NCBI RefSeq assembly: GCF_009858245.1
Contig: NZ_VMSB01000001.1
Span: 1,612,001-1,676,000 of the forward strand
Source of the DNA: Ornithinibacter aureus
GTDB lineage: Bacteria; Actinomycetota; Actinomycetes; Actinomycetales; Dermatophilaceae
DNA length: 64,000 bases
Direction of reading: 5' to 3'
The notes beneath the pieces are model-generated. The model was given only the letters and a program-made list of their open reading frames with translations. It was not told where the DNA came from and ran no database searches. The position numbers and the translations under genes are program-made. This document shows positions 1 to 64,000 of the stretch, piece by piece (position 1 is the first letter of the stretch; each line of letters begins with the position of its first letter).

Positions 1-353
1 TCAGGGGTGGCGACGACGGCGTCGAAGTCGAGCCAGCCGCCGGCGACCTTCTCGAGCAGGTCGTCGGAACCGACGAAGTCGGCGCCGGCAGCCTTGGCGG
101 CCTCGGCCTTGTCGCCGTTGGCGAAGACGAGGACGCGGGCGGTCTTGCCCGTGCCGTGCGGGAGGTTGACCGTGCCGCGGACCATCTGGTCGGCCTTGCG
201 GGGGTCGACACCGAGGCGCATGGCGACCTCGACGGTCTCGTCGTACTTGGCCGACGCGGTCTTCTTCGCGAGGCGAACGGCGTCGAGCGGGGCGTAGGTG
301 ACGTCGGCGTCGATCTTCTCGGCGGCGGCGCGGTAGGACTTGCTGCGCTTCAT
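1..353 (-). CDS. rplA: 50S ribosomal protein L1, 5' part only
   Basis: The N-terminal ~117 residues of ribosomal protein L1 read leftward off the window edge. The start [15 protein letters not shown] and the later segment [20 protein letters not shown] are characteristic of L1, which binds 23S rRNA at the L1 stalk and usually has 230-240 residues. About half the protein is therefore missing because of the window border, not because of damage. The ATG is at 351-353. The gene follows rplK after a 142-bp gap containing three hairpins, in the usual L11-L1 order. Confidence 0.97.
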
Positions 354-392
354 GTGCTGCTCCTGGTGTGCTGCGGTGGAGGTGTGGTCAAC

Positions 393-463
393 GGGCCAGC
401 GCTGGCCCTGCCACCGGTGGGGCGCCGAGGTGGCGCCCCACCGGCATCCGGGTTCGGATGCCG
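393..463 (-). promoter_or_regulatory. Three consecutive hairpins between rplK and rplA
   Basis: The rplK-rplA gap holds a perfect 16-bp palindrome (393-408), a 13-bp perfect stem with a 5-nt loop (414-426 with 432-444), and an 8-bp stem made of two inverted copies of the octamer CGGCATCC (442-449 with 456-463). No U-run follows on the minus strand, so a simple terminator is unlikely. L1 represses its own operon in other bacteria, so a regulatory or attenuation role is possible, but that is inference. Confidence 0.55.
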
Positions 464-495
464 TGGCACCCGCACGGGCGGGCGCCGGTCCGGGC

Positions 496-930
496 TCAGA
501 GCTCGGTGGTGATGCCCATCTGGCGGGCGGTGCCGGCGATGATCTTCATCGCGGCGTCGATGTCGTTGGCGTTGAGGTCGGGCATCTTGACCTCGGCGAT
601 CTCGCGGACCTGGTCCTTGGTGAGCTTGCCGACCTTGACCTTGTGCGGCTCGCCGGCGCCCTTCTGGACACCCGCGGCCTTCTTGATCAGCTCCGACGCC
701 GGGGGCGTCTTGGTGATGAAGTCGAAGGTGCGGTCTTCGTAGACCGTGATGACGACGGGGATAATGCTGCCGCGCTGGTGCTCGGTCGCCGCGTTGTACG
801 CCTTGACGAACTCCATGATGTTGACGCCGTGCTGACCGAGCGCGGGGCCGACCGGCGGTGCCGGGGTGGCCGCGCCGGCCTGGATCTGCAGGTTGATGTA
901 CCCGGAGATCTTCTTCTTCTTGGGGGGCAT
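496..930 (-). CDS. rplK: 50S ribosomal protein L11
   Basis: A 144-residue L11, the family's normal length. It starts [15 protein letters not shown], where the proline/lysine-rich lead is usual for the L11 N-domain, and has the L11 signature [14 protein letters not shown]-like segment in the middle. L11 forms the GTPase-associated centre with 23S rRNA. The ATG at 928-930 was chosen over upstream in-frame codons because the protein then aligns from the first residue of the family. It lies between nusG and rplA, all read leftward. Confidence 0.98.
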
Positions 931-1038
931 GTTCTGTCCTTGTGGTGGTGGTGACGGGCCGACGCCGTGGGCGATGACCCCTTTGCAGCCCCGAACCCCG
1001 GGGCAGGGTGCTGCGGTAAGGCAGTTTTTGGGGGGATT

Positions 1039-1059
1039 CCGGGGGGCGGAGCCCCCCGG
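1039..1059 (-). terminator. GC-rich hairpin just after nusG
   Basis: A 9-bp perfect stem (1039-1047 with 1051-1059) around a 3-nt loop begins five bases after the nusG stop codon. The bases after it on the minus strand are C- and A-rich rather than T-rich, so it may be a partial terminator, attenuator or mRNA-end stabiliser before rplK. A second smaller hairpin lies near 990-1006. Confidence 0.5.
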
Positions 1060-1063
1060 AGGC

Positions 1064-1930
1064 TTACAGCTTGGTGACCTGGCTGAACGACAGCTCGACC
1101 GGGGTCTCGCGACCGAAGATCGACACGAGCACCTTGAGCTTCTGGGTGTCGGCGTTGATCTCGGAGATCGTGGCGGGCAGCGTCTCGAAGGGGCCGTCCA
1201 TGACGGTGACGGACTCGCCGACCTCGAAGTCGACGACCGTGGTCTCACGGCTCGCGCTCGACGCGGATGCCGTGCCGCCCGCCGCCGCGGCGGCCGCTGC
1301 GGCCTCGAGGTCGGCCGGCTTGATCATCGAGTAGACCTCGTCGAAGGTCAGCGGCACCGGCTGGTGCGCGTTGCCGACGAACCCGGTGACCCCGGGGGTG
1401 TGGCGCACGGCGCCCCACGACTCGTCGGTGAGGTCCATGCGGACGACGACGTAACCCGGCATCCGGACCCGGCGGACGAGCTTGCGCTGGCCACCCTTGA
1501 TCTCGGTGACCTCTTCCATCGGGACCTGGATCTCGAAGATGTAGTCCTCCATGTTCAAGGAGGTGATGCGCGTCTCGAGGTTGGCCTTCACGCGGTTCTC
1601 GTAGCCGGCGTAGGAGTGCACGACGTACCAGTCGCCCACCTTGCTGCGCAGGTCGTCCTTGAACGCCTGGACCGGGTCGACGACGTCGAGGCGGTCGCCG
1701 TCCTCGTCGGTCGCCGAGGCCGAGGCCTCGGCGTCATCCTCGTCGACGTCGGACGCGTCCGCGTCGTCGGCGGAGGCGTCCGGGTCGTCGGCGCTGTCGA
1801 CACCCACGGCGGCGTCCAGCCCCTCGGCCACCGAGTCCGCCTCACGCGACCCCTCGGTCACGGTGTCGGGCAGCACCTCGGGCGCGTCGTCGGACGCTGC
1901 GTCGGGGTTGTCGGTCCACTGGTCGGACAC
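1064..1930 (-). CDS. nusG: Transcription termination/antitermination factor NusG
   Basis: A 288-residue NusG, which binds the RNA polymerase clamp to modulate pausing, Rho action and coupling to ribosomes. Residues ~1-95 are a very acidic Asp/Glu/Ala tail of the kind seen in actinobacterial NusG. The NGN domain follows ([19 protein letters not shown]), then a KOW-type C-terminal domain ([18 protein letters not shown]). An alanine run near residue 225 links the two domains. It stands between secE and rplK as in most bacteria. Confidence 0.97.
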
Positions 1931-1997
1931 GGGAAACCTCTTCCTTGTTCGGTGAATGCCGGGTGGTGCGGCGGTGATGGCGCCTCGCGGCGCGGCG

Positions 1998-2264
1998 TCA
2001 GGAGCCGAACACCAGCCCGACGAGCTTGCTGAAGCCCAGGTCGAGCCCGGCCACGAAGGCCATCATCACGGTGACGAACACGATGACGACGAGCGTGTAG
2101 TTCCACAGCTCGGAACGCGTCGGGCGAACGACCTTGCGCAGCTCGTCGAGGATCTGGCTGACGAACAGGGTCAGCGCCTTGAACCACCGGGAAATGGGGT
2201 TGCCGCCCGACTCCTTGCCCTTGGCGGGCTTGGAGGGAGTCCTGGTCTGACCCACGTCAGTCAC
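1998..2264 (-). CDS. secE: Preprotein translocase subunit SecE
   Basis: An 88-residue SecE with a polar N-terminus, the conserved amphipathic stretch [17 protein letters not shown] and one C-terminal membrane helix ([20 protein letters not shown]). Actinobacterial SecE is of this short one-helix type. SecE clamps SecY in the SecYEG channel in the inner membrane. The gene lies between tRNA-Trp and nusG, which is the standard order. Confidence 0.97.
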
Positions 2265-2367
2265 GGTGCCTCTTCACGTTCGTTGGCATGTCGGTGCCTT
2301 GCGCGCGGCACGACCGCGAAGGCACCCATCGTTCGGATGCAGTCGTGGACGAACCACACGTGCGACG

Positions 2368-2440
2368 CAGGGCAGGAGGGACTCGAACCCCCAACCGCCG
2401 GTTTTGGAGACCGGTGCTCTACCAATTGAGCCACTGCCCT
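2368..2440 (-). tRNA. tRNA-Trp (anticodon CCA)
   Basis: The minus-strand sequence folds as a cloverleaf. The acceptor stem is AGGGCAG/CTGCCCT with discriminator G, the anticodon loop is CTCCAAA with anticodon CCA, and the T loop is TTCGAGT. CCA is not encoded. Its place just upstream of secE is widely conserved. Confidence 0.97.
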
Positions 2441-2611
2441 ACGAGTGTCCCGGTCGGGTGGGGCACTCGCCCGGTGCGACCGTGACCCTCGGGCACGCCG
2501 AAGGATGGTGGTCACACCGGAGGGCAAGCATACGTGAAGCTCCCACCCGGGCGCGAACTCGCCGGCGACTGCGGTGCACATGGGCGGGTCCGGTCGCTGC
2601 TCTGCCACGAT

Positions 2612-3916
2612 ATGGGGGTGAGCACCGACACCGCAGCCACCACCCCCCTCGCCGAGCGTTCTCCTGAGGAACTGCAGGCCTACCTCGAGGAGCAGCGCGA
2701 GGCCTACGCTGCACTGTGCGAGCGCGGTCTGACGCTCGACCTCACCCGTGGCAAGCCGAGCAGCGCCCAGCTCGACCTGTCCGACAGGCTGCTGTCGCTG
2801 CCCGACGGCATCACGGACGCCGACGGTGTCGACGTGCGCAACTACGGGGGCCTGACCGGCCTGCGGGAACTGCGCGAGATGTTCGCCGAGCTGCTGTGGG
2901 TCGACCCCGACCAGCTCGTCGCCGGTGGCAGCTCCAGCCTGACGATGATGCACGACGTGCTCGTCCAGCACCTGCTGCACGGCGGCCTCGACTCGCCGCG
3001 GCCGTGGAAGGACGAGGAGAAGGTCACCTTCGTGTGTCCGGTGCCCGGGTACGACCGGCACTTCACCATGCTCGCCTCCTACGGCATCGAGATGGTGAGC
3101 GTGCCGATGCTGGCCGACGGCCCGGACGTCGCCGCCGTCGAGGCCATCGTGCGCGACGACCCGTCGGTCAAGGGCATGTGGGTCGTGCCGACGTACGCGA
3201 ACCCGGCAGGGTCCGTGGTCACGCAGGAGGTTGCGAGCCGCTTGGCGTCGATGCCCGCTGCGGCCTCCGACTTCCGGATCTTCTGGGACAACGCCTACGC
3301 GCTGCACCACCTCACCGCCGACGAGGCGAAGTCGGCCGACATCCTGTCGCTGGCCTCGGCCGCCGGGCACCCGCACCGACCGATCATGTTCGCGTCGACG
3401 AGCAAGATCACCTACGCCGGCGCCGGAGTCGCGTTCCTCGCCGCGTCCCGCGAGAACATCGCCGCCTACCTGGGGCACCAGCAGTTCGCCTCGATCGGCC
3501 CCGACAAGGTCAACCACCTGCGCCACATCCAGTTCTTCGGGTCGGCGCAGGGCGTGCGTGACCACATGGCCCGCCACCGCGAGATCCTCGCCCCGAAGTT
3601 CGCCGCGGTGGATGCCGCGTTGACCGCCGAGCTGGACGGCCTCGGCATCGCGGAGTGGACCCGTCCGGCCGGCGGGTACTTCGTCTCGCTCGACGTCCCG
3701 GACGGCTGCGCGGCCCGCGTCGTCGCCCTGGCCAAGGCCGCCGGCATCGCCCTGACGCCCGCGGGGGCCTCGTTCCCGCACGGTCAGGACCCCCGCGACC
3801 GCAACATCCGCCTGGCACCGTCCTTCCCCCAGCTGGCCGAGGTCGAGACGGCCATGGCGGGGGTTGCGACGTGCGTCGCCCTCGCCGCCGCAGAGCAGCT
3901 CACCGCCGTAGGCTGA
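2612..3916 (+). CDS. aspT: PLP-dependent aspartate aminotransferase (AspT type)
   Basis: A 434-residue aminotransferase of the AspT/PF12897 group, which interconverts aspartate and oxaloacetate with 2-oxoglutarate/glutamate. Family marks are LTLDLTRGKPSSAQLDLSDR near the N-terminus, YANPAGSV before the cofactor aspartate region, FWDNAYALHHL, and the PLP-lysine segment STSKITYAGAG. The ATG at 2612 is used. A GTG six bases later (MSTDTAATT) is equally possible. It lies four bases upstream of the DUF5709 gene and is probably co-transcribed with it. Confidence 0.9.
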   Translation: MGVSTDTAATTPLAERSPEELQAYLEEQREAYAALCERGLTLDLTRGKPSSAQLDLSDRLLSLPDGITDADGVDVRNYGGLTGLRELREMFAELLWVDPDQLVAGGSSSLTMMHDVLVQHLLHGGLDSPRPWKDEEKVTFVCPVPGYDRHFTMLASYGIEMVSVPMLADGPDVAAVEAIVRDDPSVKGMWVVPTYANPAGSVVTQEVASRLASMPAAASDFRIFWDNAYALHHLTADEAKSADILSLASAAGHPHRPIMFASTSKITYAGAGVAFLAASRENIAAYLGHQQFASIGPDKVNHLRHIQFFGSAQGVRDHMARHREILAPKFAAVDAALTAELDGLGIAEWTRPAGGYFVSLDVPDGCAARVVALAKAAGIALTPAGASFPHGQDPRDRNIRLAPSFPQLAEVETAMAGVATCVALAAAEQLTAVG

Positions 3917-3920
3917 GGGC

Positions 3921-4436
3921 ATGTCCGAACCCCAGGAGAGCCTGACCACCGACCTCGGCGCCTACAGCCTCGATGACGAGGACCAGCTGCAGCCCGGGGA
4001 CACCTTGGACGATGACGACGTCGACGTCCTCGACCGCGGGTACTCCCCGCCGGACACCGACCGCGGATCACGCGCCCACGGCGTCACGGCGTTCGAACAG
4101 TCCCACGACGAGACCATCGAGCAGCGGATCGCCCAGGAGGTGCCTGACCCCGCGTCGGCCTACGGCGCCCCCGACAACGAGTCGGGCCTGGACGAGCGGG
4201 ACCGCGTCGGCGGTGACGACCCCGACAGCATCGACGCCGAGGACGACTGGATCGGTGACGGCGAGGTCGGCGACCTGCGCGCCGGTCGCCTCGTGGCGCC
4301 CGACCGTGGAGTGGGCGAGGACGGCGAGAGCCACCTGATCGGCGAGGACGTCGGCATCGACGGAGCGGCCGCCTCGGCCGAGGAGGCCGCGATGCACGTG
4401 ATCGATCGACTGCCCGAGGACAACGGCACCGAGTGA
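3921..4436 (+). CDS. DUF5709 domain protein
   Basis: A 171-residue, strongly acidic actinobacterial protein of unknown function. Family-like segments are the early YSLDDEDQLQP and the later DRGVGEDGESHLIGEDVGID with EEAAMHVID near the end. It has no signal peptide or membrane segment and is probably cytosolic. The stop TGA overlaps the GTG start of the next gene in a GTGA arrangement, which indicates translational coupling. No biochemical role can be given. Confidence 0.85.
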   Translation: MSEPQESLTTDLGAYSLDDEDQLQPGDTLDDDDVDVLDRGYSPPDTDRGSRAHGVTAFEQSHDETIEQRIAQEVPDPASAYGAPDNESGLDERDRVGGDDPDSIDAEDDWIGDGEVGDLRAGRLVAPDRGVGEDGESHLIGEDVGIDGAAASAEEAAMHVIDRLPEDNGTE

Positions 4437-5479
4437 GCGAGGCGACCGCTGCGCCCCAGCGGTCCGTGACGGACCTGCCCAAGGCCCATCTGCACCTGCA
4501 CTTCACCGGCTCGATGCGGGTGGAGACCGTCCGCGACCTCGCCGAGCAGCACGGCATCCGACTGCCTGCGGCCCTGACCCACGACTGGCCGCCGCACCTC
4601 GAGGCTGCGGACGACCGCGGCTGGTTCCGCTTCCAGCGGCTGTACGACTCGGCCCGCGCGTGCGTGCGAGGGGAGGCCGACATGCGCCGGATCGTGCGCG
4701 AGGCGGCGCTCGACGACGGCGCTGAGGGGTCGCGCTGGCTCGAGCTGCAGATCGACCCGACGTCGTACGCGCCGTTCGTCGGCGGCATCACCCCGGCAAT
4801 CGAGATCGTGCTCGACGAGGCCCGGGTGGTGTCCGCGCAGCCGGGGGCCGCGCAGGTCGGTGTGATCGTGGCGGCGAGCCGGATGCGGCACCCCTTGGAG
4901 GCGCGCACGCTGGCCCGCGTGGCGGCGCGGTACGCGGGGTCGGGGCCGGGAGCCGTGGTCGGGTTCGGCCTCTCCAACGACGAGCGCCGCGGGGTGACGG
5001 CCGAGTTCGGGCCGGCCTTCGCGATCGCGGACCGGGCGGGGCTGGCCCTGCTCCCCCACGCCGGTGAGCTGCTGGGGGCGCAGGCCGTCGCGGAGACCTT
5101 GGACTCGCTGCGCCCGGACCGGCTCGGCCACGGGGTCCGCAGCGTGGAGGACCCCGCGGTGCTCGATCGGGTCGTCGCCGCCGGGGTGGCGCTCGAGGTG
5201 TGCCCCGGGTCGAACGTCGCCCTCGGGGTGTACGAGGACGCGCAGGAGGTTCCGTTGCGACAGCTGTTGGCTGCCGGGGCGACCGTTGCGCTCGGAGCCG
5301 ACGACCCGGTGATCTTCGGGTCGCGCCTTGCCCAGCAGTACGCGACCGCACGAGAGGTGCACGGCATGGATGACGCCGGCCTGGCCGAGTTGGCGCTGGG
5401 GTCGCTGCGGGCCAGCCGGGCACCGTCGGACGTGGTCGCCGCGGCCGTGTCGGACGTCGAGGCCTGGCTGCGCGGCTGA
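4433..5479 (+). CDS. add: Adenosine deaminase family amidohydrolase
   Basis: A 348-residue metal-dependent deaminase that would hydrolyse the amino group of adenosine or a related purine. Zinc-ligand motif HLHLHFTGS is at residues ~18-26. LLPHAGE carries the next histidine, DRLGHGVRS the active-site His, and LGADDPVIFG the catalytic Asp pair. The GTG start overlaps the DUF5709 stop. Adenosine is the default substrate, but aminodeoxyfutalosine or adenine deaminases of the same fold cannot be excluded from sequence alone. Confidence 0.85.
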   Translation: MSEATAAPQRSVTDLPKAHLHLHFTGSMRVETVRDLAEQHGIRLPAALTHDWPPHLEAADDRGWFRFQRLYDSARACVRGEADMRRIVREAALDDGAEGSRWLELQIDPTSYAPFVGGITPAIEIVLDEARVVSAQPGAAQVGVIVAASRMRHPLEARTLARVAARYAGSGPGAVVGFGLSNDERRGVTAEFGPAFAIADRAGLALLPHAGELLGAQAVAETLDSLRPDRLGHGVRSVEDPAVLDRVVAAGVALEVCPGSNVALGVYEDAQEVPLRQLLAAGATVALGADDPVIFGSRLAQQYATAREVHGMDDAGLAELALGSLRASRAPSDVVAAAVSDVEAWLRG

Positions 5480-5562
5480 GGCGGCGGCGCCGCGGGCGCC
5501 GCGGGCGGCGGGCCGCGCGGGCGGCACGGACGGCGTTCCTGTGAGCCGGTAGGGGGGTGTCA

Positions 5563-5596
5563 GGGGACGTCCGGATGCTTCACGTCGTGAGCCACC
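5563..5596 (+). repeat. Left arm of a 34-bp inverted repeat around the XRE gene
   Basis: This arm begins GGGGACGTCCGGATGCTT. It is matched in inverted orientation by 6646-6679 with 33 of 34 bases identical. The pair encloses about 1.05 kb that contains a single helix-turn-helix gene. Confidence 0.9.
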
Positions 5597-5743
5597 CCGA
5601 GCCCGGGCAGCGGCAACCCTCGCGGCGCAGACAACCCCGGCCTGACGGCCCTGGTTGTCCACAGGGCCGCCCGGCGCGGGCACTTGTCCCCAGACGTCGA
5701 CGTCGATCTCCAGTACGCGAGCCTGCTTGGGCACGCTGGCGCC

Positions 5744-6397
5744 ATGGATGATGCACGAGGTCTACCGAACGAGTGGGTGCCCAACCTGCGCCGCGCCCGA
5801 ACCTTCCTCACCGTCGCGGAGGAGGTGGGGTTGGCGCTGCGCGAGCATCGCCGGAAGCTCGGCATGAGTCAGCGTGCGTACGCCAGGCGTCGAGGGCTGA
5901 GCCGTGCCATGCTCGCCAGACTCGAGGCGGGCGCTGGGCAGATGCGCCTCGACACGATCTCCGATGCCCTCGTCGGAACGGGCTTCAGGCTGTGCGTCAC
6001 CTTCTCGATGGGTGAGCCCGATCCGTCCCCCGACGACGCGGCATCCGGATGCGCAGCCGCCGCGGATGACGAGCCCGAGATTCACGTAGCACCCCGGCGG
6101 GTCCCACCCGAGGCCTGGGCGCCGACCGACCTGGTGGCTGCGGTTCGCGGTGGCAGCCGCCGGTTCCCAGCCCATCGGAAGGTCTACCCGGTGACCAACC
6201 CTCCGCTGTGGTGGTGGATGCACGAGTTCTTCAACGGTCCGACCGAGGAGCCGAAGTGGTACGCGCCCGTGCCACGTCCCGACCTCACGCTGTTCCTCGG
6301 CGACCTTGGTGACGACGACGTGGGGGACGACGACGGGGACGACACCCCCGAGGACGATGCTCTCGCTGCACCCAGCGACGAACACGACGCAGCGTGA
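5744..6397 (+). CDS. XRE-family DNA-binding protein
   Basis: A ~217-residue protein with an XRE/Cro-type helix-turn-helix at residues ~25-75 (LREHRRKLGMSQRAYARRRG, then LSRAMLARLEAGAGQMRLDT). A tryptophan-containing region follows (NPPLWWWMHEFFNG) and then an Asp-rich tail. A TTG 60 bases upstream is an alternative start; the ATG at 5744 is preferred. The gene stands alone inside an inverted-repeat cassette. No toxin partner is visible, so it is an orphan regulator or an antitoxin-like remnant. Confidence 0.75.
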   Translation: MDDARGLPNEWVPNLRRARTFLTVAEEVGLALREHRRKLGMSQRAYARRRGLSRAMLARLEAGAGQMRLDTISDALVGTGFRLCVTFSMGEPDPSPDDAASGCAAAADDEPEIHVAPRRVPPEAWAPTDLVAAVRGGSRRFPAHRKVYPVTNPPLWWWMHEFFNGPTEEPKWYAPVPRPDLTLFLGDLGDDDVGDDDGDDTPEDDALAAPSDEHDAA

Positions 6398-6453
6398 TCC
6401 ACAGCTCGCGCAACCCCGCGGCCAGCCACTCATCCCACCCGCCCAGTCCCCTT

Positions 6454-6498
6454 GCCCCACCCTCCGGACCATCCAGAGGATGGTTCGTAGGGTGGGGC
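6454..6498. terminator. Hairpin between convergent xre and murB
   Basis: Two 21-nt arms (6454-6474 and 6478-6498) pair with few mismatches: GCCCCACCCT at the outer left and AGGGTGGGGC at the outer right. There is no clear T-run on either side. It sits ~60 bp after the xre stop, as expected for a bidirectional terminator. Confidence 0.5.
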
Positions 6499-6645
6499 AC
6501 CGTTGGGTGGCGCACCCTTCGATCCTTTCCCCCGTGGTTCGAGGACTTGAGCCCTTGGACGGTTTGAGCGCGGGTCATTCGAGGCCCTTGTGGCTCGCCA
6601 CGCGATGCATCCCGGGGTTGCTTCGCGTGATGGGCCGATGGCGAA

Positions 6646-6679
6646 GGTGGCTCACCACGTGAAGCATCCGGACGTCCCC
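6646..6679 (-). repeat. Right arm of the 34-bp inverted repeat
   Basis: This is the inverted partner of 5563-5596, with one mismatch in 34 bases. The half-diverged related core at about 6588-6615 suggests that the element duplicated locally. Confidence 0.9.
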
Positions 6680-6882
6680 CACCGCTACCCACTCCCAGCG
6701 ACGAACGAGGGGCGCAACGACGAGGCCGCCTCGCTGCTGCCCCCCACTCTCAGCGGTCGACGCACCGTGGGCGCCGCGGCGAAGGCGACAGACCTCCGGA
6801 TGCGCTCGCGCACCTCAGCGCCCACGATCGGCCCCGCTGCGCATCAGTCGGCCACCGCCGCGCCGGGGTCAGCGGCCCACCG

Positions 6883-7953
6883 TCACAGGCTGTGGCCGAC
6901 GAACACCGGCTCGTTGACGAGGGTGACCCCGAAGACGTCGTGGACGCCGTCGCGCACCGTTCGTCCCAGATCAGCGATCTCCGATGCCGTCGCCCCGCCT
7001 CGGTTCGTCACCGCGAGCGTGTGCTTGGTCGACAGCGCCGCGGGCCCGGGCATCCCGAAACCCTTGGTGAACCCCGCCCGCTCGATGAGCCAGGCGGCGC
7101 TGGTCTTCACCTGTCCGCCGGCATCCGGGTAGCGCGGCGGCGAGACGTCGGCACCGAGGTGCTCGTGCACGCGCTCCTCCAGCGCCTCGAACTGCTGCGG
7201 GCTGAGCAGCGGGTTGGTGAAGAACGAGCCGCAGCTCCACGTGTCGTGGTCACCGGCATCCAGCACCATGCCGCGACGCCGCCGCTGCGCCAGCACCGCC
7301 TCGCGCGCCTCGGCGAGCGGCACCCTCTCCCCCACGGCCACGCCGAGCTGGGTCGCGAGATCGGCGTAGCGAACGGGCTGTGACAGCGTCCCCGGGATGA
7401 GCTGGAACATCACGTCGATGACGACGTACCTGTCGGTGCCCTTGAACAGCGAGTGCCGGTAGCTGAACCGGCAGTCCAGCGACGTCATCGTCCGCACCCG
7501 TCCCTCGAGCCGGTCCCACACGCGGACCCGGGCGATGGTCTGGGCGACCTCCTGCCCGTAGGCCCCGACGTTCTGCACCGGCGTGGCACCGGACGACCCG
7601 GGGATGCCGGACAGCGCCTCGATCCCGGACCACCCTTCGTCGACGGCCCGGGCCACGACGTCGTCCCACGGCTCCCCCGCCGCGACGGTGACGTTGGCTC
7701 CGCCGCACTGGTCGAGCGAGTCGACGACCAGGCCCCTGGTCTCGACCTTGATCACGGTGCCTGCGAACCCGGCATCCGCGACGACGAGGTTGGAGCCGCC
7801 ACCGAGCACGATCAGCGGTTCGTCAGCGTCGTCCACCTCACGCACGGCGTCGACGAGCTCGTCAGGTGTCTCGACGACGACCATGCGGGCAGCGGGCCCG
7901 CCGACCCGCATCGTCGTGTGGGCGGCGATCGGTTCGTCGTGCAGCAGCCGCAT
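6883..7953 (-). CDS. murB: UDP-N-acetylmuramate dehydrogenase
   Basis: A 356-residue MurB, which reduces UDP-N-acetylenolpyruvoylglucosamine with NADPH in peptidoglycan precursor synthesis in the cytosol. FAD-binding segments LIVLGGGSNLVVADAGF and GIEALSGIPGSSGATPVQNV are present, along with RDSLF-like FSYRHSLFKGTDRYVV and the serine-containing SCGSFFTNPLL. The length fits the actinobacterial family. The ATG shares one base with the stop of the upstream MaoC gene (TGATG), so translation is coupled to the hydratase pair. Confidence 0.96.
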   Translation of the reverse strand: MRLLHDEPIAAHTTMRVGGPAARMVVVETPDELVDAVREVDDADEPLIVLGGGSNLVVADAGFAGTVIKVETRGLVVDSLDQCGGANVTVAAGEPWDDVVARAVDEGWSGIEALSGIPGSSGATPVQNVGAYGQEVAQTIARVRVWDRLEGRVRTMTSLDCRFSYRHSLFKGTDRYVVIDVMFQLIPGTLSQPVRYADLATQLGVAVGERVPLAEAREAVLAQRRRRGMVLDAGDHDTWSCGSFFTNPLLSPQQFEALEERVHEHLGADVSPPRYPDAGGQVKTSAAWLIERAGFTKGFGMPGPAALSTKHTLAVTNRGGATASEIADLGRTVRDGVHDVFGVTLVNEPVFVGHSL

Positions 7954-8381
7954 CAGTCGAGCCGGACGACCGCGATGCAGCGGCCCAGCACCTTGTCACC
8001 ACCACAGGTCGTCGTGACGTCGACGGTGACCCGCCCGGTGTCGGGGTCGACGGCCTTGACCAGGCCCTGCACCACGATCTCGTTGCCCTCGACGGGCACC
8101 TCGACGGGGCGGGTGAACCGGGTGCCGAACTCGACGACCCGGCCGGCGTCCCCGGCCCAGTCGGCGACGACCGTGCCGGAGGCCCCCATCGTCCACATGC
8201 CGTGGGCGATGACGTCGGGCAGCCCGACCGAGCGGGCGAACTCCTCGTCCTGGTGGATGGGGTTCTGGTCCAGGGACGCGTTGGCGTAGGCGACGAGGGT
8301 CTCGCGGGCCACGGGCACGGTCACCGGGCCGATGACGTCGCCGACGGCGACCTCCGACAGCGGGCGAACAGGCATGCTCAC
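7953..8381 (-). CDS. MaoC-like dehydratase, HadB-type subunit
   Basis: A 142-residue hot-dog-fold protein with the hydratase-2 motif YANASLDQNPIHQDEEFARS, where Asp and His are catalytic, and the following GLPDVIAHGMWTMG. In mycobacteria the HadB subunit dehydrates 3-hydroxyacyl-ACP in FAS-II together with HadA. Here the partner lies directly upstream. The GTG start at 8381 overlaps the partner's stop (GTGA). An ATG six bases inside is an alternative. The hadA-hadB-murB order is common in actinobacteria. Confidence 0.88.
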   Translation of the reverse strand: MSMPVRPLSEVAVGDVIGPVTVPVARETLVAYANASLDQNPIHQDEEFARSVGLPDVIAHGMWTMGASGTVVADWAGDAGRVVEFGTRFTRPVEVPVEGNEIVVQGLVKAVDPDTGRVTVDVTTTCGGDKVLGRCIAVVRLD

Positions 8382-8827
8382 TCCTCCCCGCCGCGAACGA
8401 CGATCGTGGACGTGGAGGTCGCGACGGCATCCCCGGAGGTGGTCGCGAGCTCGGTGCGGGTGGTGACCATCGAGTGGCCGCCGGCAGAGCGCACGGAGTC
8501 CACGGTGGTCACGCCGACGAGCTCGTCGCCGGCCGTGATGGGTCGGTGGTGGACGAAGCGCTGCTCGCCGTGCACGACACGGCTGAAGTCGATCGCCGCC
8601 TCGGGGTCGGTGACGTAGGCGCGCTCACTCTGCTGGGAGAAGCGCACGGCCATCGTCGGTGGCGCGATGACGTCGGCGTACCCGGCGGCCTGCGCCGCGG
8701 CGGCATCGGTGTGCACCGGGTCGGTGGACCCGACGGCTGCAGCGAATGCCGCGATGAGTGCCGCGTCGACGGCATACGGACCACTGTGCGGGTAGGTGCG
8801 CCCGGCGAAATCTGGGTTCACGGCCAT
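8378..8827 (-). CDS. MaoC-like dehydratase, HadA-type subunit
   Basis: A 149-residue hot-dog protein with the FAS1_DH-like N-terminal pattern: MAVNPDFAGRTY, then SGPYAVDAALIAAFAAAVG and the DPVHTD turn. It lacks the full catalytic Asp/His motif of its neighbour, as expected for the structural, substrate-binding half of a HadAB-type heterodimer. The ATG at 8825-8827 gives the standard start. It is the first gene of the coupled trio ending with murB. The physiological substrate chain length cannot be read from the sequence. Confidence 0.87.
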   Translation of the reverse strand: MAVNPDFAGRTYPHSGPYAVDAALIAAFAAAVGSTDPVHTDAAAAQAAGYADVIAPPTMAVRFSQQSERAYVTDPEAAIDFSRVVHGEQRFVHHRPITAGDELVGVTTVDSVRSAGGHSMVTTRTELATTSGDAVATSTSTIVVRGGEE

Positions 8828-8916
8828 GGCGACCACTCTAGGCCCGGCGCCGCAGCGGGGCGCGAGCCGACGCAACCGCGCGCACTCTCGCTGCCGGAAA
8901 TCTCGGGGAGAACGCC

Positions 8917-8954
8917 GAGAGGCCGCCCGCACCAGGTGGTGCAGGCGGCCTCTC
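8917..8954 (-). terminator. Terminator hairpin after rpmG
   Basis: A long GC-rich stem-loop with outer arms GAGAGGCCGCC and GGCGGCCTCTC lies ~20 bp downstream of the rpmG stop on its own strand. Confidence 0.75.
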
Positions 8955-8972
8955 GTGGCGGAACCGCTGGTG

Positions 8973-9140
8973 TCAGCGGGTCTCGCGGTGGGGCGTGTGG
9001 TGCTTGCAGCGCGGGCAGAACTTCGCCAGGTCGAGACGCTCGGGGTCGTTCCGGCGGTTCTTCTTGGTGATGTAGTTGCGCTCCTTGCACTCCGTGCACG
9101 CCAGGGTGATCTTGGGGCGGACGTCGGTGGCCTTGGCCAT
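8973..9140 (-). CDS. rpmG: 50S ribosomal protein L33
   Basis: A 55-residue L33 with all four zinc-ribbon cysteines: CTEC near residue 15 and CPRC near residue 41. It is therefore the C+ form that uses zinc. [18 protein letters not shown] is the family core. The ATG at 9138-9140 gives the normal length; longer in-frame extensions were rejected. tRNA-Met and tRNA-Thr lie upstream on the same strand, a recurrent arrangement in actinobacteria. Confidence 0.97.
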
Positions 9141-9265
9141 GGGGGCAACCTGCTCTCGGGAAAAGTGATTCGATCGTCGGGCGTCGCGCGGAGGCACGAT
9201 TGCACGCGCGACACCAGCACAACAGGATACGCGGCTACGGGCATTCCCCGAAATCGCGGCCTTGG

Positions 9266-9339
9266 TAGCGGGAGCGGGGCTCGATCCCGCGACCTCACGA
9301 TTATGAGTCGTGCGCTCTAACCAGCTGAGCTACCCCGCC
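9266..9339 (-). tRNA. tRNA-Met (anticodon CAT)
   Basis: A 74-nt cloverleaf. The acceptor is GGCGGGG with TCCCGCT (two G-U pairs), discriminator A, D arm GCTCAGCTGGTTAGAGC, anticodon loop CTCATAA and T stem GCGGG/CCCGC. The acceptor is fully paired and the T loop is not initiator-like, so this is elongator tRNA-Met. Confidence 0.95.
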
Positions 9340-9388
9340 AGGGGTTCGATCCGTAGCCAACCACGAGGGCAGGCCCCGGCCGGACCGG

Positions 9389-9461
9389 AGCCCCCTGTCG
9401 GAATCGAACCGACGACCTTTTCCTTACCATGGAAACGCTCTGCCGACTGAGCTAAGGGGGC
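9389..9461 (-). tRNA. tRNA-Thr (anticodon GGT)
   Basis: A 73-nt cloverleaf with acceptor GCCCCCT/AGGGGGC, discriminator T, anticodon stem TTTCC/GGAAA around loop ATGGTAA, and T loop TTCGATT. It is ~50 bp from tRNA-Met on the same strand. Confidence 0.96.
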
Positions 9462-9508
9462 GTGCGCTACCAGCGGAGACCGCCGGGCGCCACGGAGACA
9501 GTACACGC

Positions 9509-10300
9509 TCAGGATCGGTCCAGTGAAATCCTCGCCTCGACGAGGGACGGGCCGTACCAGGTGATGCGCCTGCCCGACACCAAACGCGTCGGCAGTCGCT
9601 CGAGAACCTCGGGCCCGTCAGCGGTCGTGAACACGTACGGCTCGTCCGGCAACAGCACGAGGTCCGCCACCGAAGGATAGTCGAAGGCCACCGGTTCGAG
9701 CCCCGGATAGCGGCCGGTCGCCCCGGCCGTCACGACCTCGAGCCCGGTGCGCGCCAACAGGTCTGCCGTGAACGTCGGACGCCCGATGACCATCCACGGA
9801 TCACGCCAGATCGGCACGACGACGCGGGCCGTCGGCGCGGGCACCGGCCCGCTCCAGGCCCGGTCCGCCTCCGCCAGCCAGGCGGGGTCCCTCCCCAGCC
9901 CGATGACATCACGCAGCAGGCGCCGGATCGAGGCGATCGAGGCGGGAACGGTCTCGATGTCGGTGACCCAGACGGGCATGCCGCGCTCACGCAACCGGCG
10001 CACGTCCAGTTCGCGGTTCTCCTCCTTGTTGGCGACGACGAGGTCGGGCTGCAGGGCGGCGATGGCGGCGAGATCCGGGTTCTTCGTGCCGCGCACCCGC
10101 CCGACCCCGCGGGCGTCGAGGTCAGCGGGGTGGGTGCACCAGTCGGTGGCACCGACGAGCCGGTCGGGCACGGTGACGGCGAGCGCCTCCGTCAGCGACG
10201 GGACGAGGGAGACGATGCGCTCGATGCGATCGGGCAGGGCGATGTCCTGCCGCAGGTCGTCACGCAGGGTTCGCGTCAAGCGCAGGCGACGACCCGGCAT
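9509..10300 (-). CDS. Helical-backbone metal receptor (BtuF-like) protein
   Basis: A ~263-residue protein of the PF01497 periplasmic-binding fold, which binds corrinoids or ferric chelates. The family marks RIERIVSLVPSLTEALAV at the start and LVGATDWCTHP are followed by NPDLAAIAALQPDLVVANKEEN. There is no signal peptide or lipobox, so the protein appears cytosolic, unlike transport-linked members, and no ABC genes are nearby. The start is uncertain. The ATG at 10300 has a GAGGG motif upstream; in-frame starts at 10321 and 10342 would add a short MPGHEGRMPG-like repeat. Confidence 0.75.
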   Translation of the reverse strand: MPGRRLRLTRTLRDDLRQDIALPDRIERIVSLVPSLTEALAVTVPDRLVGATDWCTHPADLDARGVGRVRGTKNPDLAAIAALQPDLVVANKEENRELDVRRLRERGMPVWVTDIETVPASIASIRRLLRDVIGLGRDPAWLAEADRAWSGPVPAPTARVVVPIWRDPWMVIGRPTFTADLLARTGLEVVTAGATGRYPGLEPVAFDYPSVADLVLLPDEPYVFTTADGPEVLERLPTRLVSGRRITWYGPSLVEARISLDRS

Positions 10301-10356
10301 CCGACCCTCGTGACCCGGCATCCGGCCGTCGCCGGGGGGCACCGTGTCGGGGCGGG

Positions 10357-11118
10357 TCAGCGCGGCGCCATCCGCAGCGCGCCGTCCATGCGGATCGTCT
10401 CGCCGTTGAGGTAGTCGTGGTCGACGATCGCGAGGGCGAGCTTCGCGTACTCCTCCGGGCGGGCGAGTCGCTGCGGAAACGGCACCCCGGCGGCCAACCC
10501 GGCGCGGAACTCGTCGGAAACCGTGGCGAGCATCGGGGTCTCGACGATGCCGGGGGCGATGGTGACGACCCGGATGCCGTACTGGGCGAGGTCGCGAGCG
10601 GCCGGCAGCGTGAGCCCGACGATGCCGCCCTTGGACGAGCTGTAGGCGGCCTGGCCGACCTGACCGTCAAACGCGGCGATGCTCGCGGTGTTGATGACGA
10701 CACCGCGCTGCCCGTCGGCGTCGGGCTCGGTCTGGGCGATCGCCTCGGCGGCGAGCGCCATGACGGTGAACGACCCGACGAGGTTGATCTCGACGACCTT
10801 GCGGAACAGGGCGAGGTCGTGCACACCCTTGCGGCCGAGGATGCGAGTGGAGGGACCGATGCCGGCGCAGTTGACGACGATGCGCAGGGGCCGCGACGGG
10901 TCGTCGGATGCGACGGCGACGGCGGCGCGGACCTCCTCCTCGGACGTGACGTCGGTCGGCTGGTAGTGCACCCCCTCGACGGATGGCCCCGCCTCGCACG
11001 CGGCGGCGAGGTCGAGGGCGACGACGCGGGAGCCGGCGGCGGCGAGCGCGGCCGCGGTGGCGGCCCCGAGCCCCGAGGCGCCCCCGGTGACGATGGCGGT
11101 GGTGTTCGCGGTCTGCAT
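10357..11118 (-). CDS. Short-chain dehydrogenase/reductase, 3-hydroxyacyl-CoA dehydrogenase-like
   Basis: A 253-residue classical SDR. The NAD-binding motif TGGASGLG is at residues ~10-17, NCAGIG follows the fourth strand, and the catalytic Ser/Tyr/Lys are in NTASIAAFDGQVGQAAYSSS and the following SKGG. The acidic residue in VVALDLA favours NAD over NADP. The overall pattern resembles type II 3-hydroxyacyl-CoA dehydrogenase (fatty acid or branched-chain oxidation), but substrate cannot be fixed from sequence. The ATG at 11116-11118 is preferred over two upstream codons. Confidence 0.85.
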   Translation of the reverse strand: MQTANTTAIVTGGASGLGAATAAALAAAGSRVVALDLAAACEAGPSVEGVHYQPTDVTSEEEVRAAVAVASDDPSRPLRIVVNCAGIGPSTRILGRKGVHDLALFRKVVEINLVGSFTVMALAAEAIAQTEPDADGQRGVVINTASIAAFDGQVGQAAYSSSKGGIVGLTLPAARDLAQYGIRVVTIAPGIVETPMLATVSDEFRAGLAAGVPFPQRLARPEEYAKLALAIVDHDYLNGETIRMDGALRMAPR

Positions 11119-11161
11119 GGTCGCCATCCTGCCAGTCGGTGCCGCCACCTACGGTGGAGCC

Positions 11162-11959
11162 ATGGCACTACGCATCGGTGGACACGTCGACCAGCTCGAC
11201 CCCGTGGCGGAGGCCCTGGCCCGGGGCGCGACCCTGTCCCAGATGTTCCTGGGCGACCCGCAGAGCTACAAGGGCCCGGTCGTGGAGTACGCCGGCGGCG
11301 CCGCCGCACTGCGGGCCGCGGCCGAGGCCGCGGGTGTCGACCTCTACGTGCACGCGCCGTACCCGATCAACGTCGCGTCGACGAACAACCGGATCCGCAT
11401 CCCGGGGCGCAAGCTGCTGCAGCAGCACCTGCACGCCGCTGCCGAGATCGGCGCCAAGGGTGTCGTCGTGCACGGCGGGCACCTCGGCAAGGACGAGGAC
11501 GCCGCGGTCGGTTTCGACAACTGGCGCAAGTGCATCGACGGGCTCGACCTGCCGGTGCCGCTGCTCATCGAGAACACCGCGGGCGGTGACAACGCCATGG
11601 CCCGCCGGCTCGAGGCGATCGCGCGCCTCTGGGACGCGATCGGCGCGGCGTCCGGGGGCGATCGGGTGGGCTTCTGCCTCGACACCTGCCACGCCCACGC
11701 CGGCGGCAACGACCTCGGCGAGGTCGTCGAGCGGGTGCTGGCGATCACCGGCCGGATCGACCTCGTCCACGCCAACGACTCACGCGACACCTTCGACTCG
11801 GGCGCCGACCGGCACACAAACTTCGGGTCAGGGCTCATCGACGGCGCCGAGCTCGCCGACGTCGTGCGGGCCGCGGCCGCGCCGGTGGTCTGCGAGACGC
11901 CCGGTGGCGTCGAGGGTCAGGCTGTCGACATCGCCTGGCTTCGCGCGCGCCTCGGCTGA
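11162..11959 (+). CDS. nfo: Deoxyribonuclease IV (AP endonuclease family 2)
   Basis: A 265-residue TIM-barrel endonuclease that cuts 5' of abasic sites in base-excision repair. Metal-binding residues appear in the expected order: the YVHAPYPINVAS histidine, VVHGGHLG, LLIENTAGG glutamate, FCLDTCHAHAGG, DLVHANDS, the DRHTNFGSG His pair and a terminal VVCETPGG glutamate. All signature positions are present, so the enzyme should be active. It is divergent to the SDR gene and converges with the DinB-like gene, ending one base before it. Confidence 0.93.
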   Translation: MALRIGGHVDQLDPVAEALARGATLSQMFLGDPQSYKGPVVEYAGGAAALRAAAEAAGVDLYVHAPYPINVASTNNRIRIPGRKLLQQHLHAAAEIGAKGVVVHGGHLGKDEDAAVGFDNWRKCIDGLDLPVPLLIENTAGGDNAMARRLEAIARLWDAIGAASGGDRVGFCLDTCHAHAGGNDLGEVVERVLAITGRIDLVHANDSRDTFDSGADRHTNFGSGLIDGAELADVVRAAAAPVVCETPGGVEGQAVDIAWLRARLG

Positions 11960-11960
11960 G

Positions 11961-12482
11961 TCAGGCCGCCCGGCCGAGCACCGCGAGGATCCTGGCCGTC
12001 CGGTCGGCGTCCGGCCCGACGTCCAGGGGGCCCTTGCAGATTCCCTCCGCGTACAGGTGCTCGCCGAACGTCGGCACGACCGCTTCGAGGATGTCGATCT
12101 CCTCGTCACCGAGAGGGGCCACCAGCCCGGCACCGGTCGCGATGTCCCACCGGTGGACTATGAGGTCGAAGCCGTAGAACGTGGTCATCGTCTGCCCGAC
12201 GGTGCTCGGCCCGAAGGGGGTCTCGTAGGCGACGTCGGCGAGGCCGGGCAGCACCTGCGCCACGAGGGCCCGGTGTGCCGCCCACCGCTGTGCCGGGTCC
12301 GCAGTCGTCGGCTCGGGAGCAAGGTCGGTGTGCGCCCGCAGGAAGTCACGCTGCGTGCTCACGACGTGGTCCACGACGTCGCCGACGCTCCAGCCCTCGC
12401 ACGGTGAGGCGGCCAACCAGTTCGGCACGGCATCCACGACGTCGGTGAAGCGGTCGGTCAAGGTGGCATACGTTGGGTTCAT
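11961..12482 (-). CDS. TIGR03086-type DinB/maleylpyruvate-isomerase-fold protein
   Basis: A 173-residue four-helix metalloprotein-like gene. The conserved block SPCEGWSVGDVVDHVVSTQR matches the N-terminal pattern of mycothiol-dependent maleylpyruvate isomerase/DinB families, and the second histidine is in TFYGFDLIVHRWDIATG. Actinobacteria have many such paralogues, mostly uncharacterised. The ATG at 12480-12482 was chosen because the family begins there. It is divergent from the AraC regulator, separated by 33 bp, so the two may share a control region. Confidence 0.8.
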   Translation of the reverse strand: MNPTYATLTDRFTDVVDAVPNWLAASPCEGWSVGDVVDHVVSTQRDFLRAHTDLAPEPTTADPAQRWAAHRALVAQVLPGLADVAYETPFGPSTVGQTMTTFYGFDLIVHRWDIATGAGLVAPLGDEEIDILEAVVPTFGEHLYAEGICKGPLDVGPDADRTARILAVLGRAA

Positions 12483-12515
12483 GCTGCGACGGTACGAGCG
12501 CGGGCGGGCCGGCAC

Positions 12516-13346
12516 TTGACCAAACCCGACACACCGCTCGACGACGTCGAACGCGCGCACCTCGTCGACCCGACCGACACCACCTACGCGATCGACCGGT
12601 TCGCGCCCTCCCCCGACGTCGTCGATCTCGTGCGTCGGCACTGGGTGCCGGTGTGGCACCTCCCCGAGGGCGAGTCCTCGGAGCAGGCGGTCCTGCAGTA
12701 CCCCGTGTGCCTGGTGGTCGTCGCCCACGACTACGCACGCTTCTACGGCGTCCAGTCAGGGCTCTCGCGAACCACGCTGGTCGGCACGGGCTGGGCCGCT
12801 GGGGTCATGCTGCAGCCCGGCGCGGGACGGCTGCTCCTGGGCCGGGACGTGTCGACCGTGACCGACAGGCATCTCGAGCTCTCGGACGTCCTCGGCAGTC
12901 AGGTCGTCTCGGACGTCCGCGCCGCCATGACCGACCCGCAGGACCCCGGATGCCGTCGCGAGGCGGCCGACAGCCTCGAGGCCGTGATCCGCGCCCACCT
13001 CCCGCTCGACGACGAAGGACGGCTCGTCAACGACCTCGTCGACCACATCGAGCACGACCCCTCGGTCCGGCAGGTCTCGCAGGTGTGCGACCGGTTCGGG
13101 CTCAGCGAGCGCGCACTCCAGCGGCTCACCCGACGACGGCTGGGCCTGACGCCGAAGTGGCTCATCCAGCGTCGTCGGCTCCACGAGGCCAGCGAGCGGC
13201 TGCGCGCCGGCCCAGGAGACCTCGCCGCCATCGCCCACGACCTCGGGTACGCCGACCAGGCGCACTTCACCCGTGACTTCCGGCGCGTGACAGGGATGAC
13301 GCCGGGCGGTTTCGCGCGCCGGTTCGCTGCCGGCGCAGATGCCTGA
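12516..13346 (+). CDS. AraC-family transcriptional regulator
   Basis: A 276-residue regulator with an N-terminal DUF6597-like sensing domain and a C-terminal AraC double helix-turn-helix: VSQVCDRFGLSERALQRLTR, then LAAIAHDLGYADQAHFTRDF, with the family end FRRVTGMTPGGFARRF. The apparent start is TTG at 12516, with no better ATG in frame. Its promoter region is shared with the divergent DinB-like gene, a plausible target. The effector is unknown. Confidence 0.87.
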   Translation: MTKPDTPLDDVERAHLVDPTDTTYAIDRFAPSPDVVDLVRRHWVPVWHLPEGESSEQAVLQYPVCLVVVAHDYARFYGVQSGLSRTTLVGTGWAAGVMLQPGAGRLLLGRDVSTVTDRHLELSDVLGSQVVSDVRAAMTDPQDPGCRREAADSLEAVIRAHLPLDDEGRLVNDLVDHIEHDPSVRQVSQVCDRFGLSERALQRLTRRRLGLTPKWLIQRRRLHEASERLRAGPGDLAAIAHDLGYADQAHFTRDFRRVTGMTPGGFARRFAAGADA

Positions 13347-13393
13347 CACGTCGGTGACAGGGCGACGTCAGGGGCCCACCGCACGGTGGGGCC

Positions 13394-13912
13394 ATGACGG
13401 CGAACACTGCCGGGCTGCCCGGCATCCACCTGCACATCCGAACCCTGGCCGCCGGGGACCACGACACCCGCACCACGATCATGTCCGGCATGTCGCTGCA
13501 CTCGCGCGTCGCCCGCTACCACACCGGGCTCCCCCACCTGACTCCGCGGATGCTGCGCCACCTCACCGACGTCGCACCGGGGCGACACGTTGCCCTCGTC
13601 GCGGAGCAGGACGGCCCCCCCGGTCGGCATCGTGCGCTGGGTGCGCGAGGACGAGACGACGGCCGAGATCGCCCTCGAGGTCGTGGACGCGGCCCACGGA
13701 CGCGGCGTCGGTCGGGCGCTGCTCGCCGCCGCGCGGGCGAGCGCCGTCGAGGCAGGGATCGAGCGGTTGGTCGCCTACGTCACCGCGGACAACCGCCCCG
13801 TGCACCGGTGGCTCAGCCGTCACGCGGCGCACCGCGAGGACGACCGGTTCGACATCGCGCTGCCGGAAAAACTCGCTGAGCCGAACCGTGCTCTTCGTGG
13901 TTCGATGGACGA
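13394..13912 (+). pseudogene. GNAT N-acetyltransferase, frameshifted at a C7 run
   Basis: The N-terminal half (from ATG 13394, ending in VALVAEQDGPP) and the acetyl-CoA-binding half (VGIVRWVREDETTAEIALEV and HGRGVGRALLAA) lie in different frames. They join cleanly if one C is removed from the seven-C run at 13615-13621. HGRGVGRALL is the GNAT P-loop-like R/Q-x-x-G-x-G/A motif. After the shift the reading continues without a stop into the next gene, so the 3' end also looks decayed. It could be a true pseudogene, slippage-controlled, or a sequencing error. Confidence 0.75.
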
Positions 13913-16864
13913 ATGCGCGCCAGCCTCCTGGGGCCACTCCGTGTCGAGACCGCCGACGGTTCGCAACTGCCCTCCGGCGGCCGACCCCGCGCCCTCCTCG
14001 CGGCCCTCCTGCTCCGGCGAGGGCGCCCCGTCCCGGCTGATGTCCTTCTCGAGCTCGTCTGGTCCGAGCAGGCAGCCAGCCTCGACGTCGCCGCCGTGCA
14101 CACTGTCGTCGCACGCCTCCGGCGTCAGTTCGGGGCCGAGCTGATTGCTCGCGAACACGCGGGCTACCTGGTGCCCGACGCGGTGCGAACCGATGTCGAC
14201 GAGGTCCTGCTGCATCGCTCACAGGCCAAGGCCTGTGCCGCGCAGAACGACTGGTCGGGGCGCCGAGAGGCCGACCGGGCAGCCCTGGGCCAGTGGACCG
14301 GGCCGGTCGCCCTCGAGGGAGTGCGCGACGACCTCGTCCTCGTCGAACGGGCGCGGCTCGGCGACCTGCGTCGGGCCCTGCTCGACGACCTCGCGGCCTC
14401 GCTGCTCGACGACCCGGGCGGCGACCCGGACGAGGCTCACGACCTCGCCCTCGAGCTCATGGCCGGTGACCCCCTCGACGAGGGAGCCGCGGCCCTGGGC
14501 ATGCGCTCGGCCCAGCGGCTGGGCCGACAGGCCGAGGCCTTGTCGATCTACACGAGGATCCGCCGAGACCTGCGCGAGGAGCTGGGCATCGACCCCGGTC
14601 GCGCCCTGACCGAGCTGCACGGCCGAGTGCTCGCACAGGCCCCGGACCAGGTCCCGGCCCACGAGCCCCTCGGGGGACCAGCCGTGCCCCGTGACGTCGT
14701 GCTGCACCCCGCGCGCATCCTGCCGGCGCCCCGCACCCCGACGGTCGGCCGCCGCGCGGACCTCGAGTCGGCTCTCGGTGCGCTCTCCGCGGGCCACCGG
14801 CTCATCACGGTGACCGGACCGGCCGGGGTCGGCAAGTCGCGCCTGCTCGCCGAGATCGGGGCGGCGCTGCGACTGAGTGAACCGGACATCTACCACGTCG
14901 TGCTCGAGCCCCACGCCGAGCTGTCCGCCGGGGCGCTCGCGCTCGTCGTCGGGTCGATGAGCGGGTTGCCGATGGACGGCAAGGACCCGGTCCGCCAGCT
15001 CGCGGAGTCGCTCGAGCACGAGCAGGCCGTCATCCTCGTCGACGAGGCCGAGTGGGCCCTGTCGGGAGCGGCCGAGATCGCAAGGGCGCTGCTCGACCGG
15101 TGCCCCGGCATCCGGCTCGTGATCACCTCGCGCACGCCGATCGGGATCCTCGGGGAGCGCCTCGTCGTGCTCGACTCGTTGACCGTCCCCGCGCCCGGCG
15201 CCTCACGCGAGGAGGTCTGCTCGGCGGCGGCCGTGCAGCTGCTGGCCTCCCGGCTTGCCGACCGCGGGACCGAGCGTGCCGCCGACCTCGTGGCGTGTCC
15301 GGAGCAGGACCTGCAGACCTTGGCCGAGGTCGCGCGGCGGCTCGATGGCCTCCCCCTCGCCCTGGAGCTGGCCGCCGGGCGCTCCCCCGACGGCGACCTC
15401 GACCGGTTGCTCGACCTCGTGGCCGCACCGTTGGACCTCGTGGCCGACGAGGTGGACCGCGAGCGGCGCCACCAGTCGCTGCGTGAGGCCATCGGCTGGA
15501 GCATCGACCGGCTGTCACCCGGTGAGCGCCGGGCGCTGGCGAGGCTGTCGGTGTTCGTCGGGACGTTCACGCGGGGAGCGGCACTCGCGGTGATCGCCTC
15601 CCCCGAGGCCGACGTGCAGCTGCGTGCCCTCGTCCGGGGCAACCTCGTGCACGCTGCGCACACGGCCAGAGGTCAGGGCCTGGGCCTGCTGACCACGGTG
15701 CGCGATGCCGCCCGGGAGGTGCTCGGCGACCTCGGCGAACACGGGAGCGCTCAGCGACGGCACCGGGAGTGGTACGCGGCACGCTGGCGTGGGGCGCACT
15801 TGAGCGACACCCTCATCGAGGACGTCGGCCTGACCCAGGAGGACCACCTCGCCGCGCTCGACGGTGCCCTGTCCGCCGGTGACACCGGGTCGGCCGTCGA
15901 CCTCGGCCTGGCGCTGTTCCGCCGCTGGCAGTTCACCGAGGCGGTCGCGACCGCTTCGCCCTGGATGGACCAGCTCTCGCGGATGCCGGGGCTCACCGAC
16001 GCCCAGAGCGCCCGTCTCGCCGTGGCGCGTACCGCGATCTCGCACGTGCGCCAGTGGGAGGACACCGACGTCCCCGGCATGATGCAGTCGCTGCGCGCTG
16101 ACCCCGACTGGTCGATCATGTTGTGCATCACCGAGTCCATCGCTGCGTACACGGCTGGGGAGCACACCCGCGCCGTGGCCATGGCCGAGCTGGCCCTGGA
16201 CGCGTCTCGGACCGAGGCCCCGCATCATCTTCCCGAGTCGCTGGCCGTCATGGCGGTGATGGACGGCGTCGCCGGGAACCACGAGGCAGCCACCGCGCAC
16301 GTCGAGGAGGCTCGCGCCCGGATCGGGCCGCACCCCTCGGCGGTGCATCTCGTGACGGTCGTCCCCAAGCTCGCCCTCGCCATGCTGGATGCCGGGCGCC
16401 CGGACGTCGCGCTCGACCTGCTGACGCGCGCTGCGGATGGAGCGCAGTCGCGCTTCGGCATCCAGCCCACAACGACGACCGTGGTCAACCTGGGGTGGGC
16501 GGCCCTGGGCGCGGGACGACCAGAGGAGGCGTTCGGCTGGTTCACCCGAGGGCTGCACCGGGAGGGTGCGTGGAGCCCGGTCTTCGCGGAGGCTGCGGCC
16601 GGCGTCGGGTGCGCCGGTGTCGCGACGCGCTGGGAGCACGGCCCAGCGGTGCTCCTCGCCGCCGACCGCCTGCTCGCGACGTCGGCGATCCAGCTGTCGG
16701 GGAGCCTGGCCGAGCACGTGGAGAGCGCACGCGGTGACGTGCCCTGGCCCCCCGACACGCCCCTGTCGAGCCTGCCCGTCGATGTCGTCGCGCATAGGGT
16801 GCTGCAGCTCGCGGCCGGCCACGCGGCGGCGCTGAGCTCGGAGCCCGAGAACGCCTCGGTGTAG
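13913..16864 (+). CDS. BTAD/AfsR-type regulator with AAA/NB-ARC-like ATPase
   Basis: A 983-residue regulator. Residues ~1-90 form a winged-helix DNA-binding domain starting MRASLLGPLRVETADG. Residues ~95-240 form a bacterial transcriptional activation domain (ALEGVRDDLVLVERARLGDL, DPLDEGAAALGMRSAQRLGR). Next comes a P-loop ATPase with Walker A GPAGVGKS at residues 302-309 and ILVDEAEWAL as Walker B, then a GLPLALELAAG helical segment and a TPR-like C-terminus. The architecture is that of AfsR/SARP family activators of secondary metabolism and stress genes. No biosynthetic cluster is adjacent, so its target is unknown. Confidence 0.9.
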   Translation: MRASLLGPLRVETADGSQLPSGGRPRALLAALLLRRGRPVPADVLLELVWSEQAASLDVAAVHTVVARLRRQFGAELIAREHAGYLVPDAVRTDVDEVLLHRSQAKACAAQNDWSGRREADRAALGQWTGPVALEGVRDDLVLVERARLGDLRRALLDDLAASLLDDPGGDPDEAHDLALELMAGDPLDEGAAALGMRSAQRLGRQAEALSIYTRIRRDLREELGIDPGRALTELHGRVLAQAPDQVPAHEPLGGPAVPRDVVLHPARILPAPRTPTVGRRADLESALGALSAGHRLITVTGPAGVGKSRLLAEIGAALRLSEPDIYHVVLEPHAELSAGALALVVGSMSGLPMDGKDPVRQLAESLEHEQAVILVDEAEWALSGAAEIARALLDRCPGIRLVITSRTPIGILGERLVVLDSLTVPAPGASREEVCSAAAVQLLASRLADRGTERAADLVACPEQDLQTLAEVARRLDGLPLALELAAGRSPDGDLDRLLDLVAAPLDLVADEVDRERRHQSLREAIGWSIDRLSPGERRALARLSVFVGTFTRGAALAVIASPEADVQLRALVRGNLVHAAHTARGQGLGLLTTVRDAAREVLGDLGEHGSAQRRHREWYAARWRGAHLSDTLIEDVGLTQEDHLAALDGALSAGDTGSAVDLGLALFRRWQFTEAVATASPWMDQLSRMPGLTDAQSARLAVARTAISHVRQWEDTDVPGMMQSLRADPDWSIMLCITESIAAYTAGEHTRAVAMAELALDASRTEAPHHLPESLAVMAVMDGVAGNHEAATAHVEEARARIGPHPSAVHLVTVVPKLALAMLDAGRPDVALDLLTRAADGAQSRFGIQPTTTTVVNLGWAALGAGRPEEAFGWFTRGLHREGAWSPVFAEAAAGVGCAGVATRWEHGPAVLLAADRLLATSAIQLSGSLAEHVESARGDVPWPPDTPLSSLPVDVVAHRVLQLAAGHAAALSSEPENASV

Positions 16865-16901
16865 TCGGGATGACCGAGCCTGCCTCAGGGCAGGTGCAGC
16901 C

Positions 16902-18446
16902 TCAGCGCAGGAACAGTCGGTAGGCCGGGTTGTCGGTCTCGTCCCACGACCGGTAGCCCAGGGTGTCGCGGAAGGTGTCGAACGCCTCGCGGTCACTCGG
17001 GGGCACCTGCATGCCGACGAGCACGCGACCGACGTCTGAGCCGTGCCCCCGGTAGTGGAACAGCGAGATGTTCCACGCCGGCGCCATCGCCTCGAGGAAC
17101 TGCACGAGCGCACCGGGCCGCTCGGGGAACTCGTACCGGTGCAGCACCTCGTCGTGGGCAAGGGTCGTGCGGCCACCCACGAGGTGGCGCAGGTGCAGCT
17201 TGGCGAGCTCGTCGTCGGTGAGGTCGAGGGCGGGCAGACCGGCGTCCTCGAACCCCTGCGCGAGCTGGCGGGCCTCCTCGCGACCGTGGACCTGCAACCC
17301 CACGAAGACGTGGGCGGTGTCGCTGTCGTCGATGCGGTAGTTGAACTCGGTGACCTCACGGCCCGGGCCGATGACGTCGAGCAGCCTGCGGAAGCTGCCC
17401 CGCTGCTCCGGGATGGTCACGGCGAACACGGCCTCGCGCTGCTCGCCGATCTCGGCGCGCTCCGCGACGAACCTCAGTCGGTCGAAGTCCATGTTGGCGC
17501 CGCAGGCCACGGCGACATACGTGCCGCCCTGGGCTCCCGGGCGCGCGGCATACTCCTTGAGCCCGGCGACGGCCAGGGCGCCGGCGGGCTCGAGGATGGC
17601 GCGCGTGTCGGTGAAGACGTCCTTGATCGCGGCGCACACGGCATCCGTGTCGACCCGGATCATCTCGTCGACCAGGGCGCTCGCGACGCGGAAGGTCTCC
17701 TCGCCCACGAGCCGGACCGCGGTGCCGTCAGAGAACAGCCCGACGTGCTCGAGCTCGACCCGGTGCCCGGCCTCGAGGGAGCGGGCCATGGCGTCGGAGT
17801 CGTCGGTCTGCACCCCGATGACCTTGACGTCGGGGCGCAGAGCCTTGACGTAGGCCGCGATGCCGGAGATCAGCCCGCCCCCGCCGACGGCGACGAACAC
17901 GGCATCCAGCGGGCCGGTGACCTGGCGCAGGATCTCCATGCCGATGGTGCCCTGGCCGGCGATGACATCGGGGTCGTCGAAGGGGTGCACCATCGTCAGC
18001 CCGCGCTCCTGAGCGAGGGTGGCCGCGTGGGCGCCCGCGTCGGAGTAGGAGTCCCCGTGGAGCACGACCTCGACGCCGGCCGCCCGCACGGCATCGACCT
18101 TGAGCTGCGGGGTCGTCGTGGGCATGACGATGACGGCGTGGCAGCCGAGTACCGCGGCGGCGCGGGCGACGCCCTGGGCGTGGTTGCCGGCCGAGGCTGC
18201 GATGACGCCCTGGGCGCGGGCCTGCGGGCTGAGCTTCGCCATCGTGTTGTAGGCGCCACGGATCTTGAACGAGAACACCGACTGGAGGTCCTCGCGCTTG
18301 AGCAGCACCGTGCTGCCGAGGCGGGCGCTGAGGCCGGGTGCGGCATCGAGCGGGGTCTCGTCGACGACGTCGTAGACGCGCGAGGTGAGGATCCGCTTGA
18401 GGTATGCCGTGGCCTCGGCGTCGGTCAGGGGTCGGGTGTGCGGCAC
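16902..18446 (-). CDS. ilvA: Threonine ammonia-lyase, biosynthetic
   Basis: A 514-residue threonine deaminase that makes 2-oxobutanoate for isoleucine. The PLP lysine is K61 in SFKIRGAYN, the PLP phosphate loop is VAVGGGGLISG, and ASAGNHAQGVA is the family signature. Two ACT-like regulatory domains fill residues ~330-514, as in the long allosteric form inhibited by isoleucine. The GTG at 18444-18446 gives the usual start. It converges with the BTAD regulator across 37 bp containing a small CCTGCC/GGCAGG hairpin. Confidence 0.95.
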   Translation of the reverse strand: MPHTRPLTDAEATAYLKRILTSRVYDVVDETPLDAAPGLSARLGSTVLLKREDLQSVFSFKIRGAYNTMAKLSPQARAQGVIAASAGNHAQGVARAAAVLGCHAVIVMPTTTPQLKVDAVRAAGVEVVLHGDSYSDAGAHAATLAQERGLTMVHPFDDPDVIAGQGTIGMEILRQVTGPLDAVFVAVGGGGLISGIAAYVKALRPDVKVIGVQTDDSDAMARSLEAGHRVELEHVGLFSDGTAVRLVGEETFRVASALVDEMIRVDTDAVCAAIKDVFTDTRAILEPAGALAVAGLKEYAARPGAQGGTYVAVACGANMDFDRLRFVAERAEIGEQREAVFAVTIPEQRGSFRRLLDVIGPGREVTEFNYRIDDSDTAHVFVGLQVHGREEARQLAQGFEDAGLPALDLTDDELAKLHLRHLVGGRTTLAHDEVLHRYEFPERPGALVQFLEAMAPAWNISLFHYRGHGSDVGRVLVGMQVPPSDREAFDTFRDTLGYRSWDETDNPAYRLFLR

Positions 18447-18513
18447 GGCGCAAGGGTATCCGCGGCGCCCGGTTCCGGGACGGCCCCACCGTGGTGGACG
18501 GATGCCGTCCGCC

Positions 18514-21500
18514 TCACCCCGCGAGGTGCGCCCAGCGCTGTTCCAGCGCCGACCACGGCCCGACCTCGGCCACCCGGCCGTCGACGAGCACGACGACCCG
18601 GTCGGCCCGGCCGAGCGCGGCCCGCTTCGACGTGGCGCCGATGACCGTGGTGCCACGGGCGCGCAGGGCAGACCACAGGTCGATCTCGGTGGTGGCGTCC
18701 AGGGCGCTCGACACGTCATCGGCCAGCAACACCTCGGCCTCGGTGGCCAGCGCCCGGGCCAGTGCCAGTCGCTGGACCTGACCCCCGGACAACCGCACGC
18801 CGCGGTGACCGACGAGCGCGTCGTGCCCCCCGGCATCCTCGACGTCCTCGCGCAGCCGGGCGTCGGCGATGGCCCGATCGAGGGCGCGGCCGTGACCGAG
18901 CACGACGTTGTCGGCGAACGAGCCTGACAACACCCTCGGCACCTGCGAGACGTACGACACCTGGCCCGGTCGCAGGAAGACCTGGGCGTCGTCGACCTCG
19001 ACCCCGTTCCACGTGATCGAGCCGGTGTGGTGGATCAGGCCGGCGAGAGCCCGCAGCAGGCTCGACTTGCCCGACCCGACCTGCCCGAGCAGCAGCACGA
19101 GTTCGCCGGCGTGCACCGTGAGGTCGACCCCCTCGACGCCGCGGGTGCCGTCGTCGTGGATGGCGCCGACGTCACGCAGCTCGAGCTCGCGCAGCGGGAC
19201 GTGCTGCGGGGTGGGCGCCGCGGGTGCGGTGCCCTCGACGAGGTCGATGCCCGGGGGGAGTGCGACGAGGTCGACGCCCCCGGCGAGGGCGCTCGTCGCC
19301 TTCTGCCAGGAGCGGGTGCCCGGCGCCTCCGTGACGACGGCCCCGGCGACCCGGCCGAACCAGTCGAACCCGTTGACGGCACCCGACACGAGGATCGCCG
19401 TGGCAAGGCTCCAGCGGCCGGAGGCGAACGCCGCCCAAGCAGCGACCACCCCGATCTGCACCATGATCACGGGCACGCCGTCGAGGATGGCCTGCACCCG
19501 GTGCTCGAAGACGGCCGCGTCGACCCGGCCGCTGTCGACCCGCCGCAGGTGGCTGCGGGCAGCGGGGGTGGCCGAGGCCAGCTTGATGGTCCGCGCGGAT
19601 TCGAGCACCGACACCAGCGACCGGCCGAACGTGGCTCGCGCCGCCGAGGACTCGGTGGCCGAGCGCCCCGCGATGGGCCGCCCGACGGCCGAGGCGAGGG
19701 CCGAACCGACGAGCACCCCCAGCAGCACACCTCCGGCCAGGGCACTGCCACCGAGGATGGCGGTGACGGCGACGACGGCGAGCCCGTTGAGGAAGTCGAC
19801 CCAGCGGTCGGCGTAGAGGGCATAGCGGTCGGCGTCCATCGCGCGCGCGACGACCTCACCGGCAGGGGTGCTCTCGAGCCGGTGCTGACGCGTCTGCCCG
19901 ATCAGGATCGACATGCGCACCCGCAGCAGCACCTCGACCCACCAGCGCGGGTAGCGCCGGATGGCCGCGGTCAACAGCAGCGGTGACGCGACGATGAACA
20001 CCGTGGCCAGGGCGAGGAGCACGACGGTGCGGGTGTCCCAGCCCGCGCCGTCGGCCAGGTGCTCGACGACCAGGCCCCAGACGAGGCCGGTGGCGGCACC
20101 GAAGGCCCCACCGAGCGCGGAGATGAAGAACAGCATCGCGGGCCAGATTCCCCATCGGGGACGCACCAGCAGGGCGGTGACCACGCCGCGCGCCAACGAC
20201 GGTCCGTGGCCCGGGTCGGGCGTCTCTGGTGGCGGGCCGGTGCGGCGTGCGCCACCGACGGTGGCTTCCGCGGCGAGGTCGTCGGCAGGGTGCCGTGGCG
20301 CAGCGCCCGGGGCCAGCGTCGCCTCAGGTGCCGGCTCGGCCCCTGCGTCGAGGAGCTGTCGGAACGGGCCGTAGGTGGCGGCCAGCACGGCGCGCGGGCC
20401 CTGCTGGACGACCCGGCCACGGTCGAGCACGGCAACGAGGTCGGCGCGTGCGGTGGTCGTGAGGCGGTGCGCCACGAGGATGCCGGTGCGCCCGGTGAGC
20501 AGGCGGTCTGACGCCATCACGACGAGGCTCTCGGTCACCGGATCCATCCGGGCGGTCGCCTCGTCGAGCACGACGACGGCCACGTCACGCACGAGGAGGC
20601 GGGCGAAGGCCACGAGCTGCTCCTCGCCCGCCGAGAGCGGGGTTCCCCCGGGCCCGAGGGTGGTCTCGAGGCCGTCGGGCAGTCCGTCGACCCAGTCGTC
20701 GAGGCCGAGTTCGGTGACGGCTGCTCGCACCGTCGAGGTGGGCACGTCGGCGAAGAGGGCGATGTTCTCCGCGAGGGTCCCGGCGAGGATGTCGGTGCGC
20801 TGGGTGACCACGCCGACGGCAGAACGCAGCGCGTGGAGGTCCAGGTCGCACACGTCGATGCCACCGAGGAAGACCGCCCCCCGTGGCGGGTCGGTGGCGC
20901 GCGACAGCAGGGCGGCCAACGTGGACTTGCCCGACCCGGATCGTCCGACGAGGGCGCAGGTCCGGCCCGCAGGGATGTCGAGGCTGACGCCGTCCAGGGC
21001 GAAGTCCCCCTCGGCATAGGAGAAGCGCAGGTCACGGAACTCAACCCCGACGCTTCCGGCAGGGACGGGCCGCCCACCCTCGGGCTCGGGTGGCGACTCG
21101 AGCAGCTGCCGCAGGCGCGTGATGGCCCCGATGCCCGTCTGCAGCTCGGGCAGGTGGCGGGCCATCTGGTCGATCTGCCCGACGAAGGTGCTCGTGACGA
21201 GGAACAGGGTGACCAGGCGGGCCACCGACAGGTCGTCGCTGATGACCAGCGCCACCCCGGCGATGCTCGTGGCCGCCAGCAGCGAGTAGAGCAGGATGCC
21301 GGTGCGCCGGGTGGCGCGGGCCTGAAGCGCCAGCAGCTCGTCGAACCGTCTGTGCACGGTTGCCGACAGGGCGCTGAGGCGCTGGACGACGTGGGCCTGA
21401 CCGAGGCTGGTGCGCAGGTCGTCTCGGGCGGAGACCCCCTCCTCGAGGGCTGCGGCGTGGTCGGTCCAGGCCGCCTCCTCGATGACGGTTCGCTCCGCGA

Positions 21501-22068
21501 TGGCCGGGAGCAACCGGCGGATGATCGCGAACGCGGCCGCCCCCGCGACGGGAAAGAGGATCCAGGCCGGCCACCAGGTTAGCCCGGCGACGATCCACAT
21601 CGGCACGGCGGAGAACACGGTGCGCAGGGCGTCCCACACCTGGCGGCGCAGCATCGAGCCCACGGCGTGGGTGTCGTCATCGACCCGGTCGAGCACCTCC
21701 CCCACCGCCTGCTCACCGAGCGCCGACAGCGGTTGGTGCAACGCGGCATCCACCAGGTCTTCCCGCATGCGGCCCTCGGCGCGGTCGACGACCGAGGCCC
21801 ACAGGGTGCGGCCCGCGGTGTCGAGGACTGCCGCCCCGACGACACACAAGGCCAGCAGGCCGACGAGCCTGGTCGACGGGTTGGCCGCGAGCAGCCCGGC
21901 CACGACCGTGCCGAGAGTGCGTCCGAGGGCACCGATGGCGGATGCCGTGAGCGCCACCCCCGTGGCCCACCCCCGCAGTCGTGCGAGCGTGACCTGGCGG
22001 CTCGCCGCACGGGTGGGTGGGGCGGGCTGGGCGACGGGTTCGCGGGCGGTCATGGTGGCGGTGGACAT
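18514..22068 (-). CDS. Fused two-half ABC exporter with asymmetric ATPase sites
   Basis: A ~1184-residue fusion of two complete half-transporters, each with six membrane helices then an ATPase domain. The first ATPase has Walker A GRSGSGKST, a degenerate signature LSAGE and Walker B VVVLDEAT with the catalytic Glu. The second has Walker A GQVGSGKSS, a canonical LSGGQ and Walker B VLLADDVSS, where Asp replaces Glu. One composite site is therefore consensus and the other degenerate, as in TM287/288-type heterodimers. Substrate is unknown; drug or lipid export is plausible. The ATG at 22066-22068 is used; the frame stays open upstream to 22155. Confidence 0.9.
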   Translation of the reverse strand: MSTATMTAREPVAQPAPPTRAASRQVTLARLRGWATGVALTASAIGALGRTLGTVVAGLLAANPSTRLVGLLALCVVGAAVLDTAGRTLWASVVDRAEGRMREDLVDAALHQPLSALGEQAVGEVLDRVDDDTHAVGSMLRRQVWDALRTVFSAVPMWIVAGLTWWPAWILFPVAGAAAFAIIRRLLPAIAERTVIEEAAWTDHAAALEEGVSARDDLRTSLGQAHVVQRLSALSATVHRRFDELLALQARATRRTGILLYSLLAATSIAGVALVISDDLSVARLVTLFLVTSTFVGQIDQMARHLPELQTGIGAITRLRQLLESPPEPEGGRPVPAGSVGVEFRDLRFSYAEGDFALDGVSLDIPAGRTCALVGRSGSGKSTLAALLSRATDPPRGAVFLGGIDVCDLDLHALRSAVGVVTQRTDILAGTLAENIALFADVPTSTVRAAVTELGLDDWVDGLPDGLETTLGPGGTPLSAGEEQLVAFARLLVRDVAVVVLDEATARMDPVTESLVVMASDRLLTGRTGILVAHRLTTTARADLVAVLDRGRVVQQGPRAVLAATYGPFRQLLDAGAEPAPEATLAPGAAPRHPADDLAAEATVGGARRTGPPPETPDPGHGPSLARGVVTALLVRPRWGIWPAMLFFISALGGAFGAATGLVWGLVVEHLADGAGWDTRTVVLLALATVFIVASPLLLTAAIRRYPRWWVEVLLRVRMSILIGQTRQHRLESTPAGEVVARAMDADRYALYADRWVDFLNGLAVVAVTAILGGSALAGGVLLGVLVGSALASAVGRPIAGRSATESSAARATFGRSLVSVLESARTIKLASATPAARSHLRRVDSGRVDAAVFEHRVQAILDGVPVIMVQIGVVAAWAAFASGRWSLATAILVSGAVNGFDWFGRVAGAVVTEAPGTRSWQKATSALAGGVDLVALPPGIDLVEGTAPAAPTPQHVPLRELELRDVGAIHDDGTRGVEGVDLTVHAGELVLLLGQVGSGKSSLLRALAGLIHHTGSITWNGVEVDDAQVFLRPGQVSYVSQVPRVLSGSFADNVVLGHGRALDRAIADARLREDVEDAGGHDALVGHRGVRLSGGQVQRLALARALATEAEVLLADDVSSALDATTEIDLWSALRARGTTVIGATSKRAALGRADRVVVLVDGRVAEVGPWSALEQRWAHLAG

Positions 22069-22303
22069 CGTCTGCAACCTACGACGCGGCACCGACACCG
22101 CACGAACGGTTTTCCTCGCGGCCGGGGCCCGGAGTCCCGCACGGTCGTCCGTCACTGCCGGCGGCTCCGAACCTGTGCGTCGGGAAGAGGGGTCCTGTCC
22201 AGGGCCATTGCCCGATGACGGGAATCCCTTGCGATGGGCAAGGACTCTGGGCGAGGTACCTACCCGGGCTCCGCTGGCTCAGCGACGGGCCCACGCGCGC
22301 CGG

Positions 22304-25300
22304 TCACACGTTGCGCCGGTACTGGCCACCCACCTCGAAGAACGCCTCGGTGACCTGCTGCAGCGAACACACGCGGGCGGCATCCATGAGCACGGCGAAC
22401 ACGTTCTCGCCGGACACGGCCGAGGCCTTCAGCCGCGCCAACGCATCCTCCGCCTCAACCCGGTGCGACTCACGGAACGACGTCACCCGGGCCAGCTGGC
22501 CCTCCTTCTCCCCCTCCGAGGCGCGCGCGAGCACGACCTCGCGAGGTGACTCACCGGCATCCGGAGCCCTGAAGGTGTTGACGCCGATGATCGGCAGCGA
22601 ACCGTCGTGCTTGCGGTGCTCGTAGAGCATCGACTCGTCCTGGATGCGGCCGCGCTGGTAGCCGGTCTCCATCGCGCCGAGCACACCGCCGCGCTCGGAG
22701 ATGCGGTCGAACTCTGCCAGCACCGCAGCCTCCACGAGGTCGGTCAGCTCGTCGACGACGAACGAGCCCTGCAACGGGTTCTCGTTGACGGCCAGGCCCC
22801 ACTCGCGGTTGATGATCATCTGGATCGCGAGCGCCCGGCGCACCGACTCCTCACTCGGGGTCGTCACCGCCTCGTCGAAGGCGTTGGTGTGCAGGCTGTT
22901 CGCGTTGTCGTAGATGGCCGTCAGCGCCTGGAGCGTGGTGCGGATGTCGTTGAAGTCCATCTCCTGCGCGTGCAGCGACCGGCCCGAGGTCTGCACGTGG
23001 TACTTCAGTTTCTGGCTGCGCTCGTTGGCGCCGTACTTCTCCTTCATCGCGATCGCCCAGATGCGGCGGGCGACCCGGCCGATGACGGTGTACTCGGGGT
23101 CCATCCCGTTGGAGAAGAAGAACGACAGGTTCGGTGCGAAGTCGTCGATCGCCATGCCGCGCGCCAGGTAGGCCTCGACGTAGGTGAACCCGTTCGCGAG
23201 GGTGAACGCGAGCTGGCTGATGGGGTTCGCCCCGGCCTCGGCGATGTGGTACCCGCTGATCGACACCGAGTAGAAGTTGCGCACCTCGTGGGCGATGAAC
23301 CACTCCTGGATGTCGGCCATCATCCGCAGCGAGAACTCCGTGGAGAACAGGCACGTGTTCTGGCCCTGGTCCTCCTTGAGGATGTCGGCCTGGACCGTGC
23401 CGCGCACCGTGGCCACGGCACGAGCGCGGATGCCGTGCGCCTCCTCCTCGGTCGGCTCCCGTCCGTTCTCGCTCGCCCACGCCTCGACAGCGCGGTCCAT
23501 GACGGTGTTGAGGAAGAACGCGAGGATCGTCGGGGCCGGCCCGTTGATCGTCATCGAGACGCTCGTGGTGGGCGACGTGAGGTCGAACCCGGCATACAGC
23601 TCGCGCATGTCGTCCAGGGTGGCGACCGAGACACCGGAGGTGCCGACCTTGCCGTAGATGTCGGGGCGCCGGTCGGGGTCGCGGCCGTAGAGGGTGACCG
23701 AGTCGAACGCGGTGGACAGGCGGGTGGCGGGCTGCCCCTGCGAGAGGAGCCTGAACCGCGCGTTGGTGCGGAACGGGTCGCCCTCACCGGCGAACATGCG
23801 GGCCGGGTCCTCGTTGTCGCGCTTGAACGGGAAGACCCCGGCGGTGAACGGGAAGTACCCGGGAAGGTTCTCGCGGCGCAGGAAGCTCACGAGGTCGCCG
23901 TCGTCGGAGTAGCGCGGCAGCGAGACCCGGCGGATGTGGTTGCCGGACAGCGACTCCTTGACCAGTGCGGTGCGAATCTCCCGGTCGCGGATCGTCACCA
24001 CCTGCTCGTCACCCGAGTAGGCCTCGACGACCGAGCTCCACCCCGCGAGCTGGCGCGCCACCGGCAGGGGCAGGTCGTCCTGGGCGCTGGAGAGCAGCGC
24101 GTCGACGCCGGAGCGGTCGGCCCCGGCCCGGGCGAGCTCGCCACCGACCTCGGTGAGGCGCTGCACGCGGCGGGCGGCCTCGGCGAAGCGGTGGGTGTCC
24201 TCGTGGAACTGGCGCACCGTCTCGGCGATCTCCGCGAGGCAGCGCACCCGCTGCGGCGGCACGACCTGGCGCAGCACCGAGGAGTGCCGCACCGACACCT
24301 GCGGCAGGGCACCCTCGGCGACCTCGAGTCCGTGCGCCGTGAGCTGGTCGCGCAGCTCCTGGTAGAGCGCGGTGACCCCGTCGTCGTTGAACGTCGCGGC
24401 CGAGGTGCCGAACACCGGCATGTCCTCAGGCTTCTTGCCGAACGACTCCCGGTTGCGCACCATCTGGCGGCCGACGTCGCGCAGCGCGTCCATCGCCCCG
24501 CGACGCTCGAACTTGTTGATGGCCACCACGTCGGCGAAGTCGAGCATGTCGATCTTCTCGAGCTGGCTGGCGGCACCGAACTCGGGCGTCATGACGTAGA
24601 GGTTGACGTCCGCGAAGGAGGTGATCGCGGCATCCCCCTGCCCGATGCCGGGGGTCTCCACGATGACGAGGTCGAAGCCGGCAGCCTTGAGGATCGTCAG
24701 CACGTCGCCGAGCGCCCCGGGCACCTCGCGGCCACCACGGGTTGCGAGCGAGCGGAAGTAGACCCGGTCGCCGTCGAGGGAGTTCATCCGGATGCGGTCC
24801 CCGAGCAGCGCTCCCCCACCGCGGCGTCGCGTCGGGTCGATGGCGACGCACGCGATGCGCAGCTTGTCCTGCTGGTCCACGCGCAGGCGGCGCACGAGCT
24901 CGTCGGTCAGGCTCGACTTGCCCGAGCCGCCCGTGCCGGTGATGCCGAGCACCGGGGTCCGGCGGCCGGATGCCGCCCGCTCGAGGTCGGCGCGCATCTC
25001 ACCGGTGAGGTGGCCGGTCTCCGCGGCGGTGATGGCCCGGGCCACGGCAGCCCGCTCCCCGGTGAGGACGGCGGGCACGGACGGGGGCGACACGGCATCC
25101 AGGTCGACGTCACACGCGGCGATGACCTGGTTGACCATGCCGGGCAGACCGAGGCGCTGGCCGTCCTGCGGGCTGAAGATCGTCACCCCGGCGGCGCGCA
25201 GGCGCTCGATCTCCTCGGGGACGATGACCCCGCCGCCACCGCCGACGACCTGCACGTGGCCGGCGCCGGCCTCGGCGAGCAGCTGGACGAGGTACTCGAA

Positions 25301-25555
25301 GTACTCGACGTGCCCGCCCTGGTAGGAGCTGACCGCGACGCCCTGCACGTCCTCCTCGACCGCCGCGTCGACGACCTCCTGGACGCTGCGGTTGTGCCCG
25401 AGGTGGATGACCTCGGCGCCCTGGCTCTGCATGATCCGCCGCATGATGTTGATCGAGGCGTCGTGGCCGTCGAACAGGGCGGAGGCAGTCACGATGCGCA
25501 CCGGGTTCACCGGCACGTGGAGCTCGGGCTTCGGGCTGGTGGGCTGCGTTGCCAT
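22304..25555 (-). CDS. icmF: Fused isobutyryl-CoA mutase (IcmF)
   Basis: A 1083-residue fusion joining an N-terminal B12-binding domain (FDGHDASIN at residues 28-36), a MeaI-type G-protein chaperone domain (P-loop GTGGSGKSS ~207-215) and the mutase large domain (from ~520). It interconverts isobutyryl-CoA and butyryl-CoA with adenosylcobalamin. The residues that distinguish IcmF from methylmalonyl-CoA mutase are visible: Phe in AGVFPFKR and Gln in DQGQNT, where methylmalonyl enzymes have Tyr and Arg. The ATG at 25553-25555 is preceded by AAGGGA. An 18-bp palindrome overlaps its probable promoter. Confidence 0.95.
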   Translation of the reverse strand: MATQPTSPKPELHVPVNPVRIVTASALFDGHDASINIMRRIMQSQGAEVIHLGHNRSVQEVVDAAVEEDVQGVAVSSYQGGHVEYFEYLVQLLAEAGAGHVQVVGGGGGVIVPEEIERLRAAGVTIFSPQDGQRLGLPGMVNQVIAACDVDLDAVSPPSVPAVLTGERAAVARAITAAETGHLTGEMRADLERAASGRRTPVLGITGTGGSGKSSLTDELVRRLRVDQQDKLRIACVAIDPTRRRGGGALLGDRIRMNSLDGDRVYFRSLATRGGREVPGALGDVLTILKAAGFDLVIVETPGIGQGDAAITSFADVNLYVMTPEFGAASQLEKIDMLDFADVVAINKFERRGAMDALRDVGRQMVRNRESFGKKPEDMPVFGTSAATFNDDGVTALYQELRDQLTAHGLEVAEGALPQVSVRHSSVLRQVVPPQRVRCLAEIAETVRQFHEDTHRFAEAARRVQRLTEVGGELARAGADRSGVDALLSSAQDDLPLPVARQLAGWSSVVEAYSGDEQVVTIRDREIRTALVKESLSGNHIRRVSLPRYSDDGDLVSFLRRENLPGYFPFTAGVFPFKRDNEDPARMFAGEGDPFRTNARFRLLSQGQPATRLSTAFDSVTLYGRDPDRRPDIYGKVGTSGVSVATLDDMRELYAGFDLTSPTTSVSMTINGPAPTILAFFLNTVMDRAVEAWASENGREPTEEEAHGIRARAVATVRGTVQADILKEDQGQNTCLFSTEFSLRMMADIQEWFIAHEVRNFYSVSISGYHIAEAGANPISQLAFTLANGFTYVEAYLARGMAIDDFAPNLSFFFSNGMDPEYTVIGRVARRIWAIAMKEKYGANERSQKLKYHVQTSGRSLHAQEMDFNDIRTTLQALTAIYDNANSLHTNAFDEAVTTPSEESVRRALAIQMIINREWGLAVNENPLQGSFVVDELTDLVEAAVLAEFDRISERGGVLGAMETGYQRGRIQDESMLYEHRKHDGSLPIIGVNTFRAPDAGESPREVVLARASEGEKEGQLARVTSFRESHRVEAEDALARLKASAVSGENVFAVLMDAARVCSLQQVTEAFFEVGGQYRRNV

Positions 25556-25583
25556 GGGGGTCCCTTCGGGTTGCCTCCCGAGA

Positions 25584-25601
25584 TACTAGGACGTCCTAGT
25601 A
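25584..25601 (-). promoter_or_regulatory. Perfect 18-bp palindromic operator upstream of icmF
   Basis: TACTAGGACGTCCTAGTA is its own reverse complement and lies 29 bp before the icmF start. On the minus strand it overlaps TAGTAT, which would serve as a -10 box. A dimeric repressor, for example of the TetR family, is the simplest reader. No regulator gene is adjacent. Confidence 0.75.
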
Positions 25602-25613
25602 CCTACTCGGAAG

Positions 25614-26642
25614 TCACCGAGGCAGGCTGGAGGCGTACGGGTCCTGCGCGGCGGCGTCGACGACCCACTCGATGACCGAGCGCACCCAGGCCTGCTCGAC
25701 GACGTGCACCGGGACGTCGCGCTGGAGCCGGGACCACGACTCGGCCCGGTGCAGGCACGAGATGCGCTCTGCAGCCGGAAGGAGCTGCGTGAGGGTGTGG
25801 ACGTCCCAGACGTCGGTCCAGGGTGCGATCCCCGCGGTCAGCACCCGAGACGCAGCCGCGCCGTCCGGGACGTCGTCGTCGTAGAGGTGGCGAAGCGTCC
25901 ACAGCGGGATGCGCAGGGCGGTGAGGGGGTGGGCCCAGACCGCATCGCCCAGATCGATGAACGTGGCATCGAGACCGGGGCCGCGGAACGCGTTGCCGAG
26001 GTGGAGGTCGTTGTGCTGGAGGGTGGACGGCATCCCGCTGTCAACCAGGACTGCGGCAGCCTCGTGGATACGGCCGAGCCCGTCATCGACCAAGGCTGCT
26101 TCCTCGTCGGTGGGACGCCGCGGGTCCTCGCGCGGCAACGCCCGGAGGTCCGTCACCAGGTCGGTGACCCAGGTGGTGACGTCGGCGGGGTCGTGGGGGA
26201 AGACGGGCACCCCGGCCGCCAGCACGGCATCCGCGTGGTTCGACAGATCACGCTGCGCCTGCCCGTACCGCTCCACGACGGCAACCCAGTCATCCACCGA
26301 CGGCGTCGCCCCCTCGTGCCACAACGGCGCGCCGAGGTCGGCGGTGGCCAACCATCCCCGATCGGCCTCGACGGCGACGACGGGAGCACACAACCGCGGC
26401 ACGATGCCGTCGATGGCGTCGACGAGCGCTGCCTCGAACGCCTGCGACGGAGCGTTCTCCTTGACCCAGACCCGGCCGGCATCCGTCTCCACCGAGAGCA
26501 CGGTCGACCAGAACCTCACCCGCTCCTGGACCAGCGGGCCCGTGACGGTGCGCCCGGCGTCCGCGAGCGCCGGCAGCAGCCACGCCTCGAGTTCGGCCCG
26601 CCACTGGGGGCTGCGCCACAGGGCAGGAAGGTCACGCTCCAC
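25614..26642 (-). CDS. Aminoglycoside phosphotransferase-like kinase
   Basis: A 342-residue protein of the APH/choline-kinase fold (PF01636). The catalytic loop [12 protein letters not shown] and the metal-binding aspartate of [12 protein letters not shown] are both present, and [10 protein letters not shown] supplies the probable ATP lysine. It should therefore phosphorylate a small molecule, but the substrate is unknown. The GTG start at 26642 overlaps the end of aroQ by 11 bp, so the two are translationally linked. Resistance should not be assumed, since most chromosomal members act on other substrates. Confidence 0.82.
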
Positions 26643-27075
26643 GACGGGCCGCGAGCCAGGTGATCGCCTCGGCATAGCCCTGCACACCGCGCCCGATGAC
26701 GTGGTGGTCGCACACGTCGGCGAGGTAGCTGTGGTGGCGGAAGGCCTCGCGGGCGTGGATGTCGCTGATGTGCACCTCGACCTTGGGCACCCGGCACGCC
26801 GACAGGGCGTCGCGCAGGGCGACCGAGGTGTGCGTGTACCCCGCGGCGTTGATGACGATCCCCGCGATGCCGACCCGCCCCTGCTGCACCCAGTCGATGA
26901 GCACGCCCTCGTGGTTGCTCTGGCGGAAGTCGAGCACGAGGCCGGATGCCGTCGCCGCCTCGTGGCACAGCGCCTCGACGTCGGCGAGGGTGGCGGAGCC
27001 GTAGACCTCGGGCTCGCGCTCACCGAGCAGGTTGAGGTTCGGGCCGTTGAGCACGAGCACGGTGCGGGGATCCAT
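26632..27075 (-). CDS. aroQ: Type II 3-dehydroquinate dehydratase
   Basis: A 147-residue shikimate-pathway enzyme. The signature [20 protein letters not shown] is near the N-terminus. The catalytic Tyr is in that loop (VYG), the Asn/His pair follows in [17 protein letters not shown], and [18 protein letters not shown] matches the substrate-binding segment. The length is exactly that of dodecameric type II enzymes. The ATG is at 27073-27075. Its stop overlaps the start of the kinase-like gene. Confidence 0.97.
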
Positions 27076-27095
27076 GACGGCGAGTATGCCGCGGG

Positions 27096-28739
27096 TCAGC
27101 CGGCAGGGACGGCCGCCGGCGGCAGCAGTGCCGCGCAGAGCTCGCCACGGTGCCAGGATGCCGTGGGGTCGGGAACCTGGGTCGGTGCGCCCAGGGTGGC
27201 CACCGCATCCGCGGCTCGTGCCCGACCGAGGTTCCAGGCGAGCAGGTCGTCGTCGTCTTCCCTGCCACCCACGGTGTAGCCACCGGGGCTGTCCAGGATG
27301 CAGGACGCGACGTCGGCGGGCAGGCGCTCCACGATGACCGGGGTGGCGTCGGCGCTCAACCTCGCCAGGTAGGCGGTGTCGAGCTCACGCCCGGCCTCGA
27401 AGCGGTCGATGTTGTGCGAAGCCACGAAGGCGTCGGGGTTCAGGCCGACGAAGACGAGCACGAACGCGGCCGCCGACCCGAGCACGGCCCGCGGCACCCA
27501 CGCGCCGCGCAGCCGCACTCCGGCGACCAGCAGCATCACGATGACCAGCCCGAGCCACAGCTCGAAGCCGTCGACGAAGACCCGCAGCACCGTGTAGCCG
27601 TAGGCCTCCTGGTAGAGCGACATCCGGTACAGGGCGCTGGCGACGACGGCCAGGGTGAGCAGGCAGAGCGCGCCGAGCAGGACCCGCAGCAGCAACCGGT
27701 CGCGTGAGCTCGCGAGCGGTGCGACCCGCATCGCCAGGGCGACGACGACGACCGTGAGGAACGTCGCCACCGTGAGCTGCCCGAAACCCTGGTGGACGTA
27801 CTCCGCATAGGTCAGGCCCGTGGTCGCCCGCAGGTGCTCGACCCCGCCGAACATCGCGGTGGCCTGGGCGATCAGGAAGCCGGCGAACAGGGCGACGACG
27901 ACGCCGACCGGCACGGCCCACTCCCACGCGTGGCGGGCGCGAGGTGTCGCCGGCAGCGCGGCATCCGCGATGTTCGGGGGGTTGAGGGCGAGATAGGTGC
28001 CGGTCAGCGCCACCCCGGCCACGAGGGCGAGGATGAAGGTGCGGGCGATGATCGTGTCCCAGCGCAGGTCCGGCACCAGAGCCTGCGCCCAGGCACCGAA
28101 CACGGCATCCCCCGAGGCGAAGAGCCCACCGAACAGGGCCAGCGCGATGAGGGAGAACCCGAGGGTGCGCAGCACCGGCCACAGGGTGGAGGCCCTGCCG
28201 GTCGCCGAGATGGTGCGGGCGAGCAGGGGCAGACCACGCAGCGCCGATGCCGGCCACGCGATCACGCTGAGCGGCACCGCGAGCAGGGTGCGGGCCCGGC
28301 TGACCCCGGACGCTGCGACGATGACGGCGACGAAGACGCTGAGGGCGATGACCCCTCCGGCATCACGCAGCAGGGTGACCGAGGCCAGCACACCAGCGAC
28401 CACGGCGCACAGCAGCGTCCACGGGTGGGCACGGAAGCGGGCCACCCACCACATGAGGCCGCCGGTGGCGAGCATGGTCAGGGCCACCGCCAGGCCGACG
28501 TTGCGCTCCGGCCAGGTCAGCGCCGCCCAGGCGCCGATGGCGATGGCGGCGAGGACCGGCACGGTCTGCGGGGGCAGCGGTCGCTCGGGCCAGAGGTTGC
28601 CGAGCGGGCCGGGGCCGCCCGGGCCCTTCGGGGCGTAGGGGTTGGCCGGGACGTGGACGACCTGTCCGGGAGTGGTCTGCGCGGGCGGGGTGGCGTCGCC
28701 CGGTTGGCCTGTTGGTCGATCTGGGGTCAGCGTGCTCAT
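27096..28739 (-). CDS. DUF4153/DUF4173 membrane protein, possible separate product
   Basis: If translated from the internal ATG at 28737-28739, this gives a 547-residue protein with a ~60-residue Pro/Gly-rich cytosolic lead, about a dozen hydrophobic helices between residues ~60 and ~440, and a soluble C-terminal part. The conserved DUF4173 segment [17 protein letters not shown] is in the middle. CCCAGGAGCGCACC places a good ribosome site seven bases before the ATG. No stop separates it from the kinase. Function is unknown; a pairing with a two-component system suggests envelope stress or signalling. Confidence 0.6.
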
Positions 28740-29780
28740 GGTGCGCTCCTGGGTCAGGTGGGTGGGTCGGTCGGTGGGTGGTGTGACGGGCAGCTGGGCT
28801 CGCAGCAGCGCGCCGGTCTGCCCGGGCTGGGGCGCGATCGCGCTGATGGCGCCGCCGTGCAGGTCGCACACCCATCGGGCGATCGCCAGGCCGAGGCCGG
28901 TGCCGCCGCCGGAGTCGTCGCCGGAGCCGAAGCGGTCGAAGACCCGCTCGAGCCGGTCGGGCGGGATGCCGGGTCCCTCGTCGCGCACGTCGAGGCACCA
29001 CGTGGAGTCGTCGACCAGTCGCGCGGTGACGACGACCTCACCGTCGGCCGGGCTGTGGCGCACGGCGTTGTCGAGCAGGTTCGCGACGAGCTGGGCCAGT
29101 CGCGGCCGGTCGGCCTTCACCGTGAGGTCCGCTGGCGCGACCTCGTACCGCACCCGAGCGCTGCGAGCGCCGACGCGCGCCTCGGCCACGGCATCCGAGA
29201 GAAGGTCGGCGACCCTGCCCTGCGTGAGGTTCAGCGAGGTGACCCCGGCGTCGATGCGCGAGAGGTCGAGCAGGTCCGCGACGAGGGTGCTGAGGCGCTC
29301 GGACTGCTGCAGCGCGCCGCGCAGGGCCCGGTCATCCGGGGTGACGACCCCGTCGACGAGGTTCTCGAGCAGGGCCCGCTGGGCGGTGAGGGGGGTGCGC
29401 AGCTCGTGCGACACCGTGGCCACGAGCTGGCGGCGCTGGGTGTCTGCGGAGGCCAGATCCGCGGCCATGGCGTTGAAGGCCCGCGCCAGCTCCCCGACCT
29501 CGTCGGAGGAGGATGCCGTGACACGCTGTCCGTAGTCGCCTCCCGCCATGCGCCCCGCGGCGGACGTCATCTCGCGCAGCGGTGAGGTCATGCCGCGCGC
29601 GAGCCACTGGGTGACCGCGAGGGCGGCGACCACGGTGACGGGGACGCTGATCCACCACGGCACCTGACCGGCATCCGCCACCCGCTCGACGACGACGGCC
29701 ACGACGATGCTGACGGCGACGAGCAGGCCGAGCTTGACCTTGAGCGAGGTGATGCCGTCGAGCGGGCGGGCGGTGTTCAC
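27096..29780 (-). CDS. Sensor histidine kinase read in frame into a DUF4173 membrane protein
   Basis: One 894-residue open frame. Residues ~1-345 are a sensor kinase: two membrane helices, a HAMP linker, phospho-acceptor H125 in [10 protein letters not shown] box [10 protein letters not shown], and G boxes [10 protein letters not shown] and GGGTGLGLA. Instead of a stop, the frame continues through [11 protein letters not shown] into a ~12-helix DUF4153/DUF4173 membrane protein of ~547 residues ([13 protein letters not shown]). An AGGAG motif just before the internal ATG at 28739 suggests that the second part may also be made alone. The GTG start overlaps the response-regulator stop (GTGA). 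Confidence 0.75.
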
Positions 29781-30556
29781 GGTGTGGCCTCGAGGGCGTA
29801 CCCGACGCCGTGCACGGTGCGCACGCGGTCGGCGCCGATCTTGGCGCGCAGGGCCTTGACGTGGCTGTCGAGGGTGCGGGTGCCCGAGGCGTCGGCCCAG
29901 CCCCAGACCTCGCGCATCAGGGCGTCCCGGGAACGGACCACCCCGGGTTCGGCGGCCAGGGCGCACAGCAGGTCGAACTCCAGCGGGGTCAGGTGGACCT
30001 CGGCGTCTCCGGCGGTGACGCGCCGAGTGGCGACGTCGATGCGCAGGCCCTGCACGTCGAGGTGGGCCGGGCGGCTGGCTGCGAGCTCGGCGGCCCGCTC
30101 GACGCGTCGCAACAGGGTGCGCACCCGGGCGACGACCTCGCGCATCGAGAACGGCTTGGTCACGTAGTCGTCGGCGCCGACCCCGAGGCCGACGAGCAGG
30201 TCGGTCTCGTCGGTGCGGGCGGTGAGCATGAGCACCGGGACGGGGCGGATGGCCTGGATGCGGCGACACACCTCGAGCCCGTCGAACCCGGGCAGCATGA
30301 CGTCGAGGACGACGAGGTCGGGGCTGCTGGTGGTGAAGGCGTCGACGGCGCCGGGGCCGTCGAAGGCCTGCGTGACGTGGAAGCCCTCGGCGCCCAGCCG
30401 GTCGGTGACGGCCTGGTTGATCACCGGCTCGTCCTCGACGACGAGCACGTGGGATGCCGTCGTGCTGGCGTTGGCGCTCGCCGTCGTTGCTGCGATGGCC
30501 GAGGCGTTCGCTGCGGCTGATGATCCGCTCGGCGGAGTGGTGGGGCCCTGGGTCAT
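29777..30556 (-). CDS. OmpR-family response regulator
   Basis: A 259-residue regulator. An unusual Ala/Ser/Thr-rich lead of ~35 residues precedes a receiver domain with phospho-acceptor D85 in VVLDVMLPG, the acidic pair VVEDE and the switch lysine in YVTKPFS. A winged helix of the OmpR/PhoB type follows (LTPLEFDLLCALAAEPG, TRTLDSHVKALRAKIG). Its stop overlaps the start of the kinase. The low-complexity lead may be over-extended; no internal Met offers a clearly better start before HVLVVEDEP. Confidence 0.93.
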   Translation of the reverse strand: MTQGPTTPPSGSSAAANASAIAATTASANASTTASHVLVVEDEPVINQAVTDRLGAEGFHVTQAFDGPGAVDAFTTSSPDLVVLDVMLPGFDGLEVCRRIQAIRPVPVLMLTARTDETDLLVGLGVGADDYVTKPFSMREVVARVRTLLRRVERAAELAASRPAHLDVQGLRIDVATRRVTAGDAEVHLTPLEFDLLCALAAEPGVVRSRDALMREVWGWADASGTRTLDSHVKALRAKIGADRVRTVHGVGYALEATP

Positions 30557-30636
30557 GCTCCCGAGAGTAGGCAGGTGCGGCTGGAGCCCGCGCGGGCGAC
30601 GTGTGGAGATCGTGTGAAGGTGCCCCCTACCCCCTC

Positions 30637-30686
30637 CGAATGTGGGTGAAGATCGTCGCCCAGGCGACGATCTTCACCCACATTCG
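30637..30686. repeat. 24-bp-arm perfect palindrome, left of the cox cluster
   Basis: Arms 30637-30660 and 30663-30686 are perfect inverse complements around a 2-nt centre. They begin CGAATGTGGGTGAAGATCGT. The outermost 21 nt of each arm recur at 38861-38910. It lies downstream of coxG and upstream of the response regulator. Confidence 0.95.
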
Positions 30687-30729
30687 CCGGAGGGAAGCGT
30701 GCGGGCGGATCAGGCGCTGACAGGAAAGG

Positions 30730-31536
30730 TCAGGTGCGGCGGCGGGCGATGAGCCAGCCGATGAGCACCCCGATCAGTCCCGCCACGGCGTGCGGGGCGT
30801 AGGTCTTCAGCAGCACCGGCAGCACGGTCGCACCGAGGTCGATCGAGTCGTCCGCCTGCGGCACAGGCGCCAACCGCGGGGTGGAGCCGCCGGCCGGTCG
30901 GGACGCAGCCGGGGCCAACCCGCCTGTCGTACCCGGGGATGCCGTGCCAACGCTCTGGCCGACCGCGCCACTTCTGGATGCCGTGCCACCACCCGCGCTG
31001 CCCGCCTCACCGGCGGCCGCGCTGGGAGCCGACGGCCCGGCATCCGGCGTCCCGCCCTCCGGCTGAGGCACGGGCGGCGGCTCGGGCTCGTCCGCCACGG
31101 CGAACTGCTGCTCGATACATGCCACGAACTGGCCGAGCAGCTTGTCGGAGACGTCCTGCATCACCCCGCGCCCGAACTGGGCCGGCTTGCCGGTGACCGA
31201 CAGGTCGGTCGTGACGTCGACCCGGGTGCCCTCACCCGAGGGCGCGAGCTGGATCGTCACGGTGGCTCCGGCCGTGCCGTTGCCTCGCTTGTCCTTGCCC
31301 TTGGCCTCGATGACGGCCCGGTACCCCTCGTCGTCACGCTCGAGGAACGTTCCGGCACCGGCGTACTGGAGCGCGATCGGGCCGAGCTTGACCTTCACCG
31401 TGCCGGCGAAACCGTCGTCGCTGGCGTCGGTGACGACCGCGCCGGGGAAGCAGCTGCCGACCTTGTGCAGGTCCATGAAGGTCGCCCAGGTCGTGTCGAT
31501 CGGGGCGGGGACGGTGAAGTCGTGCGTCAGTTCCAT
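30730..31536 (-). CDS. coxG: CoxG-type SRPBCC protein with membrane anchor
   Basis: A 268-residue protein. Residues ~1-145 are a CoxG/SRPBCC lipid-binding-like domain (DFTVPAPIDTTWATFMDLHK, CFPGAV, RGVMQDVSDKLLGQF). A ~90-residue Pro/Gly/Ala/Ser linker follows, then a C-terminal membrane helix (AVAGLIGVLIGWLIARRRT). In carboxydotrophs CoxG recruits CO dehydrogenase to the cytoplasmic membrane, and recent work links it to quinone delivery, which fits this tail-anchored design. It is the last gene of the cox operon, seven bases after coxM. Confidence 0.88.
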   Translation of the reverse strand: MELTHDFTVPAPIDTTWATFMDLHKVGSCFPGAVVTDASDDGFAGTVKVKLGPIALQYAGAGTFLERDDEGYRAVIEAKGKDKRGNGTAGATVTIQLAPSGEGTRVDVTTDLSVTGKPAQFGRGVMQDVSDKLLGQFVACIEQQFAVADEPEPPPVPQPEGGTPDAGPSAPSAAAGEAGSAGGGTASRSGAVGQSVGTASPGTTGGLAPAASRPAGGSTPRLAPVPQADDSIDLGATVLPVLLKTYAPHAVAGLIGVLIGWLIARRRT

Positions 31537-31543
31537 GCGGGCG

Positions 31544-32392
31544 TCAGCCTCCGAGCGCAGTCAGCACGGCGCGACGGGTGAGCACCCGCGCGAGGTGCCG
31601 CCGGTAGTCGGCATCACCGTTCAAGTCGCTCGGCGGGCTCGTTCCGTCGGCGACGGAGTCGCAGGCGTCACCGAGGTCTGCGGCCGACCGGCCCACGAGG
31701 GCGGCCTCGACCGAGGGCGCCCGCAACGGGGTCGAGCCCATGTTGGTCAGGCCGACCCGGGCCTGCGCGATCGAGCCACCCTCGACGCGCAGGGCCACCG
31801 CGACGCCGACGATCGACCACTGGTGGGACACGCGCACGAACTTCTCGTAGTGCGAGGCCCAGCCGGTGTGCTTGGGGATGCGGATGCTGGTGAGCAGCTC
31901 ACCCTCACCGACGGCGGTCTCGAACAGGTCGAGGAAGAACTCGCTGACCGGCACGGTGCGCTCGCCGTCCTGGCCGCGGATGACGAGCTCGGCGTCGAGT
32001 GCCAGGACCGGCGCCCCGACGTCTCCCGCGGGGTCTGCGTGTACCAGGGCTCCGCCGATGGTGCCCCGGCGCCGGATCTGCGGGTCGGCGACCTCCTCGA
32101 CGGCCTGCACGAGCAGCGCCGCGTGGGTGCGCAGGAGCGGGCTCGCGATGACGTCGGCATACGTCGTCATCGCGCCGATGACGACGTGGTCGCCGTCCTC
32201 GTGGATGCCGCGCAGCTCGTCGATGCGTCCGAGGTCGACGATCTGCTCGGGCGCGTTGAGCCGCATGCGCAGGATCGGCAGGAGCGACTGCCCACCGCCG
32301 AGGACCTTGGCCTCGTCGCCGGCCTCGGCCAGGGCGGCCAGGGCCTCGTCGATCGTCGTTGGTGCGGCGTAGTCGAATGCTGCGGGGATCAC
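31544..32392 (-). CDS. coxM: FAD-binding medium subunit of aerobic CO dehydrogenase-like enzyme
   Basis: A 282-residue flavoprotein of the CODH/xanthine oxidase class. FAD-binding motifs AKVLGGGQSLLPILRMRL (residues ~30-47) and the pattern IRRRGTIGGALVHADPAGD (~103-121) are intact. It passes electrons from the Fe-S subunit to an acceptor. The GTG start overlaps the coxL stop (GTGA). The S-L-M gene order and the partner's active-site motif point to a form II enzyme, whose in vivo substrate may not be CO. Confidence 0.93.
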   Translation of the reverse strand: MIPAAFDYAAPTTIDEALAALAEAGDEAKVLGGGQSLLPILRMRLNAPEQIVDLGRIDELRGIHEDGDHVVIGAMTTYADVIASPLLRTHAALLVQAVEEVADPQIRRRGTIGGALVHADPAGDVGAPVLALDAELVIRGQDGERTVPVSEFFLDLFETAVGEGELLTSIRIPKHTGWASHYEKFVRVSHQWSIVGVAVALRVEGGSIAQARVGLTNMGSTPLRAPSVEAALVGRSAADLGDACDSVADGTSPPSDLNGDADYRRHLARVLTRRAVLTALGG

Positions 32393-34866
32393 TGGCCTGC
32401 TCCGTCCGTCGCGCCTGCTGCTGGATCGTGGTTGGGTGCACCGTCGGCGAAGTGCGGCTGGGCCTCGTCGGCCGCCCCGCCACCAGAGGACCCGGCCGAC
32501 TGGATGGCCTTCCACACCCGTTGGGGGGTACACGGCATGTCGATGTCGAAGACGCCGAGGTGGCGCACGGCATCCACGACGGCGTTGACGACCGCGGGCG
32601 TCGAGGCGATGGTGCCGGCCTCGCCGACCCCCTTGGTACCGAGGGTGTTCGTCGTCGACGGTGAGGTGGTGTGCTCGCTGACGTAGTTGATCGTGTCGGC
32701 CGCGGTCGGGAGCGTGTAGTCGACGAACGAGCCGGACACCAACGTGCCCTGGTCGTCGTACTCGGCGCCCTCGAACAGCGCCTGCGCGATGCCCTGGACG
32801 AGGCCGCCGTGCATCTGGCCCTCGACGATCAGCGGGTTGACGATGGTGCCGATGTCGTCGACGCACACGTACGTGCGCATCGTCGTGGCGCCGGTCTCGG
32901 TGTCGACCTCCATGGCGCACAGGTGGGTACCGTGCGGGAACGAGAAGTCGATCGGGTCGTAGGTGGCGTCGGCGTCGAGGCTGGGCTCGACCCCGTCGGG
33001 CAGGTTGTGCGCCGCGAAGGTAGCAAGCGCCACGTCGGTGATGCCGATGCCCTTGTCGGTTCCCCGCACCGTGAACCGGCCACCTGCGAACTCGAGGTCG
33101 TCGACGCTGGCCTCGAGCAGGTGGGCCGCGATGGGCTGGGCCTTGTCGATGACCTTGTCCGCGGCCCGCACGATGGCCTCGCCACCGACGACGAGCGAGC
33201 GCGACCCGTAGGTGTCCAGGCCCTTGGGCGCGATCTGGGTGTCGCCGTGCAGCACCTCGACGTTCTCGAAGGGGATGCCGAGCCGGTCGGCGACGATCTG
33301 GCTCCACGCCGTCTCGTGGCCCTGACCGTGCGGGGTGGCCCCGGAGACGACCTCGACGGTGCCGGTGGCGAGCATCCGGATGCTGGCGCTCTCCCAGCCG
33401 CCGGCGCCGTAGCTGAGCGAGCCGAGCACCCGGGAGGGCGCCAGACCGCACATCTCGGTGAACGTCGAGACGCCGATGCCGAGCTGCACGGGGTCCCCGG
33501 ACTCGCGGCGCGCCTTCTGCTCGGCGCGCAGCTCGTCGTAGCCGAAGAGCTCGAGCGCCTTGGCGGTGGCGGCCTCGTAGTTGCCCGAGTCGTAGGTCAT
33601 GCCCGCGACAGTGGTGAACGGGAACTCGTCGTGGGTGATCCAGTTCTTCTCGCGGATGGCGATCGGGTCGACCCCGACCTCGACGGCGAGCTCGTCCATG
33701 AGCCGCTCGATGGCGTAGGTGGCCTCGGGCCGCCCGGCGCCGCGGTAGGCATCGACCCAGGTCTTGTTCGTCAGCACCGTCTGGCAGTTGAACTGGTAGG
33801 CGGGGAACTTGTAGATGCCGTTGAACATCCACGCGCCGAGCACGGGCACGCCACCGCCGACGATGGCGACGTAGGCGCCGAGGTCGGCGAGCAGCTCGAC
33901 CTTGAGCCCGGTGACGGTGCCGTCCTTCTCGGCCGACAGGGTCAACTTCTGCCACTGGTCGCGGCCGTGGTGCGCCGAGACCATCGTCTCGGAGCGGGTC
34001 TCGGTGAACTTGCACGGCTTGCCGAGCTTGCGGGCGACGGCGATCGTCGCGAACTCCTCGGGCGTGGTCTGCAGCTTGCCGCCGAAGCCACCGCCGACGT
34101 CGGGTGCGATGACGCGCACCTTGGACTCGGGGATGCCGGTCGTCGCGGCGATCGCGAAGCGCAGGATGTGCGGCACCTGGGTCGCCGACCACACGATCAT
34201 CTGGTCGCCGGTGGGGTCGACGACGGTGGAGCGGGGCTCCATGAAGGCCGGCACGAGGCGCTGCTGGCGGTACTCGCGCTCGATGACGATGCCGTCGACG
34301 CGTGCCTTGGCGATCGCATCGTCGACGTCGCCGCCGGTGCCCTGCTCGGCGGAGTCCAGCTTCCAGAAGGCCGACGTGTTCGTGCCGAGGTCGGGGTGGG
34401 CGAGCACGGTGTCGGCGGCGGCCTCCTTGAGGTCGAGCACCGCCGGCAGCTCCCCCCACTCGACGTCGACCAGTTCGACGGCGTCGCGCGCGGCCGCGGC
34501 CGAGCGGGCTGCGACGACGGCGACGATCTCACCGGCGCAGGCGACACGCTCGACGGCCACCGGCAGGTGGGTCGGGGTGACTTGGTCGGGGGCGATCGGC
34601 CAGGCGTTGATGTTCACGCCCTGGCTGTCGGCGAGGTCGGCGCCGGTGAACACCCCGACGACGCCCGGGCTGGCCTTGGCGGCGCTGGTGTCGATGCCGT
34701 CGATCGTCGCGTGGGCGAACGGGCTGCGCACCATCGCGAGATGCAGCATCCCGGGCAGCTGGATGTTGTCGGTCCACTTCGTGCGACCGGTGATGAGGCG
34801 CGCGTCCTCCTTGCGCTTGCGGGCGGTGCCGACCTCGGATGCCGGGCGGTCGTCGACAGCGGTCAT
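32389..34866 (-). CDS. coxL: Molybdenum hydroxylase large subunit, form II CoxL
   Basis: An 825-residue molybdopterin cytosine dinucleotide subunit. The active-site loop reads AYRGAGR at residues 373-379. This is the form II signature; proven CO dehydrogenases have AYXCSFR with the Cu-linked cysteine. The enzyme is therefore CODH-like and its CO activity is doubtful. Other family blocks are GFGGKLQTTPEEF, QGHETAWSQIV and the terminal TKGVGEAGTI with the catalytic Glu. The ATG at 34864-34866 overlaps the coxS stop. Confidence 0.95.
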   Translation of the reverse strand: MTAVDDRPASEVGTARKRKEDARLITGRTKWTDNIQLPGMLHLAMVRSPFAHATIDGIDTSAAKASPGVVGVFTGADLADSQGVNINAWPIAPDQVTPTHLPVAVERVACAGEIVAVVAARSAAAARDAVELVDVEWGELPAVLDLKEAAADTVLAHPDLGTNTSAFWKLDSAEQGTGGDVDDAIAKARVDGIVIEREYRQQRLVPAFMEPRSTVVDPTGDQMIVWSATQVPHILRFAIAATTGIPESKVRVIAPDVGGGFGGKLQTTPEEFATIAVARKLGKPCKFTETRSETMVSAHHGRDQWQKLTLSAEKDGTVTGLKVELLADLGAYVAIVGGGVPVLGAWMFNGIYKFPAYQFNCQTVLTNKTWVDAYRGAGRPEATYAIERLMDELAVEVGVDPIAIREKNWITHDEFPFTTVAGMTYDSGNYEAATAKALELFGYDELRAEQKARRESGDPVQLGIGVSTFTEMCGLAPSRVLGSLSYGAGGWESASIRMLATGTVEVVSGATPHGQGHETAWSQIVADRLGIPFENVEVLHGDTQIAPKGLDTYGSRSLVVGGEAIVRAADKVIDKAQPIAAHLLEASVDDLEFAGGRFTVRGTDKGIGITDVALATFAAHNLPDGVEPSLDADATYDPIDFSFPHGTHLCAMEVDTETGATTMRTYVCVDDIGTIVNPLIVEGQMHGGLVQGIAQALFEGAEYDDQGTLVSGSFVDYTLPTAADTINYVSEHTTSPSTTNTLGTKGVGEAGTIASTPAVVNAVVDAVRHLGVFDIDMPCTPQRVWKAIQSAGSSGGGAADEAQPHFADGAPNHDPAAGATDGAGQ

Positions 34867-35393
34867 CAGGCCTCACTCCCCTGGCTGGCTCCGGAGGCTG
34901 CGGCGGCTCCGACGGCTGCGCCGGCCGGCTCGTTCATGCTGCTCGCGCAGGCCGCCACCGCCTTGACGATGTTGTGGTAGCCGGTGCAGCGACACAGGTT
35001 GCCCTCGAGGCCGACGCGGATCTGCTCCTCGGTCGGGTTCGGCGTCTCGGTGAGCACGTCGATGGCCTGCATGATCATGCCCGGGGTGCAGTACCCGCAC
35101 TGGAGCGCGTGGTTCTCGTGGAACGCCTGCTGCATGGGGTGCAGCTCACCGTGGGGCGCGATGCCCTCGATGGTCGTCACCTCGTGCCCGTCGGCCTGCA
35201 CGGCCAGGACGTTGCACGACTTCACGCTGCGGCCGTCGAGGTGCACGGTGCACGCGCCGCAGTTGCTCGTGTCGCACCCGACGACGGTTCCGACCTTTCC
35301 CACCACTTCTCGCAGGTAGTGGACGAGCAGGGTGCGCGGTTCGACATCGTCGGAGCACTGGACTCCATCGACGGTGACGGTGATCCGAGTCAT
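34866..35393 (-). CDS. coxS: [2Fe-2S] small subunit of the CODH-like enzyme
   Basis: A 175-residue iron-sulfur subunit. The plant-type cluster ligands are in [12 protein letters not shown] and VKSC (residues ~39-62). The second cluster has CGYCTPGM and the CRC pair in [15 protein letters not shown]. The last ~20 residues are an Ala/Gly tail not typical of the family. The ATG at 35391-35393 starts the standard N-terminus [10 protein letters not shown]; an upstream in-frame extension to 35483 was rejected. It is the first catalytic subunit of the operon. Confidence 0.95.
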
Positions 35394-35502
35394 CGTTGAC
35401 TCTCCTTCGGCAGGCGATCGTGACGTGTTCGTGATCCTCACCTGAAGTGGCCCCCACCACAAGGGCTTCGACGATATCCGCACGAATTGATGCTGCAGAC
35501 CG

Positions 35503-36699
35503 TCAAAGGTGGTGGTGGATCGAGCCCCCGATGTCCTGAAGCCGTTGGCCGCCCCCGCCCCACTGGAGCGCCACGATCTCGGCGGCGATCGACACGGCCG
35601 TCTCCTCCGGGGTGCGCGCCCCGAGGTCGAGCCCGATGGGCGAGCTCAGCCGCGCCAGCTCACCCTCCGTGAGCCCCGCCTCGCGGAGCCGGTCGAGCCG
35701 GTCCTCGTGGGTACGTCGCGACCCCATTGCCCCGACGTACGCGACCTCGGGCAGCCGCAGCGCCACCTCGAGCACCGGCACGTCGAACTTGGGGTCGTGG
35801 GTGAGCACGCAGATCACCGTGCGCTGGTCGATCCGCCCCGCCTCGACCTCGGCGGCGAGGTAGCGGTGCGGCCAGTCGACGACCACCTCGTCGGCGGCCG
35901 GGAACCTCGACGCCGTGGCGAACACCGGCCGCGCGTCGCAGACCGTCACCCGGTACCCGAGGAACGACCCCACGTGCGCCACGGCCGCGGCGAAGTCGAT
36001 GGCCCCGAACACGAGCATCCGCGGCCGCGGTGCGTACGACGCGACGAACACCCGCATGCCCTCGCCCCGACGCTCGCCGTCGGGCCCGTACGTCAGCGTC
36101 TCCGTGCGCCCCGCCGCGAGCAGCCCTCGCACGTCGTCGGTGACGGCGGCGTCGGCCCGCTCGCTGCCCAGCGACCCGGCGACGACCGCGGATGCCGTGC
36201 CACCGGCATCCGAACCAGCCTCACCTTCGTGCCCCTCACCCGCCACCTCGCCAGCGGCACCCTCCGGGCGCACGACGAGGCGGCGGCCCACGAAGGCAGG
36301 GTCCGGGTGGTCGATGACGGTCGCGACGGCCACCGGGCGGCCGGCCTCGACGTCGGCGGCGACGGAGCCGAGCTCGGGAAAGGTCTCCTGCGACACCGTC
36401 TCCACGAACACGTCGAGGATGCCGCCGCAGGTCAGCCCGACCGCGAAGGCGTCGTCGTCGGAGACCCCGTACCGCTGGAGCACCGGCGCGCCCGAGGCCA
36501 TGACCTCCTGGCCGAGCTCGTAGACGGCACCCTCGACGCACCCGCCGGACACCGACCCCACGGCCTCGCCACCGGGCCCGACGAGCATCGACGCACCCGC
36601 CGGGCGGGGCGCGGAGCGGAAGGTCGCGACGACGGTACCGACGCCCACGGCATCCCCGGCGTGCCACCACGCCATCAGCTCGTTCAGCACGTCACGCAC
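35503..36699 (-). CDS. XdhC/CoxI family protein
   Basis: A 398-residue protein with the N-terminal XdhC_CoxI domain ([47 protein letters not shown]) and a C-terminal Rossmann-like XdhC_C domain ([35 protein letters not shown]). XdhC-type proteins insert or sulfurate the molybdenum cofactor of molybdenum hydroxylases. An Ala/Gly insertion near residues 155-185 separates the domains. The gene overlaps coxE by eight bases and lies 109 bp before coxS, so it belongs to the same operon. Confidence 0.9.
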
Positions 36700-37924
36700 G
36701 CGCCACCACCTCCGTCAGCTCCTGGAACGCCGCCATCGAGTGCCCCGCGACGAAGTCGTCGACGTGGGGCAGGACCGCAATGATGCCGCCCTGCACCGGC
36801 TCATACCCGGCCCGCCCCCGGTGCGGGTTGACCCAGACGACCCGGTGCGCCACCGCCCGCAGCCGACGCACCTGCTCGCCGAGGGCCTCGGGCTGGTCGC
36901 GCTCCCAGCCGTCGCTGAAGACGACGACGACTGCGCCGCGCGCCATGCCGCGCCGCCCCCACCGGTCGAGGAAGACCTTGACCCCCTCGGCCAGGCGGGT
37001 TCCGCCCGACCAGTCGGGGACGGCCCGACCGGCCGCGACGATCGCTCGATCGGGGTCCCGCTCGTGCAGCGGGCGGGTGACGTGGGTGAGCCGGGTGCCG
37101 AGGGTGAAGACCTCCGTGGGCACACCAGCCGCGCAGTAGGTGTGCGCGAGGCGGATGAGGGCGTCGGCGTAGGCGCTCATCGAGCCCGAGACGTCGATGA
37201 GCAGCACGACGCGCCGGGGCCGGTCGGCACGGCGGCGCCAGCTGATCTCGCCGGGCTCGCCCATCCGGCGCAGGGTGGAGCGCAGCGTGCGGCGGGCGTC
37301 GACCTGGCCGCGGCGGGCCTGCGTGTGGCGGTGGGCGCGGCGCCGGGGGGCTCGGGGGCGCAGGGCGGCGAACATCCGCACGAGCTCTTCGCGGTCCCGG
37401 CGGTCGAGCGTGGCGACGTCGCGGTGGCGCAGGATCTCGGTCGAACTGGCCTGCGCGGCAGCGGTGTCGGGGTCGTCCTGGGCGGAGTTGGCTGCGCCGG
37501 AGGAGTCGTTCAGCCCCGCCTGGCTGGTCACCTGCTGCAGCGGCGGCCGGTTCTTCATGCCCGCACGTTGCCCGCTGAACCACGCGTGGAAGACGAGGTC
37601 GTAGCGCTCGAGGTCGGCCGGTGACCCGCACAGGGTCGCCCGCCCGGCGTGGTAGACGCCGACCTGGTGCTCGAGGCCGAGCGCGGCAACCGCCTCGAGG
37701 AAGGTGCGTTCCCGGTCGGCCGTCACTGCGACGCCGGCCGCGCGCAAGGCCCGGGCGAAGCCGAGCAGGATCTCCTCGGGCGGGCGTACCTCCAGTGACC
37801 TATTGGTCGATCTGGGGACAGCGCTGGGCACCTCGGAAGGTGCGGTGGCCCCCTCGCTGGGGCGGGCGGCATCCGAACTCGGGCGGACGGCATCCGAGCT
37901 GGCGCGGACGGCATCCGACGTCAT
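36692..37924 (-). CDS. coxE: VWA-domain CoxE-like maturation protein
   Basis: A 410-residue CoxE. The C-terminal half is a von Willebrand A domain with the metal-ion site motif VVLLIDVSGSMSAYADAL and a later SGGTRLAEGVKVFLDRWG. The N-terminal part resembles CoxE helical regions (EEILLGFARALRAAGVAV). With the CoxD ATPase, CoxE helps build the Mo site in carboxydotrophs. The first ~25 residues are a tandem repeat (SDAVRAS, SDAVRPS, SDAARPS) encoded by three copies of the GGATGCCG motif. The ATG overlaps the coxD stop (ATGA). Confidence 0.9.
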   Translation of the reverse strand: MTSDAVRASSDAVRPSSDAARPSEGATAPSEVPSAVPRSTNRSLEVRPPEEILLGFARALRAAGVAVTADRERTFLEAVAALGLEHQVGVYHAGRATLCGSPADLERYDLVFHAWFSGQRAGMKNRPPLQQVTSQAGLNDSSGAANSAQDDPDTAAAQASSTEILRHRDVATLDRRDREELVRMFAALRPRAPRRRAHRHTQARRGQVDARRTLRSTLRRMGEPGEISWRRRADRPRRVVLLIDVSGSMSAYADALIRLAHTYCAAGVPTEVFTLGTRLTHVTRPLHERDPDRAIVAAGRAVPDWSGGTRLAEGVKVFLDRWGRRGMARGAVVVVFSDGWERDQPEALGEQVRRLRAVAHRVVWVNPHRGRAGYEPVQGGIIAVLPHVDDFVAGHSMAAFQELTEVVARA

Positions 37925-38811
37925 GTGGTGAGCATGATGTCGAGGGCTCGACGGACGCGTTCGGCGTCCTCGCGGTACTTCACCGCGACGCCCAGGGTGG
38001 CGGCCGCCGTCGCCGTGTCGAGTTCGCGCGTGCCGAGCTCGTTCAGCGCGCGCGCCCAGTCGAGGGTCTCGGCGACGCCGGGGGGCTTCAGCAGCTCGCG
38101 GTCGGTGCGGATGCCGTGGACGAGTCGCACGACCTGGTCGGCGAGCGCCTCGGGCACCTCTGGGGCGCGGCTGCGCACGATCGCGAGCTCACGCTCGATA
38201 CCGGGGTGCTCGAGCCAGTGGTACAGGCAGCGGCGCTTGAGGGCGTCGTGCAGCTCGCGGGTGCGGTTGGAAGTGAGGATGACGACCGGCGGTACGGATG
38301 CCGTGACCGTGCCGAGCTCGGGGATGGTCACCTGCCACGTCGAGAGCACCTCGAGGAGGAAGGCCTCGAACTCGTCGTCGGCCCGGTCGATCTCGTCGAT
38401 GAGCAGCACCGCCGGGGACTCGCGCAGGGCTCGCAGGACCGGGCGGGCGAGCAGGAAGCGCTCGTCGAACAGCCCTTCCTCGACGTCACGGACGTCTCTG
38501 GGGCCGTCCTCGACAGCTTCGAGCGCGCGCACGTGGAGGATCTGGCGGGGGAAGTCCCAGTCGTAGAGGGCCTGCGTGGCGTCGATGCCCTCGTAGCACT
38601 GGAGGCGGATGAGGGGCAGGTCCATGGCGTCGGCCAGGGCCTCGGCCAGGGCGGTCTTGCCGGTGCCGGGCTCGCCCTCCATGAGCAGCGGCCGGCCCAG
38701 GCGCAGCGCCAGCCAGGTGACCGTGGCCAGGGCCTCGTCGCTGAGGTAGCCGGTTGCCGCGAGCGCGCCGTCGAGGTCGGCTGCCGAGTCGAACGTCGTG
38801 CGGGGGTCCAT
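37921..38811 (-). CDS. coxD: MoxR/CoxD-type AAA+ ATPase
   Basis: A 296-residue AAA+ ATPase. Walker A EGEPGTGKTALAEALA, Walker B VLLIDEIDRADDEFEAFLLE and sensor 1 VVILTSNRTREL are intact, and the GIDATQALYDWDF insert is typical of CoxD. It works with the VWA protein CoxE to unfold or remodel the large subunit for cofactor insertion. The ATG at 38809-38811 was chosen. The frame remains open upstream but runs into the palindrome. It is the first gene of the cox operon. Confidence 0.92.
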   Translation of the reverse strand: MDPRTTFDSAADLDGALAATGYLSDEALATVTWLALRLGRPLLMEGEPGTGKTALAEALADAMDLPLIRLQCYEGIDATQALYDWDFPRQILHVRALEAVEDGPRDVRDVEEGLFDERFLLARPVLRALRESPAVLLIDEIDRADDEFEAFLLEVLSTWQVTIPELGTVTASVPPVVILTSNRTRELHDALKRRCLYHWLEHPGIERELAIVRSRAPEVPEALADQVVRLVHGIRTDRELLKPPGVAETLDWARALNELGTRELDTATAAATLGVAVKYREDAERVRRALDIMLTT

Positions 38812-38860
38812 GGCGTCAGCATCCCTGACGCGCTGCCCGATCGGAAGCATTCCCCCGCTG

Positions 38861-38910
38861 CGAATGTGGGTGAAGATCGTCGGCTGGACGACGATCTTCA
38901 CCCACATTCG
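38861..38910. repeat. Second copy of the palindrome, right of the cox cluster
   Basis: Arms 38861-38881 and 38890-38910 are perfect 21-nt inverse complements around an 8-nt loop and are identical to the outer arms of 30637-30686. It lies ~50 bp before the coxD start. The window has four copies of this 21-mer, all in these two palindromes. Confidence 0.95.
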
Positions 38911-38932
38911 CGGGAGGAGTGCGAGCAACTCA

Positions 38933-39271
38933 TCAGAGCAGGTGGGCCACGGCGGCGAGCACCTCGCCGAGGGCCAGTGCTCCGACGAGGGCCGCGACGA
39001 CAGCGGGCAGGCGGCCGTCGGTGAGCACCGAGAAGCTCGGCTCGCCCGGGTGGGCTCGGGCCAGTCGACGGGTGCGCAGGGCCGCGATGATCACCCAGCC
39101 GGCGAGGGCAGCTGCCAGCGCGGTGGGAACCACGACGGCCGGGCCCAGGGCGTCAAGGGTCAGGCGGCCGATCGTCAGGGCTCCGATGAGCAGCGCCAGC
39201 CCGGTGCGGCGCCACGCCAGGGTGGTGCGCTCCAGCGGGGCGGCCGGGTCACCCACGGGCGGCCACACCAC
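38933..39271 (-). CDS. DUF202-like small membrane protein
   Basis: A ~112-residue protein with the DUF202 pattern LERTTLAWRRTGLALLIGAL followed by two more hydrophobic stretches (VVVPTALAAALAGWVIIAAL and VAALVGALALGEVLAAV). This makes three membrane helices. Function of the family is unknown; yeast Vtc1 is a distant structural relative. The start is probably one of two adjacent GTG codons (39268 or 39271). The frame is open further upstream, but that stretch is not protein-like. It is paired with a second DUF202 gene upstream. Confidence 0.75.
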   Translation of the reverse strand: MVWPPVGDPAAPLERTTLAWRRTGLALLIGALTIGRLTLDALGPAVVVPTALAAALAGWVIIAALRTRRLARAHPGEPSFSVLTDGRLPAVVAALVGALALGEVLAAVAHLL

Positions 39272-39318
39272 CCTGAGCCCACCACCGGGACAGATCCGAC
39301 CACGTGGTCCGATCGGTC

Positions 39319-39690
39319 TCAGGCACCGGTCACGCTCGTGACGCCGAGGATCACGGCGGTGACCGCCACGGCCACGAGCACGACGGCCATCGCGGGGTTC
39401 GACGGCAGTGGTTTGCCCTGCCGCATGGCCCGCTCGGTGCCTGCCCACCCACGCCAGGCGGCGACGGAGGTGAGCAGGGCGGCGAGGGCCAGGCCGGCAG
39501 CGAGGGTGCGCTGCACGGCATCCGGCATGGGGAGGGGGAGTGCGTCGACCGCCGCGGCCCCGGCGACGAGCGCGAGCGCCGTGCGGATCCAGGCCAGGAA
39601 GGTGCGCTCGTTCGCCAGCGAGAACCGTGGATCGGGGTCGCTGCCGTGGTCGTAGACGCTGCCGGGCCAGCGGTGCTCTGGTGCGCTCAC
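39319..39690 (-). CDS. DUF202 membrane protein
   Basis: A 123-residue DUF202 (PF02656) protein. The N-terminal cytosolic signature DPRFSLANERTFLAWIRTAL is textbook for the family, followed by three membrane helices (LALVAGAAAVDAL, TLAAGLALAALLTSVAAW, AVVLVAVAVTAVILGV). The GTG at 39688-39690 is preferred over an upstream ATG that would add Arg-rich sequence. It is 47 bp from its smaller DUF202 neighbour. Such pairs are frequent in actinobacteria and may act as one membrane complex; the role is not known. Confidence 0.87.
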   Translation of the reverse strand: MSAPEHRWPGSVYDHGSDPDPRFSLANERTFLAWIRTALALVAGAAAVDALPLPMPDAVQRTLAAGLALAALLTSVAAWRGWAGTERAMRQGKPLPSNPAMAVVLVAVAVTAVILGVTSVTGA

Positions 39691-39752
39691 GGTGCCATCA
39701 TGTCGCGCCCGCGGTCGGGGTCCGGTGAGGTCGGCTCGCGACAGTTCGCTCG

Positions 39753-39817
39753 GCACGCAGAAGTTCAGGTTGCACGCAGAAGCTCAGGACGTGCGCGGAA
39801 GTTCAGGACGTGCGCAC
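39753..39817 (+). repeat. Three 19-bp tandem units plus a partial fourth
   Basis: Units at 39753-39771, 39772-39790 and 39791-39809 read GCACGCAGAAGTTCAGGTT, GCACGCAGAAGCTCAGGAC and GTGCGCGGAAGTTCAGGAC. An eight-base partial unit runs into the mocA stop codon at 39818. An inverted CTGCGTGC follows at 39824. Confidence 0.9.
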
Positions 39818-40558
39818 CTATTGCTGCGTGCGATCCGAAGTGCTGGGTTCGCTGCCGTGGTTCGGGTGACCTGTCAGATCGGCGACGGTGTCGACGTCGC
39901 CCCCGGTGGCGAGGTCGCCGCACTCGACGAGGTCGTGCGCGGTGGTGCGCAGGTGCTCTCGGGCGCCCCGGTCACCACGAGCGGTGGCGCGCACGGCATC
40001 CCAGTGATCACGCCCGATCGCCACCGGGTGGCCTGGCACGCCGCCGTATGCCGCCCGCACCAGTGCCGCTGCTCCCTGCGGTTGCGCAGCGGCGAGGACC
40101 CGGGCCATGACCTGCGCGGTGACGTCCGGCAGGTCGACGAGGGTCACCAGGGCAAGGTCCGGTGCAACAGCAGTGGCTGGCGCTGCACCGGCCGGAGTCG
40201 GAGCTGCCTCGGCGAGGGCTGCAAGTGCCTCGGCCGGGGCTGCATGAGGCATCGCGACGGCAGGCCGCCGGGCGCCGCCCTGAAGCAGGTGCTCGAGCCC
40301 CGCCCGCAGCGATGCGCCCATGCCCTCGTCCCAGTCGGGCGCGGTGACGACGTCGACGCGAAGGCGCGCCACGGCATCCGAGGCCTGTGATGCCCCGGCA
40401 CCCACAACGGCGACGACCCGGTCGCAGCCGGCCTGCCACAGCCGCTCGACGGCGATCTCGATGAGGGTCGGGCCCGCTGGGGTCAGGCGCAGCAGTGCCT
40501 TGGGGCCACCCATCCGGCGGCCGGCCCCAGCGGCGAGCAGCAGCCCCACGGTGGTCAC
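39818..40558 (-). CDS. mocA: MocA/MobA-like molybdenum cofactor nucleotidyltransferase
   Basis: A 246-residue NTP-transferase with the signature LLLAAGAGRRMGGPKALL at residues ~6-23, the DEGMGASLRAGL block and the second metal Asp in VTLVDLPDVTAQV. MocA-type enzymes add CMP to molybdopterin to form the MCD cofactor used by CO-dehydrogenase/xanthine-oxidase family enzymes. Its place near the cox cluster supports that role over nucleotidyl transfer to sugars. An Ala/Pro-rich insertion (~100-130) is unusual. The stop lies in the tandem-repeat region. Confidence 0.85.
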   Translation of the reverse strand: MTTVGLLLAAGAGRRMGGPKALLRLTPAGPTLIEIAVERLWQAGCDRVVAVVGAGASQASDAVARLRVDVVTAPDWDEGMGASLRAGLEHLLQGGARRPAVAMPHAAPAEALAALAEAAPTPAGAAPATAVAPDLALVTLVDLPDVTAQVMARVLAAAQPQGAAALVRAAYGGVPGHPVAIGRDHWDAVRATARGDRGAREHLRTTAHDLVECGDLATGGDVDTVADLTGHPNHGSEPSTSDRTQQ

Positions 40559-40602
40559 CCGCCCAGCCTGCCACGGGCCGCTGCCCGACAGCTCAGCACC
40601 AG

Positions 40603-40649
40603 AAGGTTCACCTTCGCAGGGGTTAGGAAGTGGGGCGAAGGTGAACCTT
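40603..40649. terminator. 15-bp inverted repeat after the carboxylase gene
   Basis: Arms 40603-40617 and 40635-40649 are perfect complements (AAGGTTCACCTTCGC outer left). They flank a 17-nt loop and lie ~60 bp downstream of the carboxylase stop. There is no T-run. A partly similar sequence occurs near 46425-46480 at the other end of the carboxylase gene. Confidence 0.6.
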
Positions 40650-40710
40650 GTGGCATCGGGCGAAAAAGTTCGCCGGCCGCCCGGAGGTGCAGGGGTCAGG
40701 CGGTGGCAGG

Positions 40711-43700
40711 TCAGGCGATGGTGGTGGCCTCGATGGCGGCGATGATCCTCGGGCGGATCTCCGACGCCGAGATGACCGCGTCGACCGACCCGACCTGCAC
40801 GGCCCGGTGGATGTCGTGCACCCGGTCGAACTCCGACGCCACCTGCCCGAGCTTCTCGGCGCGAACCGCGGTGCGCACCGCGATCAGCTCGGTCGCGAGC
40901 GCAGCCCGTTCGGCCCCGCTGGCGGCGCCGACCCGGGCCTCGAGGTCAGCCACCCGAGGGTCGGATGCCGTGCGCTTGTCGACGTCGCGCGCGAAGACCA
41001 CCGCTGCGGCCGGCGCCCCACCGATCACCGACGCGAACGAGCCCTCGACCGCGAGCACCGTCATCCGCGGGTTGAGCGCCTTGGAGAAGACGACGAACGC
41101 ACCACCGTGGTAGCGCGACACCACGACGAAGACGATCGGGCCGTCGAAGTTCACGACCGCCCGGCCGATCTCGGCGCCGTACTCGAGCTGCAGGGCGCGC
41201 ATCGAGTCGGGTGAGCCGTCGAAGCCCGACAGGTTGGCCAGCACGACGAGGGGCCGGTTGCCGCTCGCCGCGTTGATCGCCCGGGCCGCCTTCTTCGACG
41301 AGCGCGGGAAGAGCGTGCCGGCCGTGTAGACGTCCGGCCCGTCAGTCGGCGGAACCCCACGCCGGGCCACCGCCTTGGACTCGATCCCGAGCAGCAGCAC
41401 CGGAATGCCGCCGATGCGCGCGTCGAGCACCACCGCGGTCTCGGCATCGGCCATCCCGGCCCAGCGCTCGAGCGTCCCGTGGTCCTGGTCGGCGACGGCC
41501 CTCATCAGCGTGCGGATGTCGAACGGCTTCTTGCGGTCGGGGTTGGTCGCCGACGAGAAGATGTCGCCCACCGTCGTGAAGTCACTGCCGGCGAGCGTGT
41601 GCGGGTGGGTCGTGACGTCGCGGTCGTGCGGGTCGCTCGTCGGCGCACGCCTTGGTCCCCGCTCACCGGGTGCGACCCAGGTGTTCTCGTAGTGCGCGAG
41701 CAGGATGCCGTAGGCGTCGACGAGGTCCTTGGCCCAGTACTGAGCCTGGCCGTTGGGCCCCATGACACGGTCGTAGCCGCCGATGCCGAAGTTGTCCTCG
41801 GCCGAGACACCACCGGAGAAGTCGAGCGACTGCTTTCCGGTGAGGACCATCGCCGAGTCGGGAGTCATGACGAGGATGCCCTTGGTGTGCATGAGCATCG
41901 TGGCCTCGGCGTTCCAGTACGGCTGGGCGCCCACGTTGATCCCGGCGACCACGACGTTGATCTCGTGCCCGGCCTGGGTGAACTCGATGATCCGCTTGAG
42001 GGCCTTGGCGACCCAGTCCATGTTCTCGGTGCCCGAGTCCATCGAGATGCGTGCCCCGGCCGAGAGGGCGAACCACTCGACCGGCAGGCCGCGTTCCTGC
42101 GCGAGGTCCAGCGCCGCGATAACCCGGGCGCACTCGGGCTCCGCGACGGCACCGAGAGCCCGCAGCGGGTCGCCGCAGAGCAGCACCCGGCTCACGCCCT
42201 CGGGGTGCAGGGGCGTCGGGGTGGTCACGAGGCCGCAGATGATTCCCGCGGTGTTCTCGCCGTAGGGCCGCTCGACCGGCACGAGCCGACCGCTCTCGTC
42301 GAGGTCGAGCTCCTGCACCGACCCACCGGAGCCGGCCACCATCGAGACGAGCTCGTAGGGGTAGACCAGCCCGCGGCGCCGGGCCCGCACGACCTTCTCG
42401 GCGTACTCGTCCAGCGGTGCGACGCGCGTGGTCGGGGGCTGGTCGACGGTGAAGGTCACCCCTGACCCGGGCTGGTACGCGAAGCGGGCACAGATCGGCA
42501 CGGTGGTGCCGTCGTCGGCGGGGATGGCGCCCTCGACGCGCACCTCCTCGATGCCCGCACCTGCGGTCATCGGCGCGACCTTGCCCTGGAGCGCCGTCAG
42601 CTGGTCGAGGTCGGCCTCGACGGGGGGCCAGACGTGCAGCCACACGTGGTTGGTGTCCAGCCGCGCCCCGGCGCCCAGGGTGGCCCGGGCCCGGCGGATC
42701 GCCTCGAGGCAGTTCGCGAGCGCCCGCTCGATGTGCGGCAGGCCGGTGACCTTGCCGTCGGCGTCGCGCACGACCACGAGCTGGCGCACCTGGGCCAGGG
42801 CCACGAGCCGCTGGTCCTGCGGGTTGCCCGTCGCGACCGCGTGTAGGAGCAGGACGTCCTCGGGGGCGTCCAGGCGGGTGAGGTCGAAGTCGCGCAGCCG
42901 CCACAGGTTGAGTCGACGACCCACCATGGGGTGCACGTCACGCACCGGCCGGTCCTCGACCAAGGTGCCGTCACTCTGGGGCCGGAACGTGAAGTAACCG
43001 ACCTCGCGCTCGTCGTCGGGGACCACGCCCACGGCGACGCGCCGCACCTGGGCCGCGAACGGCATCCGGGCGATCTTCTCCGCCAGGGCTGCCGAGGCGG
43101 CCTCCTTGTCGGCGGGCAGGTCGCCCCAGTGCACGTAGAGGTCGACGACGCCCTGGTGGCCGACCGGGCGCTGGGCGACCAGGCCACTCAGCAGGGTCGA
43201 CAGGGGACTGCCGTCGGTGAGCTCGTCGACGGTGCCGGTCGTCGTGATGAGGTGCGAGACGCGGTTGTCGAGAACGTAGTTCGCGCTGGCGACGCCGCGA
43301 CCGTCGATGGTCTCCTCGCGCAGGTCGACGAGGTCGTACTCGCGGTAGTGCCGCTTGACGAGGACGGCGAGCATCGGCTCACGAGACTGGATGCCGGTGC
43401 GCAGCCGCTCGGCGAGGAACCGCACGATCCGCTCGGGGATCGCGGCGAGGGTGTCGATGCGGGCGGTGCGCTCGGGCCCGTCGGGCAGGGCGTCGATCTC
43501 GGCGAGCTCGTCGCCGACCGAGCCGAGCACGGAGGCCCGGTCGGCATCCACGAGCGGCTGGTCGAACCAGCGGAAGCGGACGCTGCGGGCGAGGTCACCG
43601 ACGATCGGGAAGCGCAGCTGGGTGGCGCTCACGAGTCGGTCGAGCAGCTCACGGGCGGCGACGTCGGCGGGCGGCTCGGGCGCCGGCTCACCCAGCCAGC

Positions 43701-46248
43701 GCTGGAGGATCGCGGTGGCCATCGCGACCTCGGGTGCCGAGCGCTGCTGGGCCAGGAACACCCGGAACACCGCACCCTCGAGGGCGTCGGCGGCCGCGGG
43801 GTCAGCGGCGTCGTCCCGCGAGGCGGAGTCGACCCCGTAGTGGCTGAGCACCCGCTCGAGTCGGCCGACGAAGTCAGCAGGCAAGGCGCCACGCTCGGGA
43901 TCCAGTGTCTGCAGGTAGGTGTGGAAGTGCTCGCGCGGGCTGTGCACCCGGTTCTCCAGGTGCGCCTCCTCCCCGACGGGTCGGTTGCGGCTCAGCTCGG
44001 CGAAGTCGGCGAAGACCCCGAGCAGGGCGACCTCGTCGTTGATCGGCGACTCACCCGACGCCTCGATCTCGTCGCGGGCCTCGAGGTAGCCGGCGAGGGT
44101 GCGCTGCTCCTGGCTGGGGTCGAGGTCGTAGCCCAGGAGCATGGCCGCGAGGTCGGCACGGCCCCGGGCAGCCCGCTCGGTGGGCTCGCGGTCGGTGACC
44201 TGGTCGGGCAGGTCGAGGTCGGGGGCGTCGACCTCGGCGGCTGCACCCGCGTCGGCGGGGTCACCCGTCGGCTCGAGCCGCACCAGGGCGGCGCCGGTCT
44301 CGACCTGACTGCCCGCGGCGACGAGCAGTTCCTTGACCCGGCCCGCGAACGGCGCCGGCAGCACGGTCTCCATCTTCATCGACTCGAGGACGAGCACGGG
44401 GGCACCCGCAGCCACCTCGTCGCCGACGGCGACCGGGGTGGCGACGACGAGGGCCGGTGCGGGAGAACGCATCACGCCACCTTCGTCACGGCTGACCCGG
44501 TGGGTGACACCGTCGACCTCGACGAGCTGCACCGCGCCGTGGGCGGCGGTGACGAGTCGGTGGGAACGGCCACCCACGACGATGCGGCTCGCGTACGGGC
44601 CGCCTCGCTCGAGATCGGCGTCCACGATGACCGTGTTCCCCGTCGGGTCGGCCACGGCGACCCGGAACCGGGAAGGGCCGGTGCGGAACACGGTGACCTT
44701 GTAGGCGGTGCCACGCAGCTTCAGGTCGACGGCTCGCCCGACGTCGTGCTGCACCTGGGGGCGCCCGCCGCGCGAGGTGGCGAGCAGCCGGGTGCGCTCG
44801 ACCGACTCGGCCTCCTCGTAGGCCTCGATGCCGGCGACCACGAGGGCCACGCCCGAGTGCTCGCTCGCGACCAGCCGACCCTGCGAGCGGACCCGGTCGA
44901 TCCACCCGGTGTCGGCCGAACCGTCGATGACCTCGGGCTGGTCGAGCAGGTCGAGGATGAACGACTTGTTCGTCGCCCCACCCTCGATGACGACGGTCGT
45001 CTCGCGCATCGCCCGACGCAGCCGGGCCAGCGCCTCGTCACGGTCACGACCGTGGGCGATGATCTTCGCGATCATCGAGTCGAAGTCCGCGGGGATCGAA
45101 TCGCCCTCGGCCACACCGGTGTCGACCCGGATGCCGGGGCCGGCGGGCAGTTCGAGGTGGGCGATGCGCCCCGGCGCGGGGGCGAAGTCGCGGTCGGGGT
45201 CCTCGGCGTTGAGCCGGGCCTCGACGGCGTGCCCGACCTCGCTCGGGCGCTCACCCTCGAGGCGGCCGCCCGACGCCACGTGGATCTGGAGCCGCACGAG
45301 GTCGGTGCTCGTCACGACCTCGGTGATCGGGTGCTCGACCTGCAGGCGGGTGTTGACCTCGAGGAACGCGAAGAAGCGCTCACCCGGGTGGTAGAGGAAC
45401 TCCACGGTGCCAGCGCCCGCGTAGTCCACGGCGATCGCGAGCCGCTCCGCGGCATCCTTGAGTTCGCGCGCCTGCTCGGCGTCAAGCACGGGCGAGGCGG
45501 ACTCCTCGATGACCTTCTGGTTGCGGCGCTGCACCGAGCAGTCGCGCACCCCGATCGCCCAGGCCGTGCCCTGGCCGTCGGCGATGACCTGCACCTCGAC
45601 GTGGCGTGCGCCGGTGACGAGCTTCTCCAGGAACACCACACCCGAGCCGAAGGCGCGCTGCGCCTCGTCGCGGGTGCGCTCGTAGGCGTCGGCGAGGTCG
45701 GCGTCGGTCGCCACCATGCGGATGCCGCGTCCCCCACCGCCCGCGGTCGCCTTGAGCATGAGCGGGTAGCCGATCCGGCCGGCCGCGGCGATGGCGTCCT
45801 CGAGGGTGTCGACCCCGCCCCGGCTCCACGGAGCGACCGGGACCCCGACCTCCTCCGCGATGAGCTTGGAGCCGATCTTGTCGCCGAGGCGGCGCATCGC
45901 CTCGGGGCTCGGGCCGATGAACGTCACGCCGGCGGCGGCGCAGACCTCGGCGAAGGCCGGGTCCTCGGCGACGAAGCCCCAGCCCACCCAGGCCGCGTCG
46001 GCACCTGACTCCCGCAGCGCCCGCTCGAGCACCTCGTGGTCGAGGTAGGGACGCTCGGATGCCGGGCCGAGGTCGTAGGCCGCGTCGGCCTCACGCACGA
46101 ACATCGCCGACCGCTCGGCGGTCGTGTGCAGGGCCACCGTCTCGATGCGGTGGCCGCCCGGGCCGGACTGCGCGTTGAGGTCGCGTACCGCGTGGATGAG
46201 CCGCATCGCGGCCTCTCCGCGGTTGACGATGGCGATCCGCTGGAACAT
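40711..46248 (-). CDS. Single-chain biotin-dependent acyl-CoA carboxylase, eukaryotic-ACC-like layout
   Basis: An 1845-residue multidomain enzyme. Biotin carboxylase occupies ~1-470 (KATAGGGGRGIRMV, FLEVNTRLQVEHPITE). The biotinyl domain has Lys625 in ESMKMET. A long central region follows (~690-1250). The C-terminal carboxyltransferase halves contain GAQPYWNAEATMLM and VVSRYHGGAFVVF. It would carboxylate acetyl-CoA or longer acyl-CoAs. Bacterial ACCs are usually split. This BC-BCCP-central-CT order matches eukaryotic ACC and known actinobacterial single-chain relatives. GGAGG precedes the ATG at 46246-46248. Confidence 0.93.
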   Translation of the reverse strand: MFQRIAIVNRGEAAMRLIHAVRDLNAQSGPGGHRIETVALHTTAERSAMFVREADAAYDLGPASERPYLDHEVLERALRESGADAAWVGWGFVAEDPAFAEVCAAAGVTFIGPSPEAMRRLGDKIGSKLIAEEVGVPVAPWSRGGVDTLEDAIAAAGRIGYPLMLKATAGGGGRGIRMVATDADLADAYERTRDEAQRAFGSGVVFLEKLVTGARHVEVQVIADGQGTAWAIGVRDCSVQRRNQKVIEESASPVLDAEQARELKDAAERLAIAVDYAGAGTVEFLYHPGERFFAFLEVNTRLQVEHPITEVVTSTDLVRLQIHVASGGRLEGERPSEVGHAVEARLNAEDPDRDFAPAPGRIAHLELPAGPGIRVDTGVAEGDSIPADFDSMIAKIIAHGRDRDEALARLRRAMRETTVVIEGGATNKSFILDLLDQPEVIDGSADTGWIDRVRSQGRLVASEHSGVALVVAGIEAYEEAESVERTRLLATSRGGRPQVQHDVGRAVDLKLRGTAYKVTVFRTGPSRFRVAVADPTGNTVIVDADLERGGPYASRIVVGGRSHRLVTAAHGAVQLVEVDGVTHRVSRDEGGVMRSPAPALVVATPVAVGDEVAAGAPVLVLESMKMETVLPAPFAGRVKELLVAAGSQVETGAALVRLEPTGDPADAGAAAEVDAPDLDLPDQVTDREPTERAARGRADLAAMLLGYDLDPSQEQRTLAGYLEARDEIEASGESPINDEVALLGVFADFAELSRNRPVGEEAHLENRVHSPREHFHTYLQTLDPERGALPADFVGRLERVLSHYGVDSASRDDAADPAAADALEGAVFRVFLAQQRSAPEVAMATAILQRWLGEPAPEPPADVAARELLDRLVSATQLRFPIVGDLARSVRFRWFDQPLVDADRASVLGSVGDELAEIDALPDGPERTARIDTLAAIPERIVRFLAERLRTGIQSREPMLAVLVKRHYREYDLVDLREETIDGRGVASANYVLDNRVSHLITTTGTVDELTDGSPLSTLLSGLVAQRPVGHQGVVDLYVHWGDLPADKEAASAALAEKIARMPFAAQVRRVAVGVVPDDEREVGYFTFRPQSDGTLVEDRPVRDVHPMVGRRLNLWRLRDFDLTRLDAPEDVLLLHAVATGNPQDQRLVALAQVRQLVVVRDADGKVTGLPHIERALANCLEAIRRARATLGAGARLDTNHVWLHVWPPVEADLDQLTALQGKVAPMTAGAGIEEVRVEGAIPADDGTTVPICARFAYQPGSGVTFTVDQPPTTRVAPLDEYAEKVVRARRRGLVYPYELVSMVAGSGGSVQELDLDESGRLVPVERPYGENTAGIICGLVTTPTPLHPEGVSRVLLCGDPLRALGAVAEPECARVIAALDLAQERGLPVEWFALSAGARISMDSGTENMDWVAKALKRIIEFTQAGHEINVVVAGINVGAQPYWNAEATMLMHTKGILVMTPDSAMVLTGKQSLDFSGGVSAEDNFGIGGYDRVMGPNGQAQYWAKDLVDAYGILLAHYENTWVAPGERGPRRAPTSDPHDRDVTTHPHTLAGSDFTTVGDIFSSATNPDRKKPFDIRTLMRAVADQDHGTLERWAGMADAETAVVLDARIGGIPVLLLGIESKAVARRGVPPTDGPDVYTAGTLFPRSSKKAARAINAASGNRPLVVLANLSGFDGSPDSMRALQLEYGAEIGRAVVNFDGPIVFVVVSRYHGGAFVVFSKALNPRMTVLAVEGSFASVIGGAPAAAVVFARDVDKRTASDPRVADLEARVGAASGAERAALATELIAVRTAVRAEKLGQVASEFDRVHDIHRAVQVGSVDAVISASEIRPRIIAAIEATTIA

Positions 46249-46452
46249 CGGTGGTCCTCCCGGGGGTCCGGTGTGCGCGTCGTCTCGGCGGGGCTGTCCC
46301 GCTGTCCGTCCGAGCCTGTCACTTGTGCGCCGTGACGCGCGAGTAATGAACAGACTGCGCGCGTCATGACTGCGATCGAGCTCGCCCGTCGGCTGTGCGT
46401 GACCTTCGCCCCAGCAGGTTCATCTCAGCACCGGAAACGAAGGGGTGCCAAG

Positions 46453-46930
46453 GTGAGTGATGTGGCATCTGGCTGGAAAGTTGAGCCGTATCGTGGCCGG
46501 ACGCGCATCGCCGCCGTTGCCGTCGCGCTCGTGGCACTCTTCTGCTGCACCCCGGCGTCCCCCGCAGCCGCGAGCGCATCCGCGAAACCGGCCGACGAGC
46601 TGGCGCTGGCCCGGAGGTACGCCACCGTGGTGCGCCTCGTGGAGCTGGTGAGTGAGTGCGGGCCCGGTGAGCCGCTCACCGGGCCGGCGACGACTCCCGG
46701 GTCGGATCCGAGCCGGACCGCGAGGGTCTGGCGCTGCAGTACAGGACGTACTTCCCGTTCAACGACTCCGACAACAACCACGAGAGCCACTGGGAGATGA
46801 TCCAGCTCGAGCTTGCGGCGTCTGACGACTCGAGCGCCCTCGAGCAGGACCCGACCCGCCTCGGGTACAGCCAGCACGAGGGTGTCGAGGTCGCCGAGTG
46901 GAGCTCGGTCACGCTCGAGCCCCTACCTGC
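46453..46930 (+). pseudogene. Remnant of a secreted Vps62-like protein gene
   Basis: A signal peptide (VAVALVALFCCTPASPAAASA) and the segment RYATVVRLVELVSECGPGEP lie in one frame from GTG 46453. The distinctive LALQYRTYFPFNDSDNNHES, HWEMIQLEL and LGYSQHEG lie in another frame at ~46698-46900. Intact relatives have ~100-200 residues between these blocks, so the middle has been deleted and the frame lost. The C-terminus is cut off where yihY begins. The family is secreted and of unknown function, related to plant Vps62 domains. It is non-functional as it stands. Confidence 0.7.
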
Positions 46931-46944
46931 TGAGTCACCCTGTC

Positions 46945-47922
46945 GTGAAGGACCGGAAGACCGAGCCGTCCGACGACCGGCCCTCCGACGTGTCCGCCAC
47001 CGGCTCGTCCACCGGTACCGCCGCGCCCAGCACCACTGCCGCCCGGACCGCTGCCCGGCTGGCCCCGCTCGTCGCCTGGGCCGACCGCAACCCCGTCCCG
47101 GGCACCACCTTGCGCATCGTGCGCCAGCTGCTCGCGGTGGACGTGCGCGACCGCGTCTTCGGCATGGCGGGGCAGTCGTTCCTGGCCGTCATCCCGCTGC
47201 TCATCATCAGCTCGAGCTGGCTCTCGCAGAGCGACGGGCGGGCACTCGCCACGGCCCTCAGCACCCGGCTGGGGCTCACGGGCGTCACCGCCGACACCGT
47301 GACGCTGTTGTTCTCGAGACCGGAGGGCAGCGCGGAGGTCAGCACGGCATCCGGTCTCAGCCTGGCGCTGTTGTTCTTCTCGGTGAACAGCTTCACCCGC
47401 ACCCTGCGCCGCAGCATAGAAGGGCCCTGGGAGCTGCCGAAGGTCGGGTGGAAGGGCCAGCTGAGCGGCCTGCTCGGCGTGGTGCTGCTCATCGTGATGC
47501 AGGTGACCCTGGCGGTGATCGCGGTGGAGTGGGTCAGCACGTCGGCCGCTCAAGGGTTCCTCGAAGGGCTGGTCCGCACGGTGGTGGCGACCGCGTTCTG
47601 GATCGCGATCGGGCGGGCCCTGACCCACGGGCGCCTGTCGGTCGCACGGCTGTGGCCGGGCGCGCTCGTCGGCGGTGTCGGCAGCACCGCCATCGCCATC
47701 TGGACGGTCACCGTGCTGCCCGGCATCTTCGAACGGGATGCCGCGCGCTACGGCGTCATCGGCGTGGCCCTCGCACTCGTCACCTGGCTGCTGGCCTTCA
47801 GTGGCCTCATCGTCCTGGTGGGCGTGGCCGGCGCCCAGATCGCCCGGGCCGCCGGGTGGTTCACGCCGCGTGAGGACCCGCTCGTTCAGCCGCTGTTCGA
47901 GCAACCCGACCCGCAGGCCTGA
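46945..47922 (+). CDS. YihY/BrkB-family inner membrane protein
   Basis: A ~325-residue membrane protein. A polar lead of ~45 residues rich in Ser/Thr/Ala precedes the family start WADRNPVPGTTLRIVRQLLA, followed by six hydrophobic helices (FLAVIPLLIISSSWL, LALLFFSVNSFTRTLRRSI, LLGVVLLIVMQVTLAVIAV, and others). YihY-type proteins were once called RNase BN, which is wrong for this family; their function is unknown. The GTG at 46945 is used. The start lies just after the dead Vps62-like gene. Confidence 0.8.
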   Translation: MKDRKTEPSDDRPSDVSATGSSTGTAAPSTTAARTAARLAPLVAWADRNPVPGTTLRIVRQLLAVDVRDRVFGMAGQSFLAVIPLLIISSSWLSQSDGRALATALSTRLGLTGVTADTVTLLFSRPEGSAEVSTASGLSLALLFFSVNSFTRTLRRSIEGPWELPKVGWKGQLSGLLGVVLLIVMQVTLAVIAVEWVSTSAAQGFLEGLVRTVVATAFWIAIGRALTHGRLSVARLWPGALVGGVGSTAIAIWTVTVLPGIFERDAARYGVIGVALALVTWLLAFSGLIVLVGVAGAQIARAAGWFTPREDPLVQPLFEQPDPQA

Positions 47923-47952
47923 CCTTTCCTGCCGCTGGCCTGGCCTGGCCTC

Positions 47953-48915
47953 TCAGGAAGCTGGCGTGGGGGTGAGGCGGCGCCGGGCCGCGACGTAGGA
48001 CGCCGCGGCGAGCGTGATGACGAGCAGGAGCCCGACGACGGTCGCATTGCGCACGAGGGTGGCCGTCAGGGTGGCCACGATCGCCCGGGCCGCATCGGCC
48101 GCCAAGGGGTCGGCGATGTCGGAGGTCGCTGACCCGACGACTGCGCGCACGCCGACCGTGACGGCGATCAGAGCCAGGAAGGCGGACCCGGCGAACCACA
48201 GGGCTGACATTGCGGCGTCGCGCAACAGCCACGCGCCGGTGCCGAGCAGCACGACGACGAGCAGCGGCCCGAGCCACACCATGACCTTGAGCAGGCTGTA
48301 GTAGCCCTGCCACTTCTCGAGCTGCTCGACGGTGCCGATCGGCACGGTGGCCTCCAGCTGCGGAAGCCGGTCGACGAAGGTGTACCCGGAGTTCACGAGC
48401 TCGGCCCGCACGGCTCCAGCGATCGTGGCCAGGCTGATGCTCACCGTTGTGCCCTCGGTGATGACGGTGCCCTGCGGCGCATCCCCCTCGAGGGTCGCCA
48501 CCAGCTCGGCATGCGCCTCGTCGAGCGCGGTGTCGAACGCCGACCGGAACTCGGGCGAGGTCACGATCGTGTCGGCGACCTTCTGCACCCGGGCCTCCAC
48601 GGCACCTCCGAGCGAGGCCGCGACGTCACGCAGCAGGCCCTTGACGAGTTCCGGCGCCGCCAGCTCGTCGATGGCTTCCCCCACCCTCGGTGCCACCCGG
48701 TCATCGATCACGGCACCCGTCACCTGGTCGGCGAGCTGCTGGGAGACCAACGCCTGCACCTCGGGCTCCGACGCCACCGGTGCGACCCGGGACACGAACG
48801 CGTCGGTGTCGGTCACCGTGCGGGCCGTCCAGGTCGCGACCACCACCACGGGAACGAGCACCCCGGCGAGGACGAGCAGGGCGATGGCGAGCATGCGGCG
48901 GGAACGAGTGCCCAT
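47953..48915 (-). CDS. Membrane protein of unknown function
   Basis: A 320-residue protein with an N-terminal membrane helix or uncleaved signal (MLAIALLVLAGVLVPVVVVA), a ~180-residue extracytoplasmic domain and three C-terminal helices (VWLGPLLVVVLLGTGAWLL, LWFAGSAFLALIAVTVGVRA, VVGLLLVITLAAASYVAARR). The layout is shared by many uncharacterised actinobacterial proteins; I recognise no catalytic motif. It ends 31 bp from the convergent yihY-like gene. The ATG at 48913-48915 lies 12 bp after the AI-2E family gene. Confidence 0.75.
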   Translation of the reverse strand: MGTRSRRMLAIALLVLAGVLVPVVVVATWTARTVTDTDAFVSRVAPVASEPEVQALVSQQLADQVTGAVIDDRVAPRVGEAIDELAAPELVKGLLRDVAASLGGAVEARVQKVADTIVTSPEFRSAFDTALDEAHAELVATLEGDAPQGTVITEGTTVSISLATIAGAVRAELVNSGYTFVDRLPQLEATVPIGTVEQLEKWQGYYSLLKVMVWLGPLLVVVLLGTGAWLLRDAAMSALWFAGSAFLALIAVTVGVRAVVGSATSDIADPLAADAARAIVATLTATLVRNATVVGLLLVITLAAASYVAARRRLTPTPAS

Positions 48916-48927
48916 GGCGCGATCTTC

Positions 48928-50160
48928 TCAGTCGGCGCGGGTTTCGTCCGGCGGATGGGAATCCTCGGCCGCGACGGGGGGCGCCAAGCCAGCGAGGGGC
49001 GGTGGGACGGCATCCAGTACGCCGTTCTCACCGGTACCTCCCTCGGCATCACGCGGCTTGTCGCGTGGCGCGACGTGTGCGGCGACGATCTCCTCGGTCT
49101 GCGGGCTCAGCTCGTAGCGGCGTTGGTAGATCTCGAGCATCGCCATGACGGTGGCGGCGACGGGCACCCCGAGCAGCGCGCCCGACAGCCCGAACAGCTG
49201 GGCGCCGAGCAGGGCCGAGCCGAACGACACGGCCGGATGGAGGTTGACGGCGCGCGAGGAGATGCGCGGCTCGATGGCGAGGTTCTCGACCTGCTGGTAC
49301 CCGACGCCCCACGCCAGCACCCAGACCCCCACCATCGGGTCGCCCGACGTCAGCCCGACGAGCACCGGGAGCGCGATGGCGATGTAGGTGCCGATGTTGG
49401 GCACGAACTGGGCGACCAGGCCGGTCCACAGGGCGAGGGGCAGCCAGTACGGCAGGCCGATGAGGGCGAACACGACGCCGCTGAGCACCGCGTTGATCGA
49501 GGCGAGCACGATGCGTGCGGCGATGTAGCCACCGACCTTGATGCCGGTGAGGTCCCAGGCCGTGAGGAACGGAACCTGCAGCTGCGGCCGCAGACGGCGG
49601 GCGATCCAGCCCCTCAGCGTGGGCATCCCCGCGGACATGTAGAACGTGAAGAACACGAGGATGAACACGCCGAAGAAGCCCGAGAGCACCTTGGCGACGA
49701 GGCCGAGCACCCCGAACGCGAGGTCGTCGGCGTACGCGGTGAGGTCGGTGGGGCTCAGGCCGATCTCGTCGAGGATCGTCTCGAACGTGAACGTCGACCC
49801 CGACACCGAGTTGAACCAGCGCAGCGCGTCCTCGGCCATCCCCGGCAGGGCGGTGATGAAGCTCGTCAGCTGCTCGACGAACAGGCTGCCGAACAGGCCG
49901 AGGAAGATCACGAGGAAGACGCCGGCCAGCAGCATGACGAGGCCCGTGGCGAGGCCGCGGTGCATTCGCTGCGTCAGCCGCGAGACCACCGGCTCCATTG
50001 CCAGGGCCGCGAACCACGCCATGATCACGTAGTAGAACGTCGAGGCGCCCCGCCAGAGCATGAAGACCAGGGCGGCGGTCAGCGCCAGGACCCCGACGAC
50101 GAGCCAGACCCGGCGCGCGAGGGATGGTGCGGGGGCGGCCGTGGCGGCCTCGGTGTGCAT
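48928..50160 (-). CDS. AI-2E family transporter
   Basis: A 410-residue polytopic protein of the AI-2E/PerM family (PF01594). About eight hydrophobic segments are visible, with the family block LPYWLPLALWTGLVAQFVPN, IGTYIAIALPVLVGL, and HPAVSFGSALLGAQLFGLSG near the end. A ~55-residue Pro/Asp-rich cytosolic tail follows. Members include quorum-signal exporters and Na+/H+ antiporters, so substrate is open. The ATG at 50158-50160 is the last backbone gene start before the putative attachment site. Confidence 0.87.
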   Translation of the reverse strand: MHTEAATAAPAPSLARRVWLVVGVLALTAALVFMLWRGASTFYYVIMAWFAALAMEPVVSRLTQRMHRGLATGLVMLLAGVFLVIFLGLFGSLFVEQLTSFITALPGMAEDALRWFNSVSGSTFTFETILDEIGLSPTDLTAYADDLAFGVLGLVAKVLSGFFGVFILVFFTFYMSAGMPTLRGWIARRLRPQLQVPFLTAWDLTGIKVGGYIAARIVLASINAVLSGVVFALIGLPYWLPLALWTGLVAQFVPNIGTYIAIALPVLVGLTSGDPMVGVWVLAWGVGYQQVENLAIEPRISSRAVNLHPAVSFGSALLGAQLFGLSGALLGVPVAATVMAMLEIYQRRYELSPQTEEIVAAHVAPRDKPRDAEGGTGENGVLDAVPPPLAGLAPPVAAEDSHPPDETRAD

Positions 50161-50273
50161 GGCGCTCAATCTATGTCGTGGACCCGCTGGTCGCGTGCCG
50201 GCCGCGGATGCCTGTGGACAACCAGGTGGCTGGAGCGCAAGACGTCGGTTCGGGCGCGGTGCGCCGGGTGCGA

Positions 50274-50307
50274 AAAGGCCCGGACGACAGGGTCGTCCGG
50301 GCCCTTT
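50274..50307 (-). terminator. Rho-independent terminator with no gene feeding it
   Basis: A strong stem (arms 50274-50288 and 50292-50307, AAAGGCCCGGACGAC outer left) is followed on the minus strand by TTTT, so it terminates leftward transcripts. The only sequence just upstream of it on that strand is the tRNA-3'-end-like fragment at 50315-50337. Confidence 0.75.
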
Positions 50308-50314
50308 CAGCACG

Positions 50315-50337
50315 GGTGGCAGGTGAAGGATTCGAAT
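50315..50337 (-). other. tRNA 3'-end-like fragment, putative attachment site
   Basis: Read on the minus strand this gives TTCGAATCCTTCACCTGCCA followed by CC: a T loop, the 3' half of a T stem, a seven-base acceptor strand, a discriminator A and CC. The 5' side of the T stem does not pair, and no tRNA body follows. This is what integration into a tRNA 3' end leaves behind. It lies ~155 bp from the integrase start. Confidence 0.5.
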
Positions 50338-50421
50338 ATTCTCCCAGCCGAGCGTAAATCTTCCCTAGAATTGCCCTGACCTGCGCGTTTATGGTGACAG
50401 AGGAGGCACGAGTACCCTCTC

Positions 50422-50474
50422 ATCTGGCACGCATCTGGCACGATTTGGTGTTCATCTGGCACGTATCTGGCACG
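50422..50474 (+). repeat. Four ATCTGGCACG repeats upstream of the integrase
   Basis: Identical 10-mers start at 50422, 50433, 50454 and 50465, spaced 11, 21 and 11 bp apart, so all lie on one face of the helix. The last ends 18 bp before the preferred integrase start. They look like arm-type sites or an operator for the integrase itself. Confidence 0.9.
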
Positions 50475-50491
50475 AAATGAGGGGGTCCGGG

Positions 50492-51646
50492 ATGCCGGGA
50501 AAGAGGTCCTTCGGGTCGATCCGCCGACTGAGCTCAGGTCGCTACCAAGCGCGGTACACCGGTCCTGACTTGCAGACGCACACAGCCCCGGAGACGTTCA
50601 CGGCCAAGATCGATGCCGAGGCTTGGCTCGCTGCCGAACGGCACCTGAGCGAAGACCCGGCGAACTGGCGGGCTCCGAAGGTGCGGCTGGAGCAGGAGTA
50701 CGACCGTCGTGCCCGGCTGCGGCGCTTCACCTTCGGACCGTACTCAGAGGACTGGCTCGCGCATCGGGACCTCGCGGCGAGCACACGGAATACCTACGCA
50801 CAGCTGCTCAAGCATCACCTTCTTCCAACGTTCGCCGACGTCCCGCTATCGGAGATTGACCGAGCGCTCGTCGCCACCTGGTATCGACGCGTCGGAGCCG
50901 GCAGGCCGCACGCCCGGAAGCACGCCTACGACCTTCTTCGCAACATCCTCAACATGGCCTTGGATGACGAACTGATCGATCGCAACCCGGTGCACATCCG
51001 CGGCGCAAGCAACGTCAAACGCACGGGTACGACTCAACCCGCGTCCCTTGACGAACTCGAGGCCCTTGCCGAGGCGACCCCTGAGCGGTACCGGCTCATG
51101 GTGCTTCTCGCGGCGTGGTGCGCCCTGCGCAAGGGTGAGCTGTCCGAGCTGCGCCGCAGCGACGTGGACACCACGCAGTGGGTCCTGAGAGTGCGGCGAG
51201 GCGTCGGTTTCGTCCCGGGCCGCACCGTGGTCAAGGACCCCAAGACCCAGGCGGGTAAGCGCGACGTCGCTATTCCAGAACATCTCGTGCCGATGGTTCG
51301 CGAACACCTCCTTCGACATGCCCAACAAGGAGGTCAGGGGCTGATGTTTCCCTCAGCACGTGGTGAGCACCTGCGGACGTCCGCTATCGGTCGCTGGTAC
51401 TACCCAGCCCGTGAGGCCGCCGGACGACCTGACCTTCGCTTTCACGACCTCCGCCATACCGGCGCTGTCCTCGCGGCTCAGTCAGGTGCAACGTTGGCGG
51501 AGTTGATGCACCGCCTCGGCCACACCACTCCCGCAGCGGCGATGCGTTACCAGCACGCCGCAGCGGAGCGCGACCGCGAGATAGCCCAACGCATGTCGAA
51601 GCGCTACCGGGAACACGTGCAGGCGAGACCATCGGACTGCACCTAA
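50492..51646 (+). CDS. int: Tyrosine site-specific integrase
   Basis: A 384-residue phage/ICE-type integrase. An N-terminal AP2-like arm-binding region (FGSIRRLSSGRYQARYTGPD) precedes a core-binding domain and a catalytic domain. The conserved residues are R213 (ALRKGEL), H318 and R321 (FHDLRH), the later histidine in LMHRLGH, and nucleophile Y353 (AMRYQH). All are present, so it should be active. The ATG at 50492 has GAGGGGG upstream; an ATG at 50477 is in frame but lies against the repeats. It marks the left end of the acquired region. Confidence 0.95.
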   Translation: MPGKRSFGSIRRLSSGRYQARYTGPDLQTHTAPETFTAKIDAEAWLAAERHLSEDPANWRAPKVRLEQEYDRRARLRRFTFGPYSEDWLAHRDLAASTRNTYAQLLKHHLLPTFADVPLSEIDRALVATWYRRVGAGRPHARKHAYDLLRNILNMALDDELIDRNPVHIRGASNVKRTGTTQPASLDELEALAEATPERYRLMVLLAAWCALRKGELSELRRSDVDTTQWVLRVRRGVGFVPGRTVVKDPKTQAGKRDVAIPEHLVPMVREHLLRHAQQGGQGLMFPSARGEHLRTSAIGRWYYPAREAAGRPDLRFHDLRHTGAVLAAQSGATLAELMHRLGHTTPAAAMRYQHAAAERDREIAQRMSKRYREHVQARPSDCT

Positions 51647-51807
51647 CCCAGGCCCGCTGCGCCTCGCGTGACGATCTCCATCCTGTCACGATCGGGAATC
51701 GCCTTACTGTCCGCCTCGCCCTGCTGCGGGCGACAACACCACGACCTAGCGGGGTGTGCGCGAGCCTCGAAGGAGGCGAGGCCCTGTCAGGGGCGCGCCA
51801 GCTCAGA

Positions 51808-51993
51808 TCAGAGCAGTCCCGTTTCGGTGGCTCGGGTGGCTGCGTCGTCGCGGTCCGTGACACCCAGCTTGCGGTAGATGCTTGCCAGGTGGGTCCTGAG
51901 GGTGTTCAGGGTGATGTCTAGCTCGGCGGCGATGTCCCGGTGCTTGATCCTGTGTGGAAGGTAGGCCAACACCGCCAGCCCTCGCTCGTGAGA
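51808..51993 (-). pseudogene. LuxR-type helix-turn-helix remnant
   Basis: Only the C-terminal DNA-binding helix-turn-helix of a LuxR/MalT-type regulator remains, ending at a stop at 51808. Its core reads LAVLAYLPHRIKHRDIAAEL then NTLRTHLASIYRKLGV. The expected opening LTxRE is in another frame (LTS), so a one-base loss lies near 51985. Nothing recognisable precedes it. It is not functional as a regulator. Confidence 0.7.
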
Positions 51994-52165
51994 GTGCCCA
52001 CCACATACGGTGCGGTCCGGCGTGCGCGGGAGGAGGAGGCCTGCTCGGGAACCTGGCTGGGAACGTCGCTGAACCCCGCACCGCCGGGTGCCGCACCGCC
52101 CGCGAGAACTGCCGCCACTGACAAGGCCCTCTCAGCTTCGGGAGGGGGCCTTGTGCTGCAGGGGT

Positions 52166-52507
52166 TCAGTGCGCAGCGTTGTACGCGTCCTGAACGTCCT
52201 GGCTGATCCGGCCGCGGTCGCTGACCACACGGCCGTTCTCACGTGCCCAGGTACGGATCGCCTGAGTCTGGTTGCGGTCGGACTTGTTCTTGGAGCCACC
52301 ACCAGAGCGCGCACCGCGACCGCCGGTGTTGGTCGCAACGTCGGTGTACTTCTTGACGGCGGCGTAGAACTGACCGGCCTCTGCTTCGGTCAGATCCATC
52401 TGATACGAGGTCGAGCCGATGCTGAACTTGACCGTCTCACCCTCGCCGTCCTTGATGTCCTTGCCGCTCAGATCGCTGACAAGTTGCTCAATCACACGCT
52501 TCGCCAT
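52166..52507 (-). CDS. lsr2: Lsr2-family nucleoid protein
   Basis: A 113-residue Lsr2, the actinobacterial functional analogue of H-NS that bridges AT-rich DNA and silences acquired genes. The N-terminal dimerisation domain is VIEQLVSDLSGKDIKDGEGE with FSIGSTSYQMDLTEAEAGQF. The C-terminal DNA-binding domain is IRTWARENGRVVSDRGRI with the AT-hook-like RGR. The ATG at 52505-52507 with GAGGAGC upstream is chosen. Being inside the element, it may be a mobile-element copy that quiets the element, distinct from a housekeeping lsr2 elsewhere. Confidence 0.93.
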   Translation of the reverse strand: MAKRVIEQLVSDLSGKDIKDGEGETVKFSIGSTSYQMDLTEAEAGQFYAAVKKYTDVATNTGGRGARSGGGSKNKSDRNQTQAIRTWARENGRVVSDRGRISQDVQDAYNAAH

Positions 52508-52774
52508 ACTTGCTCCTCGTTGTTGAAGATGATCCAAAGCACGGTACACGCCGAGACGATGGATTCGACCGTCAGTGCACAACGCCCATCACAGAACGTC
52601 TCGGCGTTCCACGGCTGATGGTCGGATAAGAACGTGCCATCCAGAAACCAGCCTTTACAAGCGCGAGGACTCACGATGATGATCGGTTCACGTTTCCGGA
52701 ACCGAGAGCCGCATTCTGCGAGAACAGGGACGATGAGGGACTGCGTCACCTATCGGTGCAGCAGTCCCATGTTG

Positions 52775-53992
52775 TCAAACGGTTTGGGGCAGCTTTTCGC
52801 GAGTGGGCGGGGTGAGTTCGAAGACTCGGTTGTCGCGTAGCAGTGCCCACAGGACGTCGACGCGGCGGCGGGCGAGGGCGATGAGCGCTTGGACGTGTCC
52901 GTGGCCTTGTCCGCGCTTCTTGAGGTAGAAGTCGCGGTTGGGACCCTCGCGCATCATCGAGGTTTGCGCGGACAGGTAGAACACCCGGCGGAGCTTGCGT
53001 GAGTAGCGCATCGGGCGGTGCAGGTTCCCGGTGCGACGACCCGAGTCGCGCGGGACGGGGACCAGCCCGGCCGCTGAGGCGAGGTGTCCGGCGTCGACAT
53101 AGCGGGACAGGTCGCCGGCGGCCGCGATGAGCTCGGCGCCCAGGATCGTGCCGATGCCGGGCATCGACTCGATGATCTGTGCCTGGGGGTGGGCGTGGAA
53201 GGTGTCACCGATCCGAGCGTCCAGGACGCGGATGCGCTGGTCGAGCTCGAGCAGGGCGGTGGCGAACTCCGCGACGATGCTCGCCGCGACGTCCTGGCCG
53301 GGGACGGTGGTGTGTTGCGCGTTGGCGGCCTTGACCGCGGCCGTCGCGATCTGCTCGGCGCTTCGGACCTTGCGGGCCCGCAGCCACGTCGTCAGGCGAG
53401 CACGGCCACGTGCCCGGATCGCGGCTGGTGCCTGGTAGCCGGTCAACAGGACCACCGCTCCGCGACTGGTCGCGTAGTCGAATTCCCGCTCCAGAGAGGG
53501 GAAGTAGCCGCTGAGCACGTCCCGCAGACGGTTGATCATCCGGACCCGGTCGGCGACGAGGTCTGTGCGGTGGGTGACCAGCAGCCGCAGCTCGGCCACC
53601 AACGTCGCCGGGACGTCCACGGGTGTGAGGTCACCACGCAGCCGCACCGTCTCTGCGATGACGTACGCGTCGCGGGCATCAGTCTTGGCCTCCCCCGCGT
53701 ACGCGGTCGACATCTGGTTGACCGTTCGTCCCGGCACGTACGTCGCAGCCTGCCCATGGGCGCTCAACAGGGCCAGCAGCAGGGCGCTGCTGGTGCCAGT
53801 GATGTCCACCGCCCACGACACCTGCTGTGCTCGCGCCAACACTTCGGCGATCGCGTCCAGGATCGCCGCCTCGTCGTTGACGACCTTGCTCGACCACAGG
53901 GTCGAGCCCGCCTCGTCGATCAGGCACACCCAGTGGTGCCCCTTGCCGACGTCGATACCTGCCCAGCCATGGGCGACCTGTTCTGCTCCCAC
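52775..53992 (-). CDS. IS110-family transposase/recombinase
   Basis: A 405-residue IS110 recombinase. The N-terminal DEDD (RuvC-like) domain opens GWAGIDVGKGHHWVCLIDEAG, and AGEAKTDARDAYVIAE carries further acidic residues. The C-terminal Transposase_20 domain has IIESMPGIGTILGAELIAAA. The catalytic serine region follows GLVPVPRDSGRRTGN. The GTG at 53990-53992 has GAGGGAAG upstream. It appears intact. IS110 enzymes use a non-coding RNA made from the element end, and a candidate region lies directly upstream. Confidence 0.93.
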   Translation of the reverse strand: MGAEQVAHGWAGIDVGKGHHWVCLIDEAGSTLWSSKVVNDEAAILDAIAEVLARAQQVSWAVDITGTSSALLLALLSAHGQAATYVPGRTVNQMSTAYAGEAKTDARDAYVIAETVRLRGDLTPVDVPATLVAELRLLVTHRTDLVADRVRMINRLRDVLSGYFPSLEREFDYATSRGAVVLLTGYQAPAAIRARGRARLTTWLRARKVRSAEQIATAAVKAANAQHTTVPGQDVAASIVAEFATALLELDQRIRVLDARIGDTFHAHPQAQIIESMPGIGTILGAELIAAAGDLSRYVDAGHLASAAGLVPVPRDSGRRTGNLHRPMRYSRKLRRVFYLSAQTSMMREGPNRDFYLKKRGQGHGHVQALIALARRRVDVLWALLRDNRVFELTPPTREKLPQTV

Positions 53993-54200
53993 CGCTTCCC
54001 TCCTCCGCACGGGGTTGGACCAACCTGATGGCCCGAAGAACACCCCGCCGACGGATCCGTAAACAGCGACCAGAACGCACATCTCAATCAGCAGTCAGGG
54101 CGCCCCGAAGGGTCGGACGGCCAATCCACCGGAGCCACCAAGGACGATCAAGGCTCAGCCACATCCGACCCTCCCGGGCCACCCACCAACTTACGGATCG
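53993..54200 (-). ncRNA. Candidate bridge RNA region of the IS110 element
   Basis: About 200 bp without a gene lie immediately upstream of an intact IS110 recombinase. That is where IS110-group elements such as IS621 encode their bridge RNA, whose two loops pair with target and donor DNA. The stretch contains a perfect ACGGATCCGT palindrome and several short stems. The loops cannot be assigned without the empty target site and related copies, so this is positional inference. Confidence 0.35.
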
Positions 54201-54298
54201 AGGCTAAAGCCCGCAGAGCGGCGTGTGTGGACAAGGGACGGCAGATCCGTCCGGCCACGACCTGGCGCAGCCAGGGGAGGAAGCATGCGCGTGGTGGG

Positions 54299-54720
54299 TC
54301 ATCGCGCCATCCCGGGCCCTCGAGGCTGGGGACGGCGGACTGGGATGTTGCGACGGGCGCGGTCGGGGCGGTCGCGTGGGTCGCGGGTGTCCTCGCGGCC
54401 GGTGCGCGGCTCCGGGACCGCCAGTGGTTCTTGCGGCGCCGACCATTCGGGTGGGTTGGGCGCGTCAGGGTCGTTGGGGTCGGGAAGGTGTCGTTGGATG
54501 CGCCACCACAGGGCTGAGGCGGCGTGGTCGTCGGGAAGGGGCACCCCGGGCCCGATGGCGGTGCGCAGCAGGGCCTCGGCGTCGACGCCGGCGGTCGAGA
54601 GCTCGGCGAGGTGCTCCGCCAGTTGCGGGGTGTAGTTGTCGCGCCGAGCAGCGGGAACCAACCCCGACCGCGCCGGCGCTGGGTGATCGGCCTCCTGGGC
54701 GCCCCCGTTTCCCGGTTGTG
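54299..54720 (-). pseudogene. C-terminal fragment of a MobF-type relaxase
   Basis: The readable part, RRDNYTPQLAEHLAELSTAG, then VPLPDDHAASALWWRIQRHL, resembles the C-terminal region of actinobacterial MobF relaxase/helicases, where YT..L..HL and LPDDHPAAALWWRL recur. Those proteins have well over 1000 residues; here only ~130 remain, without relaxase or helicase motifs. The stop is at 54299. The fragment suggests that the element once was conjugative. The match is by recollected pattern, not by search. Confidence 0.5.
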
Positions 54721-54781
54721 GTGGTGCGCTGTTTCGGGGTGGGTCCGGGGCACGGACCCGTGCAGCTCGCCACCGAGGGCG

Positions 54782-55303
54782 TCACTGGGCCGGTGCAGGG
54801 GCGAGGCCGACTGCGGCCCTGAGAGCGGCTGCGGCCTCGGAGACACCGGAGCCGGCCGACTTCTGGAAGCCCTTCTCGATGCCCGAGACGTCCGACGCGT
54901 CCGCGCAGAGCTCGTTGCCGGCGGCGTTCTCGCGAAGTGCAACCGAGAGGGCCGCAGCGTCCGCCTTGACCTCCTCCGGCCATCTCCCTGCTTGGAGGTC
55001 AGCCACCAGCTGGTTGACGGCGTCAGCAGCCTGTCGACACGCCGCGGTCACCTCCTTAAGGGTCGCTCCCTCCCGCCCGGACACGGTGCGCAGCTTCGCG
55101 TTCGCGGCATTGCTCGGCTCAACCATCGCAAGGTACTCCCGGCCGGCGTCCTCCATCGTCCAGGCCGCAGTACCTGTGGGGGAAGCCATGATGGAACTCG
55201 ACGTCGGACTTGCTGGACTTTCGACTGGGTCACCGCCTCCCGCGCATCCGCTGATGGCCACGAAAACGCCCACTACTGCGAGGGTTGAGGTACTGCGGTT
55301 CAT
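54782..55303 (-). CDS. Small lipoprotein
   Basis: A 173-residue predicted lipoprotein. The signal sequence STLAVVGVFVAISGCAGGG ends in the lipobox ISGC (Cys near residue 20), so it is probably diacylated and anchored outside the membrane. The mature part is helical and Ala/Glu-rich (ACRQAADAVNQLVADLQAG) with one extra cysteine (NELCADAS). I do not recognise a family. The ATG at 55301-55303 with AAAGAAGAG upstream is preferred over one at 55318. The neighbours are a relaxase remnant and a split gene. Confidence 0.75.
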   Translation of the reverse strand: MNRSTSTLAVVGVFVAISGCAGGGDPVESPASPTSSSIMASPTGTAAWTMEDAGREYLAMVEPSNAANAKLRTVSGREGATLKEVTAACRQAADAVNQLVADLQAGRWPEEVKADAAALSVALRENAAGNELCADASDVSGIEKGFQKSAGSGVSEAAAALRAAVGLAPAPAQ

Positions 55304-55456
55304 CGGCTCTTCTTTCATTCCAGTCGACCCATCGGTCATGGTGCTGGTATTGGTTGCTGGACAACGGGGAGAGAGCCTACGGTGTGCGGCGTCGGTGGGA
55401 TCACCCACGGCGGTGAGCGGCGTTCAAGCGGCAGTCTCGACTGGAACGGAGGGGTC

Positions 55457-55677
55457 TCAATCTCCGAAGACCTGTTCGATTGAAAGGTCCGCCTCCAAGT
55501 TCACGCGGTCGTCTGGCACGAGCGCGAGGCGCGTGCTCGCCCACCCCAACGCGGTCACGACGAGGTGCGCCGGTCCGGAGCGAGGTCACGGAGTACAGCA
55601 CGTCGCCCGGCCTGACCATGGCTCCATCGGGCCATGTACACCACGTGTCGGCCGGTTCTACGTTTGCCTGCATAACC
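55457..55677 (-). pseudogene. C-terminal part of a small gene split by ISL3, also frameshifted
   Basis: From the insertion junction the frame reads MQANVEPADTWCTWPDGAM and VRPGDVLYSVTSLRTG. A one-base shift near 55575 then leads to HLVVTALGWASTRLALVPDD and ends SIEQVFGD at a stop at 55457. Joined across the IS, minus one target copy, it continues directly from the right-hand part LSGNLDEVARVM. The protein family is unknown. Both the insertion and the frameshift make it inactive. Confidence 0.7.
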
Positions 55678-57095
55678 GGCTCATCCCAATCGAGGGTGTA
55701 GGAGTTGGGGTCTGAAGCCGCCGGATTCGAGGAGGCATCTGGCGATGTAGTTGGTGAGGTTGCGGAACCCGAGGGCGGAGCCGCGTAGGTGTTCGAGTCG
55801 TCCGTTGATGGCTTCGGTGGGTCCGTTGCTGGTGCCGGGGCGGTCGAAGAAGGCCAGGACGTCAGCGGCTCGGGTCTTCAGGGTCCGGCCGAGTTTGGTG
55901 ACCTCGACCAGCGCGGCGGGCACACCGGTGCTGACGGAGTCGATGAGCTTGACCATCAGCTCGCGTCCTGTCGCGCGGTCTTCGTGCCGGTAGGCGGCGA
56001 TCATTCTCTGGTAGATGCCCCAGGTCGCCTCGACCTGCACGTGCTCGTCTGGCGTGAACAGGGCGGTGAGCCGCTCGGCCTGTGTGTCGGTGAGCAGGTC
56101 AGCGCCGGTGTGCAGGGTCCGCCGGGCCCGGTAGAGCGGGTCGCTCTTGCGGCCGCGGTGGCCGTGCAGGTCTTGTTGGACGCGGCGCCGGCAGGTGTCC
56201 AGGGCGTCCCCGGCCAAGCGCACGACGTGAAAGGGATCCATGACGGTGACCGCGTCGGGTAGTTCCTCGGCGGTGGCGGTCTTGAACCCGTCCATCGCGA
56301 CCACCTCCACAGCGTCACGCCACGCTTGGGGGCGGTGCGCGAGCCAGGTCTTGAACGCCGCCTTGGAGCGGCCCTCGACCATGTCGAGCAGCCGGGCTGG
56401 GCCGGTGCCGTCACGGATCCCGGTGAGGTCGATGATCACGGTGACGTACTTGTCACCGGCCCGGGTGTGGCGCCACACGTGCTCGTCGACGCCGATCGCG
56501 CTGACGCCGTCGAACCGGGCCGGGTCGTCGATCAGGGCGCGTTTGCCCTCGGCCAGGACGGCGTCGTTGGCGGTGTCCCACGCGACCGCCAGCCCTTCAG
56601 CGACCCGGGCCACCGTCAGGTGCGCCAACACGATCGCCTCCAAAGCCCACCGCAGCCCACGCCGCGAGAGCTTGGACCGCGGCTCCGCCGCGGCGGTGGT
56701 GTCTTGGCGCCACACGTGTCCGCAGTGCGCACACCGATACCGGCGGATCGTGAGCACCAGCGTGGTGGGGCGCCACCCGAACGGTTCGTGCGCCAACTCC
56801 CTGGTAACCGTGTCCCGCGGGGCGCCCTCGCAGCCGCAGCGCCGGCACCACTGGTCCGGCTCCACGACCCTGCACGCGATGACCGCCCGGTCAGGCTCCA
56901 CCCGCTGCCCCACCGCCTCGAGGCCGAGCTCGTCAAGGCGGGCGAACGTGGTCAAATCAGGGCTGGTGAAGGTAGCGTCAGGCACGTCGAGGTCTTCCAG
57001 GTGGGCAGTGTCAGAACTTCTATCCTCGGGAGGCCTCGGCGCCTACCCCGGTACCGACGCGCCGCCCAGCCCTACACCCTCAACTGTGAAGAGCC
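55678..57095 (-). mobile_element. Complete ISL3-family insertion sequence
   Basis: A 1418-bp element. The terminal inverted repeats match 21 of 25 bases (GGCTC at each end, GAGGGTGTAGG inside). It is flanked by GCATAACC on the left (55670-55677) and CCATAACC on the right (57096-57103), an 8-bp target duplication with one mismatch. One transposase gene fills it. The left repeat overlaps the transposase stop codon. Confidence 0.93.
55681..56985 (-). CDS. ISL3-family transposase
   Basis: A 434-residue transposase. An N-terminal zinc-binding region has CRRCGCEG and YRCAHCGHVW, followed by a helix-turn-helix-like segment and the DDE_Tnp_ISL3 catalytic domain. Catalytic acidic residues fall in AIGVDEHVWRH, VVAMDGFKTATAEELPDAV and the C-terminal GPTEAINGRL. 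The sequence is full length with no breaks, so the copy is potentially active. The ATG is at 56983-56985. Confidence 0.95.
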   Translation of the reverse strand: MPDATFTSPDLTTFARLDELGLEAVGQRVEPDRAVIACRVVEPDQWCRRCGCEGAPRDTVTRELAHEPFGWRPTTLVLTIRRYRCAHCGHVWRQDTTAAAEPRSKLSRRGLRWALEAIVLAHLTVARVAEGLAVAWDTANDAVLAEGKRALIDDPARFDGVSAIGVDEHVWRHTRAGDKYVTVIIDLTGIRDGTGPARLLDMVEGRSKAAFKTWLAHRPQAWRDAVEVVAMDGFKTATAEELPDAVTVMDPFHVVRLAGDALDTCRRRVQQDLHGHRGRKSDPLYRARRTLHTGADLLTDTQAERLTALFTPDEHVQVEATWGIYQRMIAAYRHEDRATGRELMVKLIDSVSTGVPAALVEVTKLGRTLKTRAADVLAFFDRPGTSNGPTEAINGRLEHLRGSALGFRNLTNYIARCLLESGGFRPQLLHPRLG

Positions 57096-57255
57096 CCATA
57101 ACCCTCGCAACCTCGTCCAGATTCCCACTCAGGTGCATCAGAAGTGCCTCAACTCCTGGATGGCAAGGAAGGGTGTCCGCGAGTTCGGAGTCGCGGCATC
57201 CTCGAGCCAGACGATGCGTCAATGGGTCGGGCAGCAGTCCTACTCCGTGCAGCAT
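57096..57255 (-). pseudogene. N-terminal part of the small gene split by ISL3
   Basis: It reads MLHGVGLLPDPLTHRLARGC then HPGVEALLMHLSGNLDEVAR up to VM at the target site, where the ISL3 repeat begins. Removing the IS and one target copy restores an in-frame join to QANVEPADTW on the far side. The start is taken at ATG 57253-57255; an in-frame ATG at 57315 would overlap the divergent gene. No family is recognised. Confidence 0.65.
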
Positions 57256-57299
57256 CGAATCGGCGTCGACCTGTTGCGCAGGTGCGGAGTGAACATCTG

Positions 57300-58163
57300 A
57301 TGATTCCTGCATCACCTGGCAGCCCGCAGGCTGTCCGGGAGTGGCTCGCCGCCGACATCACAGGCGGCGAGCCACTCGCCGACACCGTCACGTACGCACC
57401 GGTGATCTCGACCGAGTCGTTCAGCGTCGGGACAGCCGAGCTCGAGGACTTCTGGCCCAGTGGGGCCTCGGTGTGCTGGTGGGGTGGACCCGCTCCGGCC
57501 GGTGTGACGCCATGGCCTACCAATGCGGTCGGATCGCCGCTCCTGCACGTCATCACCTTGGACCTTACAGCCGTGGATGCGGCGTTGGATGCTCCCTCCA
57601 AGGAGACATGGGGCCGGGCGCTTCGCGAGGGCCTGCCGCGCCAGGGCACCCTCTCGGTCTTCCACGATGGTGTCGCCGACGGCGCCGGCGCCGCCGATCA
57701 GCGGTCGTGGGCGATCAGATACAGCCAGAGCGAGTCCCGGGAGCTGTTGTCGGCTCCGGCCTCCCAGCCGCCGGAGGTCGTGTGCGCCCTGGCCCACTCC
57801 GGCTTCACGGTGCCGGCCGCGGCAGATCCCCCGTACTCCTGTGCCTCAGACACCGCCTGGCGACAGCTCGACGAGGCCTGGCGGCTCACCCCTTCCGGTG
57901 GACCGGATCGGAGAATGACATACCTCTACGGTCACTCCAGATTCGGCCAAGAGGCCCTGCAACCCGTGCTCGACCGTATCCTTCCAGCAAGCGAGGCGAA
58001 TCCGCACCGACTCATCGCTTCGCTCACACCGCCTTTCGCCGAATGGCTGGGCGAGGAGACGACCCTCGAAGTATGGATGCGCAACGAGGACTTGAACGCG
58101 CGACACTTCGAAGCCGCCTGGTGCATCCTCAGACAGGAAGGAACGCTTCAGGATCCGTCTTGA
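57300..58163 (+). CDS. Hypothetical protein
   Basis: A 287-residue soluble protein with no signal peptide or membrane helix. The pattern LLHVITLDLTAVDAAL followed by LSVFHDGVADGAG is loosely like DUF1963 (YwqG) proteins, which have a strand-rich core with an L-x-I-D-L element, but the hallmark LGG.P...Q is not visible. The function is unknown. The ATG at 57300 has GGAG nine bases upstream. It is divergent from the gene destroyed by ISL3 and may share its promoter region. Confidence 0.6.
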   Translation: MIPASPGSPQAVREWLAADITGGEPLADTVTYAPVISTESFSVGTAELEDFWPSGASVCWWGGPAPAGVTPWPTNAVGSPLLHVITLDLTAVDAALDAPSKETWGRALREGLPRQGTLSVFHDGVADGAGAADQRSWAIRYSQSESRELLSAPASQPPEVVCALAHSGFTVPAAADPPYSCASDTAWRQLDEAWRLTPSGGPDRRMTYLYGHSRFGQEALQPVLDRILPASEANPHRLIASLTPPFAEWLGEETTLEVWMRNEDLNARHFEAAWCILRQEGTLQDPS

Positions 58164-58231
58164 GTCGCCGCTCGAGTGCCTGGGTCAGGAGAGCCTCGGT
58201 GTCCAAGGCGTAGTACCGGCTGCTGATCTCC

Positions 58232-58510
58232 TCATCCGCTAGGCCGTCCGTGATCGGCCGCCAGCGCCGTCTCGGCCTCGATCAGCAGATCCGCAACGGC
58301 AGTGAGGTCAAACCAGCCAAACGCCTCGATCCCCCGAGGCACGTCAACGGTCTCAAGCGCCTGCGAGACGCCATTGGCCTGGATCGCGCCGTCCACCGTC
58401 AGGGCGTCCACGAGATACCGGTCACCAGCTCCCGCGCTCGAAGGGACCTCGCCGGCCATGAAGTCCGTGGCTCGGTTCCACACTGCAGTTGCACGAGTCT
58501 GTTCGTCCAT
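58232..58510 (-). CDS. Small acidic hypothetical protein
   Basis: A 92-residue acidic protein. The middle, YLVDALTVDGAIQANGVSQA and FGWFDLTAVADLLIEAETAL, weakly resembles DMP19/DUF4375-type small proteins (an NGG-like turn followed by FGL..A..L), which often occur as immunity-like proteins beside toxins. I cannot confirm that. The ATG at 58508-58510 starts four bases after the stop of a short upstream frame, suggesting a two-gene unit whose first gene is truncated. Confidence 0.5.
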   Translation of the reverse strand: MDEQTRATAVWNRATDFMAGEVPSSAGAGDRYLVDALTVDGAIQANGVSQALETVDVPRGIEAFGWFDLTAVADLLIEAETALAADHGRPSG

Positions 58511-58513
58511 CCC

Positions 58514-58660
58514 CTAAAGATAGGCGCTGCGATTTCCAAGCCACGCCCCGAGCAAGGCAGTCACCCCATCGAGCGTCAGGACGTCGAGGCCGCGGAAGAC
58601 GATCGCCGGGTGGCTCCCAACTTCCGGTGTGACGTAGCAAGTGGCCGGGAACGTTGGGCG
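58514..58660 (-). pseudogene. Truncated gene end before the 92-aa protein
   Basis: About 45 protein-like codons end at a TAG at 58514: YVTPEVGSHPAIVFRGLDVL then TLDGVTALLGAWLGNRSAYL. Nothing convincing precedes them, and the bases to 58889 hold no clear gene. This is probably the 3' end of a gene whose front was lost. The family is unknown. Confidence 0.35.
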
Positions 58661-58889
58661 AGCCCACAAACCTGCGCGGCACGGACAGGATCGAGGATCG
58701 CCACACGCCGCGCTCCCTGGGCGCAACGGGCACGTCTGCCTGCGGAAGCCAGGCGGCGACGCCGCTCCCTTTGGGCGCAGACTGCCGATCCAGAACTGAC
58801 CGCCCAACTCGCGGCGAAGAGACGCAGGTCGACACTCGTACCGAGCGGCCCAGCCCGCCGCACAACAGCGGGGCTGGCACGATGCCGAT

Positions 58890-59528
58890 GTGTCTTTCGC
58901 TAAGTCCGGTCCCGACAGCCTCACCCTGCACGCGGTGAGGCTGCTGGGATTCGCGGATGTCCGCAGGGTAGCGCGTCGGTTCCAGCAGGACCTCCACGAG
59001 TCCACGGAACGTCTGCTCGACATGGAGGCTCTGGGGTGGGTCACTCGCTCCGAGTTCGGTGGCACCAGTGGGTGGTCACTCACCGAACGCGGCCGAGCCG
59101 AGGGCGAGCGACGACTGGCTCTCGAGGTGGACACCGCCGGCGCACGGACCGCCGTGGCAGCGGTCCACGAAAGGTTCCTCCCACTGAACGGACGCTTCCA
59201 GGAGACCGTCACCCGATGGCAGATCCGGCCGTTGCCGGGCGTGCCAATGGCCGCCAACGACCACACCGACCACAGCTGGGACGACCGTGTCCTGGAGGTG
59301 CTGGGATCCCTCGGACGACGGCTGAGGCCGTTGGAGACTGAGCTCACGGCCGTCCTGGCACGATTCGGCGGATACTCGGATCGCTTCGACCTGGCGCTCG
59401 ACCAGGCCGTACGCGGCGAGGCCCGATGGGTTGATGGTGTCGGCATCGACTCCTGCCACGCGGTGTGGATGCAACTGCACGAGGACCTCCTCGCTACCCT
59501 GGGCATCGACCGCGGCCACGAGACATAG
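58890..59528 (+). CDS. Winged-helix transcriptional regulator-like protein
   Basis: A 212-residue protein with a MarR/PadR-like winged helix in residues ~1-75: LTLHAVRLLGFADVRRVARR, then LLDMEALGWVTRSEFGGTSG and WSLTERGRAEGERRL. A C-terminal helical domain of ~130 residues with WQIRPLPGVPMAANDHTDHS would be the effector part. Similar orphan regulators occur widely in actinobacteria. The start is GTG at 58890. A wHTH gene next to a possible nuclease gene in a mobile region is notable, but no link is shown. Confidence 0.7.
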   Translation: MSFAKSGPDSLTLHAVRLLGFADVRRVARRFQQDLHESTERLLDMEALGWVTRSEFGGTSGWSLTERGRAEGERRLALEVDTAGARTAVAAVHERFLPLNGRFQETVTRWQIRPLPGVPMAANDHTDHSWDDRVLEVLGSLGRRLRPLETELTAVLARFGGYSDRFDLALDQAVRGEARWVDGVGIDSCHAVWMQLHEDLLATLGIDRGHET

Positions 59529-59646
59529 CCCCACCGAGGTCGATCTACGCGGCGCAGAGACGCTCCTCTGGCGCCAGAGAGCAACGACCGGCACGAGGTG
59601 GCGCGTGTCAAGGCGTCAGGAGCGTCGCCACGAGTATGGTGCCAGC

Positions 59647-60309
59647 ATGCCGACGGAAGCCGTAGACCTCAGCGGCCCAGGCACCCATCATCTCTATGAG
59701 CTCGTCCAGGCAGCCTTGGCGACCAGCCTGGCCCAGCGCCCCGGCGAGGACTTGGTGGCGATGTGCCTGCGGAAGCCTGAAGCGGAGGCCACGGACGCGC
59801 TCCGTGGGTCTTTGAACCGCACGGGTGCGTCGGCGGGTCACCTTGCCCGTCGAGAGGCGTCCCTGGGGGTGGCACGGACGGACCTCATCCTCCAGGACCT
59901 CCCGAGCGGTCAATTGCTTGCGGCGGTCGAGGCCAAGGTGGTCACGGCTGCGGACGCGTTGGCACCCCGGTTTGCTGATTGGTTCGATCCGCAGGTGGCT
60001 GGCGATGTTTCGAAGCTCGTACGCAGTCCGTCGGGGTTGAGGCTGTTTCTGGTCTTCAAGACGCACTGGCGCTGGATGTCGCGACCCGAAATGTACGCCT
60101 ACCCTCGACTGCTCAGAAATACACCGAGAACACCCGATACGCAGTTGTCCGATGACGCCATCGCCCAAGAACTCATGGTCACGCATGCTGCTGTCGTGGA
60201 CGTGCTCGCTCGTCACGGCGTCGGCCACGTCCGCGCGCATGTCCTCGCCGCCGGCGCTCACCCTGACGTTGGATCGGTGGTCCTGACGGGACACATGGGA
60301 ACCCTTTGA
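59647..60309 (+). CDS. Hypothetical protein with possible PD-(D/E)XK nuclease core
   Basis: A 220-residue protein. The sequence VARTDLILQDLPSGQLLAAV followed at once by EAKVV fits the D...ExK active-site pattern of PD-(D/E)XK nucleases, with Asp and Glu on neighbouring strands. A conserved-looking FVFKTHWRWMSR-like region comes later (LFLVFKTHWRWMSRPEMYAY). No family is recognised. The ATG at 59647 starts 118 bp after the winged-helix gene on the same strand. It could be a defence, repair or restriction-like nuclease, by motif only. Confidence 0.5.
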   Translation: MPTEAVDLSGPGTHHLYELVQAALATSLAQRPGEDLVAMCLRKPEAEATDALRGSLNRTGASAGHLARREASLGVARTDLILQDLPSGQLLAAVEAKVVTAADALAPRFADWFDPQVAGDVSKLVRSPSGLRLFLVFKTHWRWMSRPEMYAYPRLLRNTPRTPDTQLSDDAIAQELMVTHAAVVDVLARHGVGHVRAHVLAAGAHPDVGSVVLTGHMGTL

Positions 60310-60437
60310 CCGCGGCCCCAAGGCTCGAGCGGCGACGGTTAGCGCACCATAGGACTCGGGACGTCAGGCGGCGTAGAGACGCACGTCATGGCGAGCGTAC
60401 GACGAGTCGTGATCAAACTCAGCAACGGGGTCTTGGG

Positions 60438-60752
60438 TCACCCGACCACGGTTCGACGAGTGTCGACGCCGTGGGACCAGATTCTGGTGGTGCGCAACAG
60501 CACGGTGATGGCCGTGCGTGTCTGCTCGTGCACGACGAGTGAGACAGGACCGCGCTGGTACATCCGGCGCCCAGGTCCGTAGCGCGGGTGGCAGGAGTAG
60601 GTCTGCTCGGGCTGAATGACGCAGCGCAGCAAGTCATCGAGGCTGTATCCAAGTTCCGTGGCTCGATCTTGGCAGTGTGCGCTGAGGGTGACGTCGGCAT
60701 CGTCAACGAGGCGGGCGAGTGCACGCGCTTGACGGGCGTGGCGGGGATTCAT
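60438..60752 (-). CDS. DUF4258-like small protein
   Basis: A 104-residue protein. VTLSAHCQDRATELGYSLDD followed by GRRMYQRGPVSLVVHEQTRT and AITVLLRTT matches the general plan of DUF4258 proteins: an H..R...R helix, then a strand pair with a conserved V(T)V. These proteins are RelE/BrnT-like in fold and sometimes act as toxins. The ATG overlaps the stop of the upstream 220-aa gene (ATGA), so the two are translated together. Toxin activity is conjecture. Confidence 0.6.
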   Translation of the reverse strand: MNPRHARQARALARLVDDADVTLSAHCQDRATELGYSLDDLLRCVIQPEQTYSCHPRYGPGRRMYQRGPVSLVVHEQTRTAITVLLRTTRIWSHGVDTRRTVVG

Positions 60753-61411
60753 CGGCCGGCCTCGAAGGCGTCTCGGGCGGCCTTGGTGTACCAGCGCACG
60801 CGCCCGTGGCGGTTGGGGTAGCCCTCGACGCTCAGCTGTTCAGCCGCCTGGGTTGGGCTGAGCCCGAGGTCACCCATCAGGGTCTGGAGGCGAGCAGTCG
60901 TGTCAGCGGCGCTACGGGTTAAGCTGCTGGGCAGGAACCATGCCAAGCCTCTGGTCAACTCGGGTCGCTTGGCCGCGACGGCGTCATACATCGAGTCGAG
61001 TTCCTGCAGCCGGCGCGACAGGTCGTCGACGCGTTCGTCCTTCAGGGCTTCGCGCTGGTCGAAGTACCATCGCTGAGGAAGCTCGGCATAGGCGAGGTGA
61101 ATTCGTAGGTCGAAGTCAAAGAGGGCCCCGATGACAGCCACCTGGGAAGCCCGGTCGGATCCCAGGCTGGACAGGTCATCGATGACGACGTCGGAGGGCG
61201 CTTCCGCTTCTCCACCGTCGATTTGGCGGCAGGCAGCCTCCGCGAGCCAGAGCAGGCGTCGCAGGACGGGTCGCTGCACCGGGGGCAGGTCGAGGTGCGC
61301 GTCGTACTCGGTGAGGTCGTCCCAGCGGTACATGTGGTTGTCGCGCAGGTAGTGGTCGACGTCCCCGCGGTGGGCGGCCGTGGCGTAGACCAGGGCGGGT
61401 CGTGATGTCAT
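60749..61411 (-). CDS. Hypothetical protein with HTH-like C-terminus
   Basis: A 220-residue protein of unknown family. The C-terminus LSPTQAAEQLSVEGYPNRHG then RVRWYTKAARDAF resembles the DNA-binding tail pattern seen in serine recombinases (AA..L...G.P...G..W). The rest is acidic and helical (ALFDFDLRIHLAYAELPQRW), with no recombinase catalytic domain. GGAGAC precedes the ATG at 61409-61411. It is coupled to the DUF4258-like gene. It could be the DNA-binding antitoxin or regulator of that unit. Confidence 0.55.
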   Translation of the reverse strand: MTSRPALVYATAAHRGDVDHYLRDNHMYRWDDLTEYDAHLDLPPVQRPVLRRLLWLAEAACRQIDGGEAEAPSDVVIDDLSSLGSDRASQVAVIGALFDFDLRIHLAYAELPQRWYFDQREALKDERVDDLSRRLQELDSMYDAVAAKRPELTRGLAWFLPSSLTRSAADTTARLQTLMGDLGLSPTQAAEQLSVEGYPNRHGRVRWYTKAARDAFEAGR

Positions 61412-61483
61412 CTGCGTGTCTCCTGTCCAGGGCCCCTGCGGGCCATTGGCACCATCTGAACAGCACAGGACGCTCGTTGGCCA

Positions 61484-61544
61484 CCCAATCTCTATTGGGC
61501 TAAGCGTCGCTCGAAACTAATGCGTCGGGGCTTGATTAGTTTCG
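61484..61544. promoter_or_regulatory. Hairpin and 10-bp inverted repeat upstream of the 220-aa gene
   Basis: CCCAAT/ATTGGG forms a 6-bp stem at 61484-61499. CGAAACTAAT (61512-61521) is matched in inverted orientation by ATTAGTTTCG (61535-61544) across 13 bp. Both lie 70-135 bp upstream of the two-gene DUF4258 unit. They are AT-richer than their surroundings and look like an operator or recombination site. Confidence 0.5.
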
Positions 61545-61675
61545 ACCGGAGGAGTCGCTGGAGGCACCAAGTGGCTGGGTCGCCAGTGGATGCACCGGTC
61601 CTGCATCCCTATCCGTGACCTGAGATTCACCGGAGGCATTGGCGGCAAGCTGAGGCCGTCTGACACGCTGTCCAC

Positions 61676-62009
61676 ATGTCTTCTCGCCCCGGAAGGGCGC
61701 CCTGCGTTGGAGTGGTGACGACCCTCAGGGACCAAGTGGGTCCTGTTCACCGGCAAGAGCAGGATCGCCGGAGAGCATGTCCTCCGCACTCGGTTGTTCG
61801 CCATGGTGCGCGCTCGAGGCGGACAACCAGTGAATGTTCGCAGCCAGAATCTGGTGTACGTGGAAAACCAACGGTGCTGGGGAAACCACATCTGCATCGT
61901 GGATGACGCTGGGGTGGCGGCACTCCTCCAAGGCGTCCCGGCGACCTGCCTACGCTCAAGGTCCATCCATGGCGACCTCGTTGAGGTTGCTCCGGGTCCG
62001 GGTTCCTAA
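61676..62009 (+). pseudogene. Small frameshifted gene
   Basis: From ATG 61676 one frame leads to GVVTTLR. A one-base shift near 61728 leads to GTKWVLFTGKSRIAGEHVLR then LFAMVRARGGQPVNV, ending VEVAPGPGS at 62009. The FTGK....R......GG layout is reminiscent of BRCT domains, but this is weak. The frame holding the better protein-like part has no start codon before a TTG at 61794. It is probably a decayed gene. Confidence 0.4.
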
Positions 62010-62160
62010 CGGTGCAACATCATCTCCGCCAACCCGCACGCGGCGATGAGCCGCGCCTCGATGTTTCCGCTCATGCTTGATATGTAGGTGATCTTCTCGG
62101 TCACTGGCGCGGCATGGTTGGCCTCGTCGATCCACTCGAGGAGGAGCCGTGATGACTGGT
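62006..62160 (-). pseudogene. 3' fragment of an unknown gene
   Basis: About 50 protein-like codons read SSRLLLEWIDEANHAAPVTE then KITYISSMSGNIEARLIAAC and end EMMLHR at a TAG at 62006-62008, tail to tail with the plus-strand remnant. No start codon or related sequence precedes them. A truncated gene is the simplest reading. Confidence 0.35.
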
Positions 62161-62224
62161 GTCCTGCCGTGCCTGATCTCGCCTGTGGAGTCCGAGCGGA
62201 GCGCGGCGGCGGGCCGGCTGGTGC

Positions 62225-62575
62225 TCATGCTGCCGGTTCAAGTCGCTGTGGCGCCGGGCGGGTCCGGACGCGGCGGCGCGCGAGGTGGCTTCCCAGCACC
62301 ACCAGACCGACGCCAGCGGTGATGACGAGTAGGTTCACCACGCCGTAGCCAGCGAGTTCGTGGGGGCTGAACTGGACGGGAAAGCCGTGCGGTTTGGGGC
62401 CGAATGCCTCTCCTTCGAAGCCTTGTTGGGGTCCAAGCCACTCGAGGAGAACGGCGAGCGTCTGGTAGGCGAAGACGGTCGCGTCTAGTGCGAGATAGGT
62501 GAGGATCGCCAGACCACGCTGCTTGATGAAGTAGCCGAGCGCGAAGGACGACGCGAGGGTGAAGATGATGTTCAC
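62225..62575 (-). CDS. Small membrane protein
   Basis: A 116-residue protein with three hydrophobic segments (IIFTLASSFALGYFI, LTYLALDATVFAYQTLAVLL, VVNLLVITAGVGLVVLGSHL) and a basic tail. A Pro/Gly-rich loop (GPQQGFEGEAFGPKPHGFPV) separates the second and third. The family is unknown. The GTG at 62573-62575 is the apparent start; the ribosome site is weak. It is the third gene of a leftward unit after an NmrA-like gene and a broken membrane-protein gene. Confidence 0.65.
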   Translation of the reverse strand: MNIIFTLASSFALGYFIKQRGLAILTYLALDATVFAYQTLAVLLEWLGPQQGFEGEAFGPKPHGFPVQFSPHELAGYGVVNLLVITAGVGLVVLGSHLARRRVRTRPAPQRLEPAA

Positions 62576-62819
62576 GGGAGAACTTTCTTGACGGGCGGAA
62601 TCGCGCGGTGCTCGTTTCCGAGCCCGACCGCGGCTGGGTGTTGTGCGGGAGTGAGGTGGAAGGTTCGGCGTAGTCGGCCTGCGACGGCGGCAGGATCGGG
62701 GGCTGTGCCGGTGGGGCGATGCTCGAGGTCGTCACGTCTGGGCTCGGCGGCGTGGCGACCCTGCACCGTTTTGGCAGCGGAGCCTCGGTGTAGCGGTCTC
62801 CGATGTGAGAGGGTGGCCA

Positions 62820-63540
62820 TCAGCGCGAGCGGTCTCGGCGCCATAGCGCCACGCCAGCGCCGGCGAAGCCGAGGGCAGCGACCCACAACCCGATTCCGGC
62901 CGCGACGGGGCCAGGCATGAACGGGTGAGTGAACCCGCCCAGGGCCAGGCTCATCCCCGCCCAGGGCCAGGCTCATCCCCGCCCAGGCTGGCGCCGCGTG
63001 GCTGCGCCACAGGGCCAAACCAAGCAGGAGCAGCCCGAAGGTGATCCCGATGATGAAGGACAGGCCGGCGAGCAGCATGATCGGGTGGTCCTCGATCGCC
63101 GCCTCAAGCTGGACGACGGGGTCGACAGGAATGTGTTTCTCCACGATGAGTGCCGCTGGGAACACCGGGCCTTGCAGGTTGGTCAGACCGACCAGCAGTC
63201 CACCGCCGGCCACCACGGCTGCTGCGGTGGTCAATCGCGGTGCCCCTCGATATGACACCCAGATGACAGCAGCGACGGCGGGGAGAAGGAGGGACATGAA
63301 GGGGACGGTGAGCCACTCCATCAGGTGGATGCGGCCCGGGTCCTGAGTTGCGACGGCGACCTGCTCCGGAAGCGGCGCGTCACCGGGGAATGGGCTAATC
63401 AGGTAGAACGTGCCCATTGCCATCATCGGGATGGGGGCCACGACGGCCAGCAGCCGCCGCAGGATGTCCGGAGCGCGTCCACCGGGTGCGCTGGCCTGGA
63501 TCACTGGCTGCGAGGTTGCTGCGTCTGCAGGGGTGGTCAT
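62820..63540 (-). pseudogene. Polytopic membrane protein broken by a 22-bp tandem duplication
   Basis: An intact frame from ATG 63538-63540 encodes several membrane helices (VVAPIPMMAMGTFYLISPF, VPFMSLLLPAVAAVIWVSY, LAGLSFIIGITFGLLLLGLA) up to AWAGMSLALGG. A duplicated 22-bp unit then shifts the frame into Pro/Arg-rich nonsense. Removing one copy restores FTHPFMPGPVAAGIGLWVAA and LGFAGAGVALWRRDR, with a stop at 62820-62822 (~240 residues). The ATG overlaps the stop of the NmrA-like gene. The function is unknown. Confidence 0.8.
62936..62987 (+). repeat. 22-bp tandem duplication inside the membrane-protein gene
   Basis: Units 62936-62957 and 62958-62979 are identical (they begin CGCCCAGGGCCAGGCTCATC). 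The first eight bases of a third unit follow. The unit length is not a multiple of three, so gain or loss of one copy switches the frame. Confidence 0.95.
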
Positions 63541-64000
63541 GATGCGCTCCGGGTCTGACGTGCTGGTTTGAAGGCGGCGGCGTTCTCGGCGAGGAACGCA
63601 CCCACAGGGCGTGCCGGCCTTCCGAGCACGTCGGTGACCGCCGAGGTGGTCGCCGCCTGGGCTCCTGTCCGGAGCTGGTCGAAGATGGCGAGGATCTGAT
63701 CGGTCACGAATGCGGGGACTCCTCTTTGATCCAGTGACTGCCGCACCTGGTCGTCGGTCCCGCTGGCGTAGGCGATGGGGCGTGCGGCAACATCGGTGAG
63801 CAGTTCGGCCAGCTGGGTGAAGGTGACGGCCTGAGGTCCGGTGAGTTCGAGGACACGCTCGGTGGGGAACGGGTCGGTGGCGAGCAGGTGCGCCGCGACC
63901 TCGGCGACGTCGGCTGGATGCACCATGGCGACGGGGGCGGCGAGGGCGGGTGCCGGCAAGATGTCGTGGTCGCGGACCTGGTCGGCATGCCCGAGCACAT
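63537..64000 (-). CDS. NmrA-like NAD(P)-binding protein, 3' part only
   Basis: The C-terminal ~154 residues of an atypical SDR/NmrA-type protein, entering from the right edge. The visible part has the substrate-side pattern PVAMVHPADVAEVAAHLLAT, then ERVLELTGPQAVTFTQLAEL and the terminal TSAVTDVLGRPARPVGAFLAENA, all typical of NmrA/QOR2-like proteins. The NAD-binding GxxGxxG lies outside the window. Its TGA overlaps the ATG of the broken membrane-protein gene. Confidence 0.87.
   Translation of the reverse strand, partial: VLGHADQVRDHDILPAPALAAPVAMVHPADVAEVAAHLLATDPFPTERVLELTGPQAVTFTQLAELLTDVAARPIAYASGTDDQVRQSLDQRGVPAFVTDQILAIFDQLRTGAQAATTSAVTDVLGRPARPVGAFLAENAAAFKPARQTRSAS

Follow-up and report, generated by a model that had tools for sequence, protein, structure and literature searches.

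Why should a single octamer, GGATGCCG, recur along some 50 kb of the Ornithinibacter aureus chromosome and then almost cease? The window analysed here, a stretch of 64,000 nucleotides, holds 82 exact copies when both strands are counted, against a mean of 5.84 and a maximum of 14 in 100 dinucleotide shuffles of the same DNA. All but one lie within positions 442–50498, in a backbone stretch (442–50497) where they fall on both strands at about one per 0.6 kb; in positions 1–50500 an order-2 Markov model expects 5.2 copies where 81 are observed. The excess reported in the earlier note, from about 60 copies counted by eye, is therefore real and stronger than was claimed. The remaining copy (57194–57201, minus strand) is the only one in an island (50498–64000) that is recognised by word count, Pfam domains and GC content. 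That the word is nearly absent there (about two copies had been claimed) holds as a count, with one copy in the last 13.5 kb, but this is the level of chance and not avoidance. The island carries genes for a tyrosine integrase and for IS110-type and ISL3-type transposases (Pfam PF00589, PF01548 and PF01610), and its GC content in 2-kb windows is 0.64–0.69 compared with 0.68–0.75 before it. At its edge lies the tyrosine-type phage integrase (50492–51646, plus strand; ORF call and Pfam), whose start, as called in this analysis, is overlapped by the final copy in the backbone (50490–50497).

Some copies stand in close arrangements. An inverted pair CGGCATCC-N6-GGATGCCG at 442–463 lies outside the called genes and is capable of forming a hairpin, another, GGATGCCG-N6-CGGCATCC, lies at 36190–36211, and three copies at 21 bp spacing occupy 37867–37916 on the minus strand. 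There is no excess of hairpin pairs, with 30 pairs within 40 bp in opposite and 40 in the same orientation.

The 3.70-Mb chromosome contains 4480 copies, or 1.21 per kb, and in an 864 kb sample of it GGATGCCG is the top-scoring octamer under both order-3 and order-4 Markov models. In this sample 1087 copies are observed where models of orders 2 to 6 expect 88.5, 123.5, 300.8, 682.3 and 921.2. A model of order 5 or 6 that predicted the counts had been named beforehand as evidence against the claim; trained on the same DNA, however, models of these orders absorb an eight-letter word, so that setting 682.3 and 921.2 against 1087 is nearly circular, and when trained on the sequence of four sister genomes they predict 208 and 193 copies.

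In the O. aureus genome the word extends to the consensus C-GGATGCCG-TG, the 11-mer CGGATGCCGTG, and over-representation falls from 84 times for exact matches to 7.7, 1.55 and 1.06 times at one, two and three mismatches. Fifteen copies of the full 11-mer lie in the window, one at 455–465 (plus strand) and the others starting at 1264, 4550, 17637, 21939, 23427, 26223, 29187, 36189, 38108, 38295, 39514, 40370, 40962 and 47343. Bias in the flanks is limited to positions -1, +8 and +9, which suggests a protein that reads a longer site. Among the one-base neighbours of GGATGCCG, counted in 800 kb, a strong excess is confined to GTATGCCG (92 against 7.5 expected) and CGATGCCG (346 against 197); several are mildly raised (for example TGATGCCG, 102 against 70, GGTTGCCG, 102 against 62, and GGAAGCCG, 80 against 41), GGATGCCA (21 against 41) and GGATGCCT (15 against 33) stand at about half of expectation, and all others are close to it. 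GTATGCCG, the word of sister genera, occurs seven times in the window, at 8770–8777 (minus strand) and at 17546, 18402, 23590, 27084, 32155 and 40046.

The word has no preferred strand. Over the whole chromosome its copies split 2258:2222, leading and lagging copies, assigned by inferred replication direction, number 564:523 (p = 0.23), and the balance is seen in nearly every stretch of the 864 kb sample, whereas genes are co-oriented with inferred replication direction at 489:326. Its density is 1.25 per kb within genes and 1.29 between them, and coding copies are divided 491:463 between sense and antisense. The earlier description of copies in genes, between genes and in all frames is thus borne out to the point of equal genic and intergenic densities, but for the frames it is true only loosely, since 398 of the 954 coding copies use one frame and the two least-used frames have 31. 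The rare codons said to be forced by the word are found: GAT encodes 396 of the 490 aspartates in G[GAY]GCC-G, compared with 18–28% in contexts one base off and 10.7% overall, and alanine is GCA in 185 of 201 GCA/GCC cases of CG[GCx]TCC, compared with 10.4% overall. Taken with the equal density in and between genes, these codon contexts support selection or drive that acts on the DNA word itself. The word is near background in the island, in phages and in a stretch at 1.748 Mb that is rich in IS elements, where 20 kb contain 2 copies.

What is conserved is the density of the word and not its individual sites: 18 of 67 sites are kept in a congener, compared with 21.8% of all 8-mers, 45 of 179 one-mismatch neighbours and 1039 of 5448 words of the same composition. 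Between relatives the word itself changes. GTATGCCG (the GT word), one letter away from GGATGCCG (the GG word), has 625–3277 copies in 21 of 33 other genomes of the family; CGAAGGGG, unrelated to either, has 1813–3180 copies, balanced between the strands, in all four genomes of two sister genera (g5 and g9); and in a different family (f19) 35 of 100 genomes also carry GGATGCCG. Low-count genomes of f19 have words of the GGATCC type. For O. aureus and its three congeners the GG/GT counts are 4480/361, 3619/288, 2195/1217 and 2099/1189, the last three from incomplete drafts, so that two of the four species are rich in both words, as if in the middle of a switch. Direct conversion of GT to GG at old sites is rejected: of the GT sites that align with O. 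aureus, 2 of 29 from G122 and none of the 19 from G397 or the 8 from G398 read GG there, and the total over eight relatives, which are not independent of one another, is 5 of 88.

Four roles had been listed in the earlier note, none of them preferred: a Chi-like recombination site, a KOPS-like segregation motif, an uptake or self-recognition word and a nucleoid-protein site. Octamers dispersed by the thousand would suit a KOPS-like, replication-oriented segregation or terminus motif, but the strong skew towards the terminus that marks KOPS is absent; the strand symmetry, chromosome-wide and by replichore and despite the co-orientation of genes, rules out KOPS or any polar segregation motif. 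Since the whole chromosome is balanced, and nearly every stretch of it too, a rescue of such a motif by a wrongly inferred origin is unlikely, and this role is scarcely credible. Binding sites of a nucleoid protein or a regulator would also be dispersed and in part intergenic, yet here coding density equals intergenic density, and because the sites are unconserved between congeners and the exact words differ among genera, we consider them very improbable. A further candidate is a dispersed word of the kind of HIP1, the highly iterated palindrome of cyanobacteria, an octamer present about once per kb, patchy over genera, linked to a DNA methyltransferase and of unsettled cause. Uptake would play no part in such a word, which would be kept by methylation, by mismatch or patch repair or by some other bias of mutation or gene conversion; it would resemble GGATGCCG in length, density and patchiness, and the unconserved site positions and the halved counts of GGATGCCA and GGATGCCT agree with it. 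However, GGATGCCG/CGGCATCC is non-palindromic and comes in dialects, most of its one-base neighbours are undepleted and the flank bias points to a protein, which makes this explanation unlikely on balance.

Chi is likewise an octamer, enriched in the core genome and depleted in acquired DNA (PMC8022716), and the word might be a Chi-like signal for AdnAB or another helicase-nuclease that is not RecBCD, marking self DNA and starting recombination. AdnAB is present in all 20 genomes fetched, none of the 32 GG-rich genomes tested (28 from f19 and 4 from the genus of O. aureus) has RecC, and within the family RecC occurs in 1 of 9 GT-rich as against 9 of 11 GT-poor genomes, an association of the GT word with RecC absence that hints at break repair but is confounded by phylogeny. 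E. coli Chi, on the other hand, lies almost only on the leading strand at about one per 5 kb (PMC8022716), whereas GGATGCCG is non-polar and about six times denser, and the five related motifs of proteobacterial Chi, from a search restricted to relatives of E. coli Chi (PMC8022716), differ from the wholly different words between genera of one family seen here. AdnAB is also present in the word-poor genomes G443, G411, G202 and G094. In f19 RecC is missing from all 56 genomes tested, whether rich in the word or poor in it, and therefore explains nothing there; as a strict predictor of the GT word it is contradicted by G257, which has RecC and 1624 GT words, and by G235 and G267, which have neither. 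The polarised RecBCD type of Chi is ruled out by the missing RecC and polarity, and the part of this role that survives, a non-polar signal for another nuclease, is rather unlikely.

An uptake or self-recognition word is the best fit among the four roles. To our knowledge, known uptake words belong to two proteobacterial families; the USS of the Pasteurellaceae has a density similar to that of GGATGCCG. The same two families frame PMC1939737, according to which uptake words lack orientation bias and are over-represented by degrees of similarity to the word. GGATGCCG resembles the USS in both respects and differs from it in the flanks, which are extended and A/T-rich in the USS (PMC1939737), whereas here three positions are biased. 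The DUS of the Neisseriaceae, a 10–12-mer, has about 1900 copies in 2.2–2.3 Mb in Neisseria and up to several thousand in other dialects, which are separated by single bases and follow phylogeny, and one species, Simonsiella muelleri, has two uptake words one base apart in near-equal numbers (PMC3630211). GGATGCCG is similar in that it is found about once per kb, among the most over-represented words of its genome, without orientation bias, and is depleted in recently acquired DNA (one copy in the 13.5 kb island, 2 in the 20 kb IS-rich stretch); it has single-base dialects among related taxa, GT and GG in one family and mixed in genomes of one genus, though the word of g5 and g9 is unrelated. 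It differs from the DUS in belonging to another phylum, in showing no excess of hairpin pairs and in the absence of PilT from its family. We infer that the octamer may be the core element of a DNA uptake sequence that exists in dialects and is maintained by biased transformation, a reading on which our judgement is evenly balanced.

Genes for such uptake are at hand. The O. aureus genome encodes comEA (HHH and SLBB domains), comEC and a Tad-like secretion ATPase with a TadE/G-like neighbour, and ComEC exceeds the cut-off in all of the 80 genomes, whether or not they are rich in the word; as it is present even where no clear word was found, for example in G446, ComEC does not discriminate. Uptake words are known to be read by a type IV minor pilin. 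PilT, used as a proxy for it, exceeds the cut-off in 30 of 80 genomes overall and in 0 of 24 of the family, which therefore has no obvious receptor of the ComP type; in f19 it is found in 18 of 28 high-count and 12 of 28 lower-count genomes, and its distribution does not track the word. By this proxy ComP or a type IV pilus is ruled out as the reader, and another receptor must be postulated; the result weighs against a reader of the ComP kind and leaves the principle of an uptake word untouched. Import of a reader from the word-rich f19 is also rejected. AdnA, AdnB and ComEC of the genus of O. aureus are closer to those of relatives in its own family (41–65% identity) than to those of f19 (34–42%), and the AdnA and ComEC trees place the genus inside its family, with the GT user G122 as sister, which the AdnB tree leaves open; these three genes were thus not imported. 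In Micrococcus luteus natural transformation depends on a Flp pilus (PMC4322843), and the actinobacterial comEA, comEC and tad-like genes are present here too. The difference lies in the word: in the text of the two M. luteus transformation papers that were word-searched, 'uptake sequence' and 'uptake signal' had 0 matches.

If biased transformation is the driver, these bacteria would be competent, and their DNA receptor, probably a component or an associate of the system formed by ComEA/ComEC and the Flp (Tad) pilus, would prefer DNA bearing GGATGCCG. Word-bearing DNA of kin would be taken up and recombined more frequently, so that copies would accumulate wherever mutation permits, on either strand and in genes or between them, and new islands would arrive without the word. 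Were the preference of the receptor to shift by one letter, the old word would decay while the new one accumulated at other places, and the outcome would be dialects at the level of the genus, GT and then, in the genus of O. aureus, GG.

In the open-licence literature no previous description of words of this kind in these bacteria was found; the papers listed were, by title, general ones on uptake words and Chi and community surveys, besides two on other subjects, and among the matches listed in a search for the exact word all were unrelated by title. With a confidence that falls a little short of even, we suggest that the Actinomycetota may have a hitherto unrecognised sequence-specific uptake system of their own, with families of words spaced at roughly one per kb, switches of dialect inside a single genus and a putative receptor other than ComP in a machine of Flp/Tad pilus, ComEA and ComEC. 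Were these words to serve uptake, self-recognition during transformation would extend to a second phylum that uses another kind of pilus; a genus mixed for GG and GT would then represent a dialect switch, and a single base could be linked both to the specificity of the receptor and to the barriers that limit gene exchange. Should the word instead be a Chi-like signal for AdnAB, the view of actinobacterial break repair would change. Under either reading, the word flags acquired DNA in these genomes.

The octamer GGATGCCG (the GG word) occurs 82 times in the window by exact count, with 81 copies in 442-50498 and one in the island, at 57194, which bears out the earlier note's claim of a word over-represented in the backbone and scarce in the island; dinucleotide shuffles of the window gave a mean of 5.84 copies and a maximum of 14. 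The chromosome, one contig (C1) of 3,695,644 bp in which the window occupies 1,612,001-1,676,000, carries 2258 forward and 2222 reverse copies, versus 130 and 132 of the word read backwards. A chromosome sample of 864 kb (40 spaced 20-kb stretches plus the window) contains 1087 copies, and Markov models of orders 2, 3, 4, 5 and 6 built on the same DNA expect 88.5, 123.5, 300.8, 682.3 and 921.2. The earlier note had let the excess stand or fall with a model of order 5-6: the same-DNA models go some way towards the count, their parameters at these two orders already containing the word, and models of these orders trained on sister genomes expect only 208 and 193 copies.

Copies lie both within and between genes, as had been noticed by eye, at 1.253 per kb in coding and 1.293 per kb in intergenic DNA (a split that depends on gene calls from a simple codon-score script, 815 in number), and within genes 491 are sense and 463 antisense. 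Codon choice is bent toward making the word, again as proposed: GAT stands in 396 of 490 exact contexts and GCA in 185 of 201, against 10.7% and 10.4% overall. Flanks were read from 126 intergenic copies, where codon effects play no part. They are biased to C at -1 (85) and T at +8 (66) and more weakly to G at +9 (62), and the site therefore reads as about C-GGATGCCG-TG. Against an order-3 model this 11-mer is 84-fold over-represented, and forms with one, two and three mismatches 7.7-, 1.55- and 1.06-fold. Inverted pairs of the GG word 6 bp apart, at window 442-463 and 36190-36211, could form hairpins; no genome-wide excess of such pairs was found. GGATGCC 7-bp tandem repeats form five successive overlapping 14-mers at C1:1924987-1925028. 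ATGCCG resembles the start of the Neisseria word, probably by coincidence.

An origin near 2.396 Mb was inferred from three sites that resemble the DnaA-box consensus and from the cumulative GC skew minimum over the sampled stretches; gene co-orientation is then 489:326. The GG word falls 564 times on the leading and 523 times on the lagging strand (p = 0.23), which excludes a polar motif and with it the KOPS-like role once suggested. Two further dispersed repeats, both mostly intergenic, were seen. One, with core CGACTTCGTGCGACTT and often in inverted pairs about 58 bp apart, lies in sampled stretches L032-L036 (2.21-2.60 Mb; for example L034:8893 and 8951, L035:16489 and 16547). It is possibly an origin-domain element; of the 21 places in the 864-kb sample that match ACTTCGTGCGA, 14 fall within the five stretches closest to the inferred origin. 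The other, about GTACCtgcaGTGACCTATTGGTCGATctGGGTAC, often has 2-3 units spaced by about 52-54 bp (L030:14152-14260, L031:323-427, L044:5180-5284, window 37798), and its core ACCTATTGGTC has 34 matches in that sample.

The island starts with a tyrosine integrase and contains IS110-type and ISL3-type transposases. A 20-kb stretch at 1.748 Mb, where four of five genes tested are transposases, has 2 copies of the GG word, as does C1:1-20,000, and C1:3675000-3694999 (3.675-3.695 Mb) has 6. Genes tested in the latter two stretches serve cobalamin synthesis and cobalt transport (CobN, CbiM, CbiO, precorrin methyltransferases); because GC is normal there, the low density is not a composition effect, and the region may be a large acquisition. 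When the sample is cut into 5-kb pieces, 172 in all, the number of GG words per piece rises with both GC (rho 0.54) and codon score (rho 0.33). Partial sequences, 25-46 kb each, from five phages of hosts likely rich in the word (four Microbacterium, one Curtobacterium) add up to 146 kb and contain 20 copies against 14 expected in sum (order-2), ranging from 0 versus 2.1 to 7 versus 2.4.

In the congener G397 (78% DNA identity across 68 kb), 18 of 72 aligned sites are conserved, or 18 of 67 without gaps. This is close to the baseline (21.8% for 8-mers in general, 45 of 179 for one-mismatch neighbours, 1039 of 5448 for same-composition words), so individual sites are hardly protected and density is what persists. 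Such turnover fits drive and argues against site-specific functions.

Among 396 genomes counted across the order, 26 of the 33 from a second family, f19 (probably Microbacteriaceae, represented here by few genera), exceed a threshold of 400 copies per Mb as read from the table, and outside f19, our own genome apart, none of 362 does, the highest read being G235 with 1336 in 3.5 Mb. A second f19 sample (100 genomes, 85 genera, 6 genomes shared with the first set) has 35 above the threshold and ranges from 34 to 4491 copies; the word is common in this family, far from general. In a class-level sample of 98 genomes, six from the order, no genome from elsewhere in the class goes above about 195 per Mb.

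Most sister genera in the own family (Dermatophilaceae/Intrasporangiaceae) use not the GG word but a one-letter variant, the GT word GTATGCCG, with 625-3277 copies in 21 of the 33 genomes outside the genus and 7-71 in 12. A search for words in samples of 40-100 kb turned it up in G213, G017, G122, G324, G368 and G395, and it is also seen at Knoellia, Humibacillus and Nostocoides jenkinsii loci. The family assignment draws on a scan with an AdnB alignment, which gave Phycicoccus, Knoellia, Nostocoides, Humibacillus, Janibacter and Serinicoccus as best matches. The sister-genus check of the octamer succeeded at a Nostocoides sp. Soil756 locus (GG 16 versus 2.1 expected, GT one), so the GG word extends beyond the own genus within the family. 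An unrelated word, CGAAGGGG, has 3180, 2589, 2201 and 1813 copies in genera g5 and g9, strands balanced, against 108-344 in 20 other genomes counted alongside, and also appears at a Janibacter locus.

Four species of the own genus have GG/GT counts of 4480/361, 3619/288, 2195/1217 and 2099/1189, the last three being drafts 83-93% complete. In G038 of f19 the GT count stays close to the control (34+38 versus 27+21), and the own-genus GT copies are therefore either left over or a second form that is tolerated. AdnA and ComEC trees place the genus beside G122, a GT user. The most economical account is that GG replaced GT in this genus through site loss and new formation; conversion of old GT sites was set aside after aligned-site comparison with relatives. 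Low-count f19 genomes show weaker enrichment of GGATCC-type words (L105-L124; G401, G443, G480, G430, G489), such as CAGGATC 40 versus 6.5 (G443), AGGATCC 32 versus 3.6 (G401) and CGGATCC 77 versus 19.9 (G430); no clear word was seen in 40 kb each of G446, G413, G431, G454 and G421. The palindrome GCGTACGC in Hamadaea tsunoensis (L241; 46 counts over both strands in 24.7 kb versus 4.1 expected) and the related CGTACGCC in G136 of the own family (L099-L100; 31 in 40 kb versus 3.5) are possibly further words of this kind.

Candidate readers were scored in 80 genomes. PilT (TIGR01420, counted over the cut-off) is ruled out by its distribution: 0 of 24 own-family genomes have it, and in f19 18 of the 28 high-count genomes and 12 of the 28 with lower counts. 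RecC (TIGR01450) occurs in ten genomes, all own-family, and in none of 32 high-GG and none of 28 lower-count f19 genomes. Of the own-family genomes outside the genus, 1 of the 9 rich in GT carries it, as do 9 of the 11 poor in GT, an association with exceptions (G257, G235, G267) that could be phylogenetic in origin. ComEC is present in all 80. In the own genome comEA (helix-hairpin-helix and SLBB domains) lies directly upstream of comEC, and there is a type II/IV secretion ATPase with a TadE/G-like neighbour slightly below the Pfam cut-off; uptake machinery is present, yet does not discriminate word-rich from word-poor genomes. In Micrococcus luteus transformation runs on Flp pili with ComEA/ComEC (PMC4322843, PMC8467076).

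Three readings were weighed, taking into account that absence of RecC is uninformative within f19 and that two one-base neighbours of the GG word are depleted. A Chi-like signal for AdnAB, which would have to be non-polar, seems improbable to us, and a HIP1-like word of other cause is a doubtful proposition, if a little less so. DNA uptake sequences (PMC3630211, PMC1939737) match the traits of the GG word better than Chi (PMC8022716) or any other word known to us. Symmetry, density, position independence, the fall-off with mismatch number, the dialects, the mixed genomes and the depletion in the island combine in favour of uptake, and with moderate confidence we suggest that the GG word may act as a DNA uptake sequence in this organism.

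Follow-up and report, generated by a model that had tools for sequence, protein, structure and literature searches.

Bridge RNAs encoded in the left ends of IS110 elements have been known since 2024 and are predicted in 85.7% of IS110-group elements (PMC11208160), ISAar29 being one of the six elements drawn in that study. In IS621 (PMC11208160, PMC11208158), the bridge RNA lies in a long left end (LE), the right end (RE) is short, and the guides of a target-binding loop (TBL) and a donor-binding loop (DBL) flank internal loops. In ISEc21, a member of the IS110 family, the guide RNA (seekRNA) derives from the upstream non-coding region and the target lies inside another insertion sequence, namely the transposase genes of IS3-family elements (PMC11187229). 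The ends and guides of ISKrh6 of Kocuria rhizophila were not resolved in the paper that describes it (PMC12500396), and we set it beside our element by description only.

Here, we analysed a 64,000-nucleotide stretch of the Ornithinibacter aureus genome (henceforth the window), which contains an element that, taken as a whole, is very likely an IS110-group insertion sequence with a bridge RNA encoded in its left end. The window copy itself is new; the novelty claimed in the initial annotation is nevertheless small, given the share of elements with predicted bridge RNAs and that ISAar29 had already been drawn. Going by its name, ISAar29 is presumably also an actinomycete element. The element in the window resembles IS621 in its bridge RNA in a long LE with a short RE, the placing of TBL and DBL guides at internal loops, the guide-to-strand scheme (PMC11208160), an NT core, a circle-junction promoter (here predicted), and a recombinase with RuvC-like and Tnp domains and a catalytic serine. 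It differs from IS621 in its AT core, a target in the terminal inverted repeats (TIRs) of IS1380-family elements, a longer right guide match (about 7 nt), a recombinase of about 405 aa (326 in IS621) with an aspartate where IS621 has E60, a tip-to-TBL distance too short for a 5' stem-loop, provided that transcription starts from the predicted promoter, and the loss of the right end from the window copy. It also resembles ISEc21 in a guide RNA from the upstream non-coding region, a predicted junction promoter and a target inside another insertion sequence; unlike ISEc21, which targets a coding stretch of IS3 elements, it is aimed at an IS1380 TIR, and the host phylum is a different one.

The recombinase gene has the following position:
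52775–53992, minus strand: IS110 recombinase coding sequence, 405 aa, open; identified by PF01548, PF02371 and NF033542 and by alignment to relatives and to IS621 (8wt6).

The reading frame runs from a GTG start (53990–53992) to a stop codon at 52775–52777. Both Pfam domains scored over their cut-offs (PF01548, DEDD/RuvC-like, 167.3 bits; PF02371, Tnp, 72.5 bits), and NF033542 scored 251.6 bits, while the Tas model of TIGR-Tas systems (NF052498) reached 52.4 bits, under its cut-off of 100. A profile alignment to IS621 (PDB 8wt6) placed the catalytic residues at D14, D63, D105, D108 and S317, so that the IS621 set D11, E60, D102, D105 and S241 has counterparts in this protein; D63 is an acid and not a glutamate, which counts as a point against our explanation. 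The window copy is the sole one in its genome. Around it lie a tyrosine integrase (50477–51646), an extra lsr2 gene (52169–52582; 42% identical to another lsr2 in the same genome) and an ISL3 transposase (55681–56985), which suggests an acquired region; no tRNA gene adjoins it.

As the initial annotation had described, the start codon is preceded by about 200 bp of gene-free DNA, and we carried out the alignment of relatives that it had proposed for setting the ends. The alignment of copies from Nocardioides, Janibacter, Propionibacteriaceae, Actinopolymorpha and Streptomyces begins abruptly on the left at [N]TCCGTAAGTT and finishes on the right with TTGACAAnTTCATTGAGA[N]TCC, just past the stop codon. 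This gives a left end made up as follows:
53993–54198, minus strand: left end, non-coding, 206 bp, with the bridge-RNA sequence; set by the sharp similarity boundary in relatives and by covariance model R1.
54038–54197: match to covariance model R1 within the LE, 172.8 bits.
54101–54181, minus strand: TBL, from consensus structure and covariation.
54043–54100, minus strand: DBL, from consensus structure and covariation.

The LE is thus far longer than the RE (about 20 bp past the stop codon in relatives), which is the IS110 layout and rules out the IS1111 group, where the bridge RNA lies in a long RE. In further agreement with the IS110 group, the relatives lack long terminal inverted repeats and, in most copies, have the same core dinucleotide at both ends.

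A covariance fold of the non-coding end, also called for in the initial annotation, bore out its reading of the region as a bridge-RNA locus. RNAalifold on 15 relatives gave two hairpins with internal loops, from which we built the covariance model used to search genomes. The model found left ends in 13 of 396 genomes of the phylum, where 12 of the 14 new loci had an IS110 ORF directly after the match (the exceptions being L109, without a full-length IS110 ORF, and L120, only a partial match), and in 92 of the 247 genomes of the genus of G571, which we read as Streptomyces because one of its loci, L129, has a flank in common with S. roseoverticillatus L020. Across 41 distinct sequences, 91.6% of cells pair in the consensus structure, and 26 of the 42 pairs, in both TBL and DBL stems, have changed on both sides. 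Doubly changed cells numbered 96, compared with 19.1±4.4 in shuffles and at most 30 in slid structures, a comparison in which the alignments (A3 and A4) were fitted to the model and so lean towards it, the slid control uses the same alignment, and related sequences inflate the permutation counts. An Rfam scan returned nothing relevant, and single-sequence folding was unremarkable (z −1.74).

The donor side of the element comprises two guides in the LE and what is left of the right end:
54082–54088, minus strand: left donor guide AUUGAGA; in relatives it matches the right end and changes along with it; its partner is gone in the window.
54055–54063, minus strand: right donor guide UUUACGGAU; its pairing partner is ATCCGTAA at the element tip.
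52769–52778, minus strand: right-end remnant TTGACAACAT; overlaps the stop codon and holds a −35-like TTGACA.
52737–52768, minus strand: 32-bp scar that interrupts the right end; a 24-bp TIR of an IS3-type insertion sequence, joined to the final 8 bp from the opposite end of that insertion sequence.

The inverted pair and the palindrome pointed out in the initial annotation are both present: GATCCGTAA is the element tip (minus strand, 54199–54191), its inverted partner TTACGGATC lies at about 54062–54054, and the palindrome ACGGATCCGT lies at 54051–54060. By itself a 9-bp inverted pair is weak: of 2000 mononucleotide shuffles made from the LE, 479 contained one. Comparison gives it significance, for its two members are the tip and its partner, the right donor guide, which match at 7–8 of 8 positions in nearly all copies of the clade and change in concert (Streptomyces, CTCCGTAA/TTACGGAG; distant relatives, TCCTTAT/ATAAGGA). 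Likewise, the left donor guide and the right-end half-site vary in step, with CATAGAGA in L112, L114, L116 and L122, CATTGGGA in L110, CATTAGGA in L119 and CATCAGGA in L118.

The element had been called intact, which is true of the recombinase ORF and the LE and not of the element as a whole, where the right donor half is missing. Relatives run on past the remnant as TTCATTGAGA[N]TCC; the window copy breaks off 6 bp past the stop codon, at the scar (TTGACAACAT then GGGACTGCTGCACCGATAGGTGACGCAGTCCC), with no donor half-site CATTGAGA farther downstream. The TIR in the scar is complete and belongs to an rve-type (IS3-like) insertion sequence, of which TIR pairs about 1.29 kb apart occur in the same genome and also in relatives. 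The identical 32-bp scar occurs in two genera (window 52737–52768 and L093:1595–1626); we rejected it as a widespread repeat, as it is present in only 2 of 188 genomes of the family. Insertion of the IS110 element into an IS3 TIR was rejected too, given that the outer end of the TIR abuts the truncated right end and that the left flank is an IS1380 tip. Synteny around lsr2 gave no usable empty site in the genus (lsr2 genes 39–43% identical, a short fragment 46%). That the copy might still move by way of a diverged right end is unlikely: its ORF is open, its LE complete, and a TCATCG after the scar faintly resembles TCATTG, but its left donor guide has kept the AUUGAGA of the family, for which no half-site lies downstream, no displaced right end or half-site in right-end context was found elsewhere in the genome, the inserted 32 bp are the TIR of another insertion sequence, and the genome holds no second copy. 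With its far end lost, the window copy is probably stranded and no longer able to move, while its recombinase gene remains open and its bridge-RNA sequence complete.

The target side is read from the TBL, whose 5' stretch reads like the left flank and whose 3' stretch reads like the right flank in reverse complement:
54147–54155, minus strand: left target guide and core, AGCCUUG-AU; pairs at 7/7 positions, one of them G.U, with the left flank AGCCTCG, plus the AT core.
54124–54132, minus strand: right target guide CCGGUGGAU; predicts the right target AT-CCACCGG.
54197–54198, minus strand: left core dinucleotide AT; the core is NT in relatives, and only the left core survives in the window.

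With the right target lost, the insertion of the window copy can be checked on its left half only. Comparing the loops with flanking DNA, as the initial annotation had suggested, gave agreement on both sides among relatives: over 7 positions, left guides matched left flanks at a mean of 4.70 (3.16±0.22 in shuffled pairings) and right guides matched right flanks at a mean of 5.64 (3.31±0.26), neither value being reached in 20,000 shuffles, again with related sequences inflating the permutation counts. The core was equal at both ends in 53 of 60 copies (CT 36, AT 11, TT 6), and its second base is T in nearly all copies; IS621 prefers CT and tolerates AT, TT and GT (PMC11208158). We had also considered a core TC, which was dropped since the preceding base covaries with the right donor and right target guides and so favours NT. 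Among the body-identical copies of L154–L164, the left half of the target is set back from the core by an extra 0 or 1 nt, which amounts to natural slack in the guide-to-core register. In L017 (2240–2340) the 5' half of the TBL is partly duplicated, with two different left guides.

Agreement between guides and flanks could in principle have been inherited from few insertions whose descendants kept their flanks, and it is true that window-group copies have similar targets and that the G1019 copies have whole flanks in common, so that they add nothing to the test. We consider this very improbable, as body-identical copies within each of three genomes (G1055, G1109 and G1000) have unrelated flanks that agree in the guide-matching bases only, and many guides across Streptomyces match different flanks. 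Equally improbable is that the LE, which does hold a promoter-like tip as well as a ribosome-binding site, does nothing more than serve the transposase mRNA as promoter and leader, with ends that serve as protein–DNA sites and a protein that picks the target, since loop stretches change in step with each copy's foreign flanks, on opposite strands, and compensatory stem changes would be left without explanation. The sharp ends, the covarying structure and the fit of the guides to target and donor at natural insertion sites strongly support the bridge-RNA reading, and the gene-free DNA beside the recombinase almost certainly encodes a guide RNA.

The predicted target AGCCTTG-AT-CCACCGG coincides with the TIR of IS1380-family elements, and the left flank of the window copy preserves one:
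54195–54207, minus strand: left target, the tip of an IS1380 TIR (TTAGCCTCGATCC); 13/13 identical to the IS1380 TIR at G000:C1:2926284.

The genome holds five perfect TNAGCCNNGATCCACCG sites, which are unoccupied IS1380 TIR targets. Two, inverted and separated by 1.7 kb, enclose a 472-aa ORF, and it is to this pair that the 13/13 identity applies; another two lie 3.4 kb apart; and the fifth has a partner 1.7 kb away with one mismatch, enclosing the same kind of ORF. The enclosed ORF is an IS1380-family transposase (NF033539, 1.6e-107). Several relatives sit in a TIR with an inverted partner 1.62–1.64 kb away (L019, 17/18, and L027, 16/18, 0/300 shuffled targets each; L009, 14/18, 3/300), with IS1380-type ORFs in the right flanks of relatives so inserted, and the right target guide CCGGUGGAU fits both the IS1380 TIRs of the genome and the right flanks of relatives. 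The remaining part of the IS1380 element is absent in the window, in line with a deletion at the scar. Judged from these matches, the predicted RNA of the window copy would steer the element into the ends of IS1380-family elements of the same genome.

A putative promoter would form when the element ends are joined:
54188–54193, minus strand: −10-like TAAGTT at the element tip; with TTGACA of the RE it would form a circle-junction promoter.

In near relatives the joined ends read TTGAC[N]-17 nt-TAAGTT. The tip-to-TBL distance is 15–18 nt in the window clade and nearby Streptomyces copies, and 34–51 nt in distant relatives, several of which (L111, L112 and L116) form a hairpin there. From the predicted promoter, the RNA would start at the TBL itself, and we infer that the window clade would then have no room for a 5' stem-loop. 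In IS621 this stem-loop is structurally conserved among orthologues, and its deletion weakens binding and lowers recombination only slightly (PMC11208158), so a natural bridge RNA without it is plausible.

Building on the ends, the structure, the guide–DNA matches, the target class and the broken right end read from the sequence, we propose the following route for transcription, RNA binding, strand exchange and the order of events. Joining of the ends in the excised circle would create a sigma70-like promoter (TTGACA-17-TAAGTT), from which the LE would be transcribed; the TBL would pair with both target strands around the AT core and the DBL with the joined element ends, whereupon the recombinase (RuvC-type acids and S317) would exchange strands. 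Aimed by its guides at IS1380-family TIRs, the window copy would have inserted into one of them, and a later IS3-type insertion and deletion would have taken away its right donor half together with what remained of the IS1380 element.

Beyond the window, the guides of the Streptomyces group differ, and their targets read, on the opposite strand, as a Shine-Dalgarno-like GGAG, a short spacer and a start codon; left flanks at L124–L183, L013–L015 and L020 place Streptomyces copies between GGAG and the start codon of genes in the opposite direction. The ORF from that start codon stays open for at least 100 codons at 22 of 33 sites, against 41% when other start-like codons of that strand are taken, and in 8 of 10 cases chosen by hand the first positions of a Pfam profile match no more than 27 residues from the start. 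The case that this group targets Shine-Dalgarno/start-codon sites is good but not conclusive, and the element tip (CTTACGGAG on the gene's strand) would there restore GGAG before the start codon. In a sister lineage (Streptomyces sp. CT34, L018; S. chartreusis plasmids, L203–L205 and L207), the left end holds two complete bridge-RNA units in tandem:
L018:1972–2480 and L203:987–1500 (also L204, L205 and L207): tandem bridge-RNA left ends, plus a third, partial unit upstream.

The tandem units have the same donor guides and different target guides, and the gene-proximal unit alone matches the flanks at all four distinct insertion sites read. We find the balance even for a broader picture in which a compact lineage without a 5' stem-loop has been re-aimed between IS1380 TIRs (the window group) and Shine-Dalgarno/start-codon sites (Streptomyces, where the tip keeps GGAG), with the tandem-RNA lineage (L018, L203) as its sister.

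As its right end is lost, the window copy is useful solely as a source of recombinase and RNA, and intact relatives that are laid out alike are candidates for compact tools in high-GC hosts. For the family, the analysis defines an actinomycete group of bridge recombinases whose ends, guides and cores are known, along with dozens of natural insertion sites, and in which the guides appear to have been naturally re-aimed.
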